Below the pieces are notes generated by a model that searched no databases, was not told the DNA's origin, and worked only from the letters and a program-made list of their open reading frames with translations. Positions 1 to 64,000 of a DNA stretch of 64,000 nucleotides are shown here, piece by piece. The translations under genes and the position numbers were made by a program. Source of the stretch: Sphingobium sp. 66-54 (GTDB taxonomy: Bacteria; Pseudomonadota; Alphaproteobacteria; Sphingomonadales; Sphingomonadaceae); contig MKWI01000014.1 in assembly GCA_001899715.1 (NCBI GenBank), positions 62,001 through 126,000 of the forward strand. The letters are read 5' to 3'. Numbering within the stretch: the stretch's first letter is position 1; every line of letters starts with the position of its first letter.

Positions 1-126
1 CTGCGGCGGCTGGATACGCTCGGTTATGCGGGCCATGTCGGCTGCGAATACAAGCCCGTCGCCGAAACGGTGGCGGGGCTCGGCTGGGCCGTCCCTTATC
101 TCGACCGCACTGGGAGGCGCATATGA
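1..126 (+). CDS. hyi: Hydroxypyruvate isomerase-like protein, C-terminal end (partial)
   Basis: The first 41 codons are open in frame 1 and end in TGA at 124-126. The translated tail contains G-C-E-Y-K-P followed by A-G-L-G-W, the typical C-terminus of the Hyi/OtnI family of xylose-isomerase-like TIM barrels. Hyi interconverts hydroxypyruvate and tartronate semialdehyde, while OtnI isomerises 2-oxo-tetronates. The stop overlaps the ATG of the next gene (123-125) in an ATGA arrangement, so the two are translationally coupled. The rest of the gene lies upstream of the window, so Hyi and OtnI cannot be told apart here. Confidence 0.75.
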
Positions 127-1013
127 AAATCGGATTCATCGGTGTCGGCATCATGGGAGCCCCCATGGCCAGACACGTGCAGGCGGCTGGTCACGATCTC
201 TTTCTCGTCCGGAACCGCTCCCCTCTCCCGGACGCGCTGATCGCGGGCGGCGCCACCGTCTGCGCCACGGCCGGCGACGTAGCCCGACAGGCTGAGCTTA
301 TCATCCTGATGCTGCCGGACACACCCGATGTCGATCATGTGCTGTTCGGGGCCGACGGCGTCGCCTCGGGGCTTACCCCCGACAAGACGGTGATCGACAT
401 GAGTTCGATCGACCCGATCGAGACGAAGCGCTTCGGCGAGAAGATTGCGGGGCTAGGTTGTTATTATGCCGACGCTCCCGTCTCGGGCGGCGATGTCGGC
501 GCACGCAATGCCAGTCTTACCATCATGGTTGGTGCCGACGAAGAGGTTTTCGCCCGGATCCACCCCCTGCTCGCCTGCATGGGCAAGAACATCACCCTGA
601 TCGGCCCGGTCGGCTCGGGCCAGATCGCGAAGGTCGCCAATCAGATCATCGTCGCCCTCAATATCGAAGCCGTGAGCGAAGCACTGGTTTTCGCGTCCAA
701 AGCCGGCGCGGACCCAGCCAAGGTGCGCGCGGCGTTGATGGGCGGCTTCGCATCCAGCCGCATTCTCGAAGTTCATGGCGAACGAATGATCGAGCGCAAC
801 TTCGCCCCGGGCTTTCGCATCAGGCTGCATCAGAAGGACCTGTCGCTGGCTCTGGGCAGCGCACGCGCCCTCGGGTTGGCGTTGCCGAACACGGCCGTTG
901 CGCAGCAACTCTTTTCCGCCTGCGTGGCACAGGGCGACGGGGACTGCGACCACAGCGCCATGGTGACGGCCATCGAGCAACTCGCCAACCACAGGCTCGG
1001 ACCTACAGATTGA
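123..1013 (+). CDS. glxR: 2-hydroxy-3-oxopropionate (tartronate semialdehyde) reductase family protein
   Basis: This 296-residue protein belongs to the beta-hydroxyacid dehydrogenase family (GlxR, GarR, 3-hydroxyisobutyrate dehydrogenase, L-threonate dehydrogenase LtnD). The N-terminal nucleotide-binding loop [16 protein letters not shown] is at residues 4-19. The substrate loop D-A-P-V-S-G-G is near residue 118, and the catalytic lysine region G-Q-I-A-K-V-A-N-Q is near residue 167. Members reduce tartronate semialdehyde to D-glycerate or oxidise related hydroxyacids with NAD(P). It directly follows and overlaps the hydroxypyruvate-isomerase-like gene, and that pairing is the classic glyoxylate/glycerate route. 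The same pairing also occurs in threonate/erythronate breakdown (LtnD-OtnI), so the exact substrate is open. Confidence 0.8.
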
Positions 1014-1218
1014 GGCTCAGCCCATCAGCCGTGGGCAAACGGGCTTCTCTATACGCCGCCAAGGAAGATCGAAGCAGGGGCAGACGCTCTGTATGAAGCG
1101 CGCATGAAAGCGCTGCCGGCACGGCTGAAAGGATGTGGAGCATGAAACGGAACGACCGATCACAGCGCTGCAAGCAGCCGCACCCGGCGGCAGCATCATC
1201 CTCCGGCAGCGGCCGGTC

Positions 1219-2355
1219 ATGAAGATAGAAGACTGCCATAACGTCGACGACCTGCGCCGGGCCGCACGGGCACGCGCGCATCGGATGGTGTTCGATTATA
1301 TCGACGGCGCGGCCGACGACGAGGTCGCGATCCGCAACAATAACCACAGCTTTCGTGCATTCGAGATCGTCCACAAGGTCTTGACCGGCGCCGAGCAGGT
1401 CGACCTCTCCACCACCTTGCTTGGGCATCGGCTCAAGGTCCCCTTCTTTCTGGCACCATCGGCAGGCAATCGCCTGTTTCACAAGGATGGCGAACGCGCC
1501 GTGGCCGCCGCAGCCGCGAAGGTCGGCACGATCTACTCGCTCTCGACCCTGTCGACCGTTTCCATCGAGGAGATCGCAGCGCTGACCTCCACGCCGAAAT
1601 TCTTCCAGCTCTATGTCTGGAAGGATCGCGGCCTCGTGCGCGAGATGCTCGCGCGTGCGCGCGAAGCCGGTTATGCGGCGATGATCCTCACCGTGGACAT
1701 GCCCATCGCCGGCAATCGCGAGCGCGACAAACACAACCGCTTCACTATTCCGCCCAAAATTACGTTGCGGCAGATTTGGGATGCGCTGCGCGCGCCCCGG
1801 TGGACGCTCGACTATTTCACAAGCCCGCCCATCACTTATGCCAATTACGCCGCCAGAACCAAGGCAACCAGCCTGGCTCGCTTTTTCGAGGAGCAACTCC
1901 ATGCCGGCTTCGGCTGGCGGGACGCCGAGTGGTTGCTGGGAGAATGGAATGGAACCTCCGTTCTCAAGGGCGTGGTCAGCCCCGCAGACGCTGTCCGCGC
2001 CGCAGCGACCGGTTTCAACGGAATCATGCTCTCGAACCATGGCGGGCGGCAGCTCGATGCCTCCCCCGCTCCGATCACCATGCTCGGGCCGATCCGCGAC
2101 CGCATCGGCAACGATGCCGAACTGATCGTCGACGGCGGCATCCGGCGCTGCTCGGACATCATCAAGGCAATGGCGCTCGGCGCCAATGCCGTCAGCTTTG
2201 CGCGCCCCTATCTCTACGGTCTCGCTGCCGCCGGACAGCAAGGTGTGGAGCGTGCGCTCGACCTGTTCGTGACCGGATTGAAGCGCGACATGGTCCTGAC
2301 GGGTGCCAGTTCCATCGCGGCGCTCGACGAGAGCTTCATTCGCTACAAAGCCTGA
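1219..2355 (+). CDS. FMN-dependent alpha-hydroxy-acid oxidase/dehydrogenase (LldD family)
   Basis: The product has 378 residues from ATG 1219, the usual length of the glycolate oxidase/L-lactate dehydrogenase/mandelate dehydrogenase family. The N-terminus N-V-D-D-L-R...F-D-Y-I-D-G-A-A is characteristic. The catalytic His and substrate Arg lie in L-S-N-H-G-G-R-Q-L-D, and the FMN phosphate loop is D-G-G-I-R-R followed by A-L-G-A-N-A-V. The family oxidises L-2-hydroxyacids to 2-oxoacids using FMN. A GTG at 1135 would add 28 residues with no family resemblance, so I prefer 1219 although its ribosome site is weak. The gene lies 205 nt after the glxR-like gene on the same strand. The substrate is unknown; a three-carbon or aromatic hydroxyacid would fit the context. 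Confidence 0.85.
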   Translation: MKIEDCHNVDDLRRAARARAHRMVFDYIDGAADDEVAIRNNNHSFRAFEIVHKVLTGAEQVDLSTTLLGHRLKVPFFLAPSAGNRLFHKDGERAVAAAAAKVGTIYSLSTLSTVSIEEIAALTSTPKFFQLYVWKDRGLVREMLARAREAGYAAMILTVDMPIAGNRERDKHNRFTIPPKITLRQIWDALRAPRWTLDYFTSPPITYANYAARTKATSLARFFEEQLHAGFGWRDAEWLLGEWNGTSVLKGVVSPADAVRAAATGFNGIMLSNHGGRQLDASPAPITMLGPIRDRIGNDAELIVDGGIRRCSDIIKAMALGANAVSFARPYLYGLAAAGQQGVERALDLFVTGLKRDMVLTGASSIAALDESFIRYKA

Positions 2356-2404
2356 TCCTCACCGGCCGTCGGGAGCGAGGTGGACCAGCCCCCGCCACCC
2401 TTTT

Positions 2405-3277
2405 TCATGAGGTCATGGCGTTCGCGAGAATTTCATCGATCACCTTGGCTGGCGCATACATCCCCTCGAATCCGGTATAGAACATCGCCGTAGCCGTGAC
2501 CGCCCGGCTGATAAGCTCAGGCGTAATTCCCCAGGCCAGCGCCAGCAGTGCCGCTTCGCGCAGTCCTTCCTCAGAGCCGGTGATGGTGTGGTGCCGCAGC
2601 ATGATGTACGGCGCGAGTTGCTTGGGGAGCGTCCGAATGGCGACCTCCCACTTGCCGCGATTCACCTTCACGAATTCGGGGTGATACTTCAGCCCGAACC
2701 TTATGGACTTCGGCACGTAACCGATCGCGTCTTCATACCAGGCAGTCAGATTGGCGAGATCGGCATCCGTCATGGCGCGCGTCGTGAAATCGAGCCCGCA
2801 TTTGAACGCCTCCGGGTCAACGTCCCACCCCTCCGGGAACGGCGCCGGCGCATTCGCCGGGCGCTTGTAGACCGGCAAGTCCTCGCCCGTTGCACGGAAG
2901 ACGTGGCCGAGCCCCCGCATGCCGGCATAGAGCTGGTTGAACATCACCAGTTCCATGATCTGGTCCACCGACATGCCGTTGCGGAGCAGTGTCTTGAAGG
3001 AATTATGGATGCCCGTTTCCCAGCCGGTCATCATGTAGCTGTGCAGGTTCTGGCAAGCGAGTACGGTGATATTGGCCGGATCGGGGCGCCCGAACAGGTC
3101 CGATCCCCACCGGTGCAGCTTCGCAAACTCCGGCGCATAATCGAGCATGAGGCTGGTCGCATACAATTCGTAGAGGGGGCCACGATTGCCCCACACGCTG
3201 GCTAGATTGGCATCGACCTCCTCGGCCGTCATTTCCTTGATGTTGGCCAGATCGAGGCCTTCGCTATTGCGCGTCAT
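2405..3277 (-). CDS. CMD-like protein, paralog 1 of 4 (carboxymuconolactone decarboxylase-like)
   Basis: A 290-residue protein with two CMD/AhpD-like halves. Each half has a helical block of the type N-G-M-S-x-x-Q-I-M-E then Q-L-Y-A-G-M-R-G-L-G-H-V (first half), or W-G-I-T then A-M-F-Y-T-G-F-E-G-M (second half). The AhpD catalytic CxxC is absent, so a peroxidase role is unlikely. Known CMD enzymes decarboxylate gamma-carboxymuconolactone, but the activity here is unknown. ATG 3277 is preferred over upstream starts because its N-terminus M-T-R-N-S-E-G-L-D-L matches paralogs 3 and 4, and a GGGGAG lies at 3289-3294. It is the last gene of the operon MFS-CMD2-unknown-HD-CMD1. It is closest to paralog 2; F-K-C-G-L-D-F-T-T-R and Y-H-P-E-F-V-K-V-N-R-G-K-W are identical in both. 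Confidence 0.8.
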   Translation of the reverse strand: MTRNSEGLDLANIKEMTAEEVDANLASVWGNRGPLYELYATSLMLDYAPEFAKLHRWGSDLFGRPDPANITVLACQNLHSYMMTGWETGIHNSFKTLLRNGMSVDQIMELVMFNQLYAGMRGLGHVFRATGEDLPVYKRPANAPAPFPEGWDVDPEAFKCGLDFTTRAMTDADLANLTAWYEDAIGYVPKSIRFGLKYHPEFVKVNRGKWEVAIRTLPKQLAPYIMLRHHTITGSEEGLREAALLALAWGITPELISRAVTATAMFYTGFEGMYAPAKVIDEILANAMTS

Positions 3278-3389
3278 GCGAGAGTCGCTCCCCATAATCA
3301 CTGATACATAAAGGGCTGCCGGTCACTGCACGCCGGCTGGGTTCGGCCCCATCCACGGCACAGCCAAATGAGCCGCAACCGCTGCTCAT

Positions 3390-4013
3390 TCAATCGAACC
3401 GGGGCGGGCGGGAAAAGACTTCACGAACCATGGGCTCGAAATAGTCGAGCGGCAGCGAGTCATAATCCGGATCGAAGCAGTTTTCGTCGTAGTTCTCGAC
3501 GAAATATACCGCATCGTCGAACCATTGATGCCCACGATGCTTCTCGCGCGCATTCTTGTCGGCCCCGATGAAGTCCGCATAATAATACATGGTGAAAATC
3601 GGATGGACCTTCAGAATCCAGGTCAACCGCGGTTCCACGAACGGTTTGATGATCGCCGCCGCGATCTCGCCATGCGTGTAGGGCGCGACGATATCGCCGA
3701 TGTCATGGACGAGCGCGGCAACGACATAATCCATACTCTCGCCCGCGCGATGGGCGCGAGTTGCCGATTGCAGCATATGCTCGATACGGTTGACCTGATA
3801 GCCGCCGACGCCCTCATCCGCCGACTCCCTGAGCGCTTCGAGGATGCGGTTGGGCAGGTTGCCCGTCAGCGTCCACAACGATTCCATGACCGTGGCGAAC
3901 TCTTCGGGCGATCCATCGCGGATCCGGGTGAAGGTCACGGGCCTCGGCACGATGCCCGCCTGCCCTTCCACGCCGCCCGCCGAAGCGAAATGGCGGGGAT
4001 CCCTCTTGCTCAT
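3390..4013 (-). CDS. HD-domain metalloprotein, possible di-iron oxygenase (PhnZ/MIOX-like)
   Basis: The product has 207 residues from ATG 4013, which has a strong ribosome site (AAAGGAG) 8-9 nt upstream. An in-frame ATG at 4037 overlaps the previous stop but lacks such a site. A possible metal ligand set is H79, the H103-D104 pair in L-V-H-D-I-G-D, H114, H137, H159/H162 and D166/D167, followed by F-V-E-N-Y-D-E. This arrangement recalls the HD oxygenases PhnZ and myo-inositol oxygenase, which use a mixed-valence di-iron site to cleave C-P or C-C bonds. Most HD proteins are instead phosphohydrolases. Its position between CMD-like genes in a catabolic operon favours a metabolic enzyme. Assignment to the HD fold is firm; the oxygenase idea is inference. 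Confidence 0.7.
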   Translation of the reverse strand: MSKRDPRHFASAGGVEGQAGIVPRPVTFTRIRDGSPEEFATVMESLWTLTGNLPNRILEALRESADEGVGGYQVNRIEHMLQSATRAHRAGESMDYVVAALVHDIGDIVAPYTHGEIAAAIIKPFVEPRLTWILKVHPIFTMYYYADFIGADKNAREKHRGHQWFDDAVYFVENYDENCFDPDYDSLPLDYFEPMVREVFSRPPRFD

Positions 4014-4033
4014 TGTCGGACTCCTTTCCGAGG

Positions 4034-4537
4034 TCATGACGCTGCCGCAGCCACCTGCTGAACCTCGTCGAGCGCACGCGCGAGTTCCTCACCGTTCAGC
4101 GAGGCTGCGAGCTTGCCCGCTCCCAGTTGCGTCAGCATCTCGGGTAGCCGGTCGCGCAGCGTCCGCAGCGTCCAGTCCAGCATCGGTCCATTCGCCACCC
4201 GATCGAAATGGACGAGCATATTGCCCTTCCCCGGCACGATGTAATGATAGTGGGGTTCGTCATCGAAGCAGTCGAACCGGAGATATTCCGCCAGCCCATC
4301 CGTGCCGAACACATGCACGCACACGCCGCCGTCGATCTGGTCCGAATGGAACAGCGCATCCGGGCCGGCGGCGGCAATCTCCTCAGCCGTCAGCTTGGCG
4401 GCTTCGGCGACAGGATCGAACAGGCGCGGCTCGATGCCGAAGGTGATCGGCCCCGCCTCGACAAAGGTCGTCGCCTCCGGCTCGTGTGGAACGGGAAACG
4501 AGGCGACGAATGTTCCCATCCGTTCTGCGTCGATCAT
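4034..4537 (-). CDS. Protein of unknown family in the CMD/HD operon
   Basis: I do not recognise this 167-residue protein. It has no signal peptide or membrane segment and is acidic. A central aromatic and histidine-rich stretch, Y-L-R-F-D-C-F-D-D-E-P-H-Y-H-Y near residues 85-99, could bind metal or ligand. The C-terminal ~60 residues are predicted helical and alanine/leucine-rich. Its ATG (4537) overlaps the stop of CMD paralog 2 by 4 nt and its stop adjoins the HD gene, so it is translated as part of the same operon. The tight coupling suggests a partner or helper of the HD or CMD-like protein. Coding status is supported by the overlaps and the operon position; function is unknown. Confidence 0.7.
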   Translation of the reverse strand: MIDAERMGTFVASFPVPHEPEATTFVEAGPITFGIEPRLFDPVAEAAKLTAEEIAAAGPDALFHSDQIDGGVCVHVFGTDGLAEYLRFDCFDDEPHYHYIVPGKGNMLVHFDRVANGPMLDWTLRTLRDRLPEMLTQLGAGKLAASLNGEELARALDEVQQVAAAAS

Positions 4538-5403
4538 ATCCGCGCCTCTTCTTCGTCAAGAATATCGTCCAGAGCCTCGAAGGCGGCATAGAGCCCCTCG
4601 AAACCCGTGAAATACATCGCCGATCCGGTGACTCCCTGAACGATCAGCTTCTGTGTGATCCCCCATGCCTTCGCCAGCAGGGCGGCTTCGCGCAGACCCT
4701 CCACGGAACCGGTGATCGTGTGATGGCGCAACATGAGGAACGGCGCGAACTGCTTGGGCAAGGTGCGGATCGCAACCTCCCATTTGCCCCGGTTCACCTT
4801 CACGAACTCCGGATGATATTTCAGGCCGAACCTGATGGAATTCGGCAGATAGCCGATGGTCTTCTCATACCAGGCGGTCAGGTTGTCGATATCGGCCTTG
4901 GTCATCCGGCGCGTCGTGAAATCGAGACCGCACTTGAAAGCTTCCGGGTCTGGCGCCCAGCCCTCGGGAAGCGGCAAAGCGACCGGCGGCTCACCATATT
5001 GCGGCAGCGTTTCCCCAACGGCACGGAAGACATGACCGAGCCCACGCATGCCGGCATAGAGTTGGCTGAACATCACCAGCTCCATCGTCTGCTCAACGGA
5101 CATACCGTTGCGCAGGAGGGTGGCGAACTCATTGTGAATGCCGGTTTCCCAGCCGAGCATCATGTAACTGTGGATATTCTGGCTGCTCAGCAGAATGATG
5201 TTCTCCATCTTCGGACGCCCGAAGAAATCGGAGCCCCAGCGATGCAGCTTCGACAGCTCGGGAGCGTAATCAAGCATCAAGCTGTTCGCGTACATCTCGT
5301 AAAGATTGCCGCGCCAACTCCACACCTTGGCGAGATTGGCGTCGACCTCCTGCGGCGTCATTTCCTTGATGTTCGTCAGGTCGAGGCCTTCAACGGCAGC
5401 CAT
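4534..5403 (-). CDS. CMD-like protein, paralog 2 of 4
   Basis: A 289-residue paralog with the same two-half architecture as paralog 1: H-R-W-G-S-D-F-F-G-R-P near residue 60, N-G-M-S-V-E-Q-T-M-E-L-V-M-F in the first half and A-M-Y-F-T-G-F-E-G-L in the second. It has no CxxC redox pair. The ribosome site TAGGAGAG precedes ATG 5403. It lies 53 nt downstream of the MFS gene and overlaps the next gene by 4 nt, so it is the second gene of that operon. Two different CMD-like proteins in one operon, with two more in the divergent operon, suggest successive steps or hetero-oligomers. The function is not established. Confidence 0.8.
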   Translation of the reverse strand: MAAVEGLDLTNIKEMTPQEVDANLAKVWSWRGNLYEMYANSLMLDYAPELSKLHRWGSDFFGRPKMENIILLSSQNIHSYMMLGWETGIHNEFATLLRNGMSVEQTMELVMFSQLYAGMRGLGHVFRAVGETLPQYGEPPVALPLPEGWAPDPEAFKCGLDFTTRRMTKADIDNLTAWYEKTIGYLPNSIRFGLKYHPEFVKVNRGKWEVAIRTLPKQFAPFLMLRHHTITGSVEGLREAALLAKAWGITQKLIVQGVTGSAMYFTGFEGLYAAFEALDDILDEEEARI

Positions 5404-5456
5404 CTATTCTCTCCTATCAATATGTAAGCGAATTCACGTGAAAATCGTCGTTTGCG

Positions 5457-6743
5457 CTAACCGTTCCCCGCCGGGGAGGCATGTCCGGACGGCAACGGTC
5501 CGACCTCCGCTTCCGCGGCTTTCGACGGAATGGGCTTCAGGAAGATCGCGAAAACGAGCATCGCCAGCGGATAAGCCACCGCCACGATCCAGAAGGGCAC
5601 GGCATACATGCCCCGGTCGGCCAGTACGCCGACCAGCGAGGTGAACAGGACACCACCGATAGAACCGGCCAATCCGCCTATCCCCGTCACCGAGCCGACA
5701 TTCCCAAAGGGAAACAGATCGCCGGGGAGCGGCGCAAAGCTCGAAATCTGCATGCCGATCCCGAACATCGCGAAGGCCATGAGGATGACGATCGCATAAG
5801 GATCCGCAACCTGAATACCGGCGATCACGCTGACCGGCACGACGACCGCACAGGCCAGCCCCACCGCCTTGCGTGCCCACAGCGCCCCATAGCCCCGTTG
5901 GATAAGTCGACGGGCTAAGTAAGAACCCGCGAAAAGTCCCAGAAACTCTCCCAGATACGGGATCCATGTGGTTTTGCCGATAAGCTCCATGGAGAAGCCA
6001 CGCTCCTGCGCCAGATAGCTCGGCAACCAGAACATGAAGAAGAAGAAGACCGGCCCGGCAACGGCGTGGAGCAGGACGATAATCCAGGTCGCCCGCAGCC
6101 GGAACAGGTCCGCCCACTGATAGGGCCGCTCATGCGCGAGCAGATCATCCTCGAAGACGGGCAGGTCCCTCGGGTCCTCGTCACTCGGCCGATAGACCAT
6201 AAACCACGCCGCCAGCACCACGAAGCCCAGCAGGCCGGTTATCAGGAACGCGACACGCCAGTTCGCATTCATGAGCAGCCAGACGACGACGACCGGGGCA
6301 AAGACCGCGCCGATACCGGCGCCACCCATGACCATCCCGATGGTGAATGCACGATCCTTGGGCGGAAACAACCGGGTGAGGATCTTGACCGCGCCGGGAT
6401 TGATACCGGATTCGGACAGGCCCAGCAGGAATCGGAACGCGACGAGAGACAGAAACCCGAACGCGGCCGCATGCAACGATGCGGCGATCGACCACACGGC
6501 AACACAGAGTGCCACACCGACCCGACCACCGATCCGATCTATGACATATCCGCTCCCAAGATACGATAAAGCGTAGGCGATCAGGAATGCATTTACGATG
6601 ATGGAGTAATCGACGTTGGTAAGCCCAAGTTCTTCTTGCAGGACCGGCACAAGAATAGAGAGAGCCTGACGATCAATATAATTGACAACATTGGCCATGA
6701 CGAGTAATATAAATATTATCCAACGTTTCTTTTCGATCGCCAT
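5457..6743 (-). CDS. MFS transporter, anion:cation symporter-like
   Basis: A 428-residue protein with about 12 hydrophobic segments. Its N-terminal motif N-Y-I-D-R-Q-A-L-S-I-L-V-P and the loop Y-V-I-D-R-I-G-G-R-V-G are typical of the ACS branch of the major facilitator superfamily, which carries organic anions such as hexuronates, galactonate and phthalate-like acids. The long loop in the middle and the cytoplasmic C-terminus are usual. A GAGAGG ribosome site precedes ATG 6743. It is the first gene of the operon that contains two CMD-like genes and the HD protein, and it follows a predicted repressor-controlled promoter at about 7100-7127. The likely job is uptake across the inner membrane of the substrate, or an intermediate, handled by that operon. 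Confidence 0.85.
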   Translation of the reverse strand: MAIEKKRWIIFILLVMANVVNYIDRQALSILVPVLQEELGLTNVDYSIIVNAFLIAYALSYLGSGYVIDRIGGRVGVALCVAVWSIAASLHAAAFGFLSLVAFRFLLGLSESGINPGAVKILTRLFPPKDRAFTIGMVMGGAGIGAVFAPVVVVWLLMNANWRVAFLITGLLGFVVLAAWFMVYRPSDEDPRDLPVFEDDLLAHERPYQWADLFRLRATWIIVLLHAVAGPVFFFFMFWLPSYLAQERGFSMELIGKTTWIPYLGEFLGLFAGSYLARRLIQRGYGALWARKAVGLACAVVVPVSVIAGIQVADPYAIVILMAFAMFGIGMQISSFAPLPGDLFPFGNVGSVTGIGGLAGSIGGVLFTSLVGVLADRGMYAVPFWIVAVAYPLAMLVFAIFLKPIPSKAAEAEVGPLPSGHASPAGNG

Positions 6744-7099
6744 ATTCTGTTTTCCTCTCCGATCAGGGTATCGGCTTTTTATTTTTTAGCCTTACCTGGC
6801 CAGTCACGTTCTCGATGGCCAGAACCGTAAATGGCACCCGCGGTCCGGGCGTTCGATCGACCCGCCTTGCCGATGCGCAATCCATAGTTCGGAGGCGACG
6901 ATACCGCGTTGGCTTTCACGCTCGCCAGACAGGCCATGCCGATCTCGCCCAGGTCTTCCGATCCTGTTTTTGAACAGAGCGCGATGTCGACCACGGAGCG
7001 GGTCAAGCTCGGGCCATTCGGCAAACCGACCGCACCTGGTCATCATCGCAACTCCTGTCTCGGCTCACGCCGCATCATCTTATGGATGCTTACCACTAA

Positions 7100-7127
7100 A
7101 TATTAACACGATAAATAATCTCGGCAA
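7100..7127 (-). promoter_or_regulatory. Shared-type promoter with operator, facing the MFS-CMD operon
   Basis: Read on the minus strand: -35 TTGCCG (7127-7122), 16 bp spacer, -10 TAATAT (7105-7100). The imperfect palindrome ATTTATC-GT-GTTAATA (7116-7101) fills the spacer and overlaps the -10, a position expected of a repressor site. The same architecture recurs at 7629, 12391, 17553 and 23273. Confidence 0.65.
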
Positions 7128-7628
7128 CAAAAATTTCCGCGAACGTGACCGGCGTCCAAAATCTGCGCCAATGCAGACCTTCTCGACTCACCGCGCTCCT
7201 GGCTCAACACAGTCTAAACCGGAAGTCCAATGGCCCACGTAGCCGTCCGATCCGATCGAACCACGGCGAGGAAGCCGAACGAAATGCGGCGATCATCCGA
7301 ACAGGGGTTTTCAACAGCCACAGCCTGAGCGTCGACGGGCAACGGGTAGAGGCCTAGCGGATATAGAGTCCACATAATTCCCGAGAATCTGAATAGTTAG
7401 GGCACCACTCAACCGCGAAGCTGCGATTAGCCGGTCGCCACCTTACCCACGCCGGAACAGGATCGCATAAAGGAAGGCGGCCTAACACTGCCAGGCGCTC
7501 GCCCGATCGGTGCGCCGGTTGTTCCGGCACCGGCTAACCAGGCGGCCGATCAAGACGCTCGCACATATTCCGTGATTGTTCCGAGGTCGGATCATCTTCC
7601 TACGGGCGATCCTCTCCAGAATTTTCTC

Positions 7629-7656
7629 TTGCCGATATTATTTATCGTGTTAACGT
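7629..7656 (+). promoter_or_regulatory. Shared-type promoter with operator, facing CMD3-CMD4
   Basis: On the plus strand: -35 TTGCCG (7629-7634), 16 bp spacer, weak -10 TAACGT (7651-7656), with palindrome ATTTATC-GT-GTTAACG at 7640-7655. From the -35 through the palindrome it closely matches the opposite-facing site at 7100-7127. Confidence 0.6.
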
Positions 7657-7941
7657 TTATTCGATTATTGAGTCGGCGTTATCATCCACGAGGCGCTGGT
7701 GTGGCCATGCCAGATCGACGACACCGGCCGCTGCCGCGGACCCGATCGCCTCAAGGCCTGACCGCCGCGCCAGCCCCGATGAAGACGAGCCGGGTCAGGC
7801 GAGATCCGCCGACTATGGAGAGGGCGATATGATTGACCGACCTGCCTTTCCCGGAAGCTCCCGTGCGCTTTCGGGCGACCGGTCCGAGGGCGCCCCATCC
7901 GCTATTCCAACTGTCTTTCTCAATTTTCGGGAGATGATCTG

Positions 7942-8820
7942 ATGACTTTCAAGAGTGAGGGGCTGGACCTCGACAGAATGGACGAGCTGTCCAAGGAAGA
8001 AGCGGAACAGAACCTGCTCCACGTCTGGAGCTGGCGCGGCCCGATGTATGAGTTGGGTGCGAACAGCCTGATGCTGGATTACGCAAAACCCCGCTTCACC
8101 AAGGCGCACCGCTGGGGCTCAGATTTTTACGGGCGGCCCGACAAGGTGAACATCATCCTACTCGGGATCCAGAATCTGGCCAGCTACATGATGCTCGGCT
8201 GGGAAACCGGCATTTTCAACCAGTTCAACCTTCAGCGCCGCAACGGCCTGCCCAAAGAACAGATCATGGAAGTGGTGATGTTCACCCAGCTCTATGCCGG
8301 TATGCGGGGCCTGGGCCATGTCTACCGCGCAATCGGCGACATGCTGCCGGCCTTTGGCGAACCGACGAGCGACCCGGCACCTTTCCCCGGCAACTGGACC
8401 GTCGATCCGGATGCGTTCAAATCCGGGCTGGACATGTCGACACGCGCATTCACCGAACAGGACCGCCGCGGCATCACCGACTGGTACGAAAAGAATATCG
8501 GCTACGTGCCTGACTCGATCACCTTCGGGCTGGAGGTGCATCCCGAGTTCGTCAAGATGAACCGGATGAAGTGGGAGTCCGCCATCGTGGCGTTGCCCAA
8601 GCAGGTCGCTCCCCATGTGATGATCCGGCTCAACATGATGTCCGGCAACGTCCAGGGGCTGCGCGAAGCCGTATTGCTGGGCCGAAACTGGGGCATGAGC
8701 CGGGAGCATGTCATCAACGGCATCAACGCCAGCGCGATGTATTTCACCGCGTTCGAGGGCCTGCACACGGCCGCCAAGGCCGTCCGGGACATTCTCCAGG
8801 ACTGGCCGGGCGAGGAGTGA
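7942..8820 (+). CDS. CMD-like protein, paralog 3 of 4
   Basis: A 292-residue paralog with the two-half CMD-like layout: N-G-L-P-K-E-Q-I-M-E-V-V-M-F-T-Q-L-Y in the first half and A-M-Y-F-T-A-F-E-G-L-H-T-A-A in the second. There is no CxxC pair. A good ribosome site (GGGAG) precedes ATG 7942. It is closest to paralog 4 (shared I-T-x-W-Y-E-x-N-I-G-Y-V-P-D-S-I and K-M-N-R-M-K-W-E), whereas paralogs 1 and 2 form the other pair. It starts a two-gene operon divergent from the MFS/CMD/HD operon and carries its own promoter-operator module. The family relation is clear; the reaction is unknown. Confidence 0.8.
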   Translation: MTFKSEGLDLDRMDELSKEEAEQNLLHVWSWRGPMYELGANSLMLDYAKPRFTKAHRWGSDFYGRPDKVNIILLGIQNLASYMMLGWETGIFNQFNLQRRNGLPKEQIMEVVMFTQLYAGMRGLGHVYRAIGDMLPAFGEPTSDPAPFPGNWTVDPDAFKSGLDMSTRAFTEQDRRGITDWYEKNIGYVPDSITFGLEVHPEFVKMNRMKWESAIVALPKQVAPHVMIRLNMMSGNVQGLREAVLLGRNWGMSREHVINGINASAMYFTAFEGLHTAAKAVRDILQDWPGEE

Positions 8821-8827
8821 CGCTGCG

Positions 8828-9706
8828 ATGACCAAGATCAGCGAGGGATTGGACCTCGATACGCTGGAGCAGATGTCGGCCGCCGAGCTTGAGCATAATC
8901 TGCTGCACGTGTGGGACTGGCGCGGCCCGCTCTACGAGATGGGCGCCAACAGCCTCATGCTGGACTATATGCCGCCGCAGTTCGCCAAGGCGCACCGCTG
9001 GGGATCGGACTTCTTCGGCCGCCCGGACCTGGAGAACATCGCCTTGCTGGGCGTAGGCACGCTCGCGGCCTATCTGGTGCTGGATTGGGAGACGGGTATC
9101 CTCAACCAGTTCCAGGTCCTGCGCCGCAACGGCATGTCCAAGCAGCAGATCATGGAAATCGTTATGTTCGTGCAACTCTATGGCGGCATGCGCCAGTTGG
9201 GGCACGTCTATCGAGCCGTGGGCGACATGCTGCCGACGTTCGCCGAACCGGCCAACCCGCCCGCCAAATTCCCCGCCAACTGGACGGTGGACCCCGAGGC
9301 GTTCAAAGCGGGGCTAGATCTGTCCACCCGCGACTTCACCGAGCAGGATCGCACCGCGATCACCGGCTGGTATGAGCGCAATATCGGCTATGTGCCGGAT
9401 TCGATCGCGGCGGGCCTCGAAATTGACCCGGTCTTCTTGAAAATGAACCGGATGAAATGGGAAAACGCCATCGTTACGCTACCCAAGCAGGTCGCGCCGC
9501 AGGTCATGATCCGCATCAACATGATCTCAGGCAATGTCGAGGGCCTGCGCGAATCGATCCTGCTTGCCCAGAACTGGGGCATCAGCCGGCAACATGTGGT
9601 GAACGGCATCTTTGCCGCCGCGATGTATTTCACCGCGTTCGAAGGTCTGCACACCGCCTCGCAGGCCGCGCGCGACATTCTGCGGGACTGGCCTTCCAAC
9701 GGCTGA
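8828..9706 (+). CDS. CMD-like protein, paralog 4 of 4
   Basis: A 292-residue paralog. The start at ATG 8828 is chosen because M-T-K-I-S-E-G-L-D-L-D aligns with the other three N-termini; longer frames upstream overlap paralog 3. It follows paralog 3 by 7 nt, so the two are co-transcribed and probably arose by tandem duplication. Conserved blocks are H-R-W-G-S-D-F-F-G-R-P, N-G-M-S-K-Q-Q-I-M-E-I-V-M-F and A-M-Y-F-T-A-F-E-G-L-H-T-A. Like its relatives it lacks the AhpD redox cysteines. It could form a hetero-oligomer with paralog 3. Confidence 0.8.
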   Translation: MTKISEGLDLDTLEQMSAAELEHNLLHVWDWRGPLYEMGANSLMLDYMPPQFAKAHRWGSDFFGRPDLENIALLGVGTLAAYLVLDWETGILNQFQVLRRNGMSKQQIMEIVMFVQLYGGMRQLGHVYRAVGDMLPTFAEPANPPAKFPANWTVDPEAFKAGLDLSTRDFTEQDRTAITGWYERNIGYVPDSIAAGLEIDPVFLKMNRMKWENAIVTLPKQVAPQVMIRINMISGNVEGLRESILLAQNWGISRQHVVNGIFAAAMYFTAFEGLHTASQAARDILRDWPSNG

Positions 9707-9932
9707 TGAAGGATAGGGGACGAGGGCAAGGCTGCGGCTGCCGACCAGCCTTTCCCCGTCACCGGCCAGCGCCTCGGGCCGCTTGAAGCGTAGCACGGCT
9801 CGTTCGCTCAATCTGATGGAGATGCGTCGGAAAGCCCGATTGCTCCAGACGAAAGGACGCATCTCTCCCGGTTGCGGTCGGCCTCTCAACAAAGGCCGCG
9901 GCCTCTTGCGGTGAGGACTGGCTGCATGCCAT

Positions 9933-11093
9933 TCAAACCAGTCCAAGGGTGTCGACTATGGCCCTGGCCACCTGGTGCGCGGTGCTCGGCGGCGGCTTCT
10001 CCGGAGTGACGATGGCGGTGTTGTAAACGAAATAATTCTTCGCAAAGCCGATGGCGAGGCGCCGCTCCGGATCGGCATAGCCGAATGAGCCGCCGCCGCC
10101 GACATGGCCGAACGCCCCCGGTGACGCGAGCGGTCCGGCATCCGCACCTAGGCGATACCCCAATCCGCGGCGGGTTCTGACGTGATAGATCTCGTCCATC
10201 TGGAAGCTCTGCAATGCGATGGCCTTGCGCACACGCGCCGCAGGGAGGATGCGCACGCCGTCGAGGGCGCCGAACCCGGCGAGCATGGCATAATGGCAGG
10301 CAAGGCCGCGCGCGCTGAACACACCACCCGACCCGGGAATGGAAGCCTGCAAGACCTCACGCCGGTTGAACACGGCAGCGACTTCACACCCGGCCGGCTC
10401 GCCGACCATTCCCGCTTGATAGGCTAGCGGAGCCGGTGGCGCATCGATGAGGACGGCAACACGATGCAGCGCATCATCAGGCACACCGAGATAGGCGCCG
10501 TCGATGCCGAGCGGCGCGCAGATTTCTTCCGCCAGGAACCGGCTGATCGGGCGGCCATCGATGCGGCGCAGGATCTCGCCGACGATGTATCCGAAGGTCA
10601 CGGAGTGGTACGCGGTGCATGTACCGGGAGGGAAGCGGGGTTCGAGATCGGCAATCCCCCGGCACATTCGGTCCCAGTCGGGCAACCAGTCCGGCGTGTA
10701 GCCCACGGGCGTCTGGGGTACGCCGGTCCGGTGGCAGAGCGCGTGACGCACCGTCGCCTGCCCCTTGCCGTGAGCCGCGAACGCGGGCCAGACTTTTGCG
10801 ATAGGCATATCGTAGCTGAGCTTGTGCCGTTCCATGCAGATGTGCATGCAGGTTGCCGCGATGCCCTTGGTCGTCGAGGACAGCATGAACAAGGTGTCGC
10901 CATCGACGGGCGTGCCTGTCGCGGGGTCCGCCATGCCGGCCCAGGCATCGACCACCAACGCGCCATCGAGATAGGCAGCCACCTGAAGGCCGACCTCCGG
11001 CGTCTGGCTTACCAACGTTTCGAGCACGGTTCGGACCCGCGCGCTGGCCTCACGGACATCGGACGTGCCGGACGCCATTCGACCGTCAACCAC
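9933..11093 (-). CDS. Serine hydrolase of the beta-lactamase/EstB family
   Basis: A 386-residue protein of the class C beta-lactamase-like hydrolases, many of which are esterases. The nucleophile motif S-T-T-K (SxxK) lies near residue 73, a Tyr motif Y-H-S near residue 163, and H-V-G-G-G-G near residue 335 replaces the KTG box. No clear signal peptide is present, so it is probably cytoplasmic. It starts at GTG 11093, overlapping the stop of the beta-propeller gene, or at ATG 11078 just after it. It is the second gene of a two-gene operon behind a putative lactonase, which fits hydrolysis of an ester or lactone intermediate in this catabolic block. Confidence 0.8.
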   Translation of the reverse strand: MVDGRMASGTSDVREASARVRTVLETLVSQTPEVGLQVAAYLDGALVVDAWAGMADPATGTPVDGDTLFMLSSTTKGIAATCMHICMERHKLSYDMPIAKVWPAFAAHGKGQATVRHALCHRTGVPQTPVGYTPDWLPDWDRMCRGIADLEPRFPPGTCTAYHSVTFGYIVGEILRRIDGRPISRFLAEEICAPLGIDGAYLGVPDDALHRVAVLIDAPPAPLAYQAGMVGEPAGCEVAAVFNRREVLQASIPGSGGVFSARGLACHYAMLAGFGALDGVRILPAARVRKAIALQSFQMDEIYHVRTRRGLGYRLGADAGPLASPGAFGHVGGGGSFGYADPERRLAIGFAKNYFVYNTAIVTPEKPPPSTAHQVARAIVDTLGLV

Positions 11094-12168
11094 CGAAGCC
11101 GTTCGGTCTGCGCAGATAACCGATCCGGTCTCCGTCGAAATTGCCGATCCAGAAATGATCGCCGGCCGTAATCACGGCACTCGGCGCTTGCAACGGCGCG
11201 TTCGGGCCCACAGTGGCGATCCGCTCAACCGCGAGCGTCGCAGGGTCGATCCTGATGATCGACCAGCCCGTTCCGCAATTGAGCCAGGGGCAGTTCGGGC
11301 CCGGCTCATGGTTTCTGCCGACCGTATAGAGCATGGCGTCGTCGCCCCAGTGGATATTGTCCGGATAGACTGGAAGGCTGACGGCCGTGCCGATCAGAGT
11401 CGGCGCGTTCCGGTCGAACCGGACGACCTCGTGCGTGCCCATGGCCGCGACATAGAGCCAGCGACCATCCGGCGACACTACGATACCGTTTGGGCCCGAC
11501 AATTCAGTGCCGGCAACAGGCTCCACGCTGCCGCTGGGGTGCCATTCATAAACGGCACCAGTGAGGCGCCCGTCAACGAGATGGGCGAACGCATCCGGGT
11601 TCATCGAATCCTTGGACTTGGTCGCCAGGAAGCCACCATCCTTGAGGATCGTAACAGCATTGCCCCACATCCTTTCCGGCAAGGGTACGCATCCAACCCA
11701 CGCAATCGTCGGCTTGGCGCCCTGCGCGTCGACCTCGAAAATCTCGATCGCTTCGCGACCGCCGTGACCGATCACATACAGGCGGAACCGGCTGGACGAG
11801 ACATGTTTGAGGGCAAGCCCGTGCGCGGAGAAATGGTCCGGATCAATCGGGCCAGGGCAGTCGGGGAACATCTGCCTGTCCTGCTCGAACGCGGGGCGGT
11901 GGCCCGGGAACAGAATCTCGAACGATCCGTCGAGGCGATTGACGAGATAAAGATGGCCGCGAGCACCCGGATCGCCCGTCCAGCTCGCCAGACCCGATGC
12001 CAGCAGCCATGGCCCATCGCCGAGTGGCACAAGGTCTTCCGCATTTTGCAACCCGACGATGGAACCGATCGCCTCCGGCACGGGCTCATAATCCCTGGCG
12101 GACACAAGGCTCATGCACAGCCCCCACATCAGAAGGGCCAGCACGATGAATAGTCTTATGGGCTGCAT
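11086..12168 (-). CDS. Secreted SMP-30/paraoxonase-like six-bladed beta-propeller (putative lactonase)
   Basis: A 360-residue protein with an N-terminal signal sequence (hydrophobic residues 5-20 ending S-A-R). The motifs L-S-G-P-N-G-I-V-V-S-P-D-G-R near residue 225 and P-D-N-I-H-W-G near residue 267 are typical of SMP-30/gluconolactonase and paraoxonase propellers, where Asn and Asp in these positions bind calcium. Members hydrolyse lactones or esters. Export suggests action in the periplasm. The ribosome site GGGAAGG precedes ATG 12168. It is the first gene of an operon with the serine hydrolase and sits behind the shared promoter-operator at 12391-12419. Confidence 0.7.
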   Translation of the reverse strand: MQPIRLFIVLALLMWGLCMSLVSARDYEPVPEAIGSIVGLQNAEDLVPLGDGPWLLASGLASWTGDPGARGHLYLVNRLDGSFEILFPGHRPAFEQDRQMFPDCPGPIDPDHFSAHGLALKHVSSSRFRLYVIGHGGREAIEIFEVDAQGAKPTIAWVGCVPLPERMWGNAVTILKDGGFLATKSKDSMNPDAFAHLVDGRLTGAVYEWHPSGSVEPVAGTELSGPNGIVVSPDGRWLYVAAMGTHEVVRFDRNAPTLIGTAVSLPVYPDNIHWGDDAMLYTVGRNHEPGPNCPWLNCGTGWSIIRIDPATLAVERIATVGPNAPLQAPSAVITAGDHFWIGNFDGDRIGYLRRPNGFGG

Positions 12169-12390
12169 AACGCCTTCCCATTCCCGAACGGCTCATATGC
12201 TCCGTTCCAATGGCCCCAAATGGAAGCGTTGGCACTCCCGCGTGCGGGCAGTTCACAAGGAGGTCCCGATGGATCAGGCGCAAGGACCATCCACAAAACT
12301 CCCTCCCTCTCCTACGATACCGAATGCCTCGTCATTGCTTGTTAGCCACGCTTTATCACCGCGTCCGCTACCAGCCGGCGTGATACAGTA

Positions 12391-12419
12391 ATATTAACGC
12401 GATAAATAATATGTGACAA
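12391..12419 (-). promoter_or_regulatory. Shared-type promoter with operator, facing the propeller/serine hydrolase operon
   Basis: On the minus strand: -35 TTGTCA (12419-12414), 17 bp spacer, -10 TAATAT (12396-12391), with palindrome ATTTATC-GC-GTTAATA at 12407-12392. It lies about 220 nt upstream of the ATG at 12168. Confidence 0.65.
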
Positions 12420-12641
12420 GAAGCCATCTCCATGACGATACACCGGGTTTTCATAATTTCTCTGTCCGGTCGTCCCGCGACGCAGGCACGGCATCCGTCT
12501 TCGCACTTTGCTGAGCGGGCAAGAATGACGGCCTGCAAACATGGCAGCCGTCATGCTTGCAATCGGCGCCGCTGGCGGAATAGCAAACGCCATCCAGCCT
12601 AACCCGCTCATACGGCCAGGACAAAAGCGCTACCAAAAAAT

Positions 12642-12657
12642 ATTTAACCTGTTAAAT
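12642..12657 (+). promoter_or_regulatory. Perfect operator palindrome upstream of the dehydrogenase gene
   Basis: ATTTAAC-CT-GTTAAAT is a perfect inverted repeat of 7-bp arms with a 2-bp centre and matches the operator consensus of the other five sites. It ends 33 nt before ATG 12691. A matching -35 is poor here, so the exact promoter is uncertain, but the placement suits repression of the 12691 gene. Confidence 0.6.
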
Positions 12658-12690
12658 TATTAATATTAGCGCGACAGGGAGCTGCCTGGC

Positions 12691-13707
12691 ATGACCCGCA
12701 TCCAACTCACCGCAACGGCGCTCGATCGCCTTCGCCCGCGTCTCGATGTTCTGGCGCAGCCGCTCGACTATGTCGTGATGGACAAGTCGGGCGTGCTGCG
12801 TATCGATGGCCGGGAGGTAACGCCTGAAGAAGCCCGTCCCGACTGCGGCTTCGTCAGCAACGATTTGTTCTTCGCACCGTTCCAGATGGCCTATATCGAC
12901 GCGCTGGTGGCATCGCCGGCGCTCGAATGGGTGCAGAGTTGCGGCGCCGGGCTCGATCATCCGATGTTCGTCAGCCTCGCCCGACGGGATGATATCCGTC
13001 TCACCACCAACCATTCGCAGGCCGTGGGCATAGCTGAATATGTGATGTGGGGTGTGCTCGATCATTTCCAGATCGGCGCTGCGCAACCGATCCAGCCGGC
13101 CGAACAGGACCCTTCCGGGTGGATACGCCGGCGCGCGCGAGAGATCGGGGGAACACGCTGGCTCATCCTCGGCTTCGGGGCGATCGGGCAGGCAGTCGCG
13201 CAGCGCGCAAAAGCGTTCGGGGCGCATGTGACCGGCGTTCGCCGCACCCCCGGCCCTTCGGCATTCGCGGATGCCGTTGTCCCGCCCGAAAGGATTTTCG
13301 ACATGCTCGGCGATAGCGACGTGGTCGTGCTCTGTATGCCGCAGACACCGGAAACCATAAACCTCGTCGATGCGCATTTTCTGGCCGCGATGAAGCCGAG
13401 CGCCATGCTGGTCAATGTCGGGCGCGGCGGTGCCATCGACGATGCGGCGCTCCTCGCCGCGCTCGACGCCGGCCAACCCGAGTACGCGTTGCTCGACGTT
13501 TTCCGTATCGAACCGCTGCCGGCCGATCATCCGTTCTGGAAGCACCCGCGCATCACCGTGACCGCGCATACCTCTGCGGTCACGACCGGATGGGACATGC
13601 GCCTCGATGACCTGGTCGTCGACAATATCAGCCGCTATCTCGCGGATGAGCCTTTGCGCAACGAGGTCCCTATATCCGATATCCTAAGGGGGCGGGCTGG
13701 CCCCTAG
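12691..13707 (+). CDS. D-2-hydroxyacid dehydrogenase (NAD-dependent)
   Basis: A 338-residue member of the D-isomer-specific 2-hydroxyacid dehydrogenases. The nucleotide loop G-F-G-A-I-G-Q is near residue 162. The catalytic set is visible: Arg in V-N-V-G-R-G-G, Glu in R-I-E-P-L-P and His in T-A-H-T-S. The family interconverts 2-oxoacids and D-2-hydroxyacids (glyoxylate/hydroxypyruvate reductases, among others). The ribosome site AGGGAG precedes ATG 12691. Its 3' end overlaps the convergent aldo/keto reductase gene by 4 nt. Its own operator palindrome places it in the same regulon, where it could reduce or produce a hydroxypyruvate-type intermediate. Confidence 0.85.
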   Translation: MTRIQLTATALDRLRPRLDVLAQPLDYVVMDKSGVLRIDGREVTPEEARPDCGFVSNDLFFAPFQMAYIDALVASPALEWVQSCGAGLDHPMFVSLARRDDIRLTTNHSQAVGIAEYVMWGVLDHFQIGAAQPIQPAEQDPSGWIRRRAREIGGTRWLILGFGAIGQAVAQRAKAFGAHVTGVRRTPGPSAFADAVVPPERIFDMLGDSDVVVLCMPQTPETINLVDAHFLAAMKPSAMLVNVGRGGAIDDAALLAALDAGQPEYALLDVFRIEPLPADHPFWKHPRITVTAHTSAVTTGWDMRLDDLVVDNISRYLADEPLRNEVPISDILRGRAGP

Positions 13708-14753
13708 GCGCCTCCCTCGCGCTCGCCGCGCCTGATCGCCGATTTGGCAATTCCGGACGGCAGATCATTGACCGGATCGAGCATCGTGCCCGGCGGGCAG
13801 AGCGCATCGATCCGGTCGAGCGTCTCCCCGGATAGCTTGAGATCGGCCCCGCCAAGCACGCTTTCGAGATGCTGCATGGTTCGCGGGCCGATGATCGCCG
13901 ATGTGATCGCTGGATGCTGAAGGACGAACGCCACGGCCATTTCCGCGATCCCGACGCCGATGTCCCCCGCTAGCTTCTCCAGTTCGCCGACGAGAGCGAT
14001 CTTGCGGCGGATATAGTCGGCGCGCGGATCGAACGCGCCGTGCGAGAAGCGCGCAAACCGCGCAATCCGGTTGTTCCCGGCAAAGTCCTCGGGGCCACGA
14101 TATTTTCCGGCGAGGAAACCTCCATCGAGCGGACTATAGGACAGCACGCCCATGCCGTAGCGCCGGCAAGCCGGCAGGACAAAGCGTTCGGCATCCCGGT
14201 TGAAGATGGAATAAGGCGGCTGCTCGGTGCGCAAGCGCATCGTTCCGCGCTTTTCGGCCACCCAATGGCTCTCGACGATCCGGTCTGCCGGCAGCGAAGA
14301 TGACCCGAACTGGCGGATCTTGCCCGCTCGCACCAGATCCGTGAGGGTGAAAAGCACTTCCTCGATGTCGGTGTCGATGTCGTAGCGGTGAAGCTGATAG
14401 AGGTCGATATAGTCGGTGCCCAGCCTGCGCAGGCTATCCTCGACCGCGCGCACGATCCAACGCCGGGAGGCGCCCCGCATATTGGGATCCGCGTCATCCA
14501 TGATGGAGTAGAACTTGGTCGCGATCACCAGTGAATCGCGCCGGCCCTTGATCGCCCTGCCGAGAATTTCTTCCACCTCTCCCCGCGAATAGACGTCCGC
14601 CGTGTCAATGAAGTTGATCCCGGCATCGAGTGCGCGGTGGACGATACGAACGCACGCGTCATGATCGGGATTGCCGACGGCACCGAACATCATACCGCCC
14701 AGGCAGAGCGGGCTTACCTTCATACCGGTGGCGCCCAGCGTGCGAGAGTCCAT
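13704..14753 (-). CDS. Aldo/keto reductase
   Basis: A 349-residue NADP-dependent oxidoreductase with the (alpha/beta)8 aldo/keto reductase fold. The catalytic tetrad is present: Asp and Tyr in F-I-D-T-A-D-V-Y, Lys in I-A-T-K-F-Y and His in Y-Q-L-H-R-Y. The C-terminal cofactor region I-I-G-P-R-T is typical of the YajO/Tas-like branch. A strong AGGAGG ribosome site precedes ATG 14753. It lies downstream of the TonB receptor gene on the same strand, separated by a probable terminator, so it may have its own promoter. The substrate is probably an aldehyde or ketone intermediate of the surrounding pathway. Confidence 0.85.
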   Translation of the reverse strand: MDSRTLGATGMKVSPLCLGGMMFGAVGNPDHDACVRIVHRALDAGINFIDTADVYSRGEVEEILGRAIKGRRDSLVIATKFYSIMDDADPNMRGASRRWIVRAVEDSLRRLGTDYIDLYQLHRYDIDTDIEEVLFTLTDLVRAGKIRQFGSSSLPADRIVESHWVAEKRGTMRLRTEQPPYSIFNRDAERFVLPACRRYGMGVLSYSPLDGGFLAGKYRGPEDFAGNNRIARFARFSHGAFDPRADYIRRKIALVGELEKLAGDIGVGIAEMAVAFVLQHPAITSAIIGPRTMQHLESVLGGADLKLSGETLDRIDALCPPGTMLDPVNDLPSGIAKSAIRRGEREGGA

Positions 14754-14826
14754 GTCGTTTTCCTCCTGTCGTCATGCGTGGCCGGGTGGAGAAAGCCGGT
14801 CAGGCGCCGCCCACCCCATATAGAAA

Positions 14827-14854
14827 GAGGCCGGATGTCATGGCATCCGGCCTC
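14827..14854 (-). terminator. Hairpin after the TonB receptor gene
   Basis: A perfect 11-bp stem (GAGGCCGGATG / CATCCGGCCTC) with a 6-nt loop lies 24 nt past the receptor stop codon. On the minus strand it is followed by a short TTTCTATAT stretch. This fits a Rho-independent terminator with a weak U-tract. Confidence 0.65.
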
Positions 14855-14878
14855 ACAAGGATGTTGGTCTCTACGTCT

Positions 14879-17419
14879 TCAGAAGTCGAAGCCGACGCTA
14901 AGCCCATAGGTCCGCGGCGGGAAATAGGAGGACAGGCGCACACCGCCGGCCGCGTTGATATAAGTAAGACTGGTGATAAAATCCTTGTTCGTCAGGTTCT
15001 TGACCCAGGCGGACAGGGACAAGCCAGCATCGTTACGATAGGTCAGTTGAGACCCTATGATCGTACGTGGCGGCGCGCTTTCTATGTCTTTCTTGAATTC
15101 GGTCAGATAGTTGCGGCTTTGATAGTTCAGGTCTCCGCTCCACGTCAGCGTCCCGTCAGCGGGCAGACCCACATTCCTGAATTCTACCGCCAGTTGCGCG
15201 GTGCCCGACCAGTCCGGTGCGCTCCGGGTGGGGTTCCCCTTCAGATCCCGGACCAGTTCCGACGCGGGAAGAGTCGTATTGAAGAGCCGGGGATCGGCCG
15301 GATCGATGGTATTGTATCGATCGAACCGGGAGTGCTGATAAACCAGCGTTCCGTTCAACTGGATTTTGACATTGTCGGATCTGTAGGGAACGGACTGCAA
15401 GCTCGCCTCGACACCGCTCGCCTTGGTCGCGGCGGCATTCTCAAGCAGCGTGATGAAGCCTGCGATCGGCCCCGGCATCGACCGCTGATACTGTGCACCC
15501 GAGAGCTTGTATGTATATGCGGACAAATTCAGTTGCAGCCGGTTGTCCACAAACGAACCCTTGAAACCGATTTCGTGGTTCTTGATCTTTTCCGGGCCCG
15601 CGATGTCAGTATTGCCCGGGACCATGAGGCCAGTACCGGCCTTGAAGCCCTGCGAATAGGTGTAATACAGCAGGTAGCCATCGGCAGGCCGCCATTCGAG
15701 GCCGATCTCCGGCGAAAAATCATCGAAGCTTGCGGTTTTGTGCCGATCCTCGGGCTTGAACCACGAGAAGCTCGTGATGTTTGCCGCCGTGGGGTTGGCA
15801 TCAAACCCGGGGCCGAGGCCGAAGCTGAAGAAGGGGTTGTAAACGTTGATCGACTGATCGCTGTAGCGCGCGCCGAGCTTCAAGGTGAACGGCGAAAGCG
15901 AATCGCCCAGCGCCCCGAGGTTGACGTTCGCATGGCCAAAGAGGCCGAACGCCTTGACCTTCTGCTGACCCCAACCGCAAATCTGCGCCGGATTGTCCGG
16001 CAGGCCCGGTTCGTCGAGGATCATACGGCCGATCCGCTTGCAGAAGCTCAGGACTTCGACGGGATCATAGCCATTCTGCACGAGATAATCGTGCGTGGCC
16101 GAGGTTCGAATATTGGAGAAATAGCCGTCAGACCCCAGGGTCTGGTTCTCGGTCTGCTTTTCCTTGAAATATGTTACGCCCAGAATGCCGTTGATCCATG
16201 GATTTTCGAACTTGAATTGCAGCTCGGTGCTCATCTGCGGTTCGTCACCGATCCTGCGGGTCAAAGGCGAGGTGTGCCGATACTCGAAAAACGAGCTGCT
16301 GGCCTGGTAGGACGATGTCCAGGAAACGATGCTCTGGATGTTGTTGATGCTGGTGATGGTCAACCAGTCATTGAGGTTCCAGTCGAACTGCGCCGTCGCC
16401 GACCAACGGTTCTTTCTCGTATAGGGATCGAGGGGGGCGGCCGTATCGCGCTTGTCCGCCGCGAAACCACCCAGGCCTTCCGGGACGACCGCAAACTGCC
16501 CAGTCGCCGGATCTATGATGGCGGCGTCCGTCGTTTGCAGGCCGGTAACGGGATCGATCCGCGAGCCGCCATGAAGCGTCAGCACGCCGGCGGCATCATC
16601 CTGATGATAATATTCACCGCTGAGGAAGATACTGAATTTGCTGGAGGGCTCGATGAGCACACTCAACCGGCCCATTTGCCGATGCTCGTTGTTGATCGGG
16701 CTGTTCGAAACGATGTTTCTACCGAAACCGTCTCGATTGAGCATGTTGAAAGCAACCCGGACCTTGAGCCAGTCGTTGATTGGGCCGCCCACTGCCGCAA
16801 AGAGCTGGTTTGAATTATAGTTGCCGTAGGAAAACTTCACGGATCCTTCGAGCACATCCGAAGGCTTGACCGTAATATAGTTGATCGCGCCACCGATGGC
16901 GTTACGGCCATAGAGCGTGCCTTGAGGGCCGCTCAGCACCTCCACGCGCTCCAGATCGAACAGCGAGGTCAGTTGCGCCTCCTGGCGCTCGATCGGCGCA
17001 CCGTCGGTATAGACCGCGACGCCACCCGAAGCGCCGGGATTCTGGACGTTTACACCGATCCCTCGAATATAGATCCGGGCGATATCGAACACCTCACCGA
17101 CGGTGAGGCTCGGAGCGAGCACCTGGAGATCCTTGACATCGTTGATGTTGGCGGTCTTGAGCTGCTCCCGCCCGTAAGCCGCGATCGATGTGCTGACGTC
17201 GTTAATTGCCTCCGCGCGCCGGTTCGCCGTGACGATGATTTCCTGCAACCCGTCACTCCGCCCAGCGGCGGATTCCTGTGACACTCCCTGCTCGGCAGCC
17301 TGCGCCATGGCAGTCGCCGGGATCATCGCCAACGCGACAACGGCATAGGCCGATACAGCACCGGCCGCACGGAAGGCGTTTGACGCCGACCTACCATTAG
17401 ATTGTAATCTGTTTAGCAT
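14879..17419 (-). CDS. TonB-dependent outer membrane receptor
   Basis: An 846-residue receptor with an N-terminal signal (A-L-A-M-I-P-A-T-A-M-A-Q-A). It has a TonB box-like E-I-I-V-T-A, the plug motif L-Y-G-R-N-A-I-G-G-A-I-N-Y and a C-terminal barrel ending Y-G-L-S-V-G-F-D-F, the aromatic end expected of outer membrane beta-barrels. ATG 17419 is preferred because GGGAGAGG lies 6-13 nt upstream; an ATG at 17452 would add 11 residues. The subclass resembles the sphingomonad receptors for non-siderophore substrates. A shared promoter-operator lies about 135 nt upstream. It probably imports the substrate of this catabolic region across the outer membrane. Confidence 0.9.
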   Translation of the reverse strand: MLNRLQSNGRSASNAFRAAGAVSAYAVVALAMIPATAMAQAAEQGVSQESAAGRSDGLQEIIVTANRRAEAINDVSTSIAAYGREQLKTANINDVKDLQVLAPSLTVGEVFDIARIYIRGIGVNVQNPGASGGVAVYTDGAPIERQEAQLTSLFDLERVEVLSGPQGTLYGRNAIGGAINYITVKPSDVLEGSVKFSYGNYNSNQLFAAVGGPINDWLKVRVAFNMLNRDGFGRNIVSNSPINNEHRQMGRLSVLIEPSSKFSIFLSGEYYHQDDAAGVLTLHGGSRIDPVTGLQTTDAAIIDPATGQFAVVPEGLGGFAADKRDTAAPLDPYTRKNRWSATAQFDWNLNDWLTITSINNIQSIVSWTSSYQASSSFFEYRHTSPLTRRIGDEPQMSTELQFKFENPWINGILGVTYFKEKQTENQTLGSDGYFSNIRTSATHDYLVQNGYDPVEVLSFCKRIGRMILDEPGLPDNPAQICGWGQQKVKAFGLFGHANVNLGALGDSLSPFTLKLGARYSDQSINVYNPFFSFGLGPGFDANPTAANITSFSWFKPEDRHKTASFDDFSPEIGLEWRPADGYLLYYTYSQGFKAGTGLMVPGNTDIAGPEKIKNHEIGFKGSFVDNRLQLNLSAYTYKLSGAQYQRSMPGPIAGFITLLENAAATKASGVEASLQSVPYRSDNVKIQLNGTLVYQHSRFDRYNTIDPADPRLFNTTLPASELVRDLKGNPTRSAPDWSGTAQLAVEFRNVGLPADGTLTWSGDLNYQSRNYLTEFKKDIESAPPRTIIGSQLTYRNDAGLSLSAWVKNLTNKDFITSLTYINAAGGVRLSSYFPPRTYGLSVGFDF

Positions 17420-17552
17420 TTCCAACCTCTCCCTACCGGATCTCTGTTTCATTAATTTGAAATTATCTTTTTGATTTTTATAGGAAAAAATAATTTTCTA
17501 TATCGTTTTCCAACCCGTCCTATTGGGAAAGGCTGTCTTATTCTGTCTTTAA

Positions 17553-17580
17553 ATATTAACACGATAAATATTTCTCGCAA
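17553..17580 (-). promoter_or_regulatory. Shared-type promoter with operator, facing the TonB receptor gene
   Basis: On the minus strand: -35 TTGCGA (17580-17575), 16 bp spacer, -10 TAATAT (17558-17553), with palindrome ATTTATC-GT-GTTAATA at 17569-17554. The rest of the 17453-17982 gap is AT-rich near the receptor and has no convincing gene. Confidence 0.65.
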
Positions 17581-17982
17581 GCAGAAATGATCGCGATGTC
17601 CACGCGCCGACGCCTGACCGATGCGCCGTGCGGCGCATGAAAGCCCGGACCGCCGCATATGGCATTCCAGTGCGAGAGCATCGGGCCAAAGCGGGTCTTC
17701 ATGATTTATGCGCCTGAGAAGAATTTGCGGATTTCGCGGGTAAGCGTGTGCCGACGCGCCGAACGGCGGAGCCTTCCCGAAAACGCCGCATCAAGGACTA
17801 TCGAGGCGCAGTCACTCCGCCGCCGTTCCGCGCGCCGGGTTCGCCTCACGCCGGCGCACGGCGATGCGACCGCCGCGTCTGCGTCGCTCGCGGCAGAATA
17901 CAGATGGATGTGCCGAACCGTTCGCCCGCATGCGACCGTCAAAGGCTGACGGACTCCCCGGTCGAGCGGAACGTGGGGCGCA

Positions 17983-19698
17983 TCACGCCAGCGCGGCGGA
18001 GATCGCCCTGAGCCAGACGGCAACCGCATGGGCGCCGGGATCCGGATAGCCCAGCACTCGGGCACCGACATAGGCGGACCGTCCGAGCCGGGGCGCCATC
18101 GCCTTGGTTGCCTCGGCCCCCTGCTCCGCCGCCATCACGGCCGCGCGCACGATCGCACGCGCATCGTCTCCCCGGCCGGCGGCTCGTTCGATGGCATCGG
18201 CGGCGGGCAGCAAGGCGTCGAGCATCGTGCGGTCGCCGGCCCTGGCGCCGCCCAGGGACTGCATTGCATCGCAGCCCGCGCGGAAGGCCGCGGCCCAGCC
18301 CGCCGAGCGGCCGGGATCCTCGGCCTCCGCGATGCGGGTCGCCAAGCGCAGCACGAAAACGGCGTAGAGCGGCCCGGACGTGCCGCCCAGCACGCGCCGC
18401 AGCATCGCCGAAATCGCATGCAGGGCTGCGGCGGGCCGATCCATGTCCAGACGTGGTATCAAATCCTCGATCGCGCGGGCACCTCGCGCCAGGCTGATGC
18501 CCAGATCGCCATCGCCCACGACCGCATCCAGCTCGGTCAGTTCCGGCTCAGCTTCCTTGAGCGCCGCAGAAGCCGCCGCGATCGCCTTGACGAATCGTGC
18601 CTTATCGTTCGGATCTCTCCAGCATGCGCCGAGCGCACTCGCTTCGACGATACCCTTCGATGGCGGCACTGCGCCAAGCGACGCGCCGGGTCTGGAGGGC
18701 GGCACCCAGGCAAGCGCGGCGCTGGGCGCGTGCAGCCGTTGGAGCCGCTGGTCGTCCAGCTTGAGCAGGGAAAGCGAAACGCCGGGCATTTCAAGGGCAG
18801 TCAGGAAACTGCCGACAAGCGCAGCTTCAGGACGAACTCCCGCGTCACGGAGCCGCTTGAGTGCATGGCGGGCGACAATACTTAACTCCTGAACGGCCGT
18901 GCCGCCAAGATTGTTGACGAGCAAGGCCACCCGATCAGCAGCGCCTATCCCGCTGCGCGAGATCAGCCGGTCCAGCAGTTGATCCAGCATCGCATCGGCC
19001 GGCTGAATGGGGCCGCGCCGCGCGCCGCTCTCGCCATGGATGCCCAATCCATATTCGACTTCATCCTCAGCCAGCTCGAAACCGCGCTTGCCCGCCGCCG
19101 GCACGATGCAGGCGCCCAGGCCAAGCCCCATGCTGAACAGCCCCGCGCCGGCTGCCTCCGCTTCGGCCTTGACCTGCGCGAGCGCAAGGCCCGCTTCGGC
19201 CGCGGCCCCCGCGATCTTGTGGACCAGCACCGTGCCGGCAATGCCGCGCCGGCCGACCGCACCCCCGTCATCGTCCAGCGCGACATCGTCACGCACGACC
19301 ACCATCTCGACCGCGATCCCGTCGGCACGGGCGATCTCGGCGGCAAGCCCGAAGTTGAGCCGGTCGCCCGTATAGTTCTTGATGATGAGGAGAACGCCCG
19401 CCGGCCCCGCGACCGCGCGGATCGCCGAGAGCACCGCGTCCACGCCGGGCGATGTAAAGACGGCGCCGATCACGGCGGCCGTCAACATCCCCACTCCCAC
19501 ATAGCCGGCATGAGCCGGTTCGTGCCCGGCCCCGCCACCGGAGATGATCGCTACCTTGCCGCCCTCGGCCAGAGCGCGATAGTCGCGCCGCAGCACGACA
19601 TTTTCCCCTTCGATGCGCGTGAGCCGCTCATCGGCCAGCAGCAGCCCCTCGATCATATCCTCGACGACCAGAAGCGGATTGTTGACGAGCTTCTTCAT
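17983..19698 (-). CDS. Dihydroxyacetone kinase-type protein, fused DhaK-DhaL
   Basis: A 571-residue ATP-dependent kinase. The N-terminal ~330 residues are DhaK: S-G-G-G-A-G-H-E-P-A-H-A-G-Y-V-G near residue 49, and G-L-G-I-H-G-E-S-G near residue 215 with the His that binds the substrate carbonyl covalently. The C-terminal ~190 residues are DhaL, with the Mg-ATP loop G-D-G-D-L-G. This single-chain form uses ATP rather than the PTS. Members phosphorylate dihydroxyacetone, glyceraldehyde or erythrulose. ATG 19698 follows AAAGGAAG. It is the last gene of the Rieske oxygenase operon, which suggests that the pathway releases a triose or tetrulose. Confidence 0.85.
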   Translation of the reverse strand: MKKLVNNPLLVVEDMIEGLLLADERLTRIEGENVVLRRDYRALAEGGKVAIISGGGAGHEPAHAGYVGVGMLTAAVIGAVFTSPGVDAVLSAIRAVAGPAGVLLIIKNYTGDRLNFGLAAEIARADGIAVEMVVVRDDVALDDDGGAVGRRGIAGTVLVHKIAGAAAEAGLALAQVKAEAEAAGAGLFSMGLGLGACIVPAAGKRGFELAEDEVEYGLGIHGESGARRGPIQPADAMLDQLLDRLISRSGIGAADRVALLVNNLGGTAVQELSIVARHALKRLRDAGVRPEAALVGSFLTALEMPGVSLSLLKLDDQRLQRLHAPSAALAWVPPSRPGASLGAVPPSKGIVEASALGACWRDPNDKARFVKAIAAASAALKEAEPELTELDAVVGDGDLGISLARGARAIEDLIPRLDMDRPAAALHAISAMLRRVLGGTSGPLYAVFVLRLATRIAEAEDPGRSAGWAAAFRAGCDAMQSLGGARAGDRTMLDALLPAADAIERAAGRGDDARAIVRAAVMAAEQGAEATKAMAPRLGRSAYVGARVLGYPDPGAHAVAVWLRAISAALA

Positions 19699-19808
19699 GG
19701 GTCTTCCTTTCGTCAGCCTGGGGTGTCTCGCCACATATGGCTCGCGCGGGCGAAGGTGCCGAACCGCCTTCTTTCGAGACCGGCCGGGAGCGGCGCCGCC
19801 ATATGGCC

Positions 19809-20747
19809 CTACCCTGGCCCGCGGCTCTCGATAATCCGCACCAGATCGGACAGCGTATCGCACACCGGCGTCGGCACGCCCCATCGCGCACCCTCCCGAC
19901 CGATCGCCCCGTTGATCGTCTCTATCTCGGTCGTCCGCCCGTGCCTGCGGTCTTGCAGCATCGAGGCCTCATGGTGGGCATGCTCGCGCAGCGCGGCGTC
20001 AATAGTCGAGCGGATACGTGCCCCGTCCAGCCGGATATCCCGCGCCGCCGCAACAGCAACGGCTTCGTCCACGACCCGGAATGCGATGCGCCGCCCGGGT
20101 TCATTGTCCATGCCGGCATTGGGTACTTCGCAGATCATCGCCATTGCGTTGAGCGCCGCGTTGAAAGCGACCTTTTCCCAGACGGCTGCGTTGACATCAT
20201 CGGCGACACGAGCGCCGAAACCGGCGCGCTGGAGCAGATCGGCGGCCGCCGGTGCATGATCGCGCCCGCCCGGCGCGAAACCGCCCAGTTCGACGAAACC
20301 GAAGCCATGGGTCGTGACCGACGCGGCACCGGAAAGATCAGCCGGCACATGCGCCGTCCCGATGAGCACGCGGTCCGCGCCAAAGCTCGCGGCGAGCAAC
20401 TCGGCATTGCCGATGCCATTCTGCAAGGTGAGTGCAACCGGCGCCGCGCCGGCAAGATGAGCGACGGATCGGATCGCCGCCGCGCTATGCACGCCCTTGG
20501 TGAACAGCAACAGCAAGTCGACGGGCGGCGTCGCCTTCGCGGCTGTGGCAACAGCGACACGGACCGGCCGTGCGCCGCCATCATCGGTCAGCATGATGCC
20601 GTCACGGGCGATCGCGGCCAGCCTCACCTCGTCCACATCGACCAGCGTAACAAGGCTGCCCTGTTCGGCGAGCCGGGCCGCGAACAGACATCCCATCGCG
20701 CCGGCCCCGATAATTGTGACGTGCGGTTGCAGAGAGCCAAGTGCCAT
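19809..20747 (-). CDS. Ketopantoate reductase (PanE/ApbA) family protein
   Basis: A 312-residue NADPH-dependent reductase. The Rossmann loop I-I-G-A-G-A-M-G-C is near residue 11, followed by the N-terminal domain motif T-L-Q-N-G-I-G-N and a lysine in W-E-K-V-A-F-N-A-A-L-N. True ketopantoate reductases make pantoate, but many paralogs in catabolic operons act on other 2-oxoacids. AGGAGG precedes ATG 20747, 8 nt after the Rieske beta-subunit stop, so it is co-transcribed with the oxygenase genes. That context argues for a pathway enzyme rather than pantothenate synthesis. Confidence 0.8.
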   Translation of the reverse strand: MALGSLQPHVTIIGAGAMGCLFAARLAEQGSLVTLVDVDEVRLAAIARDGIMLTDDGGARPVRVAVATAAKATPPVDLLLLFTKGVHSAAAIRSVAHLAGAAPVALTLQNGIGNAELLAASFGADRVLIGTAHVPADLSGAASVTTHGFGFVELGGFAPGGRDHAPAAADLLQRAGFGARVADDVNAAVWEKVAFNAALNAMAMICEVPNAGMDNEPGRRIAFRVVDEAVAVAAARDIRLDGARIRSTIDAALREHAHHEASMLQDRRHGRTTEIETINGAIGREGARWGVPTPVCDTLSDLVRIIESRGPG

Positions 20748-20755
20748 CGTGCCTC

Positions 20756-21253
20756 CTAGATCCCGTAAACGTCGAGCATGGTCGGCACGACATCGTTCAT
20801 CAGCCTGATGACCTTGCGGGCAATCTTCCACTCCCCGTCGATCAGACGCAGGTCGTGCTCATAGCGGCCGAAATAAGCGTGCGTGCGGTTGATCCGCACA
20901 TGCTGCACATTGACGATGAACGAGGAATCCAGGCGAATGGTCGCATCGTCCACCTGCTCGCTCAGCACATTGCCGATCATGTGGGCGACACGGGGCATCT
21001 CGTTCGACGCAACGGAAAAGCCGGAGCGGATGCGCTTGACGCGATCCTCAAGATTGCGCCGCCCCCGATAATAGATCAGCGACAACTCGCTATCGGGGTC
21101 CTCCGTCTGGGTGCCATCATCCCGCCACGCCGGCATCCAGAACACGCAATCGTTGGTGTAGAGGGCGAGCCAGGGATCGAAATCCAGGCGATCCAGCAGC
21201 AACGCCTCCCGATAGAGAAAGGCGGCCGCCTCGGTGGGGCCCAGCGCCGTCAT
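20756..21253 (-). CDS. Aromatic-ring-hydroxylating dioxygenase beta subunit
   Basis: A 165-residue protein with the SnoaL/NTF2-like fold of ring-hydroxylating oxygenase small subunits. Visible features are F-L-Y-R-E-A-L-L-L-D near the start, W-L-A-L-Y-T-N-D-C-V-F-W-M-P, and a conserved C-terminal G-E-W-K-I-A-R-K-V-I. The subunit supports the alpha3beta3 hexamer and has no metal centre. ATG 21253 overlaps the alpha-subunit stop by 4 nt and is preferred over an upstream start at 21283. Confidence 0.9.
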   Translation of the reverse strand: MTALGPTEAAAFLYREALLLDRLDFDPWLALYTNDCVFWMPAWRDDGTQTEDPDSELSLIYYRGRRNLEDRVKRIRSGFSVASNEMPRVAHMIGNVLSEQVDDATIRLDSSFIVNVQHVRINRTHAYFGRYEHDLRLIDGEWKIARKVIRLMNDVVPTMLDVYGI

Positions 21254-22593
21254 GCCAGCACCTCCGCCATTCGGGTAGCCCACGCGCGGTAATAGCCTGC
21301 GAACAGGCTTTCATCGCAGAGCTGCGCATCAGCGACGACACTGCGCACGGGCTTGAGGTCGATCATGTCGGCATAGCTGTTGCCGCCCTCGACCGAAGCC
21401 ATCAGGCCACGCGCATGGCCTTGCAGCCAGGGCCGCTCCTGCTCCGCCATGCCGAGCTGCGCTTCTTCGTAGCATACCGTGTCGTCCGGCGTCGCCATCC
21501 CGGTCGGATTGAAGAAATCCTCATACTGGCGGATGCGGAACGTCCGCGCCTCGGCGCTCTCATTTCTGGGGGCGATGCACCAGGTCTGCATTTCCGTTAG
21601 ATCAGGCGCGAGCGGCCGGATAACCCGCAACTGGCTCGACGCGTTTTCTGCGATCTGCATGTTCGGAAAAACCGTCAGGTTGCGCATGTTGAACATCCAG
21701 TTGCGCCTGGCTTCGCCGAACGCACGCGCGAGTTGCTCGGCGCGCTCGAAATCCGCGTTGGCGGACGATACCGGCATCACGCCCCAGTTGAGCACATGGC
21801 CATGATCGAAAGTCATGGTCCCGCCACTGACGCCTTGCGCCGTCTCTTGCCAGAAGTCGGCGGCGCCGATGGAGGACCGCACGACCTCCCGCGTCTCCTC
21901 GCTCGCGCGCTGTTCGAGAATGCGGATGTAGCTCGGATGCGTGGACGTGAAATGATACTGGTCCGCGCAGTTTTCGAGCTGCATCTTCCAGTTCGCCTCA
22001 TAGGTGAAGCAGACCCGGCCGGGGACCAGCTCCAGCCCATCCGGGCTCTTGTCGGCAAGCAGATCGAGCAGCTTGCGCGCTTCGCCGAGGTGGTCCTCCA
22101 GGCTCGGCACATCCGCATTCAGGCTGGCGAACAGGAAGCCACGATATTCGCCGAAGCGGGCGACAGCGGCGAGATCGTGATTCTCGGCGTCGAAAGCTTC
22201 GCTGTAGCAACCGCTTTTCTGCCATTTGATGTTGCGGTTTGCGCCGGCGCTGTCGAACGTCCAGCCGTGATAGGGACAGGTATGGCGGCGCGCATTGCCG
22301 CAAAGCTTGCGCACAAGGCGCACGCCCTTGTGCGGGCAGGCATTGACGAAACATTGCAGCGTGTTGTCGCCGTTGCGGCTGACGATGATGGGCACACGGC
22401 CGATGAAGCCGGTGAAATAATCATGGGGCCGTTCAGCCTGGGTCGAGAGGCCGACGAATACCCAGCCGCCTTCGAACACATGCTTCATTTCAAGCTCGAA
22501 CAAGGCGGGATCGCGGAACAAGGCGCGATTGACGCGGAAGACGCCGTCCATCGGGCGATCATCGACGAGGTCGCGCAATATGAATGGTTTCAT
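21250..22593 (-). CDS. Aromatic-ring-hydroxylating (Rieske) dioxygenase alpha subunit
   Basis: A 447-residue catalytic subunit. The Rieske [2Fe-2S] ligands are C86-x-H88 and C106-x2-H109 with the usual 17-residue gap. The mononuclear iron site is H214 and H219, with bridging D211, in E-N-C-A-D-Q-Y-H-F-T-S-T-H; a further Asp near residue 390 is probably the third ligand. The enzyme would add O2 to an aromatic ring or demethylate it, using electrons from a ferredoxin and reductase that are not encoded nearby. It is encoded directly upstream of its beta subunit, in the operon controlled from 23273-23301. The gap 22594-22783 holds nothing I recognise. Confidence 0.92.
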   Translation of the reverse strand: MKPFILRDLVDDRPMDGVFRVNRALFRDPALFELEMKHVFEGGWVFVGLSTQAERPHDYFTGFIGRVPIIVSRNGDNTLQCFVNACPHKGVRLVRKLCGNARRHTCPYHGWTFDSAGANRNIKWQKSGCYSEAFDAENHDLAAVARFGEYRGFLFASLNADVPSLEDHLGEARKLLDLLADKSPDGLELVPGRVCFTYEANWKMQLENCADQYHFTSTHPSYIRILEQRASEETREVVRSSIGAADFWQETAQGVSGGTMTFDHGHVLNWGVMPVSSANADFERAEQLARAFGEARRNWMFNMRNLTVFPNMQIAENASSQLRVIRPLAPDLTEMQTWCIAPRNESAEARTFRIRQYEDFFNPTGMATPDDTVCYEEAQLGMAEQERPWLQGHARGLMASVEGGNSYADMIDLKPVRSVVADAQLCDESLFAGYYRAWATRMAEVLA

Positions 22594-22783
22594 AGGTCCT
22601 GCCTCACAACAAAAAGACGCAACGATCCGGGCGGCGATTGCCGCATCATTACCGTGGACGCGAACGTGGATCGCCGAGCGGCTCTATGCTTGATCCGAGC
22701 CTCGGAGATATTCATGGGCGGTCGGCACTTCAGACCCCGAGAGCGGTTCTTCACCCGGTGTCAGTCAGCGCCCGGCAACCTCG

Positions 22784-23092
22784 CTACATGCTGCTGTCGA
22801 CTGAATAGTGGATCAGCGTCGGTGCCACCTGCGCGAAGTTTTGCAAATCTCCGGCAACCGCCTGTCCTTCTGCCGAGCCCATCGCGGCGCCGACAGCGGC
22901 ACCATCGGCAAAATCCGCCTCGAACACGCAGAAATAGGGAGATTCGCCCCCACCTCCCTGCACGTCGAAGCTGTATCGCAGCGCCAGCAGACCGGGCAAC
23001 TTGCGGGCAAGCGGTATGTGAGTCGCAACATAATAGGCCTTGAAGGCGGCGGGGTCCGGTTGCGGCGGATAAAGTACGACGATTTTATGCAA
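22784..23092 (-). CDS. EthD-like small protein
   Basis: The product has about 102 residues if translated from TTG 23092, which has GGAGAGG upstream. The N-terminus K-I-V-V-L-Y-P-P-Q-P-D-P-A-A-F-K-A-Y-Y and the following H-I-P-L-A-R-K-L-P-G-L match the EthD/dimeric alpha-beta barrel family. An in-frame ATG at 23191 would add 33 residues that do not resemble the family. EthD was found with the ethyl tert-butyl ether degradation cytochrome P450, and relatives accompany many oxygenase operons, sometimes as decarboxylases or cyclases. It is the first gene of the Rieske operon. Confidence 0.75.
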   Translation of the reverse strand: MHKIVVLYPPQPDPAAFKAYYVATHIPLARKLPGLLALRYSFDVQGGGGESPYFCVFEADFADGAAVGAAMGSAEGQAVAGDLQNFAQVAPTLIHYSVDSSM

Positions 23093-23272
23093 GGTTATGT
23101 CCTCTCCAGTCCAGCTAATCACACTCGTGCATGGCAAACCGCGCATGACAGATCCGTTTGGCACCCGCGCATACCCGGCCCACCGACCCAAATGGTTTCC
23201 AGCGTTCGCACGCCGTCGGTACGGACCGACCGCATGAGCAAACTAGCCAGCCGCTCCGGTCGATCCATCTAA

Positions 23273-23301
23273 CATTTAACGTGATAAATATTATGGGGCA
23301 A
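23273..23301 (-). promoter_or_regulatory. Shared-type promoter with operator, facing the EthD-Rieske-DhaKL operon
   Basis: On the minus strand: -35 TTGCCC (23301-23296), 17 bp spacer, -10 TAAATG (23278-23273), with palindrome ATTTATC-AC-GTTAAAT at 23289-23274. This is the last copy of the module seen. No gene is supported in the flanking 23302-23575. Confidence 0.6.
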
Positions 23302-23575
23302 CAGCAATTATGCCGCGGCAGGCTTTCGCATAATCAAAGCTCCTTGCCACACCGGCGCTAGCGGGTGTCCGAAAGAGTCTTACTATCCTGAAAAATCATA
23401 GGATATTTTTGAACGACACATTGAAGCAGACGGTTCCATCTGCCGAACAGGCAGCAAAGCACAAGGCGCAACATTGCCGATATCGGACCATCACACATTC
23501 ACTTAGTTCACAGCGACGCTGGAACGGTAGGGTAAGTCGGCGACCCTCATACCGCGCGGCTAACCCCGCTCCCCT

Positions 23576-23917
23576 TCAGCCGCGCACCGCCTCCGCCAGC
23601 ACCAGCGCATGGTTGTGCTGCTCATCGCGCGCGCCATAAACCAGCGTTACCTTGTCCCTGGCCGCCATCTCGCGCAGCGTCTCGACACAGGGGTTGTCCT
23701 TCAGCTCGGCCTGGTAACGCTTGCGGAACTCAGCCCAGCGCGCGGGATCGTGGCCGAACCAGGTCCGCAGTTCTGGGCTCGGCGCGGCGTCCTTCATCCA
23801 CTCGGCGAGCGCAGCATCATATTTGCTGACGCCGCGCGGCCACAGCCGGTCGACGAGGATGCGCAAGCCATCATCGTCGGAGGCGGGCACGTAGATCCGC
23901 TTGAGTTGCAGGCTCAT
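23576..23917 (-). CDS. DUF488 family protein
   Basis: A 113-residue protein of the DUF488 (YeaO-like) family. The typical motifs are V-D-R-L-W-P-R-G-V-S-K near residue 22, W-F-G-H-D-P-A-R-W near residue 53, and V-T-L-V-Y-G-A-R-D-E-Q-H-N-H-A near the end. The biochemical role of this family is not settled. GAGGAGG precedes the ATG. It lies downstream of the thioredoxin-like gene on the same strand, 24 nt away, so the two are probably co-transcribed. Confidence 0.85.
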   Translation of the reverse strand: MSLQLKRIYVPASDDDGLRILVDRLWPRGVSKYDAALAEWMKDAAPSPELRTWFGHDPARWAEFRKRYQAELKDNPCVETLREMAARDKVTLVYGARDEQHNHALVLAEAVRG

Positions 23918-23941
23918 CGGTCCTCCTCCAGAATCGCAGGC

Positions 23942-24442
23942 TCACGCATGGCCGCTCGCTCCACCCTTGTCCCGCTCGGCGAGAAGCAGGGCGATGTCCG
24001 CGCCGAGCCGCATATCCGGTTCCACGCCGAAGCTGTGCTTGCGCACGAAACCCTCGGCGTCGATCAGGATCAGACTCGGCGTGCCCTGCATGCCATAAGC
24101 GGCCATGGTCCGTGGCAGCGGGCTGCCCTCCCCCGGCGCATCGACGCCGATCGGGAAGGTCAGGCGGAACTCGTGGATGAACACCTGCAAGGCTTCCGGC
24201 GTCATCACGTCATGATGCTCGAACACCGTGTGCAGGCCGATCACCGCAACCTGCGCGGGATCGAACAGCCGTGCGATCCGCTGCGCCTGCGGGATGCCCT
24301 CCTGCACACAACCGGGGCACAGCATCTGGAAAGCATGAAGCGCCACCACCCGGCCGCGCAGATCGGCCAGCGCCAGCGGCTTATCCGTATTGAACCAGCG
24401 CGTTGTCTGCCAATCAGGTGCGGGGGTGCGGGGTAGCGTCAT
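23942..24442 (-). CDS. Thioredoxin-fold redoxin (TlpA/AhpC-TSA-like)
   Basis: A 166-residue protein with a thioredoxin fold and a C-P-G-C active site near residue 42 in F-Q-M-L-C-P-G-C-V-Q-E-G. The cis-proline region G-T-P-S-L-I-L-I-D-A-E-G is near residue 127. There is no signal peptide, so it is probably cytoplasmic. ATG 24442 is supported by GGAGAG upstream; longer frames lack support. A thiol-disulfide or peroxide-handling role is likely. It precedes the DUF488 gene in a two-gene unit. Confidence 0.8.
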   Translation of the reverse strand: MTLPRTPAPDWQTTRWFNTDKPLALADLRGRVVALHAFQMLCPGCVQEGIPQAQRIARLFDPAQVAVIGLHTVFEHHDVMTPEALQVFIHEFRLTFPIGVDAPGEGSPLPRTMAAYGMQGTPSLILIDAEGFVRKHSFGVEPDMRLGADIALLLAERDKGGASGHA

Positions 24443-25004
24443 GCGTCTCTCCGGAGGTGATCGACAGGCGGACCATCGGTGCCGGGCCGATCTCGCTCGC
24501 CGCCGACACCCGGCGACCATAACCCCGCGCCGCTATGCTGCACAGGCCCGCTGTCTCCCATTGCTTTCGCTCGATCTCCCGCAGCACGGTGCGCATCGGC
24601 ACAGCCGGCATGCCCGAAGCCCCATGCTTCCTTTGCGCCAACCCCTGCGTGCGCCAGCTTCGTAACGCGCCGGGGCGGGTGCCACCACGCCACCACCCGG
24701 CTCGCCAACGAGAGGCGGGTGCCTCCTCTGGACGGCCAGAATGAGGCCCACCCATCCAAAACGCAAACTGTCAATATTGCACATTGACGGCAAGATTTTT
24801 CATGGATGGCGGTCATGGCGAGGCGACAGGTCATCCCTAATGTCTGAAGGGGCGCACGCCGCAAAGGCCCCATGTTTTAGCCCGTGCGACAAGCCACCCC
24901 GCGTCGCATATCACCGCCGCAGGCCAGCCGGGTTTCGCTTCGCTTCTCGCCCGAGCCGGGCTAGAACGGCGGCCTGTCCCCTCCGGTCCCATGAGAGAGC
25001 GCCG
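24443..25004. other. Intergenic region before glcD, no supported gene
   Basis: This 560-nt divergent gap separates the redoxin gene (minus strand) from glcD (plus strand). Several overlapping open frames of 60-145 codons exist on both strands, but none has family resemblance and they contradict each other. I saw no clear promoter motif, repeat or RNA gene. Confidence 0.5.
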
Positions 25005-26498
25005 TTGACCATCCGCATGCCGGAGCCCGATCCGTCCGTCCTGGCCCGCCGCGCGGAGATCGTGGCGGCGCTGCGGGGGATCGTGCCCGGCGAGGGCGTG
25101 GTCTCCGAACCGGCCTCGCTGCGCGCCTATGAGAGCGACGCGCTCACCGCTTACCGCCAGCCGCCGCTCGCCGTGGTGCTGCCCGAGACGGTGGAGCAGG
25201 TCTCCCGCATCCTCGGCTGGTGCCATGCGGAGGGGGTGCGCGTGGTCCCGCGCGGCGCGGGCACGTCGCTCTCCGGCGGGTCGCTGCCGCTGGCCGATGC
25301 GGTGGTCGTCTCGATGGGCAAGTTCAACCGCATCCTGCATGTCGATTATGACGAGCGGCTCGCCGTGGTACAGCCGGGCGTGGCCAATCTCGCTATCTCG
25401 CGCGCGGTGGAAGGGCGCGGCTTCTATTACGCGCCTGATCCCTCCAGCCAGATCGCCTGCTCGATCGGCGGCAATGTCGCGGAGAATGCCGGCGGCGTGC
25501 ATTGCCTCAAATATGGCCTCACCACCAATAATGTGCTCGGCGTCGAGATCGTCCTCGTCACCGGCGAGGTGCTGCGGCTGGGCGGGCGCACGCTGGAGCC
25601 GGCGGGGCTCGACCTGCTCGGCGTGGTCGTCGGCTCGGAAGGGCTGCTCGGCATCGTGACCGAGGTGACGGTGCGCCTGCTCCCCAAGCCGGAAACGGCC
25701 CGCGCGGCACTGATCGGCTTCCCCGGCGTCGAGGCGGCGGGGCAATGCGTGGCGGACGTGATCGCCGCTGGCATCATCCCCGCCGGCATGGAGATGATGG
25801 ACCGCCCCGCCATCCACGCCGCCGAGGCGTTCGTGCAGGTCGGCTATCCGCTCGACGTGGAGGCGCTGCTTATCGTGGAGATGGACGGCCCGGCAGCGGA
25901 GTGCGGCCATCTGCTCGATGAGATCACCGCCATCGCACGGGGCAACGGGGCCACCAGCCTGCGCCTTTCCACCGACGAGGCCGAGCGGCTCGCCTTCTGG
26001 GCGGGGCGCAAGGCCGCCTTCCCCGCCGTGGGCCGGCTGGCGCCCGACTATCTCTGCATGGACGGGACCATCCCACGCCGCCGCCTGCCGGAGGTGCTGC
26101 GCGGCATCAGCGCGCTGTCGGAAAAGCACGGCCTCGCCGTCGCCAACGTGTTCCATGCCGGCGACGGCAACCTGCACCCGCTCATCCTTTATGACGCGAA
26201 CCAGCCGGGCCAGCTCGACGCGGCAGAAGCATTCGGCGCGGACATATTGCGCCTGTGCGTGGCGGTCGGCGGCGTGCTGACCGGCGAACATGGCGTCGGC
26301 ATCGAAAAGCGCGACCTCATGCCGGCCATGTTCAACGCGGTGGACCTTGCTCATCAACAGGGCATCAAATGCGCCTTCGATGCCGATCTGCTGCTCAACC
26401 CCGGCAAGGTATTCCCAACGCTGCACCGCTGCGCCGAGCTGGGCCACATGCACGTCCACCACGGCCGCGTGCCCTTCCCGGAGCTGCCGCGCTTCTGA
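25005..26498 (+). CDS. glcD: Glycolate oxidase FAD-linked subunit GlcD
   Basis: A 497-residue flavoprotein from TTG 25005, which has GAGAG 6 nt upstream; ATG 25017 would give 493 residues. The PCMH FAD domain shows P-R-G-A-G-T-S-L-S-G-G near residue 79 and S-I-G-G-N-V-A-E-N-A-G-G-V. The C-terminal domain has H-A-G-D-G-N-L-H-P and G-E-H-G-V-G. GlcD with GlcE and GlcF oxidises glycolate (and D-lactate) to glyoxylate at the membrane. The three genes overlap by 1 nt each, forming a tight operon. Glyoxylate production connects it to the glycerate-pathway genes at the start of the window. Confidence 0.93.
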   Translation: MTIRMPEPDPSVLARRAEIVAALRGIVPGEGVVSEPASLRAYESDALTAYRQPPLAVVLPETVEQVSRILGWCHAEGVRVVPRGAGTSLSGGSLPLADAVVVSMGKFNRILHVDYDERLAVVQPGVANLAISRAVEGRGFYYAPDPSSQIACSIGGNVAENAGGVHCLKYGLTTNNVLGVEIVLVTGEVLRLGGRTLEPAGLDLLGVVVGSEGLLGIVTEVTVRLLPKPETARAALIGFPGVEAAGQCVADVIAAGIIPAGMEMMDRPAIHAAEAFVQVGYPLDVEALLIVEMDGPAAECGHLLDEITAIARGNGATSLRLSTDEAERLAFWAGRKAAFPAVGRLAPDYLCMDGTIPRRRLPEVLRGISALSEKHGLAVANVFHAGDGNLHPLILYDANQPGQLDAAEAFGADILRLCVAVGGVLTGEHGVGIEKRDLMPAMFNAVDLAHQQGIKCAFDADLLLNPGKVFPTLHRCAELGHMHVHHGRVPFPELPRF

Positions 26499-27661
26499 TG
26501 CCTGCCCTGCGCCCCGACACGATCGACCAGCTTTGCGCCATCGTCCGCGATGCGCGCGCGGAGGGGTGTCTGCTCGCCATTCAGGGCGGAGGCAGCAAAG
26601 CCGGCTTCGGCACGCCGGTGGAGGCGACAACGCTCGACATGCGCGGCTTCTCCGGCATCGTGGACTATGATCCGGCCGAGCTGGTACTCACCGTCCGCGC
26701 CGGCACGCCACTCATCGAGGTGGAGGCCGCGCTGGCGGCGCAGGGGCAGATGCTCGCCTTCGAGCCATGGGATCACGGCCCGCTGTTCGGCGCGGCGGCG
26801 GGCAGCGCGACCATCGGCGGCATCGTCGCGGCGGGTGTGGCGGGGCCGCGCCGGCTGAGCGCGGGCGGCGCGCGCGATCATCTGCTCGGCTTCACCGCCG
26901 TCTCCGGCAAGGGCGAGCGCTTTGTCGCGGGCGGGCGGGTGGTCAAGAATGTCACGGGGTTCGATCTCGCCAAGCTGATGGCGGGGAACTGGGGGCGGCT
27001 GGCGGCGATGACCGAGCTGTCGCTCAAGGTCCTGCCGCGTCCGCGTGACCGCGCCACGCTCGCCGCCGAAGGGCTGGGCGCGGCAGCCGCGCAGGCGCTG
27101 ATGCTGCGCGCACTCGGCACATCCGCGAGTATCGCCGCTGCCGCGCATCTACCCGGCGCGCCTAATGCCGGTCGTGCGCTGACGCTGCTGCGCCTTGAAG
27201 GCATCGGCCCCTCCGTCGACGTCCGCTGCGCTGCGCTCATCCGCCAGTTTGCGCCCGACCATGCTCTCCAGCGATTGCCCGAGGCCGAGGCATCCGCTGG
27301 CTGGCAGGCAGTCCGCACCGCCACCCCGCTCGACGGCCCGCTGCTCTGGCGCATCCAGCTTCCCGCCTCCGCCGCCGCCTCCACGGCTGACTGGCTGGAA
27401 GCGAACGGCGCGCGCTGGCTGATCGACTGGGGCGGCTCGCTGCTCTGGACCGACTGGCCCGGCGATGCCGCCACCCTGCGCGATCACATCACGGCGGCGG
27501 GCGGCCACGCCGCGCTCGTCCGTGCCCCCGCCGAAACCCGCGCGCGCATCCCCGCCCAGCACCCGCGCGAACCCGGCGTCGCCGCGCTGGAAGCCCGCAT
27601 CCGCCGCGCCTTCGATCCTGATGGCGTGTTCGAGACCGGCCGGTTCGGGGAGATCGGCTGA
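26498..27661 (+). CDS. glcE: Glycolate oxidase FAD-binding subunit GlcE
   Basis: A 387-residue protein with a PCMH-type FAD domain: Q-G-G-G-S-K-A-G-F-G near residue 29 and V-K-N-V-T-G-F-D-L-A-K-L near residue 150, both hallmarks of GlcE. It is the second flavin subunit of the GlcDEF complex. The ATG at 26498 shares its A with the glcD stop codon, and the stop overlaps the glcF start in the same way, so translation of the three genes is coupled. Confidence 0.92.
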   Translation: MPALRPDTIDQLCAIVRDARAEGCLLAIQGGGSKAGFGTPVEATTLDMRGFSGIVDYDPAELVLTVRAGTPLIEVEAALAAQGQMLAFEPWDHGPLFGAAAGSATIGGIVAAGVAGPRRLSAGGARDHLLGFTAVSGKGERFVAGGRVVKNVTGFDLAKLMAGNWGRLAAMTELSLKVLPRPRDRATLAAEGLGAAAAQALMLRALGTSASIAAAAHLPGAPNAGRALTLLRLEGIGPSVDVRCAALIRQFAPDHALQRLPEAEASAGWQAVRTATPLDGPLLWRIQLPASAAASTADWLEANGARWLIDWGGSLLWTDWPGDAATLRDHITAAGGHAALVRAPAETRARIPAQHPREPGVAALEARIRRAFDPDGVFETGRFGEIG

Positions 27662-28962
27662 TGCAGACCCATTTCCCACCCCAACGGCTGGCGGACAGCC
27701 ACATGGCCGCCTCCGAGCAGATCATTCGCAAATGCGTGCATTGCGGCTTCTGCCTGAGCACCTGCCCGACCTTCGACCTGCTCGGCAACGAACTGGATAG
27801 CCCGCGCGGGCGCATCTACCTGATGAAGGCGATGCTGGAGGGCGGCGAGGCGCCGACGCCGGACGTGGTCCGCCATATCGACCGCTGCCTCTCCTGCCTC
27901 TCGTGCGCGACCACCTGTCCTTCCGGCGTGGATTACGGCCATCTGGTCGATCATGCCCGCGCCTATATCGAGGCGCATTATCGCCGCCCGTTCGGCCAGC
28001 GCCTGCTGCGCGGGCTGCTTGCGTGGATCTTGCCGCACCCGCGCCGTTTCCGCCTCGCACTGCGGCTGGCGGCGCTCGGCCGCCCGTTTGCACATCTGTT
28101 CGAGCGGGTCGCTCCGCTGCGGCCACTCGCCGCCATGCTGGCGCTGGCTCCGCGCCATGTGCCCGCACCCTCCGCCGCGCAGCCGGCCGTCTTGCCCGCT
28201 CGCAAGGGGCGCGTGGCGCTGCTGCAAGGCTGCGCCGAGCCGGTGTTGCGGCCGGAGATCCGCGCCGCCACCGTCCGCCTGCTGGAACGCTGCGGCCATG
28301 AGATGGTGCTGGCGCCGGGCGAAGGCTGCTGTGGATCGCTGGTCCACCATATGGGTCGCGAGGCGCAGGCGCTCGACGCCGCCCGCCGCAATGTCGATGC
28401 GTGGATCACGCAGATGGACGGTGCCGGGCTGGACGCCATCCTCGTCACCGTCTCCGGCTGCGGCTCGACCATCAAGGACTATGGCCGCATGCTGCGCGAC
28501 GATCCGGCCTATGCGGAGAAAGCCGCGCGCGTTTCCGCCATCGCGCTGGACGTGAGCGAATATCTCGCGCGGATCGGCTTGCCATCAACCGGCGGAGCAC
28601 CAGCCCTCACCGTCGCCTGGCATCCGCCCTGCTCGCTCCAGCACGGCCAGAAAGTGACCGAGGCGCCCGTGCGGCTGCTCCGCGACGCCGGCTTCACGGT
28701 CCGCATGCCGGCCGATGCGCATCTGTGCTGCGGCTCGGCCGGCACCTACAACATGCTCCAGCCGGACATCGCCGGCCAGCTCGGCCGGCGCAAGGCCGCC
28801 GCGATCGACCGGCTTGCACCGCATGCCATCGCCACCGGCAATATCGGCTGCATGACGCAGATCGCGCTCTACAGCGGCGCGCCCGCCGTCCATCTGGTCG
28901 AGTTGCTCGATTGGGCGACCGGCGGCCCGCGCCCGGCGGCGCTCCCGGCCGATATCGGCTGA
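27661..28962 (+). CDS. glcF: Glycolate oxidase iron-sulfur subunit GlcF
   Basis: A 433-residue protein with two [4Fe-4S] motifs, C-V-H-C-G-F-C-x3-C-P near residue 25 and C-L-S-C-L-S-C-x3-C-P near residue 77. Two cysteine-rich CCG domains follow (G-E-G-C-C-G-S near residue 221 and H-L-C-C-G-S-A near residue 356). It passes electrons from the GlcDE flavins to the quinone pool. It is the last gene of glcDEF. Confidence 0.93.
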   Translation: MQTHFPPQRLADSHMAASEQIIRKCVHCGFCLSTCPTFDLLGNELDSPRGRIYLMKAMLEGGEAPTPDVVRHIDRCLSCLSCATTCPSGVDYGHLVDHARAYIEAHYRRPFGQRLLRGLLAWILPHPRRFRLALRLAALGRPFAHLFERVAPLRPLAAMLALAPRHVPAPSAAQPAVLPARKGRVALLQGCAEPVLRPEIRAATVRLLERCGHEMVLAPGEGCCGSLVHHMGREAQALDAARRNVDAWITQMDGAGLDAILVTVSGCGSTIKDYGRMLRDDPAYAEKAARVSAIALDVSEYLARIGLPSTGGAPALTVAWHPPCSLQHGQKVTEAPVRLLRDAGFTVRMPADAHLCCGSAGTYNMLQPDIAGQLGRRKAAAIDRLAPHAIATGNIGCMTQIALYSGAPAVHLVELLDWATGGPRPAALPADIG

Positions 28963-28979
28963 CCCGGACACAGAAAAGC

Positions 28980-29010
28980 CCGGCCTCCCGAGGGGGGGAT
29001 GGGAGACCGG
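28980..29010 (+). terminator. Imperfect hairpin after glcF
   Basis: CCGGCCTCCC and GGGAGACCGG form a 10-bp stem with one mismatch and an 11-nt loop, 17 nt past the glcF stop. No T-tract follows, so it may be a Rho-dependent end or a 3' stabilising hairpin. Confidence 0.4.
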
Positions 29011-29165
29011 ACCCTTCAGCCGACAACCGGCGTGTGGGAGGGCACCGGCTGACCGGCCTCCTTCCCCTTTGATCGCGGCGTCTTGTCGACCCCGTGAGCC
29101 CTTGAGATAGGAACGGATCGTGCCCATGCAAGGGATCGCCCGAACCGCCTCAACCGCCCAAACCG

Positions 29166-29516
29166 CTACGACCCGATGCCCGAGCCGCCCACACCGGTAC
29201 CGTGACCGCTCGTGCCGAACAGCGGCGGATCTTCCGCCGGCGCCTCCGGGTCCGGCCGGATGCCGGTCGCGCGCCCGGCCCTGCGCTGCGCCGCCTGCAC
29301 GCCGCCCGCGCCCAAGGGCGCATCCGGCTTCAGATAGGCGCGATTATCCTCGATCCGATCGACCCATTTCACGTCGACATAATGATGCTGCCCATCGGCG
29401 GAATCGCTCCGTGTGAGCTTGATGACGTCGCCGTCGATGGAATCGACCGTGCCGAGATGCTGCCCTTCCGTGTTGCTGACTTCCATATGCTCCTTGATGC
29501 GCCATTTCTCGAACAT
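29166..29516 (-). CDS. DUF2171 domain protein
   Basis: A 116-residue protein. Residues 1-65 form a DUF2171 domain (I-K-E-H-M-E-V, G-Q-H-L-G-T-V-D, H-H-Y-V-D-V-K-W-V-D-R), related to PRC-barrel-like small beta folds. The rest is a glycine/proline-rich tail, probably disordered. ATG 29516 is supported by AGGAGAAGG upstream; longer upstream extensions are arginine-rich and unconvincing. The function is unknown. It is convergent with glcDEF and divergent from the lipoprotein gene at 29791. Confidence 0.8.
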   Translation of the reverse strand: MFEKWRIKEHMEVSNTEGQHLGTVDSIDGDVIKLTRSDSADGQHHYVDVKWVDRIEDNRAYLKPDAPLGAGGVQAAQRRAGRATGIRPDPEAPAEDPPLFGTSGHGTGVGGSGIGS

Positions 29517-29790
29517 CGTCCTTCTCCTGATTGGTGTTGACGATGGAACGGCCACGGCCGCCGCTGCGTTCCAGCGCGCGCGGCCGGCTGCGGCCAGCCG
29601 TGGCGCGCGGGCCATGCATCGCGCACAGCCAATCCGGGCAGGCATTCCGGGCCGTCATCGCAGAGCCACCCGTATCGCCCCCCGCACCGGTATCGAGAGG
29701 GGATCGGCCCTCGCCTTCCGCGCGCTTCCGTGCGGTTCGCCTCATCCCGCCGCGATTGCCACGCCGCCCGGCGCACCCTACATTGCCGTT

Positions 29791-30117
29791 ATGCCCCGGT
29801 CGCTTCGTCTCCGCCTTGCCTGCGCTCTCCCGGCGCTCGCCGCCCTCGCCGCCTGCGCGAAGCAGAGCGCGGAAGCCGTCTCGGCCGCGCCGGGCGCGCC
29901 GGGTTTCCTTTACGGGCTGTGGCACGGCTTCATCTTCCCGGTCGCCTGGCTGCTCTCGCTCTTCTCGGAGCGGGTTGCCGTCTACGCCGTGCCGAACAAC
30001 GGCGGCTGGTATGATTTCGGCTATTTCCTCGGCATCGTCGTGTTCGGCGTAGGCGCGCGGAGCGGCACGCGCACGGTCTATCGCACCGTCTATGTCGACC
30101 GCAGGCGGTTGCCATGA
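29791..30117 (+). CDS. Small membrane lipoprotein of unknown function
   Basis: A 108-residue protein with a lipobox L-A-A-C at residues 19-22, predicting lipidation at Cys22. Two further hydrophobic segments (residues 39-58 and 77-88) suggest an inner membrane location. I do not recognise the family. Its stop overlaps the ATG of the next small membrane gene (ATGA at 30114-30117), so the two are coupled and may work together. Confidence 0.65.
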   Translation: MPRSLRLRLACALPALAALAACAKQSAEAVSAAPGAPGFLYGLWHGFIFPVAWLLSLFSERVAVYAVPNNGGWYDFGYFLGIVVFGVGARSGTRTVYRTVYVDRRRLP

Positions 30118-30302
30118 CCCGCGCCGCGCTCGTCATGGCCGCCGTCTCGGCTGCCTCCGCACTTGCCGGCGCAGTCGTGCTCAGCCGCCCGGCGCACAGT
30201 GAGCAGGCGATCTACGGCAAGCGGATCGTCGCGACGATGGCGCTCGCCTTCGCGCTCATCCTCGCGCTGTTCGCCTGGGGGCTGGAGCGCGCCTCCGGGT
30301 GA
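30114..30302 (+). CDS. Small two-helix membrane protein of unknown function
   Basis: A 62-residue protein with two hydrophobic segments (about 4-23 and 38-57) joined by a short polar loop. It overlaps the preceding lipoprotein gene by 4 nt. No family is recognised. It ends 152 nt before nrdB. Confidence 0.55.
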   Translation: MTRAALVMAAVSAASALAGAVVLSRPAHSEQAIYGKRIVATMALAFALILALFAWGLERASG

Positions 30303-30432
30303 CGCGCGGCCGCGCGCCGCTCGCGCCAAAGTCAAGGCCCCGGCGCACAAATTTTGCCGCGGCAGATCGGTGTGAACCGCTAGACATTGTGGCAAATAGG
30401 CGTAGCATACCCACCATCTTGTAACGTTCGTC

Positions 30433-30449
30433 TATAATATGGGAGCAGG
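30433..30449 (+). promoter_or_regulatory. Possible -10 element and ribosome site of nrdB
   Basis: TATAAT at 30433-30438 is a consensus -10 hexamer, and GGGAGCAGG at 30441-30449 is the ribosome site before ATG 30455. No good -35 lies at the right distance, and the leader would be only about 10 nt. Confidence 0.35.
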
Positions 30450-30454
30450 TCGTC

Positions 30455-31507
30455 ATGTCTCTTCTGCACGCCTCCAAGATCTATAAGCCCTTTGAATATC
30501 CATGGGCTTATGAGTTCTGGAAGCGCCAGCAGCAGGTCCACTGGATGGCGGAGGAAGTTCCGCTCGGCGAGGATTGCCGCGATTGGGCGCAGAAGCTCTC
30601 CGACCATGAGCGCAACCTGCTCACCCAGATTTTCCGCTTCTTCACCCAGGCGGATGTCGAGGTGCAGGATTGCTACCACGACAAATATGGCCGCGTATTC
30701 AAGCCGACCGAGATCAAGATGATGCTGACCGCGTTCAGCAATATGGAGACGATCCATATCGCGGCCTACAGCCATCTGCTCGACACCGTCGGCATGCCCG
30801 AGAGCGAATATTCGATGTTCCTCGAATATGAGGAGATGCGCGCCAAGCATGATTACATGCAGCAGTTCGGCGTGGATAACGACGAGGACATCGCCCGCAC
30901 GCTCGCCATGTTCGGCGGCTTCACCGAGGGCATGCAGCTTTTCGCCAGCTTCGCCATGCTGATGAACTTCCCGCGCTTCAACAAGATGAAGGGCATGGGC
31001 CAGATCATCAGTTGGTCGATCCGCGACGAGACGCTCCATTGCGAGGGCATCACACGCCTGTTCCACGCCTTCACCGCCGAGCGGCAGTGTCTCACCAAGG
31101 CGGTCAAGGAAGACATTATCGACTGCTGCCAGAAGACGGTGCGGCTGGAGGATGCCTTCATCGACCTCGCCTTCGAGCAGGGTCCGGTGCCCGGCATGAC
31201 CGCCAACGAGATCAAGCGCTACATTCGCTACATCGCGGACTGGCGCCTCAGCCAGCTTGGCTTCAAGCCGGTCTACATGATCGAGGAGCACCCGCTCCCC
31301 TGGCTCACCCCGCTGCTCAACGGCGTGGAGCACGCCAACTTCTTCGAGACCCGCGCCACCGAATATTCCAAGGGCGCCACGCGCGGCAACTGGAACGACG
31401 TGTGGGCAAGCTTCGACAGCCGCAAGAAGCTACGCGCCAACGACGAACCCGCCGACGAAACCGGCGGCGAGGACATGTTCTCCAAGGTGGGGATCGCGGC
31501 GGAGTAA
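30455..31507 (+). CDS. nrdB: Class I ribonucleoside-diphosphate reductase beta subunit
   Basis: A 350-residue R2 subunit. The di-iron ligands and radical Tyr can be placed: D67, E98, H101, Y105 (E-T-I-H-I-A-A-Y), E158 (F-T-E-G-M) and E192/H195 (R-D-E-T-L-H). The enzyme supplies the tyrosyl radical for deoxyribonucleotide synthesis with NrdA. No nrdA lies next to it in this window, unlike many genomes where nrdAB are adjacent. All key residues are intact, so NrdA must be encoded elsewhere. Confidence 0.95.
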   Translation: MSLLHASKIYKPFEYPWAYEFWKRQQQVHWMAEEVPLGEDCRDWAQKLSDHERNLLTQIFRFFTQADVEVQDCYHDKYGRVFKPTEIKMMLTAFSNMETIHIAAYSHLLDTVGMPESEYSMFLEYEEMRAKHDYMQQFGVDNDEDIARTLAMFGGFTEGMQLFASFAMLMNFPRFNKMKGMGQIISWSIRDETLHCEGITRLFHAFTAERQCLTKAVKEDIIDCCQKTVRLEDAFIDLAFEQGPVPGMTANEIKRYIRYIADWRLSQLGFKPVYMIEEHPLPWLTPLLNGVEHANFFETRATEYSKGATRGNWNDVWASFDSRKKLRANDEPADETGGEDMFSKVGIAAE

Positions 31508-31525
31508 CGGCGCGCATAGCTATCA

Positions 31526-31554
31526 GGCGCGCTCCCCTCCACCGGGAGCGCGCC
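31526..31554 (+). terminator. Hairpin after nrdB
   Basis: A perfect 11-bp GC-rich stem (GGCGCGCTCCC / GGGAGCGCGCC) with a 7-nt loop lies 18 nt past the nrdB stop. It has no clear T-tract. Confidence 0.55.
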
Positions 31555-31737
31555 CGCCTTGCGTCGAACCAATGCCGCCCGCTCGCCTTCCCTCTTTAGC
31601 GGCCGAACCAGCCGGCACCAGAGCCCGCACCCCTTTCCCGCGCATGAACCGTCCGTAGCCATCAGTTCAGGGACTCGCGCTTACACTCCATTCGTTCCCT
31701 CACCGCAGAGAACACAGAAGAAAGTGGAGTGAGACAG

Positions 31738-32262
31738 ATGTTCAAGGCGCTCAAGAAAAGCATCGCCGGCTTTGCGCTGGGTACGATCGTCATCGGCGGC
31801 GTGGTCGCCACACCGGCACTGGCCCGCGATCATGACCGTGGCCGCCATTATGACCGCCATGACAACGGCCGCCACAACAGCCACAACAAGAACTGGAACA
31901 AGCGCGGCCGCGACCGGGTGGTCGTCGTCCGCGAGCGCCGCGCCCCGCGCGTCGTCTATGCCTATGACTGGAACCGGCCCGATCCGCGCTACGGCGGCTA
32001 TTATGCCGACCGCTATTATCGCGGCGGCTATGCACCGGTACGCGTGACGCGCGAGACCCGCATCTATCGCGGCTATGACAATCGCTATTATTGCCGCCGC
32101 TCGGACGGCACGACCGGCCTCATCGTCGGTGCGGCGCTCGGCGGCCTGCTCGGCAACGAGATCGACCAGGGCCGCTCCAGCATCCTCGGCGCGGTGCTCG
32201 GCGCCGCCGGCGGCGCGCTGATCGGGCGGGAGATCGACAGCGGCGGCGTGCAGTGCCGCTAA
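31738..32262 (+). CDS. Glycine-zipper envelope protein with RcnB-like basic region
   Basis: A 174-residue exported protein with a signal peptide ending V-A-T-P-A-L-A-R. A His/Arg/Asp-rich segment (residues 30-55) is followed by a Tyr/Arg-rich region. The C-terminal glycine zipper G-L-I-V-G-A-A-L-G-G-L-L-G-N-E-I-D, repeated as I-L-G-A-V-L-G-A-A-G-G-A-L-I-G, resembles the Rickettsia 17-kDa antigen/2TM glycine-zipper domain. It is probably anchored in or associated with the outer membrane and may bind metal through its His-rich part. GGAGTGAG lies upstream of ATG 31738. Confidence 0.75.
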   Translation: MFKALKKSIAGFALGTIVIGGVVATPALARDHDRGRHYDRHDNGRHNSHNKNWNKRGRDRVVVVRERRAPRVVYAYDWNRPDPRYGGYYADRYYRGGYAPVRVTRETRIYRGYDNRYYCRRSDGTTGLIVGAALGGLLGNEIDQGRSSILGAVLGAAGGALIGREIDSGGVQCR

Positions 32263-32464
32263 GGATCGACGCCCGCTGAGCGGGGGGATCGACGCCCACT
32301 GAGCTGAGGGGGAGGCTCGTGCCTCTCCCCGGCCCGGCAAGGCGGAGATTAGTCCAATCTCGCGCCGCTTTCGTCTGGCGAGAAGGCCCACCGGTCGGTC
32401 AGCCTGTGGGAGGTCGCATTGCCCCCGGAGCGCCTCAGCTCAACGTCTCCCGAATAGAGGCGAA

Positions 32465-32539
32465 GTGCTCCTGCGAACGTAGGAGTCCAGAGCAATAGGG
32501 AAATGGGTCGGGCCTGAACCCCTGCTTTCGCGCGAGCAC
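32465..32539. repeat. REP-like inverted pair
   Basis: Two related units face each other: 32465-32493 (containing GCTCCTGCGAACGTAGGAGT) and 32512-32539 (containing CCTGCTTTCGCGCGAGCAC). They match the window-wide element typified by the perfect copy at 53984-54060, but are diverged. The flanking 32263-32642 has no gene; two 18-nt copies of a near-identical direct repeat (ATCGACGCCC...TGAGC) follow the previous stop. Confidence 0.65.
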
Positions 32540-32642
32540 GGCGGCCTTCAATCATCAGCCGCTGGAAGAGGTGGAAAGCACCGTCCCCCCACGCCCCAGC
32601 CACCGCACGGCGTCGCACCGCACGACCGCCGTCCCGCTTTCG

Positions 32643-32792
32643 TCAATTATTGTTGATCGCGTCCGATCCGGCCTGACCGACGGATTGGATGTCCCGGCCC
32701 AGCCCCTTCACCGTCGCGCAGGCGGACAGGGTGAAGGCCGCGCCGATCAGCACCGCGATCAGAAGCTTGCCCCTCTTCGGCAGTCCAGACAT
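32643..32792 (-). CDS. Entericidin A/B family lipoprotein (copy 1)
   Basis: A 49-residue lipoprotein with the lipobox L-S-A-C and the family signature C-A-T-V-K-G-L-G-R-D-I-Q-S-V-G-Q-A-G. Entericidins are small membrane lipoproteins linked to cell lysis or envelope stress. ATG 32792 begins the entericidin-like part; longer frames have no support. A second copy lies at 34371-34502. Confidence 0.8.
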   Translation of the reverse strand: MSGLPKRGKLLIAVLIGAAFTLSACATVKGLGRDIQSVGQAGSDAINNN

Positions 32793-32936
32793 TCTTGCAC
32801 CCTTTCTCGTCGTCGCCGTCCGATCTTCCACAAAGCAGCGCGACTTGCAATCGTCTCCGGCCGGCCCAATGTTGGAACGCAATGCCGGCCCCGTGCGTCC
32901 TTGATGCAACAGGGGCAGCAAGAAAAGGAGAGACGC

Positions 32937-33095
32937 ATGACCCCCACCACCATCGAGCACCGCAAGCAGGAATTGCGCACGCTGCTCGGCCAGATCCGCA
33001 GCTTCCCCTCACGCGACTGGTCACGCGCCCGCGAGCGCGTCGTCGTGCTGCAACGCATGATTGCCAGCGCGGCACGGCGCAAAACCGGCGCCTGA
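32937..33095 (+). CDS. Small basic protein of unknown function
   Basis: A 52-residue, arginine-rich, probably helical protein with a very good ribosome site (AAAAGGAGAG) before ATG 32937. No family is recognised. It is divergent from the entericidin gene. Confidence 0.5.
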   Translation: MTPTTIEHRKQELRTLLGQIRSFPSRDWSRARERVVVLQRMIASAARRKTGA

Positions 33096-33352
33096 CGCGG
33101 CTGCACGGCCACCCACAGCCGACCATCAAGCGCTGGCGCGGGGGCCATCCGGCCGAGCGCGCGATCCATCGCAACCCCGCCCATCTTCCCTCGCCGCGCA
33201 TCGCTCTGTCCCGGCCGGTCGTCGCTGCCCGCGCACCGGGCAACGCTTTGGATTCAAGCGGACTCTTGCCTTGTGCGCACATTCAATTCATGCTGCGCAG
33301 GCAGGAGATGACGGGCGCCGCCGCGCCGGGTTCAAATGATTGGGAGGAAGTG

Positions 33353-33997
33353 ATGGTCGTGCGCATGCCCTGGACCTCGGGCCGTTCCGCGCTTGCCGTA
33401 TCGCTTGTCGCGTTGCCGCTGATGTTGGTGGCGAGCTGCACGCAGCCAAAAGCGCCGCCGCCGATCGCCAACATTCCCGCACCTTTGCCGGAGAATATCC
33501 CCCTGGTGGAGGCGCCACCACCACCGCCCATCCTCATCAACCAGAGCAAGGGCGAGGATCTCTGGCACCTGCGCTCGGGCCTCAACGTCGCCGTGCTGCT
33601 CTGCCAGGGAGCGGACAACGCCGCGATGGTCGCCGCTTACAACCGCACATTGAACGTCCACAAGGGCCTGCTCGCCAGCGCCGCGCAGACCGAGGTCGAT
33701 CTCTATCGGGCCACGGGCGGCAAGAAGTGGCAGGATGCCTATGACGACCATATGACCAAGGTCTATAACGCTTATTCCGGCACGCTGACCCGCGACGCCT
33801 TCTGCCCGCGCGCCAAGACCATCCTCGACGAGACAAGCGCTGCCACGCCCGAGCGGTTCAGCGAGCAGGCCACCGTCATGCTGTGGGAGCTGAACAAGGC
33901 CGCCGGCCTGCCCGACCCGGATGGCAAGCTTCGCGCCGCGGCGGCGGCAGTCGCCAACCCGGTCACGGCCAGCGCGGCGAGCACCGGCCGACCTTGA
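33353..33997 (+). CDS. Lipoprotein of unknown function
   Basis: A 214-residue protein with a signal peptide and lipobox V-A-S-C near residue 29, then a proline-rich linker (residues 33-62) and a mostly helical domain with three further cysteines. I do not recognise the family. GGGAGGAAG precedes ATG 33353. The proline-rich linker suggests an outer-membrane-anchored domain reaching into the periplasm. Confidence 0.65.
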   Translation: MVVRMPWTSGRSALAVSLVALPLMLVASCTQPKAPPPIANIPAPLPENIPLVEAPPPPPILINQSKGEDLWHLRSGLNVAVLLCQGADNAAMVAAYNRTLNVHKGLLASAAQTEVDLYRATGGKKWQDAYDDHMTKVYNAYSGTLTRDAFCPRAKTILDETSAATPERFSEQATVMLWELNKAAGLPDPDGKLRAAAAAVANPVTASAASTGRP

Positions 33998-34053
33998 GAT
34001 AGCTGGCAACCGGCGGCGGCCCTACAGGCGCTCCGCCGCTCCAATCATCATCT

Positions 34054-34359
34054 TCACTCGGGGATGGAGCCGTCCTCGTCGTCCATATTCTCCTCGCCCT
34101 CGAAGGCACCCATGTCGATGCGGCCGGATCGGTCCATGTCGGTCATATGGTCGACCACGTCCTGCGTGTCGTCGGGCACGAGTTGAGTGGGATCGCTCTT
34201 GCCACCGTGGCTGCTCTCACCGGCCGCGCCGCGCCGCCACGGATGGCGCAACGCGTCCTCGGCCACATCCTGCGCCTGCGAGCCGGCATCCTCCTGCTCG
34301 GCATTCTGCGCGTCCGGGTCGTTGATATCCTGCGGACGGCGGGGATCGTTGGGGGTCAT
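34054..34359 (-). CDS. Acidic hydrophilic protein, probably disordered
   Basis: A 101-residue, very acidic, low-complexity protein (many Asp, Glu, Gln and Gly) with no signal or membrane segment. AGGAG lies upstream of ATG 34359. It follows the second entericidin gene by 11 nt, so it is probably co-transcribed with it. The function is unknown; such small acidic proteins are often stress-related. Confidence 0.55.
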   Translation of the reverse strand: MTPNDPRRPQDINDPDAQNAEQEDAGSQAQDVAEDALRHPWRRGAAGESSHGGKSDPTQLVPDDTQDVVDHMTDMDRSGRIDMGAFEGEENMDDEDGSIPE

Positions 34360-34370
34360 ACCGCCGGCTC

Positions 34371-34502
34371 CTATTTGTTGATGGCGTCCTCGCCGGCCTG
34401 ACCGACGGACTGGATATCCTTGCCCGCGCCCTTCACGGTCGCACAGGCATTGAGCATCAGCGTCGCGCCCAGCAGCAGGGCGAGAATAGCATTGCGTGTC
34501 AT
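34371..34502 (-). CDS. Entericidin A/B family lipoprotein (copy 2)
   Basis: A 43-residue lipoprotein read from ATG 34502 to TAG at 34371. It has the lipobox L-N-A-C and the same tail as copy 1 (C-A-T-V-K-G-A-G-K-D-I-Q-S-V-G-Q-A-G). The identical pattern in two nearby genes indicates a duplication. Confidence 0.8.
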   Translation of the reverse strand: MTRNAILALLLGATLMLNACATVKGAGKDIQSVGQAGEDAINK

Positions 34503-34580
34503 CGGTTGTCCTTCCGTCTTGCCCCTGCCTTCGGAAGAAGAACGCCCATGCGCCGCTTCGGTTGCGCGGCCGATGACGGT

Positions 34581-35171
34581 TTAGAGGCCCGCCTGCCATT
34601 GCCGGATCGCCTCGACCGGCCAGGCGAGCATGACGATGTTGAGCGCCAGATTGTCGCGGATGACAAGCAGCGTCATCAGTTCCATCGCCAGCGCCAGCGC
34701 GACCGTCCAGCGCCACGGCAGCCGCACGGCGACGAAGAAGCCGAGTGCCATCATCGCCACGTCGCTCAGGCTGTTGAGGATCGAATCGCCGGTGTAGCCG
34801 ATCGCAATCGTCGCCTGCCGGTAGCGCTCGATGATGAGCGGCGAATTCTCCAATATCTCCCAGCCGCACTCGATCAGCACCGCGATGCTGAGGCGCCAGA
34901 GCAGCGGCAGCCGCCGCGCGACAAGCCACAGCAGCCCGAAGAAGATCATGCCGTGGATGATGTGGCTGAAGCTATACCAGTCGCTGAGTTGCTGGCTGTT
35001 GTCCGGCGTATGCACCCCGCCTGCCCACAGCCGCACGCGTCCGCAGGTGCAGAGGAACACCCGGCCCATCGCATGCAGGATCGCCGCCGTGGCAAGCAGC
35101 GCACCGGCGATGAGCGTGAGAGGCCAGAGCCTTACGGCCGGTCGCCGCACCGTTGCTGCCGCTTGCGCCAT
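34581..35171 (-). CDS. DUF2585 (UPF0314) membrane protein
   Basis: A 196-residue integral membrane protein with five or six hydrophobic segments. The family motifs C-T-C-G near residue 42, [12 protein letters not shown] near residue 63 and [15 protein letters not shown] near residue 104 are present. It is common in alphaproteobacteria; the role is unknown. Confidence 0.85.
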
Positions 35172-35769
35172 TCACGCCTCCCCGTTCCCCGGCCGTCCTA
35201 GACTCTGCCCCGCCCGGATGGAAGGGCGGTGCTTCCGTCAACATGGACGATGCCGGGCCAGCAGACCGGCTTGTTTTGGCCTGCTTTCGCAGATGCGCGT
35301 CACCGGCAAATCCCCTCCTGTCGAGCCTCGTCGAAACAAGAACGGGGGGTATTGCGTATCATGGCATCCAGCGAGCTTGTCGGCCGAAGCTCTCTCAGCC
35401 ACTCTGGGTTCCTGCCTGCACAGGAGGACGTATCGGTTTTTCGGAAAGGAAGCGCCTGGCAGGAAATGCCAATGAAGGAACTGGAGGGTGAGGCACAACC
35501 CACGAGGCACAGCCGGTCGTTCCGGGCGGCGCACATAAGTGCCCCTTCGCAGCAGGGGCCAGCCCGGCGAGGACCTACCGAGGCTTTAACCTCCTGCTGC
35601 ACAAAGGCGCGACGGACCCCAGATATCGGATCGGGCATCGCGGCGGCATGCACCCGCCCAATCCTCCTCCCCGGATCACCCCATACCGGAACACGATCCG
35701 CCCGCCATCGCCTCCACGGATCACGCGCCGCCCGATTGACGCGGGCCCCAAGTCGCGGCAGGAGCGGGC
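35172..35769. repeat. Gene-free region with REP-like remnants before gmk
   Basis: No supported gene is present. A CTCGACGAGG-type short repeat (TCGAGCCTCGTCGAAACA near 35321-35338) matches one at 42563-42579. A diverged REP-like unit (TTCCTGCCTGCACAGGAGG, near 35410-35428) belongs to the window-wide family. Confidence 0.5.
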
Positions 35770-36447
35770 ATGGCCGATATGACACAGATCACCCCGCGCA
35801 GCGCTCTCGACCAGCCGGCATCGTTCAAGCGGCGCGGGCTGCTGTTCGTCCTCTCCTCGCCCTCCGGCGCCGGCAAGTCGACCATCTCGCGCAAGCTGCT
35901 CGCCGACGATCCGGGCCTGAATATGTCCGTCTCCGCGACGACGCGGCCGCCGCGTCCCGGCGAGGTGGATGGCAAGGACTATCATTTCGTCGATCTGGAG
36001 CGGTTTCGCGAGATGACGGCCGCCAGCCAGTTCCTGGAATGGGCGCATGTGTTCGATCATCGCTATGGCACCCCGCGCGCACCGGTCGAAACGATGCTGG
36101 AGGCCGGGCAGGACGTGCTGTTCGATATCGACTGGCAGGGCGCGCAGCAGCTCTACCAGATCGCCGGCGGCGACGTGGTGCGCGTGTTCATCCTGCCGCC
36201 CTCCATGACCGAGCTGGAGCGCCGCCTGCGCGGCCGCCGGACCGATAGCGACGAGGTGATCGAGCGCCGTATGACCCGCGCGCACGGCGAAATCTCGCAT
36301 TGGGACGGCTACGATTATGTGCTGGTCAACGACGATGCGGACGCCTGCTTTGCCAAGGTCCGCACCATCCTGCACGCCGAACGGCTCAAGCGCAGCCGCC
36401 AGACCGGGCTGATCGGCTTCATCCGCAAGCTCGAACGCGAGGATTGA
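35770..36447 (+). CDS. gmk: Guanylate kinase
   Basis: A 225-residue essential enzyme that converts GMP to GDP with ATP. The P-loop S-S-P-S-G-A-G-K-S-T is near residue 29, and the GMP-binding region S-A-T-T-R-P-P-R-P-G-E-V-D-G near residue 56 continues into F-L-E-W-A-H-V. The lid contains E-R-R-L-R-G-R. The length is slightly above the family norm because of an 18-residue N-terminal extension; ATG 35779 is an alternative start. Confidence 0.95.
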   Translation: MADMTQITPRSALDQPASFKRRGLLFVLSSPSGAGKSTISRKLLADDPGLNMSVSATTRPPRPGEVDGKDYHFVDLERFREMTAASQFLEWAHVFDHRYGTPRAPVETMLEAGQDVLFDIDWQGAQQLYQIAGGDVVRVFILPPSMTELERRLRGRRTDSDEVIERRMTRAHGEISHWDGYDYVLVNDDADACFAKVRTILHAERLKRSRQTGLIGFIRKLERED

Positions 36448-36612
36448 GGGCGCGGCTTTGGCCGCGACACAGGTCCGCCGGGAGCAAACCGGGGTTGGGA
36501 GCGGCTTGTGCGGACAGGAAGCCATGCCGCTCAAACATTCGCCCATGCGGGATGGATCAGTGCTCCACGAAAGCAGCGCTTACGGCGCATGAACAGGTCT
36601 TATGAGCCCCGG

Positions 36613-36775
36613 GGCTCCTACCTTCGCAGGAGCACTGAAGCGGACGGGAGCTTATACGGCTTAACCTGCCGAGACAGACATAACGCAAACAAAGGCATCG
36701 GTTCCTGCGAAGGCAGGAGCCCAGGGCGGTGTCGCACAGCGGCCGGGTCCTGGCCCCCTGTTCTCGCGGAAGCAC
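36613..36775. repeat. Cluster of REP-like palindromic units
   Basis: One palindrome at 36613-36634 (GCTCCTACCTTCGCAGGAGC) is followed by an inverted pair at 36699-36775, whose left unit contains TTCCTGCGAAGGCAGGAGC. The whole 36448-36941 gap between gmk and the MetE-like genes contains no gene I can support. Confidence 0.65.
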
Positions 36776-36941
36776 AATGAGGAAAGCCCCAACGCCCCCG
36801 CCCCAACTCGCCTGGGCGGTGGAGGGAGCATGACCCGTTCCCGTCCGAACCGGATCATGCTCCCCAGCCAGGTTCTAAGGTCTCTCCTCCCTGCGCGCAT
36901 CCCCTCTATCGGGGTTTCGGCACGCCGCGACCCGCCCGGCT

Positions 36942-38081
36942 TCAGCTCCAATAACGTTTGCTCGCAATCGCAGCGCCTTGCGCCAGCGCCTCCATCTTGG
37001 CCCAAACCACCTCGCGGTCGAGCGCATTCGAACCCACATGCACGGAGAAGCCGCAGTCCACGCCGGCCATCACATTGTCGCGCCCCACCCGGTCGGCATA
37101 GCGGCCGATGCGCTGGGCGATCAGTTCGGGATGCTCGATATAGGGTGACTGGCACTCGACCACGCCGGGGATCAGCACCTTGCCCTCGGGCAGCGCCTCG
37201 CTCTCGAACAAGGCGAACTCATGGGCATGGCGCGGATTGGCCGCCTCGAACTGGATGGCGTGCGGCCGCGCGCGCCAGAGAAGATCGACAATGTCGCGCA
37301 GCGGCACGTCGCAATGATGCGGCCCCGGATAATTGCCCCAGCACAGATGCATGCGAAGCTGTGCCTCGGGGATGTTCGCGGTGGCGCGATTGAGCGCCTC
37401 GATGTTGAGCATCATCCGGTCGCGGAACTGCGACAAGGTCAGGTCGAGAAACTGGGTGTGCCGGCCCATGGCGAGATCCGGGCAGTCGATCTGCAAGGTG
37501 ATGCCGGCGGCGGCGATCGCCTCATATTCGTGCCGCAGCCCCTCGGCGAGCGCGAACAGATAGTCCTCGTCGCTGGCATAATATTCGTTGCGGAAAAACA
37601 GCGCCGTGACGCCCGGCGAAGCCGCGCTCATGAACGCCTGCGTGCCCGGATGCCGCGCGAGCGCCGCCTTGAGGCTGGCGGCGTCGCGTTCCACCGCGGT
37701 CATGTCCTTGACGCTGATCGGCCCGGTGCAGGCCGGCGCGTGGCGGTGCTTGCGCCCCTCGTCGGCGGCGAGGCGGGTCTTGGCGCCGGGGAAATCCTCA
37801 AGATCCTGAAAAACATAGCTGTTGCTGGCGCCGCCAAAACCGTGCAGCCGGTCCTTGATATAGGTGGCATAGCTGGGCTTGGACTGCTCGCCGTCGTTGA
37901 CGATGTCGATGCCGGCGCGCGCCTGCCGCTCGACCACATCCTCCACCGCCCGCGCGATCTGCGCGTCGAGCAGGGCATCGTCGATCGGCTCGCCGTCCTC
38001 GCGCGCGAACATCAGCGCCATCAGCGTGTCCTGACGCGGCAGGCTACCGACATGGGTGGTGAGGAAGCGGCCGGAACTCAT
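36942..38081 (-). CDS. MetE-like cobalamin-independent methionine synthase family protein (second of pair)
   Basis: A 379-residue protein matching only the C-terminal catalytic barrel of MetE. Possible zinc ligands are the His and Cys of M-H-L-C-W-G-N-Y and the Cys of G-V-D-C-G-F-S. Full MetE has about 750 residues, so this is a core-type enzyme. Such proteins transfer a methyl group to a thiol, but the donor here is unknown. ATG 38081 overlaps the stop of its paralog upstream by 4 nt. Confidence 0.8.
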   Translation of the reverse strand: MSSGRFLTTHVGSLPRQDTLMALMFAREDGEPIDDALLDAQIARAVEDVVERQARAGIDIVNDGEQSKPSYATYIKDRLHGFGGASNSYVFQDLEDFPGAKTRLAADEGRKHRHAPACTGPISVKDMTAVERDAASLKAALARHPGTQAFMSAASPGVTALFFRNEYYASDEDYLFALAEGLRHEYEAIAAAGITLQIDCPDLAMGRHTQFLDLTLSQFRDRMMLNIEALNRATANIPEAQLRMHLCWGNYPGPHHCDVPLRDIVDLLWRARPHAIQFEAANPRHAHEFALFESEALPEGKVLIPGVVECQSPYIEHPELIAQRIGRYADRVGRDNVMAGVDCGFSVHVGSNALDREVVWAKMEALAQGAAIASKRYWS

Positions 38082-39100
38082 GCCAGCTCCGCCCGCACGA
38101 TCGCCGCCCCGTCGGCCATCGCCTTCATCTTGCCGAAGGCCACCTCGCGCGGGAGATATTTGAGGCCGCAATCGGGTGCGATCACCAGCTTCTCGGCCGG
38201 TACATGCGGCAGCGCGCGGCGGATGCGCGCGGCGACGGTCTCGGGCGTCTCCACCTCATGCGTCGAGAGGTCGAGCACGCCCAGGATGATCGTCTTGCCG
38301 GTCAGCCGGGCCAGCACCGCGCAATCCAGCCTGGACTGGGCGGTTTCCACCGAGACATCGTGCAGCGTGGTGTCGGCCAGTTCGGGCAGGAAGTTGTAGC
38401 CCTCCGGCCGCTCATGGATCAGCGCGGCATAGCCGAAGCAGATGTGGAGCGCGGTGCGGCCTTCCACCCCCTCCAGCGCGGTCTTGAGCGCCGCCAGCCC
38501 ATGGGCGCGCGCCTTCTCCGGCCGGGCCTGCATATAGGGCTCGTCGATCTGGACGATATCCGCGCCGGCCGCGAACAGATCCTTGATCTCGGCATTGACG
38601 GCGACGGCATAGTCGTGCGCCATCTCCGCCTCGTCCTCATAATAATCGTTCTGCGCCTGCTGGGACATTGTGAAGGGCCCCGGCACGGTGATCTTGGTCA
38701 TCCGGTCGGTATTGGCGCGCAGGAACGCTACGTCGCGCGTCTCGACCGCATGCTTGCGGCGGATCTTGCCGGTGACGCGCGGCACCGGGTTGGGCTCGCC
38801 CGATCGGTCCAGCGCCACGCCGGGATTGTCGAGATCCACCCCCTCCAGCGCGGTGGCGAAGCGGTTGGAGTAGCTCTCACGCCGCATTTCGCCATCGGTG
38901 ATGATGTCCAGCCCGGCCCGCTCCTGATCGCGGATCGCGAGGACGGTCGCATCGTCGAACGCCTGCTCGCGCCACTCCGGGGCGACACGCCACAGCTCGG
39001 TCGCGCGGACGCGAGGCGGGAAGCGACCGGCCAGCTTCACCTTGTCGATCAGCCAGTCCGGCTGGGTGTAGGACCCAACGAGCGAAGTCGGCAGCAGCAT
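38078..39100 (-). CDS. MetE-like cobalamin-independent methionine synthase family protein (first of pair)
   Basis: A 340-residue MetE core-type protein. H-I-C-F-G-Y and A-P-D-C-G-L-K-Y carry likely zinc ligands, D-I-V-Q-I-D-E-P-Y is the conserved strand-loop of the barrel, and I-T-D-G-E-M-R-R is near the start. AGGAGA precedes ATG 39100. The overlap with its diverged paralog suggests they act as a pair, perhaps a heterodimer or two demethylation/methyl-transfer steps. The substrate is unknown. Confidence 0.8.
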   Translation of the reverse strand: MLLPTSLVGSYTQPDWLIDKVKLAGRFPPRVRATELWRVAPEWREQAFDDATVLAIRDQERAGLDIITDGEMRRESYSNRFATALEGVDLDNPGVALDRSGEPNPVPRVTGKIRRKHAVETRDVAFLRANTDRMTKITVPGPFTMSQQAQNDYYEDEAEMAHDYAVAVNAEIKDLFAAGADIVQIDEPYMQARPEKARAHGLAALKTALEGVEGRTALHICFGYAALIHERPEGYNFLPELADTTLHDVSVETAQSRLDCAVLARLTGKTIILGVLDLSTHEVETPETVAARIRRALPHVPAEKLVIAPDCGLKYLPREVAFGKMKAMADGAAIVRAELA

Positions 39101-39178
39101 GGCAGTCTCCTCTCTCACAATGCGGGATGGGACAGGGAGCCGTGCCGGGGCAACCGGCCCGGCTCGCTTTCCTCTCGT

Positions 39179-39733
39179 TCAGGCGTGATGTTCGGCGCGG
39201 AACGGGTTGTTGTTGTGATGGTCCCCGCTCAGCCAGCGCGCCAGCTCGGCATGGGCGCTGGCGCGGCGATCGGAATCGACGCGATTGTCCAACGCGCGCT
39301 CATCGTCGCAGGTGAACTCCAGCACCATGCCGTTGGGGTCCGTCACGTAGACCGAGCGGCAATAGCCATGCTCCAACACGTAGGTGTTGGGCGGCTGGAT
39401 ACCGGCGGCGGCGATGCGCTGCTCCAGCTCGGCCTGCCCGTCCTTATCGACATGCAGGGCGATGTGGTGAAAGGGCGACTCCGGCATGGTCGGCCCGAAC
39501 AGCGCCTGATCCTCAGGCGTGGCGAACTGGAAGAAAGCGAGCGCGCCGCCATCCGCCAGCTCGAAGAAGCAGTGACAGTAAGTCCGCTCCTTGCCGAACA
39601 AAATGTCCTTCTCGCAATAGGTTGCCATCAGCGGCAGGCCGATCACGTCCTCATAGAAGGCACGGGTCTTCTCCAGATCCTTGGAGACGTAAGCCGTGTG
39701 ATGCAGGCGATTCGCCACGATTTTCGATGCCAT
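39179..39733 (-). CDS. VOC (glyoxalase/ring-cleavage dioxygenase) superfamily protein
   Basis: A 184-residue protein with paired beta-alpha-beta-beta-beta modules. Likely metal ligands are His in L-H-H-T-A-Y-V near residue 11, His in F-H-H-I-A-L-H-V near residue 90 and Glu in G-M-V-L-E-F-T near residue 142, the 2-His-1-Glu pattern of type I extradiol dioxygenases and related enzymes. The substrate is not predictable. It lies between WrbA and the MetE-like pair on the same strand. Confidence 0.8.
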   Translation of the reverse strand: MASKIVANRLHHTAYVSKDLEKTRAFYEDVIGLPLMATYCEKDILFGKERTYCHCFFELADGGALAFFQFATPEDQALFGPTMPESPFHHIALHVDKDGQAELEQRIAAAGIQPPNTYVLEHGYCRSVYVTDPNGMVLEFTCDDERALDNRVDSDRRASAHAELARWLSGDHHNNNPFRAEHHA

Positions 39734-39770
39734 TGCTCTCTCTCCTAACGACTCGGGTGGGGCTTTGCCC

Positions 39771-40373
39771 TCACCCCGCAATCTTAACTGCAATCTCCGC
39801 GACATGACGACCCTGGTAGCGGGCGCCGGCCAGCTCGTTTTCGCTCGGCTGACGGCTGCCGTCCGACCCGGCAAGGGTGGAGGCGCCGTAGGGCGTGCCG
39901 CCACTAATCTCGCCCATCTCGGCATTGCCTGCAAAGGTGTAGGGCAGGCCGACCACGATCATGCCGTGGTGGAGCAAGGTGGTGTGGAACGAGGTGATCG
40001 TCGTCTCCTGCCCGCCATGCTGGGTCGCGGTGGAAACGAACACGCTGCCGACCTTGTTGAGCAGCGCGGCGCGCGCCCACAGCGGCCCGGTCTGGTCGAG
40101 GAAGTTGCGCATCTGCGCAGCCATATTGCCAAAGCGGGTGGGTGTGCCGAAGATGATCGCGTCATAATCGGCCAACTCGTCGGGCGTGGCGATCGGCGCG
40201 GCCTGGTCCAGCTTGATGCCCGCCTGCGCCGCGACCTCGGCCGGCACCAGCTCGGGCACGCGCTTCAAATCCACCGCGCAGCCTGCGACGCTGCCCGCAC
40301 CCTCCGCCACTGCCTTGGCCATCGTCTCGACGTGGCCGTAGCTCGAATAATAGAGCACCAATATTCGGGCCAT
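39771..40373 (-). CDS. wrbA: NAD(P)H:quinone oxidoreductase (WrbA)
   Basis: A 200-residue flavodoxin-like FMN protein. The phosphate-binding start [15 protein letters not shown] is at residues 4-18. The family motif [14 protein letters not shown] is near residue 76, and Q-H-G-G-Q-E-T-T is near residue 115. It reduces quinones by two electrons and protects against redox stress or quinone products of aromatic degradation. Confidence 0.92.
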
Positions 40374-40394
40374 GATCTCTCCCCGTCTCTTGCC

Positions 40395-41531
40395 TTACCC
40401 GCCACGCAGCGGCGCGACGATCGTCTCGTTATCGGCGCCCAGCACCGGCGGCGCCGTCACCCGGTCCATCCGCTCGCCATCGAAGGCGACGGGCGAGCGG
40501 ATCGTGCGGAACCGCCCGTGGGGCCCCTCCGGATCCTCGACCACCAGCCCCAGCGTCCGTGCCTGCGCGCTCTCGGCCACCTCGGCCGATGTGCGCACCG
40601 GCGAGTGCGGCACCTCACGCGCCAGCAGGTCGCGGCACCAGTCGTCGCGGTTGCGGGTCGCGAAGATCGGCGCGAGAAAGGCGACGACATCCTCATAGTG
40701 GGCGATGCGTGCGTCGCGCGTGGCGAACTGCGGCATGTCCAGCATGTCCGGCCGGCCGACGGTCGCCGCCAGATTCTCCCAGAATTTGGGCGGCGAGGAC
40801 ATATGCAGCGCCAGCCATTTGCCGTCGAGGCACTCGAACACATAGCTCTGGCTGACATGCGGCCGGCTGGAGGGGCCCATCACCAGCCCTTCCGAGAAAT
40901 AATGGGTGAAATCGTCGAGATTGAAGTGGCTCATCGCCTCGAACATCGAGGTTTCGACCAGCCGCCCCTTGCCCGTCCGCTCCCGCTCATGCAGCGCGGC
41001 GAGCACGCCATAAGCCGCGTAGAAGCCCGTCAGCGAATCGGCGATGGCCGGGCCGACCACGCGCGGATGCGCCGGGTTGACCAGCAGCCGCAGGAAACCG
41101 CTCGCCGCCTGCGCCACCGTATCGAAGGCGGGCCGGTCACGATCCGGCCCTTCCTGCCCGAAGCCGGAGATGGAGGCATAGATGAGGCGCGGGTTGATCC
41201 CCCGCAGCCGCTCGGGGTCGACCCCCAGCCGCGCCGCGACGCCGGGGCGAAAATTCTGGATGAACACGTCTGCCTCGGCCACCAGCCGGTCGAACACCGC
41301 CAGGTCGCCCGGCTCCCGCGTATCCAGCTCAATGCTCTGCTTGCCGCGGTTATAGGTCTGGAAATGCGGGGAATAGAGGCCGCCACGGAAGGCGCGGAAC
41401 GGATCGCCCTTGCCGGTCTGCTCCACCTTGATGACGCGCGCGCCGAGGTCCGCCAGCAGCATGCCCGCCGCCGGGCCGGTGATGAACGTGCCCATCTCCA
41501 GCACGGTAACATCCTTGAGCGGCTGCGCCAT
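40395..41531 (-). CDS. Class III (CaiB/BaiF) CoA-transferase
   Basis: A 378-residue CoA-transferase. The start V-L-E-M-G-T-F-I-T-G-P-A-A-G-M-L-L-A-D-L-G is typical. The catalytic Asp is in D-R-P-A-F-D-T-V-A-Q-A-A-S-G, and F-I-Q-N-F-R-P-G is present near residue 91. The family moves CoA between carboxylic acids, as in formyl-CoA:oxalate or succinyl-CoA transferases. It is divergent from a citryl-CoA-lyase-like gene, and two identical-arm palindromes lie between them, suggesting common control. Confidence 0.9.
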   Translation of the reverse strand: MAQPLKDVTVLEMGTFITGPAAGMLLADLGARVIKVEQTGKGDPFRAFRGGLYSPHFQTYNRGKQSIELDTREPGDLAVFDRLVAEADVFIQNFRPGVAARLGVDPERLRGINPRLIYASISGFGQEGPDRDRPAFDTVAQAASGFLRLLVNPAHPRVVGPAIADSLTGFYAAYGVLAALHERERTGKGRLVETSMFEAMSHFNLDDFTHYFSEGLVMGPSSRPHVSQSYVFECLDGKWLALHMSSPPKFWENLAATVGRPDMLDMPQFATRDARIAHYEDVVAFLAPIFATRNRDDWCRDLLAREVPHSPVRTSAEVAESAQARTLGLVVEDPEGPHGRFRTIRSPVAFDGERMDRVTAPPVLGADNETIVAPLRGG

Positions 41532-41607
41532 GACCCTCCCTCTCGCTGCCTGTCGCGTGGGGAAGAGTCATAAGACTCATTCGCCGCGCTGGACAACAGT
41601 AAGGCAA

Positions 41608-41639
41608 TTCGATTATCGAAATCAAGTTCGATAATCGAA
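41608..41639. promoter_or_regulatory. Two 13-bp palindromes between divergent genes
   Basis: TTCGATTATCGAA (41608-41620) and TTCGATAATCGAA (41627-41639) have identical 6-bp arms (TTCGAT/ATCGAA), with centres 19 bp apart, about two helical turns. They lie 77 nt from the CoA-transferase ATG and 31 nt from the citryl-CoA-lyase-like ATG. They probably bind a dimeric regulator cooperatively. The regulator gene is not adjacent. Confidence 0.7.
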
Positions 41640-41669
41640 CGATGTCGATCAAACCGCGGAGACAGGACC

Positions 41670-42455
41670 ATGCGCATCGGCAAGCAGGATAATGCCATCA
41701 CATCCATCTGCACATCGGACGCGACGAGCATCACGGTGCGCGGCCTCGATCTGTGCGAGGAAGTGATCGGCAAGTGGGATTTCACGAGCTACTTCTGGCT
41801 GCTCGTCACCGGCGAGGTGCCGACGCCCCAGCAGCGGCTGTTCGCCAACGCGACGCTGTGCGCCATCGCCGAGCACGGGCTGGTGCCGAGCGTCGTCGCG
41901 GCGCGGATGACGCTGGCGGCGGGGCCGGAGGCGTGGCAGGGCGCGGTCGCGGCGGGGTTGCTCGGCTGCGGATCGGTTGTGCTCGGCAGCGCCGAGGTGG
42001 CCGGGCGCTTCTATGCGGACCTGGTCCGGCAAGCGGCGGACGAGCGCCTCTCCGATGCGGAAGCGGCCACCGCCGGCATCAAGGCACTGCGCGCGGAGAA
42101 GAAGCCCGTTCCCGGCTTTGGCCACCCGCTGCACAGCGGCGGCGATCCGCGCGCGCTCAAGCTGATCGCACTGGCGCAGGAGCAGGGCGTGGCCGGCCGC
42201 CATATCGCCATGCTCCACGCCATTCGCGATGCGCTGCCCGATGCGATCGGCCGGCCGCTGCCGATCAACGTCAACGGCGCCATTCCCGCCGTCCTGCTCG
42301 ACGTGGGCTTCCCCCTCGCCGCACTCAAGGGCATCTCGCTGCTCGCCCGCACCGCCAGCCTGATCGGCCATTTGCAGGAGGAGTCCGAGCGACCGATCGG
42401 CTTCATCATGTCCGGCGCGGCGGCGGACCGCATCGCCTTCAAGAGCGCGGTGTGA
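41670..42455 (+). CDS. Citryl-CoA lyase-like protein (citrate synthase family, short form)
   Basis: A 261-residue protein that matches the C-terminal half and part of the large domain of citrate synthase but is much shorter than the usual ~430 residues. G-F-G-H-P-L-H near residue 149 carries a catalytic His. N-V-N-G-A-I-P-A-V-L-L-D-V-G, with L-A-R-T-A-S-L-I-G-H following, matches the active-site end region. Short members cleave or form citryl-CoA-like C-C bonds. With the divergent CoA-transferase, it could activate and cleave a hydroxy-dicarboxylic acid. Confidence 0.8.
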   Translation: MRIGKQDNAITSICTSDATSITVRGLDLCEEVIGKWDFTSYFWLLVTGEVPTPQQRLFANATLCAIAEHGLVPSVVAARMTLAAGPEAWQGAVAAGLLGCGSVVLGSAEVAGRFYADLVRQAADERLSDAEAATAGIKALRAEKKPVPGFGHPLHSGGDPRALKLIALAQEQGVAGRHIAMLHAIRDALPDAIGRPLPINVNGAIPAVLLDVGFPLAALKGISLLARTASLIGHLQEESERPIGFIMSGAAADRIAFKSAV

Positions 42456-42483
42456 GGGAATCGCAGCCGCTTTGAGCAATCTT

Positions 42484-42507
42484 GTGCTCCTGCGCAGGCA
42501 GGAGCAC
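42484..42507. repeat. REP-like palindrome after the citryl-CoA-lyase-like gene
   Basis: GTGCTCCTGC and GCAGGAGCAC are perfect 10-bp arms around a 4-nt loop, 28 nt past the stop codon. It belongs to the REP-like family and may also act as a transcript end. Confidence 0.65.
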
Positions 42508-42602
42508 ATCGTTTCATCTGAACGGCGTGATCCCAACGGCGGCCTGTTCCCTTCCGTTGGTGTCGAGCCTCGTCGAGACACAGTCAGCGCCACCCCCGCC
42601 CC

Positions 42603-44234
42603 TCACGCCACCTTGCGCGCACGCAACTCCAGCGCGGCGGCGATGAGGTCGCGCGTGTAATCGGTCTGCGGCGCGGTGAAGATGCGCGCAGCCGGGCCCT
42701 GCTCGACGATGCGGCCGTCCTTCATCACCACTACCTCATGGGCAAGCGCCTTCACCACCTTGAGATCGTGGCTGATGAACAGATAGGTGAGGCCGTAGTC
42801 CGCCTGCAAACGCCGCAGCAGGTCGACGATCTGCGCCTGCACGGACATATCGAGCGCCGAGGTCGGCTCGTCGAGGATGACGAGGTCCGGCCGCAGGATG
42901 ATCGCGCGGGCGATGGCGATGCGTTGGCGCTGGCCGCCGGAGAATTCGTGCGGATAGCGGTCCAGCACATCGGGCGGCAGGCCGACCTCGGCGATGATCC
43001 GCGCTACCGCCGCCGCCCGCTCGGCGCGGCTCAGCGCCGGCATGTGGATCGGCAACCCCTCGCCGACGATCTGCCCGATCGTCATCTTCGGGCTGAGCGA
43101 CGCGAACGGATCCTGAAAGACGATCTGCATCCGCTTGCGCAGCGGCCGCATCTGCTTCCAGTTGCGCGCATGCAGGGCCTCGCCGTCGAACCAGATCGGC
43201 CCCTCGCTGCGGCTGATGCGCAACAGCGCCAGCGCCAGCGTGCTCTTGCCCGAGCCGGATTCGCCGACCACGCCCAGCGTGTGACCGCGCGGAATGGCGA
43301 GGGTGACGCCATCCACCGCCTTCACATGGCCGCGCGGCTTGCCGAACCAGCCCTTTATCGGGAAATGCACCTTGAGGGCGTCGGTCCGCACCAGCGGCTC
43401 GGGCGTGCCGGTGACGGCCAGCGGCTCGCCGCGCGGCGTCGCATCGAGCAGGCGCTTCGTGTAAGGATGCCGGGGATCGTCGAACAAGGCGGCGGTCTCC
43501 CCCGCCTCCACAATCTCGCCCTTGGTCATCACGCAGACCCGCTCGGCCATCTTGCGCACCACGCCAAGATCATGGGTGATGAGCAGCATCGCCATACCCA
43601 GCCGCTGTTGCAGATCCTTGAGCAGATCGAGCACCTGCGCCTGCACCGTCACGTCGAGCGCGGTGGTCGGCTCGTCGGCAATCAGCATGTCCGGCTCATT
43701 CGCGAGGGCCATGGCGATCATCACTCGCTGGCGCTGCCCGCCGGAAAGCTGGTGCGGATAGGCTTTGAGCCGCTTTTCCGCATTACGCAGGCCGACCAGC
43801 GTCAGCAACTCCACGGTGCGCGCCATCGCGTCCGCCTTGCTCACCTGCGGGTCGTGCAGCTTCATCGCCTCGATGATCTGCCGGTCGATGGTGTGCAGCG
43901 GGTTAAGCGCGGTCAGCGGCTCCTGCGGGATGAGCGCCACGCGGGCGCCGCGGATGCGCCGCATCACGCCCTCGCTGGCGCCCACAAGCTCCTGCCCGCC
44001 CAGCCGGATCGAGCCGGCGGGGTGGAAAGCAGTGGGATAAGGCAGCAACTGGAGCACGGACATCGCCACGGTCGACTTGCCCGAGCCGGATTCACCGACC
44101 AGCGCCAGCGTCTCCCCGCGCCTCAGATCGAAGGACACGCCGCGCACCGCCTCGACGATCCGCCCTTCCGAGCGGAACGAGCAGCACAGCCCCTCCACGG
44201 CGAGCAGCGGCGTATCGTCCGGCGCGGCGGTCAT
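42603..44234 (-). CDS. yejF: Peptide ABC transporter ATP-binding protein, double cassette (YejF)
   Basis: A 543-residue protein with two complete ABC cassettes. Each has a Walker [10 protein letters not shown] (near residues 46 and 325), a signature (L-S-G-G-Q-R-Q-R / F-S-G-G-Q-R-Q-R) and a Walker B (A-D-E-P-T / L-D-E-P-T). The fused form is characteristic of YejF in the oligopeptide and microcin C importer YejABEF. It is the last gene of the operon; its ATG overlaps the yejE stop by 4 nt. Confidence 0.92.
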
Positions 44235-45301
44235 GCCGCTTTCCTCGGGTCGAGTGCGTCACGCGCAGCCTCGCCGATGAAGATCAGCAGCGAGAGCATC
44301 AGCGCCATCACCGCGAAGCCGGCGATGCCCAGCCATGGCGCCTGAAGATTGTTCTTCGCCTGATTGAGCAGCTCGCCGATCGAAGGCGAACCGCGCGGCA
44401 TGCCGAAGCCGAGGAAATCGAGCGCGGTCAGCACGGTGATCGAGCTGGAGAGAATGAACGGGAGGAAGGTGATGGTCGCCACCATCGCGTTGGGCAGGAT
44501 ATGGCGGACCATGATGGCGGCGTTGCCCAGCCCCAGCGCGCGGGCGGCGCGCACATAATCGAGATTGCGCGCGCGCAGGAACTCGGCACGGACGACATGG
44601 ACGAGCGCCATCCAGCTCACCAGCAACAGCACGCCGAGCAGGGTGAAGAAACCGGGCTGGAGGAAGCTGCTCATGATGATGAGCAGATAGAGCATCGGGA
44701 GGCTTTGCAGCACCTCGATGCCGCGCTGAAAGAGCAGGTCCGTCCAGCCACCGAAATAGCCCTGAATCGCCCCCGCCGCCACGCCGATCACCGCGCTGGC
44801 GAAGGTCAGCAGCAGGCCGAAGGTGACGGAGAGACGAAAGCCGTAAATGAGCTTGGCGAGCACGTCGCGCGCCTGATCGTCCGTGCCCAGCCAGTGCCGC
44901 GCGGAGGGCGCCGCCGGCGCGGTTTCGGGCAGGTCGTAATCGATCGTCGCGTGGCTATAGGGGATGAGCGGCCAGAGCGCCCGGCCGCCGCCCTCCTCGA
45001 TCATCGCGCGCACCGCCGGGTCGCGATAATCCGCCTCGGTCTCGAACACGCCGCCGAAGATGGTTTCGGGATAGGTATACAGCACCGGCGTATAAACCGC
45101 ACCGCGATAGATCATGAGGATCGGCTTGTCGTTGGCAATCAGCTCCGCGCCGAGGCTGAGTATATAGAGAGCAAGGAAGATCCACAGGCTCCAGTAGCCG
45201 CGCCGATTGGCCTTGAAGCTCGCCCAGCGCCGCCGCCCGAGCGGGCTCAGCCAGCGGCGGCGGCGCGGCGCGTCCCCCGCCACGGCCAGCTCCGCGTTCA
45301 T
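44231..45301 (-). CDS. yejE: Peptide ABC transporter permease (YejE)
   Basis: A 356-residue permease of the DppC/OppC type with an N-terminal membrane segment, a long periplasmic loop (about residues 70-135) and five further segments. The ABC-contact EAA-like loop is in [19 protein letters not shown]. It overlaps both neighbours by 4 nt. Confidence 0.92.
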
Positions 45302-46377
45302 ACGTCGCGCCTCTCGAAGTCGATGCGCGGATCGACCAGCACATAAGCGATGTCGCCCAGCAGGTTGGCGACCAGCCCGAGCAGCGAGAAGATGAACAAA
45401 GCCGCGAGCATCACCGGATAATCGCGGTTGATCGTCGCCTCGAAGCCGAGCAGCCCCAGTCCATCGAGCGAGAAGATCACTTCGATCAGCAGCGAGGAGG
45501 TGAACAGCACACCGACGAACGCCGCCGGAAAGCCGGCGATGACGATCAGCATCGCGTTGCGGAACACATGGCCGTAGAGCACACCGCGCTCGGAGAGGCC
45601 CTTGGCCCTTGCGGTGATGACATATTGCTTGCCGATCTCATCGAGGATCGAATTGCGGGTAAGCATGGTGAGGTTGGCGAAGGCGCCGATCACCATCGCC
45701 GTCACCGGCAGGGTGATGTGCCAGAGATAATCGCCCACTTTGGCGAGCAGCGGCAGGTCCTGCCAGTTCTCGGAGACGAGCCCGCGCACCGGGAAGATGC
45801 TCCAGAAAGTGCCGCCGGCGAACAGCACGATCAGCAGCACCGCGAACAGGAAGCCGGGAATGGCGTAGCCCATCGTGACGAAGAAGCTGGTCCACGCATC
45901 GAACGGCGTGCCGGTGCGCACTGCCTTGCGGATGCCGAGCGGCAGGGCGACGAGATAGGTGATGAGCGTCGTCCACAGGCCGAGCGAGATCGACACCGGC
46001 AGCTTCTCGACGATGAGGTCGATGACCGGGCGGTCCTTGAAGTAACTGTTGCCGAACTGGAAGCGCGCAAAATCGCCGAGCATCTTGAGGTAGCGCTCGT
46101 GCACCGGCTTGTCGAAGCCGTAGAGCTTCTCCAGCTCTTTCACCATCTCCGGGTCCAGCTCGCCGGTGGGGGTGAGGCCGCCGCTGTCGCTGGTGTCCAT
46201 GCTGCCGCCGATCATCGCGGTGGCATCCACCGCCTGCCCGGAAAAGCGCGCCTGGATCTGCTCGATCGGTCCGCCGGGCACGAACTGGATGATGACGAAG
46301 CTGATCGTGACGATGCCGATCAGCGTCGGCACCATCAGCAGCAGGCGCCGCGCGATATAGCCCCAGAGCGCCGTCAT
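45298..46377 (-). CDS. yejB: Peptide ABC transporter permease (YejB)
   Basis: A 359-residue permease of the DppB/OppB type. It begins with a hydrophobic helix ([16 protein letters not shown]), followed by a large periplasmic loop and five more segments, with the EAA-like loop [13 protein letters not shown] 46377 is chosen because it overlaps the yejA stop (ATGA), as at the other junctions of this operon. Confidence 0.92.
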
Positions 46378-48323
46378 TGGCCCCGCTCGCGCGCGAGTCT
46401 CGCGTCCTTCGCCGGGTCGATCCACCAGGTGTCGAGCGACGGGAAGGGGAACATGGAGCGCGGCTGCGCCTCCAGCCTGCCGAAGCGGTCCCAGTATGTG
46501 ATCGGGATTTCGCCCAGCGGCGCGGGATACATGTGCTGGAACGGAATGGCGTAATAATTCCACAGCAAGATGCGGTCGAGCGCGCGCATCGCATCGACCA
46601 CGGTCGTGCGGTCCCTCGCGCCGACCACAGCCGCGATCATCGCATCGACGGCGGGATTCTTGACGCCGGGGTAGTTGAGTTGCTGCGGCATGTCCGCCGC
46701 CTTGCTGCCCCACATCAGCGCGATCCCCGCGCTCGGCGTCTCGGCCGTGGGAAACAGCGGCGTGGCGGCGAGCAGGTCGTAATCGTAAGTGCGCGTCCGG
46801 TGGCGGAACTGCGCACTATCGAACGCGCGGAAATTGACGGCGATGCCGAGCCGCCGGGCATTCTCGATGAACAGCGACACCTGCCGGTCGACCAGCGGCG
46901 AATAAGCGACAAGCTGGAGCGCCACCGGCGCGCCGGTGCGCTTGTCGCGCAGCGTGCCGTCGACGATACGATAGCCGGCCGCACGCAGGATCGCCGCCGC
47001 CTTGACGAGATTGGCGCGGCGATTGGTCCAGCTCCCGCCCACCGGCAGGCCCGGGGGCGTGGTGAACACCTCCGGCGGCACCTGCGCGCGCACCGTCTCC
47101 AGCAGGGCGCGCTCGCCCGGCCCCGGCAGCCCGGTGGCGGCGAACTCACTGTTGGAGAAGAAGCTGGTCAGCCGGCCATGATAGCCGTTCAGCAGCACCC
47201 GGCGCGTCCATTCGAAATCATAGGCGAGCATCAGCGCGCGGCGTACCTCGCGATCGGCGAGGAACGGCCGCCGCATATTCATCACCAGCCCGAGATAATA
47301 AGCCGCATTGTCGTAGGGAATCGCCCCGCGCTTGATCCAGCCCGCGCGGAAAGCGGCCAGCTTCGCCTCGCCGGGCCAGCGCGCGGCGCCGGTCTCGAAC
47401 CGCAGGTCGGAATTGCCCGAGAGGAACGATTCATAGGCGACCTGCTGATCGCGGAAGAAGTCGTTGCGGATGATGTCGAAATTGTAGCGGCCCTTGTTGA
47501 TCGGCAGGTCCTTCGCCCAATAGTCCTTGACGCGCTCCAGCTCGAACCAGCGCCCCTGGCTGAACCGGCCGATCTTGTATGGCCCGCTGCCGAGCGGCGG
47601 CTCAAGCGTGGCCGCCTCGACGCTGCGGTGGGCATAGAAATGCCGGGGCAGCAACCACATGTCCATGATGACGGTGGGCAGCGTGGGGTTGTTCTTCTGG
47701 TTGAAATAGATGCGCACGCTGCGCGGCCCGGTCTTCTCCGTCCGTGCGACAACGGCGGCGACCCGCTTGAGGCCCGGCGTCACCAGCCCCTTCGCGGCTT
47801 CGATGGTGAAGATCACGTCCTCCACCGTGATCGGCTTGCCGTCATGCCAGCGCGCGCGCGGATCGAGATGGAACTCGACCCAGGAGAGGTCGCGCGGATA
47901 GCTCACCGATTGCGCCACCAGCGCGTAGCGTGAGGCCGGCTCATCCAGCGCGCGCCGCATCAGCGTATCGTAGATCGACACCAGACCCAGCGGGGCGGTG
48001 CCCATCAGGCTCATCAGGTTGAGGCTGTCGAAACTGCCCGAGCGCGTCTCCGCATAGCGATAGGTGCCGCCCTTGGGCGCCTTCGGATTGGCATAGTCGA
48101 GATGCTTGAAATCGGCGGGATATTTGAGCGTGCCGAACACCGCATAGCCGTAGCTGGTGACGATGTCCGGCCGGCCCTGCACCGCCTCGACGCCGGAGGC
48201 CGTGAGCATCAGCACCAGCGGCAGGACCAGCAGACTGGACGCATGGCAGAGGCGGGCGAGCAAGCGCCGGGTGGCGCGAAGCAGCGCACCGCTGGTCTCC
48301 CTTGGCGGGATCGCCGTCCTCAT
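46374..48323 (-). CDS. yejA: Peptide ABC transporter substrate-binding protein (YejA)
   Basis: A 649-residue family 5 solute-binding protein. A long N-terminal signal has its hydrophobic part at residues 31-46. [13 protein letters not shown] and [12 protein letters not shown] are diagnostic for the YejA branch. It would deliver peptides to YejBEF. It is the first gene of the operon; the promoter should lie in the 48324-48621 gap shared with otsB. Confidence 0.92.
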
Positions 48324-48621
48324 CGCCTCCTGCCGGCGGCATCAACCGCCGCTCCCCTTGTCGATCCGCCGGTTCTTCTGCCGATTCGGCGCAATGTATC
48401 GCCTCGACCGCTGGCGAACAATTCGAACAGTATCTATTTGCGCTCCGCTCATCGCGATCGCGGAATTGGCGTCCCGGCGTTGACAGGCAGGCGCGTGGCG
48501 GCCAGTCTGGCCGCATCGCCACGCGAGCCGCAGCGCGCATGAAGCGCCGGGAACGCCTTCGCATCCCGACGCGTTCCGGGAGCGAAATCCGGGAAAAAAT
48601 CAAGCAAAGGGGGAAAGCACG

Positions 48622-49374
48622 ATCGCTGACCTATCCCATATCGGTTTCGACACACCTCCGCTGGAGGATCTGACCACAAGCAGCCTGTTCCTCGATCTGG
48701 ACGGGACAATGCTGGACCTGATCGACCGGCCCGAGCTGGTGGTTGCCGACGCGCCGTTGCGCGCGCTGCTTATGCGCCTCGGCGAACGGCTGGAAGGGCG
48801 GCTCGCCATCGTCAGTGGCCGCTCCATCGCGCAGATGGACGCCATCCTCGGCCCGGTCGCGCGGCATCTCGCCCTCTCCGGCAGCCACGGCAGCGAGCAT
48901 CGCTGGCAGGGCGTGGACGCCCACCCGATCCGCCCGCCATCGCTCGACGAGGCACAGGCACGCTTCCGGGATTTCGCGGAGGCACACGCTGGCGTACTGG
49001 TAGAGGACAAGAGCTTCGGCGTCGCGCTCCATTACCGCATGGCGCCGGACGCCGAAGCGGAGGCGGAGGCGCTGGCGGCGACGCTTGCCGAGCAGCTCGA
49101 CCTCCAGTTCCAGCCCGGCAAGATGATGGCCGAGCTGCGTCTGCCCGGCGGTGACAAGGGCAAGGCTGTGCACACCTTGATGGGCCGCGCGCCGATGGCC
49201 GGCACCAAGCCATGGTTCGTCGGCGACGACGCGACGGACGAAGCGGGCTTCGCCGCCGCCCACGCGCTGGGTGGCGCCGGCGTGCTGGTCGGCAAGCGCC
49301 GGCCGACCGCCGCGCTCTATGCGCTGCCCGATCCGGCGGCGGTGCGGCACTGGCTCGAAGGGCTGCTGGCATGA
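48622..49374 (+). CDS. otsB: Trehalose-6-phosphate phosphatase, apparently lacking a canonical start codon
   Basis: A HAD phosphatase that removes phosphate from trehalose-6-phosphate. The catalytic D-L-D-G-T motif (48694-48708) lies just upstream of the first in-frame ATG (48709), so that ATG cannot be the true start. The frame is open back to a stop at 48481 with no ATG, GTG or TTG. GGGGGA (48609-48614) precedes ACG 48619 and ATC 48622, giving about 250 residues, the family length. The start is therefore non-canonical or the sequence has an error. Other motifs are S-G-R-S-I near residue 66 and G-D-D-A-T-D-E near residue 202. The stop overlaps the GH15 start. Confidence 0.8.
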   Translation: MADLSHIGFDTPPLEDLTTSSLFLDLDGTMLDLIDRPELVVADAPLRALLMRLGERLEGRLAIVSGRSIAQMDAILGPVARHLALSGSHGSEHRWQGVDAHPIRPPSLDEAQARFRDFAEAHAGVLVEDKSFGVALHYRMAPDAEAEAEALAATLAEQLDLQFQPGKMMAELRLPGGDKGKAVHTLMGRAPMAGTKPWFVGDDATDEAGFAAAHALGGAGVLVGKRRPTAALYALPDPAAVRHWLEGLLA

Positions 49375-51167
49375 CCGCGACGCTCGACCTCTGGCCCATC
49401 GGCAACTGCCAGGTCTCGGCGCTGGTCGACCGCGCCGGGCGGTTCGTGTGGGGCTGCGTGCCGCGCGTCGATGGCGATCCAGCCTTCTCTTCGCTGCTCG
49501 ATCCCGCCCCGCGCGCGGGCGAGGGCGCGCGCGGCTTCTGGGAGATTGACCTGGAGGACTGCGTCGAGACCCGCCAGCACTATGTCCGCAACACGCCGGT
49601 GCTGGTGACGCACCACCGCGACAATGCCGGCAATGCCGTCGAGATCATCGACTTCTGCCCGCGCTTCTGGCGCAACGGCCGCATGTATCGCCCCGTCGCC
49701 TTCGCGCGGATCGTCCGCCCGGTGGAAGGATCGCCGCGCATCCGCGTGCGGCTGCGCCCATCGCGCGACTGGGGCGCGAAGGACCCGGAGCGCACACGCG
49801 GCAGCAACCATATCCGCTACCTGCTCGGCAGCATGACGCTGCGGCTCACCACCACCGCGCCAGTCGGCTGGATCGAGGACGAGCGGCTGTTCCGCGTCGA
49901 GCGGCCGCTGCATTTCTTCCTCGGCCCGGACGAGAGCTTTTCCGACGACCTGCGCCCGGCGCTGGACACCATGCACGACCGCACGGTGCGCGAGTGGCAG
50001 AATTGGGTGCGCGGTCTCGCCACGCCATTCGAGTGGCAGGACGCGGTGATCCGCGCCGCCATCACGCTCAAGCTCTGCCAGCATGAGGAAACCGGCGCCA
50101 TCGTCGCGGCGCTGACCAGCTCCATCCCCGAGCACGCCGACAGCGGGCGCAACTGGGACTATCGCTACTGCTGGATCCGCGACGCTTATTACACGGTGCA
50201 GGCGCTCAATCGGCTCGGCGCGCTGGACGTGCTGGAGGGCTATCTCGAATATCTGCGCAACATCGTCGACAACGCCAGGGGCGGCCATATCCAGCCGCTT
50301 TACGGCGTCGGCGGCGAGGCGACACTGACCGAATGGATCGTGCCCGGCCTCGCCGGCTATCGCGGCATGGGGCCAGTGCGCGCCGGCAACCAGGCGTTCG
50401 AGCAGGTGCAGCACGACGCCTACGGCCAGATCGTCCTCTCCAACACGCAGAGCTTTTTCGACCAGCGCCTGTTCCGCAGGAGCGGTGTGGACGATTTCAA
50501 CGCGCTGGAGACGGTCGGCGAGCGCGCCTGGACGGTGCATGACGAGCCCGACGCCGGGCTGTGGGAGTTGCGCACCAAGGCCAATGTCCACACTTACTCC
50601 GCCGCCATGTGCTGGGCGGCGTGCGACCGGCTGGCCAATGCCGCCACCGCGCTCGGCCTGCCCCGCCGCGCCGCCTTCTGGCAGGAGCGGGCCGATACGA
50701 TCCACGCCACCATCGAGCGCTCGGCCTGGCGCAAGGAGAGCCAGCGCATGTCCGCCACCTTCGGCGGCGACGATCTCGATGCCAGCATCCTGCAACTGCT
50801 GGAACTGCGCTTCTTCGCTCCCAATGATCCGCGCTTCGCCACCACGCTGGCGGCGCTGGAAGCCGGGCTGCGGCGCGGCAGCAACATGCTGCGCTACGCC
50901 ACCGAGGACGATTTCGGCCTGCCCAGGACCGCCTTCAATTTCTGCACCTTCTGGCTTATAGAGGCTCTGCACGCCACCGGCCGGACCGCCGAAGCGCGCA
51001 ACCTTCTGGAGGAAATGCTGAGCCGCCGCACCGCCGCCGGCCTGCTCTCGGAAGACATCGACCCCGTGACCGGGGAATTGTGGGGCAACTACCCCCAGAC
51101 CTACTCGCTTGTCGGCCTCATCAACTGCGCCGTGCTGCTGAGCAAACCATGGAGCGCTATCCGATGA
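49371..51167 (+). CDS. Glycoside hydrolase family 15 protein (glucoamylase/trehalase-like)
   Basis: A 598-residue protein with an N-terminal beta-sandwich domain (residues 1-220) and an (alpha/alpha)6 barrel. G-R-N-W-D-Y-R-Y-C-W-I-R-D-A near residue 261 and L-L-S-E-D-I-D near residue 560 are GH15 hallmarks. There is no signal peptide, so it is cytoplasmic. Bacterial GH15 genes between otsB and otsA often encode trehalases or enzymes controlling the trehalose pool. Overlaps of 4 nt on both sides couple it to the trehalose synthesis genes. Confidence 0.88.
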   Translation: MTATLDLWPIGNCQVSALVDRAGRFVWGCVPRVDGDPAFSSLLDPAPRAGEGARGFWEIDLEDCVETRQHYVRNTPVLVTHHRDNAGNAVEIIDFCPRFWRNGRMYRPVAFARIVRPVEGSPRIRVRLRPSRDWGAKDPERTRGSNHIRYLLGSMTLRLTTTAPVGWIEDERLFRVERPLHFFLGPDESFSDDLRPALDTMHDRTVREWQNWVRGLATPFEWQDAVIRAAITLKLCQHEETGAIVAALTSSIPEHADSGRNWDYRYCWIRDAYYTVQALNRLGALDVLEGYLEYLRNIVDNARGGHIQPLYGVGGEATLTEWIVPGLAGYRGMGPVRAGNQAFEQVQHDAYGQIVLSNTQSFFDQRLFRRSGVDDFNALETVGERAWTVHDEPDAGLWELRTKANVHTYSAAMCWAACDRLANAATALGLPRRAAFWQERADTIHATIERSAWRKESQRMSATFGGDDLDASILQLLELRFFAPNDPRFATTLAALEAGLRRGSNMLRYATEDDFGLPRTAFNFCTFWLIEALHATGRTAEARNLLEEMLSRRTAAGLLSEDIDPVTGELWGNYPQTYSLVGLINCAVLLSKPWSAIR

Positions 51168-52645
51168 CTCGCCTCATCGTCATATCCAACCGCGTCAGCC
51201 CGCCGGACGGCGAGGGCAAGAGCAATCAGGGCGGTCTCGCCGTCGCGCTCTCCTCCGCGCTGCGCGAGACCAACGGCATCTGGTTCGGCTGGTCGGGCAA
51301 CGAGATCGACGAGTTCACCGGCCAGATCAACCTCTCCCGCGCGGACGGCGTCACCACCGCGACTATCGACCTCGAAGCGCAGGACGTGGAGGAATATTAT
51401 AACGGCTTTGCCAACCGCACGCTCTGGCCGCTGTTCCACGACCGCACCGACCTCGCCGAGTTCGAGCGCGGCTTCGCGGGCGGCTATGCGCGCGTCAACG
51501 ATCGCTTCGCCGAGACGCTGCTGCCGCTAATCGCGCCGGACGACGACATCTGGGTGCATGATTATCACCTGATCCCGCTCGGCCGGGAATTGCGGCAGCG
51601 CGGCGTGCGCAACCGCACCGCCTTCTTCCTCCACACGCCCTGGCCGGTGCTGCGGCTGCTCATCGCCCTGCCCAGCCACCGCCAACTCGTCGAGACGCTG
51701 TTCGCCTATGACCTCATCGGCTTCCAGTGCCAGACATGGCTGGACAGCTTCCTTCATTATGTGCGTGAACAGTTCCCCGAGGCAGTGGTGGACGAGCAGG
51801 GCACCATCGCCATCGACGGGCGGCAGGTGCGCGTCATCGCCTGCCCGATCGGCATCGACGCGCAGGAGTTCAAGGCCAGCGCCGCGAGCGCCGAGGCGGA
51901 GGAGGCGCGGCGGGCGCTGCTGGGCACGCTCGACGGGCGCAAGCTCATCATGGGCGTCGACCGGCTCGATTATTCCAAGGGGCTGGAGCAGCGCTTCAAC
52001 GGCTATGAGCGGCTGCTGCTCGATCATCCCGATTATCAGGAAGGCGTCTCGCTGCTCCAGATCGCCCCGCCCTCGCGCGAGGACGTGGTGAGCTATCAGG
52101 ATATCCGCAAGCAGCTTGAGGCACTCTCCGGCCACATCAACGGCGAGTTCGCCACCGCCTTCTGGGTGCCGCTGCGCTACGTCAATCGCGGTTATGACCG
52201 CACCTCGCTCGCCGGCATGTATCGCGCCGCCAGCGTCGGGCTGGTGACGCCGCTGCGCGACGGCATGAATCTCGTCGCCAAGGAATATGTGGCAGCGCAG
52301 GACCCGGCGGACCCCGGCGTGCTCGTCCTCTCGCGCTTCGCCGGCGCGGCCGAGCAGATGGCTGCCGCGCTGCTGGTCAACCCGTTCAGCCCCGAGGAGC
52401 TCTCCGACGCGCTGGGGCAGGCCCTGCGCATGCCGCTGGAGGAGCGCAAGGCCCGCTGGCATGCGCTGATGGAATCGGTCGAGCGGCAGGACGTGCGCTG
52501 GTGGCTGCGGCGCTTCCTCGACGCGCTGCACGGCAAGGCGATCGAGCCGGTGATGATGCCCGCGGCTTCTCCCCCCAATGGCGGCGATCGGGGCGCGGAG
52601 AGCCGGCCCGCGCCGGCCGCGCGCTTCGTTGCCCAGAACGACTGA
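51164..52645 (+). CDS. otsA: Trehalose-6-phosphate synthase
   Basis: A 493-residue GT20 glycosyltransferase making trehalose-6-phosphate from UDP-glucose and glucose-6-phosphate. V-H-D-Y-H-L-I-P-L near residue 129, G-V-D-R-L-D-Y-S-K-G-L near residue 264 and L-R-D-G-M-N-L-V-A-K-E-Y near residue 365 are family motifs. ATG 51164 overlaps the GH15 stop; an ATG at 51149 would add five residues. It is the last gene of the otsB-GH15-otsA operon, which serves osmotic and desiccation tolerance. Confidence 0.95.
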   Translation: MTRLIVISNRVSPPDGEGKSNQGGLAVALSSALRETNGIWFGWSGNEIDEFTGQINLSRADGVTTATIDLEAQDVEEYYNGFANRTLWPLFHDRTDLAEFERGFAGGYARVNDRFAETLLPLIAPDDDIWVHDYHLIPLGRELRQRGVRNRTAFFLHTPWPVLRLLIALPSHRQLVETLFAYDLIGFQCQTWLDSFLHYVREQFPEAVVDEQGTIAIDGRQVRVIACPIGIDAQEFKASAASAEAEEARRALLGTLDGRKLIMGVDRLDYSKGLEQRFNGYERLLLDHPDYQEGVSLLQIAPPSREDVVSYQDIRKQLEALSGHINGEFATAFWVPLRYVNRGYDRTSLAGMYRAASVGLVTPLRDGMNLVAKEYVAAQDPADPGVLVLSRFAGAAEQMAAALLVNPFSPEELSDALGQALRMPLEERKARWHALMESVERQDVRWWLRRFLDALHGKAIEPVMMPAASPPNGGDRGAESRPAPAARFVAQND

Positions 52646-52667
52646 CCCCCAAGGGGTGGGGTTCACC

Positions 52668-53951
52668 TCAATCCGACGGCCCGTTGGCCAGCTTCGCTTT
52701 TGCAAACGCCAGCACGCACAGCGCGCAGGCGGCCACGGGCATCAGTAGCGCGAGGAAGAAGCCGCCGCTCGACACCTGCCTGCCGATCAGCCACGCGCCC
52801 GCCATCGGCCCCGCCATGGCGCCGAGCCGGGCCACCGTGACGGCGAGGCCGATGCCGGCGGAGAGCATCGCCTTGGGGTAGATGTTCGCCGCGACCGCCG
52901 GCAGCGCGATATGGGCGCCGCCCACCCCCGCGCCGATCAGCAGCAGGAGCACGCCCCAGCGCATCGGATCGGGCGCGACGAACGCCAGCACGACCAGCCC
53001 CAGCGCCACCGCGCCATAGCCGGTGAGCAGCGCGCCGTTGGTGCGGTGCCGGTCGATCTGCACCGCTAGCAGCAAACCGCCGAACAGCCCGCCAAGCTGC
53101 ACAGCCGAGGCCAGCAGCGAGGCGGATTCAAACGCGAAACCGCTGGTCTGGAGGATGGTCGGCAGCCAACTGCTCAGCATGTACATGGTCAGCGCGTTGA
53201 AGCAGAACAGGCCGGAGAAGATCGCGGTGCGCAGGCGCAACCCCTTGCCGAGCGGAGCGAGCACCGGAATGTCCGTCCAGTGCCAGCGGCGGCGCGTGGC
53301 GGGCTCCGCCGGTGCTTTCGGCTCCGGCATGGGGAGCTGGCGCAGAAAGAGCGCCACCAGCACGGTGACGGCGATCATCAACGTCGCGGGCACATAGAAG
53401 CTTGCCTGCCAGCCATAGGCGTTGGTCAGCACCGGCACGACGATCCCCGCCCCCGCCGCGCCGACCGGGATGCCGCAGGAGACCAAAGTCATCACGCTCG
53501 CCCGCCGCTCGGCCGGCACCACCTGCGCGAGGATGGCGAGCACATTGGGCAGGCAGGCGCCCAGCCCGGTGCCGGTGACGAGCCGCCACCAGAAAAGCTG
53601 CGTGACCGAAGCCGACCAGGCGGTGCCGAGCGTGGCGAGCGCGATGACGGCAAGCGAGACCACCGTGGTCAGCCGCCGCCCGAGCCTGTCGCCCAGCGGC
53701 GCGAAGAAGAAGGCGCCGATGCCGAGCCCGATCACCACGGCGGAGAGCGCCGGGCCGAAGCTCGCCGGCGCAACGCCCCAAAGCTGCGAGACCTGCGGCA
53801 CGATGAGCGGCATCGCGCCGATGTCGTAGCCGTCGATCACCATGATCGCGACGCTGAGGATGCCGACGATGATGAGTTGAGGCAGCGTGGCGGGTGGCGT
53901 TGTCTCCACGCGGGCCACCCCGTCCGCAACGATGTCCGCCGATCCGCTCAT
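52668..53951 (-). CDS. MFS transporter, aromatic acid:H+ symporter (AAHS) type
   Basis: A 427-residue transporter with 12 predicted membrane segments. D-G-Y-D-I-G-A-M-P in the first helix matches the DGxD motif of PcaK/BenK-type carriers for aromatic acids, and G-D-R-L-G-R-R is the loop 2-3 motif. It is convergent with otsA, 22 nt away. The substrate cannot be named, but an aromatic carboxylate is likely from the family. Confidence 0.85.
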   Translation of the reverse strand: MSGSADIVADGVARVETTPPATLPQLIIVGILSVAIMVIDGYDIGAMPLIVPQVSQLWGVAPASFGPALSAVVIGLGIGAFFFAPLGDRLGRRLTTVVSLAVIALATLGTAWSASVTQLFWWRLVTGTGLGACLPNVLAILAQVVPAERRASVMTLVSCGIPVGAAGAGIVVPVLTNAYGWQASFYVPATLMIAVTVLVALFLRQLPMPEPKAPAEPATRRRWHWTDIPVLAPLGKGLRLRTAIFSGLFCFNALTMYMLSSWLPTILQTSGFAFESASLLASAVQLGGLFGGLLLAVQIDRHRTNGALLTGYGAVALGLVVLAFVAPDPMRWGVLLLLIGAGVGGAHIALPAVAANIYPKAMLSAGIGLAVTVARLGAMAGPMAGAWLIGRQVSSGGFFLALLMPVAACALCVLAFAKAKLANGPSD

Positions 53952-53983
53952 GCCTCTCCCCCGATGGCTGATTTCACGGCATC

Positions 53984-54060
53984 GCGCTCCTGCGAAAGCA
54001 GGAGCCCAGGGCCCAGCCGCGGTGCCCTATCGCCCTGGGCTCCTGCTTTCGCAGGAGCGC
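53984..54060. repeat. Perfect 29-bp inverted repeat (best copy of the REP-like family)
   Basis: Arms 53984-54012 and 54032-54060 are exact reverse complements (29 of 29) around a 19-nt loop. Each arm itself contains the CTCCTGC/GCAGGAG palindrome. It lies between the minus-strand GMC oxidoreductase and MFS genes. Confidence 0.8.
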
Positions 54061-54075
54061 TTGCGGCGCCATTTC

Positions 54076-55698
54076 TCATGCAGCCAGCGCCGGCTTGCCG
54101 AGGATCATATCCGCTGCCTTCTCGGCGATCATGATGACCGGCGCATTGGTGTTGCCGCGAATGATGCACGGCATGGACGAGGCGTCGACCACCCGCAGCC
54201 CCTCCACCCCGCGCAGCCGCAACGCCGCATCAAGCACCGCATCGGCGCCGGTGCCCATCGCGCAGGTGCCCACAGGATGGCCCCCACTCATCACCGTGGC
54301 GCGCAGCCAGCCATCGATCGCTTCGTCGCTCGCCGCGTCCGGGCCGGGCGCCAGTTCGGCGGCGATCAGGCTGCGGGCCGGCTCGGTCTCGAAGAAGCGC
54401 CGCATGAAGCACATGGACTCGCGCAGCCGCAGCCGGTCGCTCTGCGCGCTCATGAAGTTGAGCAGCACGCGCGGCAGCGCCTCCGGCTCCGGCCCGCGCA
54501 GGCTCACCGCGCCCCGGCTGTCGGGCGCGAGCAGCAGCACCCCGGCGGAGAACTGGTGCCCCGCGCCCCTGCGCCAGCCGGGGAACCACGGCCGCGCCTG
54601 ATAGCTGGAGTGGACGATCTGGAATTGCAGGTCCGGCCGCTCCTGCGCCGCATCCGAACGCAGGAAGCCCTGCACGGACATGGGGCTCTGCGCCATGGTG
54701 CCGGTGCCGAACAGCCGCCAGCGCACCGCGTTCCACGCCAGCCGGTCGAGCCGCAGCCGGTCGTCGAACGTCACCGGACCGGACGCCGCCCAGAAGCTCA
54801 GCGCGATCGGATGGTCCTGCAAATTCGCGCCGACGCCGGGCAGGTCGACCAACGGCGCGATGCCCATCTCGCGCAGATGGGCCGCCGGGCCGATGCCGGA
54901 GAGCATCAGGATTTGCGGCGAGTTGATCGCCCCCGCGCTCAAGATCACCTCACGCCGCGCGCGGATCTCATGGCGCTGCCCGCCGCGCGTGAAGGCGACG
55001 CCCACCGCCCGGCCGCCTTCCACGATGATCCGCGTCACCAGCGCATTGGTCTCCACCCGCAGGTTCGCCCGCCGCTTCACCGGATCGAGGAAGGCGCGCA
55101 CCGTGCTGTGTCGCCGGCCGTTGCGGATAGTGCAGTCCGGGATGCCGAAGCCCTCCGGCCGGGCGACGTTGAAATCGTCCGTCGCGGCATGGCCCAGGCG
55201 CTTGGCGGTCTCGATGAAGGCGGGGAACAGCAGCGGGTCCGGCGCCATGGCGGAGACGTGCATCTCGCCCGCTCCGCCATGCTCCGCGCTTTCGCCCCGC
55301 CAGTTGGTCTCCGAGCGCCTGAAATAGGGCAGCACGTCGTCATAGCCCCAGCCGGGCAGGCCGCTGTCGCGCCAGCCGTCATAATCGGCCGCCGCGCCGC
55401 GAATATACATGGTACCGTTGATCGACGAGCAGCCGCCCAGCACCTTGCCGCGCGGCACCGGCTGGCTGCGCCCGTCCATATGCGGGTCCGGCTCGCTCTG
55501 GTTACCCCAGATGAAGCGGTCCATGGCGGAGGCCTGCATCCAGGTGAGCGGCATGTCGATCATCGGGTGCCGGCACTCGCCGCCCGCCTCGATCAGCACG
55601 ACACGCACGCCGGGGTCCGCGCTCAGCCGGTTGGCAAGCACACAACCCGCGCTGCCCGCGCCCACGATGATGAAATCCGCCCCGCCGCTATCGCCCAT
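54076..55698 (-). CDS. GMC family FAD oxidoreductase (choline dehydrogenase-like)
   Basis: A 540-residue flavoprotein. The ADP-binding loop I-I-V-G-A-G-S-A-G-C-V-L-A-N-R-L is at residues 9-24. G-K-V-L-G-G-C-S-S-I-N-G-T-M is near residue 83, and the C-terminal H-P-V-G-T-C-A-M-G carries an active-site His. The family oxidises alcohols to aldehydes. ATG 55698 is chosen because G-G-A-D-F-I-I-V-G-A-G follows directly; a longer frame starts at 55752. It is divergent from the NTF2-like gene. Confidence 0.88.
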   Translation of the reverse strand: MGDSGGADFIIVGAGSAGCVLANRLSADPGVRVVLIEAGGECRHPMIDMPLTWMQASAMDRFIWGNQSEPDPHMDGRSQPVPRGKVLGGCSSINGTMYIRGAAADYDGWRDSGLPGWGYDDVLPYFRRSETNWRGESAEHGGAGEMHVSAMAPDPLLFPAFIETAKRLGHAATDDFNVARPEGFGIPDCTIRNGRRHSTVRAFLDPVKRRANLRVETNALVTRIIVEGGRAVGVAFTRGGQRHEIRARREVILSAGAINSPQILMLSGIGPAAHLREMGIAPLVDLPGVGANLQDHPIALSFWAASGPVTFDDRLRLDRLAWNAVRWRLFGTGTMAQSPMSVQGFLRSDAAQERPDLQFQIVHSSYQARPWFPGWRRGAGHQFSAGVLLLAPDSRGAVSLRGPEPEALPRVLLNFMSAQSDRLRLRESMCFMRRFFETEPARSLIAAELAPGPDAASDEAIDGWLRATVMSGGHPVGTCAMGTGADAVLDAALRLRGVEGLRVVDASSMPCIIRGNTNAPVIMIAEKAADMILGKPALAA

Positions 55699-55788
55699 GC
55701 CGGTGCCCGTCCTCTCCCCACGGGCTTGCACGCACCCGCCTGTGCCGGTCATAAGTCAGCGGGGCGGCAACGCAAGAGGGAGAGGATC

Positions 55789-56178
55789 ATGGCCTACACG
55801 CCAGAGGAAGACGCCAATCTCGCGCTGGTGCGCGGCCTGTTCGACGAGGTGCTGAACCCGATGGACGCGAGCGCGGTCGATCGCTTCATCGCCCCGGACT
55901 ATATCCAGCACAACCCTAATGTCGAAACCGGCAGCGCGCCGCTCAAGGCGTTCCTCGACCATATCAAGGCGGTGAACCCGGAGGGCGTGCACGACGTGAA
56001 GCGCATGTTCGCGGACGGCGACCATGTCATCGTCCACTATCACGTCCGCCGCTGGCCGGGCGATATCGGCTGGGCCGTGGTCGACATCTTCCGCATCGAG
56101 AACGGCCTCATCGCCGAACATTGGGACGTGGCGCAGGACGTGGTGGTGGAGGGGCCGAATCCGAATGGGATGTTCTAA
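55789..56178 (+). CDS. SnoaL/NTF2-like protein
   Basis: A 129-residue alpha+beta cone-fold protein. F-I-A-P-D-Y-I-Q-H-N-P near residue 37 and I-A-E-H-W-D-V-A-Q-D near residue 111 are the signature of the SnoaL-like polyketide-cyclase/ester-hydrolase-like group (YybH/COG4922). GAGGGAGAGG precedes the ATG. The function of the subgroup is not defined. The flanking 56179-56360 is empty. Confidence 0.8.
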   Translation: MAYTPEEDANLALVRGLFDEVLNPMDASAVDRFIAPDYIQHNPNVETGSAPLKAFLDHIKAVNPEGVHDVKRMFADGDHVIVHYHVRRWPGDIGWAVVDIFRIENGLIAEHWDVAQDVVVEGPNPNGMF

Positions 56179-56360
56179 GGGGAGAGATAAGCGGTTATGA
56201 GGTGGGAAGCGACCATCTCTGCGCTTCACAGGACATTGTCTCGGGACTCAATTAGTGGACTGAAAACTTTCGGTTGCCGGGTCGTGCAAGTCAACGTTCG
56301 GCAATCGCCCCATCAATTACCCGTAATCGTGTAAGGACACTGGACATTCGATGGAACGCA

Positions 56361-56915
56361 TCAGGATTTCCCGCTAGAATTTGCCGTATCTCGCCAACCA
56401 TTAATCAGAGCATCGAGGCTGCGTATAAAACTTAACTCCGGCTTGTTCTCCGTCAACTTCGGATCATGCGGCATTATCGTCCAGCCCGTGGCGAGAGTCA
56501 TGGCCGATCGTTGCGCATCGAAAGCCAAGGAACGCTCACATCCGCGAGCGATCAAACCTTCGCTCATGATCTCCGAAAACTCGCCCACTACAGCCTGATC
56601 CATTCTTGCCTCGATCATCAACCTCCTGATGTCGCGCGTTTCCTGTTGGTGCCTGTAAACCGTCAATGCGAGTCCGCGTAGCCAGTCCTCCCAACCCTCG
56701 GCAGGAGGCACGTCCGCCAATATGTTGCGAAAGAGCTGCTCCGCCATGTGTCCAAGCAACTCGCCCTTGTTTTTCACATGCCAATACAAGGACGGCGCCT
56801 TGATCCCCAGGGCGTGCGACACGTTGCGAAGACTGACGGCTTCGAACCCATCCCTGTCGAGGATAGCCAGCGCCGCATCGACGATTGTGGATTTATCAAT
56901 CCGGGCCCTTGTCAT
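56361..56915 (-). CDS. TetR family transcriptional regulator
   Basis: A 184-residue repressor. The N-terminal helix-turn-helix (residues 20-44, S-L-R-N-V-S-H-A-L-G-I-K-A-P-S-L-Y-W-H-V) and the C-terminal TetR_C-type ligand domain resemble the classical TetR branch. It is divergent from a secreted serine hydrolase gene. The palindrome ACTAAC-ACC-GTTAGT at 56934-56948 lies between the two starts and is the probable operator for both. Base composition is more AT-rich than in the neighbours. Confidence 0.88.
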   Translation of the reverse strand: MTRARIDKSTIVDAALAILDRDGFEAVSLRNVSHALGIKAPSLYWHVKNKGELLGHMAEQLFRNILADVPPAEGWEDWLRGLALTVYRHQQETRDIRRLMIEARMDQAVVGEFSEIMSEGLIARGCERSLAFDAQRSAMTLATGWTIMPHDPKLTENKPELSFIRSLDALINGWRDTANSSGKS

Positions 56916-56933
56916 CGCGCCTTTGTGGGCTAA

Positions 56934-56948
56934 ACTAACACCGTTAGT
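56934..56948. promoter_or_regulatory. Probable TetR-type operator
   Basis: ACTAAC-ACC-GTTAGT is a perfect 6-bp inverted repeat with a 3-bp centre. It lies 18 nt from the regulator ATG and 26 nt from the serine hydrolase ATG, suiting repression of both. Confidence 0.7.
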
Positions 56949-56974
56949 CTAATGTAATTCGATTGAGAGAACCA

Positions 56975-58381
56975 ATGCGAATCATCGGGGGATGCCTTGT
57001 TGCCTTAGCCTTGGGGCTCCTGCAGCCTCCTATTGCCACGGCGCAGGAGCCCCACGTGCCCTCCGCAGCCGTTCCACCAAAGCCGTTAGTTTCCGCCGAG
57101 AACGTGTTTCACGAATGGCTCGCGGCATTCAATTCTGGCGAGAAGTCCGCGATCAAGTCGTTCTATGCGAAGCACCTCAGTGATCCAGAAGCGAGGTTCC
57201 CGCTCGACCTCGCGATAATGAGTTGTGGCTTCGATCCGGTTCGCATTGAAAGCCGCACCAGATCAAACATCAAGGTCTTGCTGATCGAGCGGTGTTTCCC
57301 TGCCCTCCAGCGATTAACTATCGAATTGGGCGCTGAAGGTGAGACAAAGCTGGCGAAATTCAACCTCTCTCCATTTGCGATGCCAGTAGAAACGGCGAAC
57401 AACTATATTACAAGCTTCGCGGACAGGCTGGAACAGCGCGGAGAATTCGCGGGCTCTCTGCTTCTTATACAGAATGACGTACCGCAAGTGACTCGTGGAT
57501 GGGGGACCGCCAATGAAAATTCGAAGGCTCGGATCACATCTGATACGCCGATGTTTCTTGCTTCAGCGGGGAAGATGTTCACGGCTGTTTCCGTGCTGCA
57601 ACTCGTTGAGACCGGCAAGATTGATCTCGATGCACCGCTCGGCACCTATCTGACCGACTATCCCAACGCCGAGATGGCTCAGGTGACTATTCGCCAGTTA
57701 CTGCAGCACCGTGGCGGGACCGGAGATATCGGCATTCTGGCACGAGGGGAGGGTGATAATCGGGCGCGGGCGCGCACCATCGCGGATATCATTGCGCTGA
57801 ACGGCAATCGCGCTCCAACCTTCGCGCCCGGAACGCGGATGGAATATTCGAACTATGGCTTCCTTTTGCTGGGAGCGGTGGTCGAACGGGTGAGCGGTCA
57901 AAGCTATTATGACTATGTTGAAGACCATGTTTTCAAGCCCGCCGGCATGACCCACGCTTCCTTCCCTAACCTCGACCATCTCAATGGAATCGCAACGGGC
58001 CAGACGACCTTCTATGGCGATGAGGATAAACTTGTTTCCAACCTCTCGGTCTTGCCTTGGAAGGGAACGCCGGCTGGCGGCGGCGTTGCAAGCGCCAACG
58101 ATATGCACAAGTTTATTGATGCCTTGCGCTCGGGCAAATTGCTTTCTCCAGCCATGTTTCAGTTGGCCCGCACGCCCAGCGAAACTCCATGGTATGGCAT
58201 GGGCTTCATCCTGCCTTCCTTATCTGATGCATATTGGGGGCACGGAGGCCAATCCTACGGAATGGACGTAGCGACTTATTACGCCACCGGCTTCAATGCC
58301 CACTTCATCTGCCTTTCGACTAGGGATTGGGGTTGCACACGCCTCATGGCTGCTTGGAGGATTACCGGACTAACGCAATAA
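56975..58381 (+). CDS. Secreted serine hydrolase of the beta-lactamase family
   Basis: A 468-residue exported protein with a signal peptide ending I-A-T-A-Q. An N-terminal domain of about 130 residues is followed by a class C beta-lactamase-like domain: S-A-G-K (SxxK) near residue 196, Y-S-N near residue 290 and H-G-G near residue 424. It could act on cell-wall peptides, esters or beta-lactams; the sequence alone does not decide. ATG 56975 is preferred over TTG 56963. Codon use is more AT-rich than in the neighbouring genes. The divergent TetR gene suggests ligand-induced expression. Confidence 0.82.
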   Translation: MRIIGGCLVALALGLLQPPIATAQEPHVPSAAVPPKPLVSAENVFHEWLAAFNSGEKSAIKSFYAKHLSDPEARFPLDLAIMSCGFDPVRIESRTRSNIKVLLIERCFPALQRLTIELGAEGETKLAKFNLSPFAMPVETANNYITSFADRLEQRGEFAGSLLLIQNDVPQVTRGWGTANENSKARITSDTPMFLASAGKMFTAVSVLQLVETGKIDLDAPLGTYLTDYPNAEMAQVTIRQLLQHRGGTGDIGILARGEGDNRARARTIADIIALNGNRAPTFAPGTRMEYSNYGFLLLGAVVERVSGQSYYDYVEDHVFKPAGMTHASFPNLDHLNGIATGQTTFYGDEDKLVSNLSVLPWKGTPAGGGVASANDMHKFIDALRSGKLLSPAMFQLARTPSETPWYGMGFILPSLSDAYWGHGGQSYGMDVATYYATGFNAHFICLSTRDWGCTRLMAAWRITGLTQ

Positions 58382-58395
58382 TGGCGGGCGCCCCC

Positions 58396-58782
58396 TCACT
58401 CGCTAACCACCGCCTCCGCCTCGATCTCCACCTTCCACTCCGGCCGGTAGAGCGCGGCGATGGCGACCAGCGTGCCGGTCGGCCGCGTGGCCTTGAGCGC
58501 GCGGGTGAAGGCGGCGCTCACCGCGTCGGCGTCTGCAATGTCGGTGACGAACATACGCACGCGCACCACGTCCGCCGCGCTGCCGCCGAGCGTCTCGATA
58601 TGGCGGATGATCTCGGCGAAGCACATGTCGGCCTGCTCGCCCGCATCGGCCGGCACCGTGCCGTCCGGCCGGGTCGCCGTGGTGCCGGAGACGACGATGC
58701 GGTCCCCCACCCGCAGCGCGCGGGTGAAGCCGATCTCCTCCTCGAACGGCGACAAGGACGGGATGCGGCGGCGGTCGGTCAT
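58396..58782 (-). CDS. RidA (YjgF/UK114) family protein
   Basis: A 128-residue protein. G-D-R-I-V-V-S-G-T-T-A near residue 26 and V-V-R-V-R-M-F-V-T-D-I near residue 71 match the RidA family. C-terminal P-T-G-T-L-V-A-I-A-A-L has the Gly/Thr found where canonical RidA has the enamine-binding Arg in R-x-x-V, so it may belong to an Rid2-7 subfamily. GGGGAGGAG precedes ATG 58782. The gene follows lon on the same strand at a distance of 28 nt. Confidence 0.85.
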   Translation of the reverse strand: MTDRRRIPSLSPFEEEIGFTRALRVGDRIVVSGTTATRPDGTVPADAGEQADMCFAEIIRHIETLGGSAADVVRVRMFVTDIADADAVSAAFTRALKATRPTGTLVAIAALYRPEWKVEIEAEAVVSE

Positions 58783-58810
58783 GGCTGTCTCCTCCCCATA
58801 GTTGAGAAGC

Positions 58811-61251
<2,441 letters not shown>

Positions 61252-61252
<1 letters not shown>

Positions 61253-61671
61253 CAGCGGCGCCCTCCTTTCGCCTTGTGCAGGGTGACGAGCAGGCAACCG
61301 TCCGATCCGGCGCGGCGCACATCCTCATAATGGCCGCTCGGCAACGGCAGCCGCCGCTCGAACCGGCCCTGTGGCAGCTCCAGCCGGTGGATCCGCGCCA
61401 CGCGCAGCTCCGGCGGCAGCAGCCGCTGGCCGCGCACAACGAGAACGCCGTCCTCGATGAACGCTTCGGTCTGGTCGAGATCGACGCCCGGCAGGGCGAC
61501 GAACACCAGCACCTCGTCGTCGGTCTCGATGAGGTCGGCGGGCGGCTCCCAATGCACCGTGCCGCCGCGCACGCGCGCCGGGGCGTAGCTCTGGTGGTGG
61601 AGGCGTTGCATCCTGTCCAGCAGGCCGACAGCATCCGCCCACATCCAATGTTCAGACCGCCCGTCGCTCAT
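61252..61671 (-). CDS. Small heat shock protein Hsp20/alpha-crystallin family
   Basis: A 139-residue chaperone. The alpha-crystallin domain spans about residues 40-130, with V-L-V-F-V-A-L-P-G-V-D-L-D near residue 54 and the modified A-x-x-x-N-G-V-L segment as F-I-E-D-G-V-L-V-V-R-G near residue 70. GGGACGAGG precedes ATG 61671. Overlap with lon suggests joint heat-shock induction. Confidence 0.85.
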
Positions 61672-61742
61672 CCTCGTCCCTTCCGCTGGCCGGCCCGGTA
61701 CTGATGGCACCGCGCGCCTGTCCGTCAATAAGCTCGCCCTTC

Positions 61743-61772
61743 AATAAGGAAGCTGCGGCGGCGAATTTCAAG
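61743..61772 (-). promoter_or_regulatory. Possible heat-shock promoter of hsp20-lon
   Basis: On the minus strand CTTGAAA (61772-61766) matches the RpoH -35 element, and CCTTAT follows about 19-20 nt after CTTG. The spacing is a few nt longer than the usual alphaproteobacterial pattern, so this is only a candidate. Confidence 0.35.
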
Positions 61773-61858
61773 GCGAAAGCGCGGATGGCTCCTCCATTCG
61801 GCGGGCACCGCATCTTTACCGCTGACAAGCCGCACCAAAGCGCCTATCGGGCAGCGCC

Positions 61859-62260
61859 ATGAGCTGGCTGATTCGGCAATCGGGCATGGCGCGCGGCCTT
61901 TTCGTCGCGGCGGCGGTGCTCGTCCTGGCGCTGCGGACGCTGGTGCCGACCGGCTTCATGCCCGTCGCGCATGAAGGCAGCATGGTCATCCAGCTCTGCA
62001 CCGGCACCGGCCCGGCCACCATGGTAGTCGATCTCGGCAAGGCCGCGCCGGCACCGGGCGATCAGCATAAGGCCGGGGACGGCCTCTGCCTCTTCGCCTG
62101 CGCCTTTGCCGGCGGCCTGCTCGCCATCGCGGCCTTTGTGGTGCTCGCGTCCCTGTTGATGCGGGCGCGGCCGCCCTACGGCGCGGCCATCGCGGACCTT
62201 ACGGTCCACCGCCTCGCCGCGCCTCCGCCACCGGCCATCGGCCCACCCCTGACACTCTGA
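61859..62260 (+). CDS. DUF2946-like membrane protein, copper-associated
   Basis: A 133-residue protein with an N-terminal membrane helix (12-28), L-V-P-T-G-F-M-P, a Cys in I-Q-L-C-T-G, and a C-L-F-A-C-A-F-A motif before the second helix (80-100). This layout is that of DUF2946 proteins, often encoded beside copper TonB receptors. The next gene is such a receptor. A role in copper handling is inferred from family context. Confidence 0.7.
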   Translation: MSWLIRQSGMARGLFVAAAVLVLALRTLVPTGFMPVAHEGSMVIQLCTGTGPATMVVDLGKAAPAPGDQHKAGDGLCLFACAFAGGLLAIAAFVVLASLLMRARPPYGAAIADLTVHRLAAPPPPAIGPPLTL

Positions 62261-62268
62261 ACGCCCGC

Positions 62269-62293
62269 GCGGCGAACGCTCTCCGTTCGCCGC
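62269..62293 (+). promoter_or_regulatory. Hairpin between the DUF2946-like and TonB receptor genes
   Basis: GCGGCGAACG and CGTTCGCCGC form a perfect 10-bp stem around a 5-nt loop, 9 nt past the DUF2946 stop and 66 nt before the receptor ATG. It may be an attenuator, a processing site or a weak terminator. Confidence 0.4.
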
Positions 62294-62358
62294 GTTCTTG
62301 CGCGCGTGCATGGTCCGCATGGGCTGCCCGCGCATCGTCAGAGCTTTCGGGAATCTTC

Positions 62359-64000
62359 CATGCGCACCCTTTCTATCGCGCTTGCGGCTGGCCTGGTCGC
62401 GGTGCCTGCATTTGCCCAGCCACCGGCCGATACCGCACCGGACGAGGCAGGCGGCGCCATCCTCGTCGTCGGCCAGCGGATCGCGCCGTTCACCGTTGCG
62501 CCGCGCGGCCTCGCCGTCTCGCTGGGGCAGGCCCAGTTCGACGCGATCAACGCCGCCAATGTCGAAGATCTGATGAAATATGCGCCCAACTTCTATGTGC
62601 GCAAACGCTTCGCCGGGGACGACAACGCCGTGGTCGCGCTGCGCGGCGCCAACACCATCCAGAGCGCGCGCACCATCGTGCTGGTCGATGGCTTCCTCGT
62701 CTCCAACTTCCTCGGCAACCGCTGGGACTATCCGCCCAAATGGAACGTCGTCGGGCCCTCGGAGGTGCGCCAGTTCGACATCGTCTATGGCCCTTACTCG
62801 GCGCGCTACGGCGGCAATTCCATGGGCGGCGTCATCTCGGTGAGCACCCAGCCACCGGAGGGCACGGCCGTTCAGGCCAGCGTACAGGCGATGTTCCAGC
62901 CCTATCGCGAATATGGCGTGGACGAGAGCTTTGCCGGCACTAGCGCGGAGGCGAGCGCAAGCTGGAAGCAGGCGAGCGGCCCCTGGCGCGTGCGCGCCGG
63001 GGTCCGCCATTTCGAGAATGTTGGCCAGCCGATGAGCTTCAATCTGCTCACGCCGGCGACCGGCACCGGCACACCCGTCACCGGCGCCTATGCGGACGAC
63101 CGGCTGGCGACGCCGGTGTTTGGCGCGGCCTCGCCGGTCCATGTCGCGCAGGATCAGGCGCGGCTCCGCCTCGGCTATGAGAGCGCGGACGGCTGGACGG
63201 TAGAAGCGCTCGGCTTCCTCTGGCTGACCCGGCAGACCCTCACCGATCCGCGCAGCTTCCTCACCGGCACGGACGGCCACCCGCTCACGCAGGGCAAGGT
63301 GAGCTTCGCCGGGCAGACATGGAACGCCACCGGCCTCAGCTTCTCGACTATGCGCCGCACCGAATATCTCGCCGGCCTGAAACTCGCCGGGCCGGTCGCC
63401 GGCTGGGCGCTCTCCGCCAACCTCTCGCACTACGGCATCCCCCGGCAGGACAGCCGCAGCTCCACCAGCTACGCAACCGGCGCGACCAATGGCGCAGGCA
63501 CCCGCACCGTCCAGCACGATCCGGGCTGGTGGACGGGCGACGTGACGCTCGACCGCAGGCTCGGCGCGCACCGCCTCGCCGCCGGCCTCAACGCCAACCG
63601 CTATGAAACCGCGCAGGAGACGGTCAACACGAGCCACTGGCGCAGCGCCGCCGATCCCGCCTTCAATGCCGCCACCTACGGCAAGACCAGCCTGTGGGGC
63701 CTGTGGGCGGAGGACGCGATCGCACTCGGCGAGGGCGTCACCCTCACCGCCGGGCTGCGCTATGACCGCTGGCGCGCGTTCGCCGGCGGCATCGCCGCGC
63801 TTTCCGGCGGCGCCCGCGTGGACGCCCGCTACCCCGCCCGTCACGGCGACTCCGTCAGCCCCAAGCTCAGCCTGCAAGCCGCGCTTCCCGGCGCCATCGA
63901 CGCGCAACTGAGCTTTGGCACCGCGACCCGCTTCCCCACCGTGGGCGAATTGTTCCAGGGCCGGTTCGACACCATTGCCGGCGCTATCGACCCGGACAGT
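62359..64000 (+). CDS. TonB-dependent receptor, probably copper-related (3' end outside the window)
   Basis: An open frame runs from ATG 62359 to the window end (547 codons) without a stop. It has a signal peptide ending V-P-A-F-A-Q, the TonB box-like I-L-V-V-G-Q, and a plug domain with A-L-R-G-A-N, Y-G-P-Y-S-A-R-Y-G-G-N-S-M-G-G-V-I-S-V and the start of the barrel. Gene order DUF2946-receptor is typical of copper-linked outer membrane receptors of the OprC/NosA type. The gene is cut by the window edge, not truncated. Confidence 0.85.

Follow-up and report, generated by a model that had tools for sequence, protein, structure and literature searches.

A predicted HpaR-like MarR regulon with operators embedded in its promoters in Sphingobium sp. 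66-54

The window analysed here is a stretch of 64,000 nt on contig C14 (MKWI01000014.1, positions 62,001 to 126,000, forward strand) of Sphingobium sp. 66-54 (GCA_001899715.1). Six similar palindromes stand before its catabolic genes, which raises the question of whether one regulator controls the whole block and where that regulator is encoded. As described below, the palindromes are likely the operators of an HpaR-like MarR regulator, marR1, and joint repression of these operons by it is predicted.

An array of putative operators within promoter-like sequences

All six of the 16-mers reported in the original prediction were present (Table 1), and their consensus in this strain is ATTTATCRYGTTAAT. 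When up to three mismatches to the 16-mer consensus were allowed, it was found at only six places in the 64 kb (12 strand matches), while 100 shuffles of the window gave a mean of 0.18 matches and a maximum of 2. The observation of six palindromes is thus confirmed, at a frequency well beyond chance. No matrix match of 13 bits or more was found in the window after 23.3 kb, as had been noted. The count of five copies plus a sixth was incomplete, as there are at least 11 sites in the genome: the full array consists of ten sites across 30 kb of C14 and one site on another contig, C27. The idea of a single promoter-operator module uniting the block was right.

The full-genome scan that had been proposed as a check did not refute this reading. 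All eight exact matches were on C14. With two mismatches, nine matches lay off the array, compared with 12 (7+5) for the reversed control pattern; as nine is no more than the control gave, no regulon members beyond C14 and C27 are claimed. Strict motif matches numbered 9 in this genome and at most 4 in any other of 298 family genomes, 275 of which had none.

Table 1. Sites, promoter elements and genes (window positions unless a contig is named).
Feature	Position	Strand	Remarks
Tartronate semialdehyde reductase; FMN-dependent dehydrogenase	123-2355	+	123-1013; 1135-2355
MFS operon	2405-6743	-	MFS carrier 5457-6743; CMD-like 2 4534-5403; DUF7700 4034-4537; HD-domain protein 3390-4037; CMD-like 1 2405-3301
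-10-like TAATAT, operator-1 promoter	7100-7105	-	overlaps operator 1
Operator 1 (16-mer)	7101-7116	-	27.2 bits (matrix); faces MFS operon
-35-like TTGCCG, operator-1 promoter	7122-7127	-	spacer 16
-35-like TTGCCG, operator-2 promoter	7629-7634	+	spacer 16; -10 TAACGT at 7651-7656
Operator 2	7640-7655	+	22.1 bits (matrix); faces CMD-like 3 and 4
CMD-like 3; CMD-like 4	7942-9706	+	7942-8820; 8831-9706
SMP-30/gluconolactonase-like; beta-lactamase-fold protein	9933-12168	-	11086-12168; 9933-11093
Operator 3	12392-12407	-	26.2 bits (matrix); faces SMP-30-like and beta-lactamase-fold genes
-35-like TTGTCA, operator-3 promoter	12414-12419	-	spacer 17; -10 TAATAT at 12391-12396
Operator 4	12642-12657	+	almost perfect palindrome; precedes D-2-hydroxyacid dehydrogenase; TTG -35 not found
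D-2-hydroxyacid dehydrogenase	12691-13707	+	
TonB-dependent receptor; aldo/keto reductase	13704-17452	-	14879-17452; 13704-14753
Operator 5	17554-17569	-	27.2 bits (matrix); faces TonB-dependent receptor
-35-like TTGCGA, operator-5 promoter	17575-17580	-	spacer 16; -10 TAATAT at 17553-17558
EthD-Rieske operon	17983-23191	-	EthD 22784-23191; Rieske alpha 21250-22593; Rieske beta 20756-21283; ketopantoate-reductase-like 19809-20831; DhaKL 17983-19884
Operator 6	23274-23289	-	faces EthD-Rieske operon; kept in 7 other genomes
-35-like TTGCCC, operator-6 promoter	23296-23301	-	spacer 17; -10 TAAATG at 23273-23278
Further sites outside the window	C14:55233, C14:58382, C14:59310, C14:61242, C27:27038		motif scan

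At five of the six window sites, a TTG precedes the 16-mer by 11 or 12 bp, giving a spacer of 16-17 bp to an internal TAANNN. The predicted spacing between the -35 and -10 elements was therefore confirmed, as was TAATAT at the sites starting at 7101, 12392 and 17554, but the label "TAATAT-like" is generous for TAACGT (7640) and TAAATG (23274). The site at 12642, rightly set apart from the module before, has no TTG at module distance. Across the genome, 8 of the 11 sites have a TTG -35 on one side and a TAANNN -10 on the other, separated by a spacer of 16-18 bp, and C14:55233, C14:61242 and 12642 lack a TTG at that distance. C14:55233 could use TTGGAA-17-TATTAT (judged by eye); at the other two a TTG -35 was looked for and none was found. 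Most operators have TTATC as one half. Eight sites are asymmetric, and in these the half toward the -10 is GTTAA and overlaps it. This position suggests repression, in line with the earlier argument from overlap with the core promoter.

The neighbouring genes were as originally listed, except that the Rieske beta and ketopantoate-reductase-like genes had been left out of the EthD operon, and the DUF7700 gene and second CMD-like gene out of the MFS operon. The CMD label is weak, since CMD was matched at E of about 0.05 in two of four sequences, below the cut-off; an AlphaFold2 model of the CMD-like 2 fold from four sequences had a pLDDT of 47.7 and was not used. A riboswitch in the long leaders was rejected as an idea, since window positions 1-31000 gave no Rfam match at the gathering score. 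The claim that the motif defines the pathway genes was upheld in part: the motif adjoins two HpaR-like paralogues, and no site is near two other parts of the island, GlcDEF and a benzoylformate-decarboxylase-like gene.

The candidate regulator and its relatives

The array of sites includes a regulator gene, marR1 (C14:58462-58911), which is 3.1 kb to the left of the window. The original prediction, which found no regulator gene in the block, had the regulator acting from elsewhere; the window edge had cut the gene off, and a regulator acting from elsewhere was rejected because marR1 sits within the array. The regulator scored 54.8 bits against PF01047 (curated cut-off 24.6) and so belongs to the MarR family. 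Against the HpaR model TIGR02337, marR1 scored 112.7-114.2 bits and its paralogue marR2, which is 50% identical, 114.8 bits, both below the equivalog cut-off of 121.2. These two stand out in the genome (114.8 and 114.2 bits), with the next best match at 42.9 bits. marR2 adjoins the C27 site, which stands before a TauD-type dioxygenase gene and has the same core as the C14 sites; marR2 probably reads the same operator as marR1. A TRI(L/I) motif in the recognition-helix stretch was common to 27 of 27 regulators aligned. Upstream of marR1 there was no good site except the one facing the GMC gene; the next best had 6.3 bits, so self-control of marR1 is unsupported.

For comparison across the genus, 94 genomes (11 with the regulator, 83 without) were searched for the exact 12-mer TTATCRYGTTAA. 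It was found in all 11 genomes with the regulator versus 8 of the 83 without. The 12-mer per se is not over-represented in the genus, and its reversed control was present in about 49 of 94 genomes, only 2 of which were among the 11 regulator-bearing ones. Among 20 regulator genes, 14 had the 12-mer within 100 bp and six had no exact copy within that distance. Twelve 12-mers located 50-75 bp behind the regulator gene were all in the gene's own orientation. Closer homologues of marR1 (67-78% identity) adjoin the same site before EthD/Rieske genes in seven genomes. Promoters of the EthD/Rieske genes in eight genomes differ at most flanking bases but not in the -35 TTG, its distance or the operator; conserved GMC promoters keep the operator and have a TTG at module distance in this genome only. 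Three remoter homologue loci (G253, G175 and the 41% one in G220) had no site reaching 16 bits, and the regulator search in named genomes gave five remote matches. Judged by sequence, the comparison appears to tie regulator protein and site together.

Alternative readings of the operators

It is unlikely that the C14 operators are read mainly by marR2 or by the two paralogues together, with marR1 in a minor role. The almost equal TIGR02337 scores of these HpaR-like paralogues, the C14 core at the C27 site and the presence of up to four homologues in relatives would fit such an arrangement, but the ten-site array contains marR1, whose closer homologues are those beside the EthD/Rieske site. Far less probable is an unrelated reader of the motif, such as the LysR protein whose gene (C14:51984-52931) belongs to this island, or a protein encoded elsewhere, with the MarR genes as chance neighbours. 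The LysR gene is at hand; however, apart from the gene itself, LysR appeared among the relative loci scanned with it only as a 31% match in one locus, whereas the co-occurrence and adjacency of MarR gene and 12-mer argue against chance.

That the regulator activates rather than represses the operons is very doubtful. An AGAATC-like element, which could be bound by an activator, precedes the -35 box in 9 of 24 modules, and HpaR of Yersinia acts as an activator at one target, from a site far upstream (PMC7180172). Here, however, the stretch between -35 and -10 is taken up by the operator, which also overlaps the -10, and the spacers are of normal length. MerR-kind activation works on long-spacer promoters.

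HpaR of E. coli W and Yersinia is a repressor of 4-hydroxyphenylacetate catabolism with the operator TTAA-N4-TTAA and one site centred at -8, over the -10 (PMC7180172). marR1 resembles HpaR in being a MarR protein whose predicted operators have similar half-sites and 4-bp spacing; on sequence, TTAA-N4-TTAA occurs exactly in 2 of 11 sites, with one mismatch in 8 and with two in 1. It differs in its score below the TIGR02337 cut-off, its different predicted target genes, at least 11 promoters, and the TTATC that forms one half of most operators. Profile scans of the proteins around the sites named none as belonging to the hpa-meta set. DesR of Sphingobium sp. SYK-6 is a MarR repressor of aromatic catabolism released by compounds of its pathway (vanillate and syringate), with one repeat overlapping the -35 (PMC6888825). 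It shares with marR1 a sphingomonad host and a repeat over a promoter element, but has three targets only (desB, ligM and desR) and an operator like GTTTGTGTCACATAC, unlike the consensus here. The MarR-like Saro_0803 of Novosphingobium aromaticivorans, released by resveratrol, likewise has an A/T-rich repeat overlapping a predicted -10 (PMC10046596), but its operator at the nov1 promoter is GCAATA-N6-TATTGC, and marR1 reached 37.6 bits against its model NF053777 (cut-off 200). IclR/PheR-type control was rejected, as the PheR core GCAACG (PMC13273656) differs from the motif here. Among the open-licence papers listed, titles and abstract openings contained no description of this cluster. Six forms of the 12-mer occurred in three papers, none of which dealt with such a regulon as judged by title and abstract.

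Predicted control of the pathway

On the preferred reading, with marR1 as repressor, a MarR dimer on the site would cover the spacer and the -10 and keep RNA polymerase off until released by a pathway compound. Receptor, carrier, Rieske dioxygenase, and alcohol and aldehyde oxidation would then be switched on together, along with the genes that process three- and four-carbon fragments. Control by a MarR operator is in itself no new mechanism here. We tentatively suggest, as a possibility somewhat short of even, that the AGAATC-like element, a TTGC -35 and an operator with its inner half as the -10 form a portable repressible promoter cassette that was repeatedly placed before new genes. A core regulon (HpaR-like gene, EthD-Rieske, GMC and ALDH) may thereby have grown here by the near-private CMD-like quartet, the HD and DUF7700 genes and the gene on the other contig, giving one-ligand control of a so far undescribed pathway for an aromatic compound that carries a polyol-like side chain.

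A 40-kb catabolic block with many genes lacking a known role becomes a single unit open to testing, for which a candidate regulator and precisely placed predicted binding sites are available, and the conserved operator helps to delimit the regulon in relatives, whose genes are scattered.

Two enzyme assignments in the island were revised. The TPP enzyme beside the LysR gene was rejected as glyoxylate carboligase, since the NCBIfam model above its cut-off was benzoylformate decarboxylase. The product of C14:61326-62126 fell below the hydroxypyruvate isomerase cut-off (343.9 versus 353.45) and exceeded that for 2-oxo-tetronate isomerase (355 versus 325); the genes at 123-2355, which follow it, would be read from the site at C14:61242.

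Predicted operator sites and the HpaR-like regulators

Direct look-up found all six palindromes that the original prediction had listed in the window (table). A degenerate 18-mer allowing up to three mismatches gave 12 strand matches in the 64-kb window, all from these six places, versus a mean of 0.18 and a maximum of 2 in 100 shuffles. A weight matrix at 13 bits or more found no copy beyond 23.3 kb in the rest of the window, as predicted. The matrix was trained on the ten sites of contig C14, whose own high scores arise by construction; at the same threshold, neither 100 kb of control DNA from this genome (five stretches) nor C14:25001-43000 gave a hit.

Across the genome (4.0 Mb, 38 contigs), TTAACVYGWTAAATW occurred exactly 8 times, each time on C14, from 55233 to 85290. 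Palindromic sites at C14:59310, C14:61242 and C27:27038, the last on a second contig, were added at one or two mismatches. Nine more two-mismatch matches elsewhere in the genome, versus 12 for the reversed control pattern, were left uncounted.

The original prediction held that no regulator gene was present and that the repressor acted from elsewhere. This did not stand: marR1 sits among the sites, between 58382 and 59310, and was missed because it lies 3.1 kb beyond the left window edge. Its product is a MarR-family protein (PF01047, 54.8 bits) with HpaR as top NCBIfam model (112.7 bits, under the cut-off of 121.2). The GTG start was picked from the HpaR alignment; one analysis took a form shorter by two residues. 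A genome scan with the HpaR model ranked marR2 on C27 (114.8 bits) and marR1 (114.2 bits) highest, with the third at only 42.9. The two share 50% identity, and the 12-mer of the C27 site lies 67 bp from the end of the marR2 match. The C27 stretch appears to be a second catabolic locus bearing the same operator. Self-control of marR1 was unsupported, the next best upstream match scoring 6.3 bits. In C27:18001-38000, marR2 and the TauD-type dioxygenase gene flank the site; LigA/LigB-type ring-cleavage genes lie beyond marR2, and past TauD there is a further TonB receptor.

Predicted operator sites and genes of the nrdA-nrdB interval and C27 (unprefixed positions are window coordinates, the window being C14:62001-126000; facing was assigned by the nearest downstream gene)
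Feature	Position	Faces	Remark
Site	C14:55233	orf181	
Site	C14:58382	ALDH-AKR1	
Site	C14:59310	GMC oxidoreductase	
Site	C14:61242	2-oxo-tetronate isomerase, tartronate semialdehyde reductase, FMN dehydrogenase	last two genes at 123-2355
Site	7101		-10 TAATAT
Site	7640		-10 TAACGT
Site	12392		-10 TAATAT
Site	12642		no TTG
Site	17554		-10 TAATAT
Site	23274		-10 TAAATG
Site	C27:27038	TauD-type dioxygenase	
marR1	C14:58462-58911		minus strand
CMD-like 1	2405-3301		about 290 aa
CMD-like 2	4534-5403		about 290 aa
CMD-like 3	7942-8820		about 290 aa
CMD-like 4	8831-9706		about 290 aa
nrdA	C14:49947-51899		outside window
nrdB	30455-31507		

Regulator and predicted operator in related genomes

Among 298 family genomes, strict motif matches numbered 9 in this genome and at most 4 in every other, with none in 275. 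A marR1 homologue (E<=1e-15) was present in at least 7 of the 298 (a lower bound, up to 13 candidates being scored per genome). Two or more strict matches occurred in 3 of 7 genomes with the homologue versus 3 of 291 without. In the genus, marR1 homologues (E<=1e-25) were found in 11 of 94 genomes at 20 loci, and the exact 12-mer TTATCRYGTTAA in 19 of 94 (38 matches): in 11/11 genomes with the regulator, this genome, the source of the motif, included, versus 8/83 without. The p-values (Fisher p 1.6e-4 for the family, p 1.1e-9 for the genus) are too optimistic, because the related genomes are less independent than assumed. The 12-mer per se is not over-represented, its reversed control occurring in about 49/94 genomes (counted from a table) and in 2/11 of those bearing the regulator. 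The 12-mer lay within 100 bp of the regulator gene at 14 of 20 loci, ~50-75 bp behind it in the same orientation at 12 and upstream and divergent at 2; the other 6 had none within 100 bp. Eight 12-mer stretches from regulator-free genomes (6-10 kb each) held no homologue of 33 query proteins (E<=1e-12, coverage >40%). Distant 12-mer stretches in regulator-bearing genomes held query homologues in 5 of 8 cases, with just 25-37% identity, regulators aside.

The order marR1 homologue (71-78%), site, EthD and Rieske was found in relatives G270, G076, G326 and G352. G351 showed regulator, site and EthD, where its short locus stops, and G355 and G366 showed regulator, site and Rieske with no EthD match. 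When these seven promoters and window 23274 were aligned, TTG was invariant 12 bases upstream, as were a pre-operator AT, TTATCA-N-GTTAA and two more T positions. Six GMC promoters from five genomes kept TATTAAC-NN-GTNAA, with TTG at module distance in this genome only. Near regulators, the matrix found 6, 5 and 6 sites of at least 16 bits per 40 kb in G270, G076 and G220, respectively, and 2 per 12 kb in G277, whereas shuffles averaged 0.03-0.10. Control DNA gave 0 in 35 kb, 1 in 80 kb and 0 in 80 kb for G270, G076 and G220, respectively. The single control site falls in a stretch adjoining the G076 cluster. A weaker site in that stretch (13.1 bits) directly precedes the region that matches DhaKL (57%). 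DhaKL would enter the core regulon through this one relative and this weak site. Contig C2 carries an ALDH homologue (64%) with a site upstream, in a stretch chosen for that site. As counter-evidence, no site reached 16 bits at the loci of remoter homologues (G253, G175 and a 41% one in G220). A reading of the promoter as a portable cassette is slightly doubtful, because TTG is not kept in the GMC promoters and the DhaKL site is weak.

Up to four HpaR-like homologues per relative were seen (L079-L085 and L172, stretches from G270, G076, G220, G277 and G326). Outer bases at many sites of these relatives were AC..GT and not AT..AT, perhaps marking paralogue-specific operators.

Promoter geometry and proposed repression

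The predicted -35/-10 arrangement held at five of the six window sites; 12642 has no TTG in that place, as the original prediction implied. In those five, the 16-mer starts 11 or 12 bases after the start of TTG, with 16 or 17 bp to the internal TAA. TTG was also present at three of the five further sites, twice at 18 bp, outside the predicted 16-17. Altogether 8/11 sites carry TTG at 16-18 bp (chance 0.037 each, p 6e-10); with related loci, it stood at module spacing in 24 of 51 oriented sites, symmetric sites being entered in both directions. All eight asymmetric own sites point TTATC toward the -35 and GTTAA toward the -10, as would be expected if the inner half doubles as the -10 hexamer. 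TRI(L/I) occurs in all 27 aligned regulators, in a stretch that we take, from MarR folds, to be the recognition helix.

TTAA-N4-TTAA is exact in 2 of the 11 own sites, with one mismatch in 8 and two in 1. The HpaR sites described in PMC7180172 are TTAA-XXXX-TTAA, one centred at -8, over the -10, and the own sites share this spacing. From the HpaR-like spacing, TTG geometry, half-site polarity and TRI(L/I), we infer that a MarR dimer on the operator would repress sterically and that a pathway compound would release it. MarR repressors whose operators cover the promoter are an already known kind of system. Among the open-licence papers listed, none described this regulon, regulator or operator; the nearest sphingomonad cases there are DesR (PMC6888825) and Saro_0803 (PMC10046596), whose operators differ.

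Many module promoters have an AGAATC-like element shortly 5' of their -35, at a distance of a few bases (window 7618-7623; before site 15380 of stretch L027; relatives). GAAT upstream of the -35 was found in 9/24 module promoters and in 2/8 of those of this genome, the background being 0.019; the element was spotted first and then tested on the same sequences. An Rfam search of window 1-31000 gave no match. Leaders from operator to chosen start codon are long, at 223-357 bp (window 6744-7100, 7656-7941 and 12169-12391; C14:58043-58379).

Genes under the sites and their genomic location

Genes at the sites include transport functions (TonB receptor, MFS carrier), aldehyde and aldo/keto enzymes, SMP-30-like and beta-lactamase-fold proteins, and the small-carbon genes 2-oxo-tetronate isomerase, tartronate semialdehyde reductase and DhaKL. 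The alpha subunit of the Rieske pair, which accompanies EthD, is nearest a benzoate dioxygenase model, below cut-off, and the closest solved structure to the GMC oxidoreductase is a chloramphenicol-inactivating oxidoreductase. This gene set suggests, as a guess, an aromatic substrate with a hydroxylated side chain. The CMD-like paralogues share 56-74% identity with the second one, and their CMD match is weak (E about 0.05, in two of four). Homologues were found in 3/94 genus genomes, own included, at 33-35% identity in the other two, which had no marR1 match; the quartet appears almost private to this genome.

nrdA and nrdB flank the entire catabolic block and stand 40.5 kb apart here. nrdA was present in each of 31 searched genomes of the genus, with nrdB within 1.5 kb in 28 of the 30 loci listed; the exceptions were this genome and G076, where a search of the 25 kb left on the contig did not reveal nrdB. 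Given this adjacency, the block probably arose by insertion of about 40 kb between the two genes.
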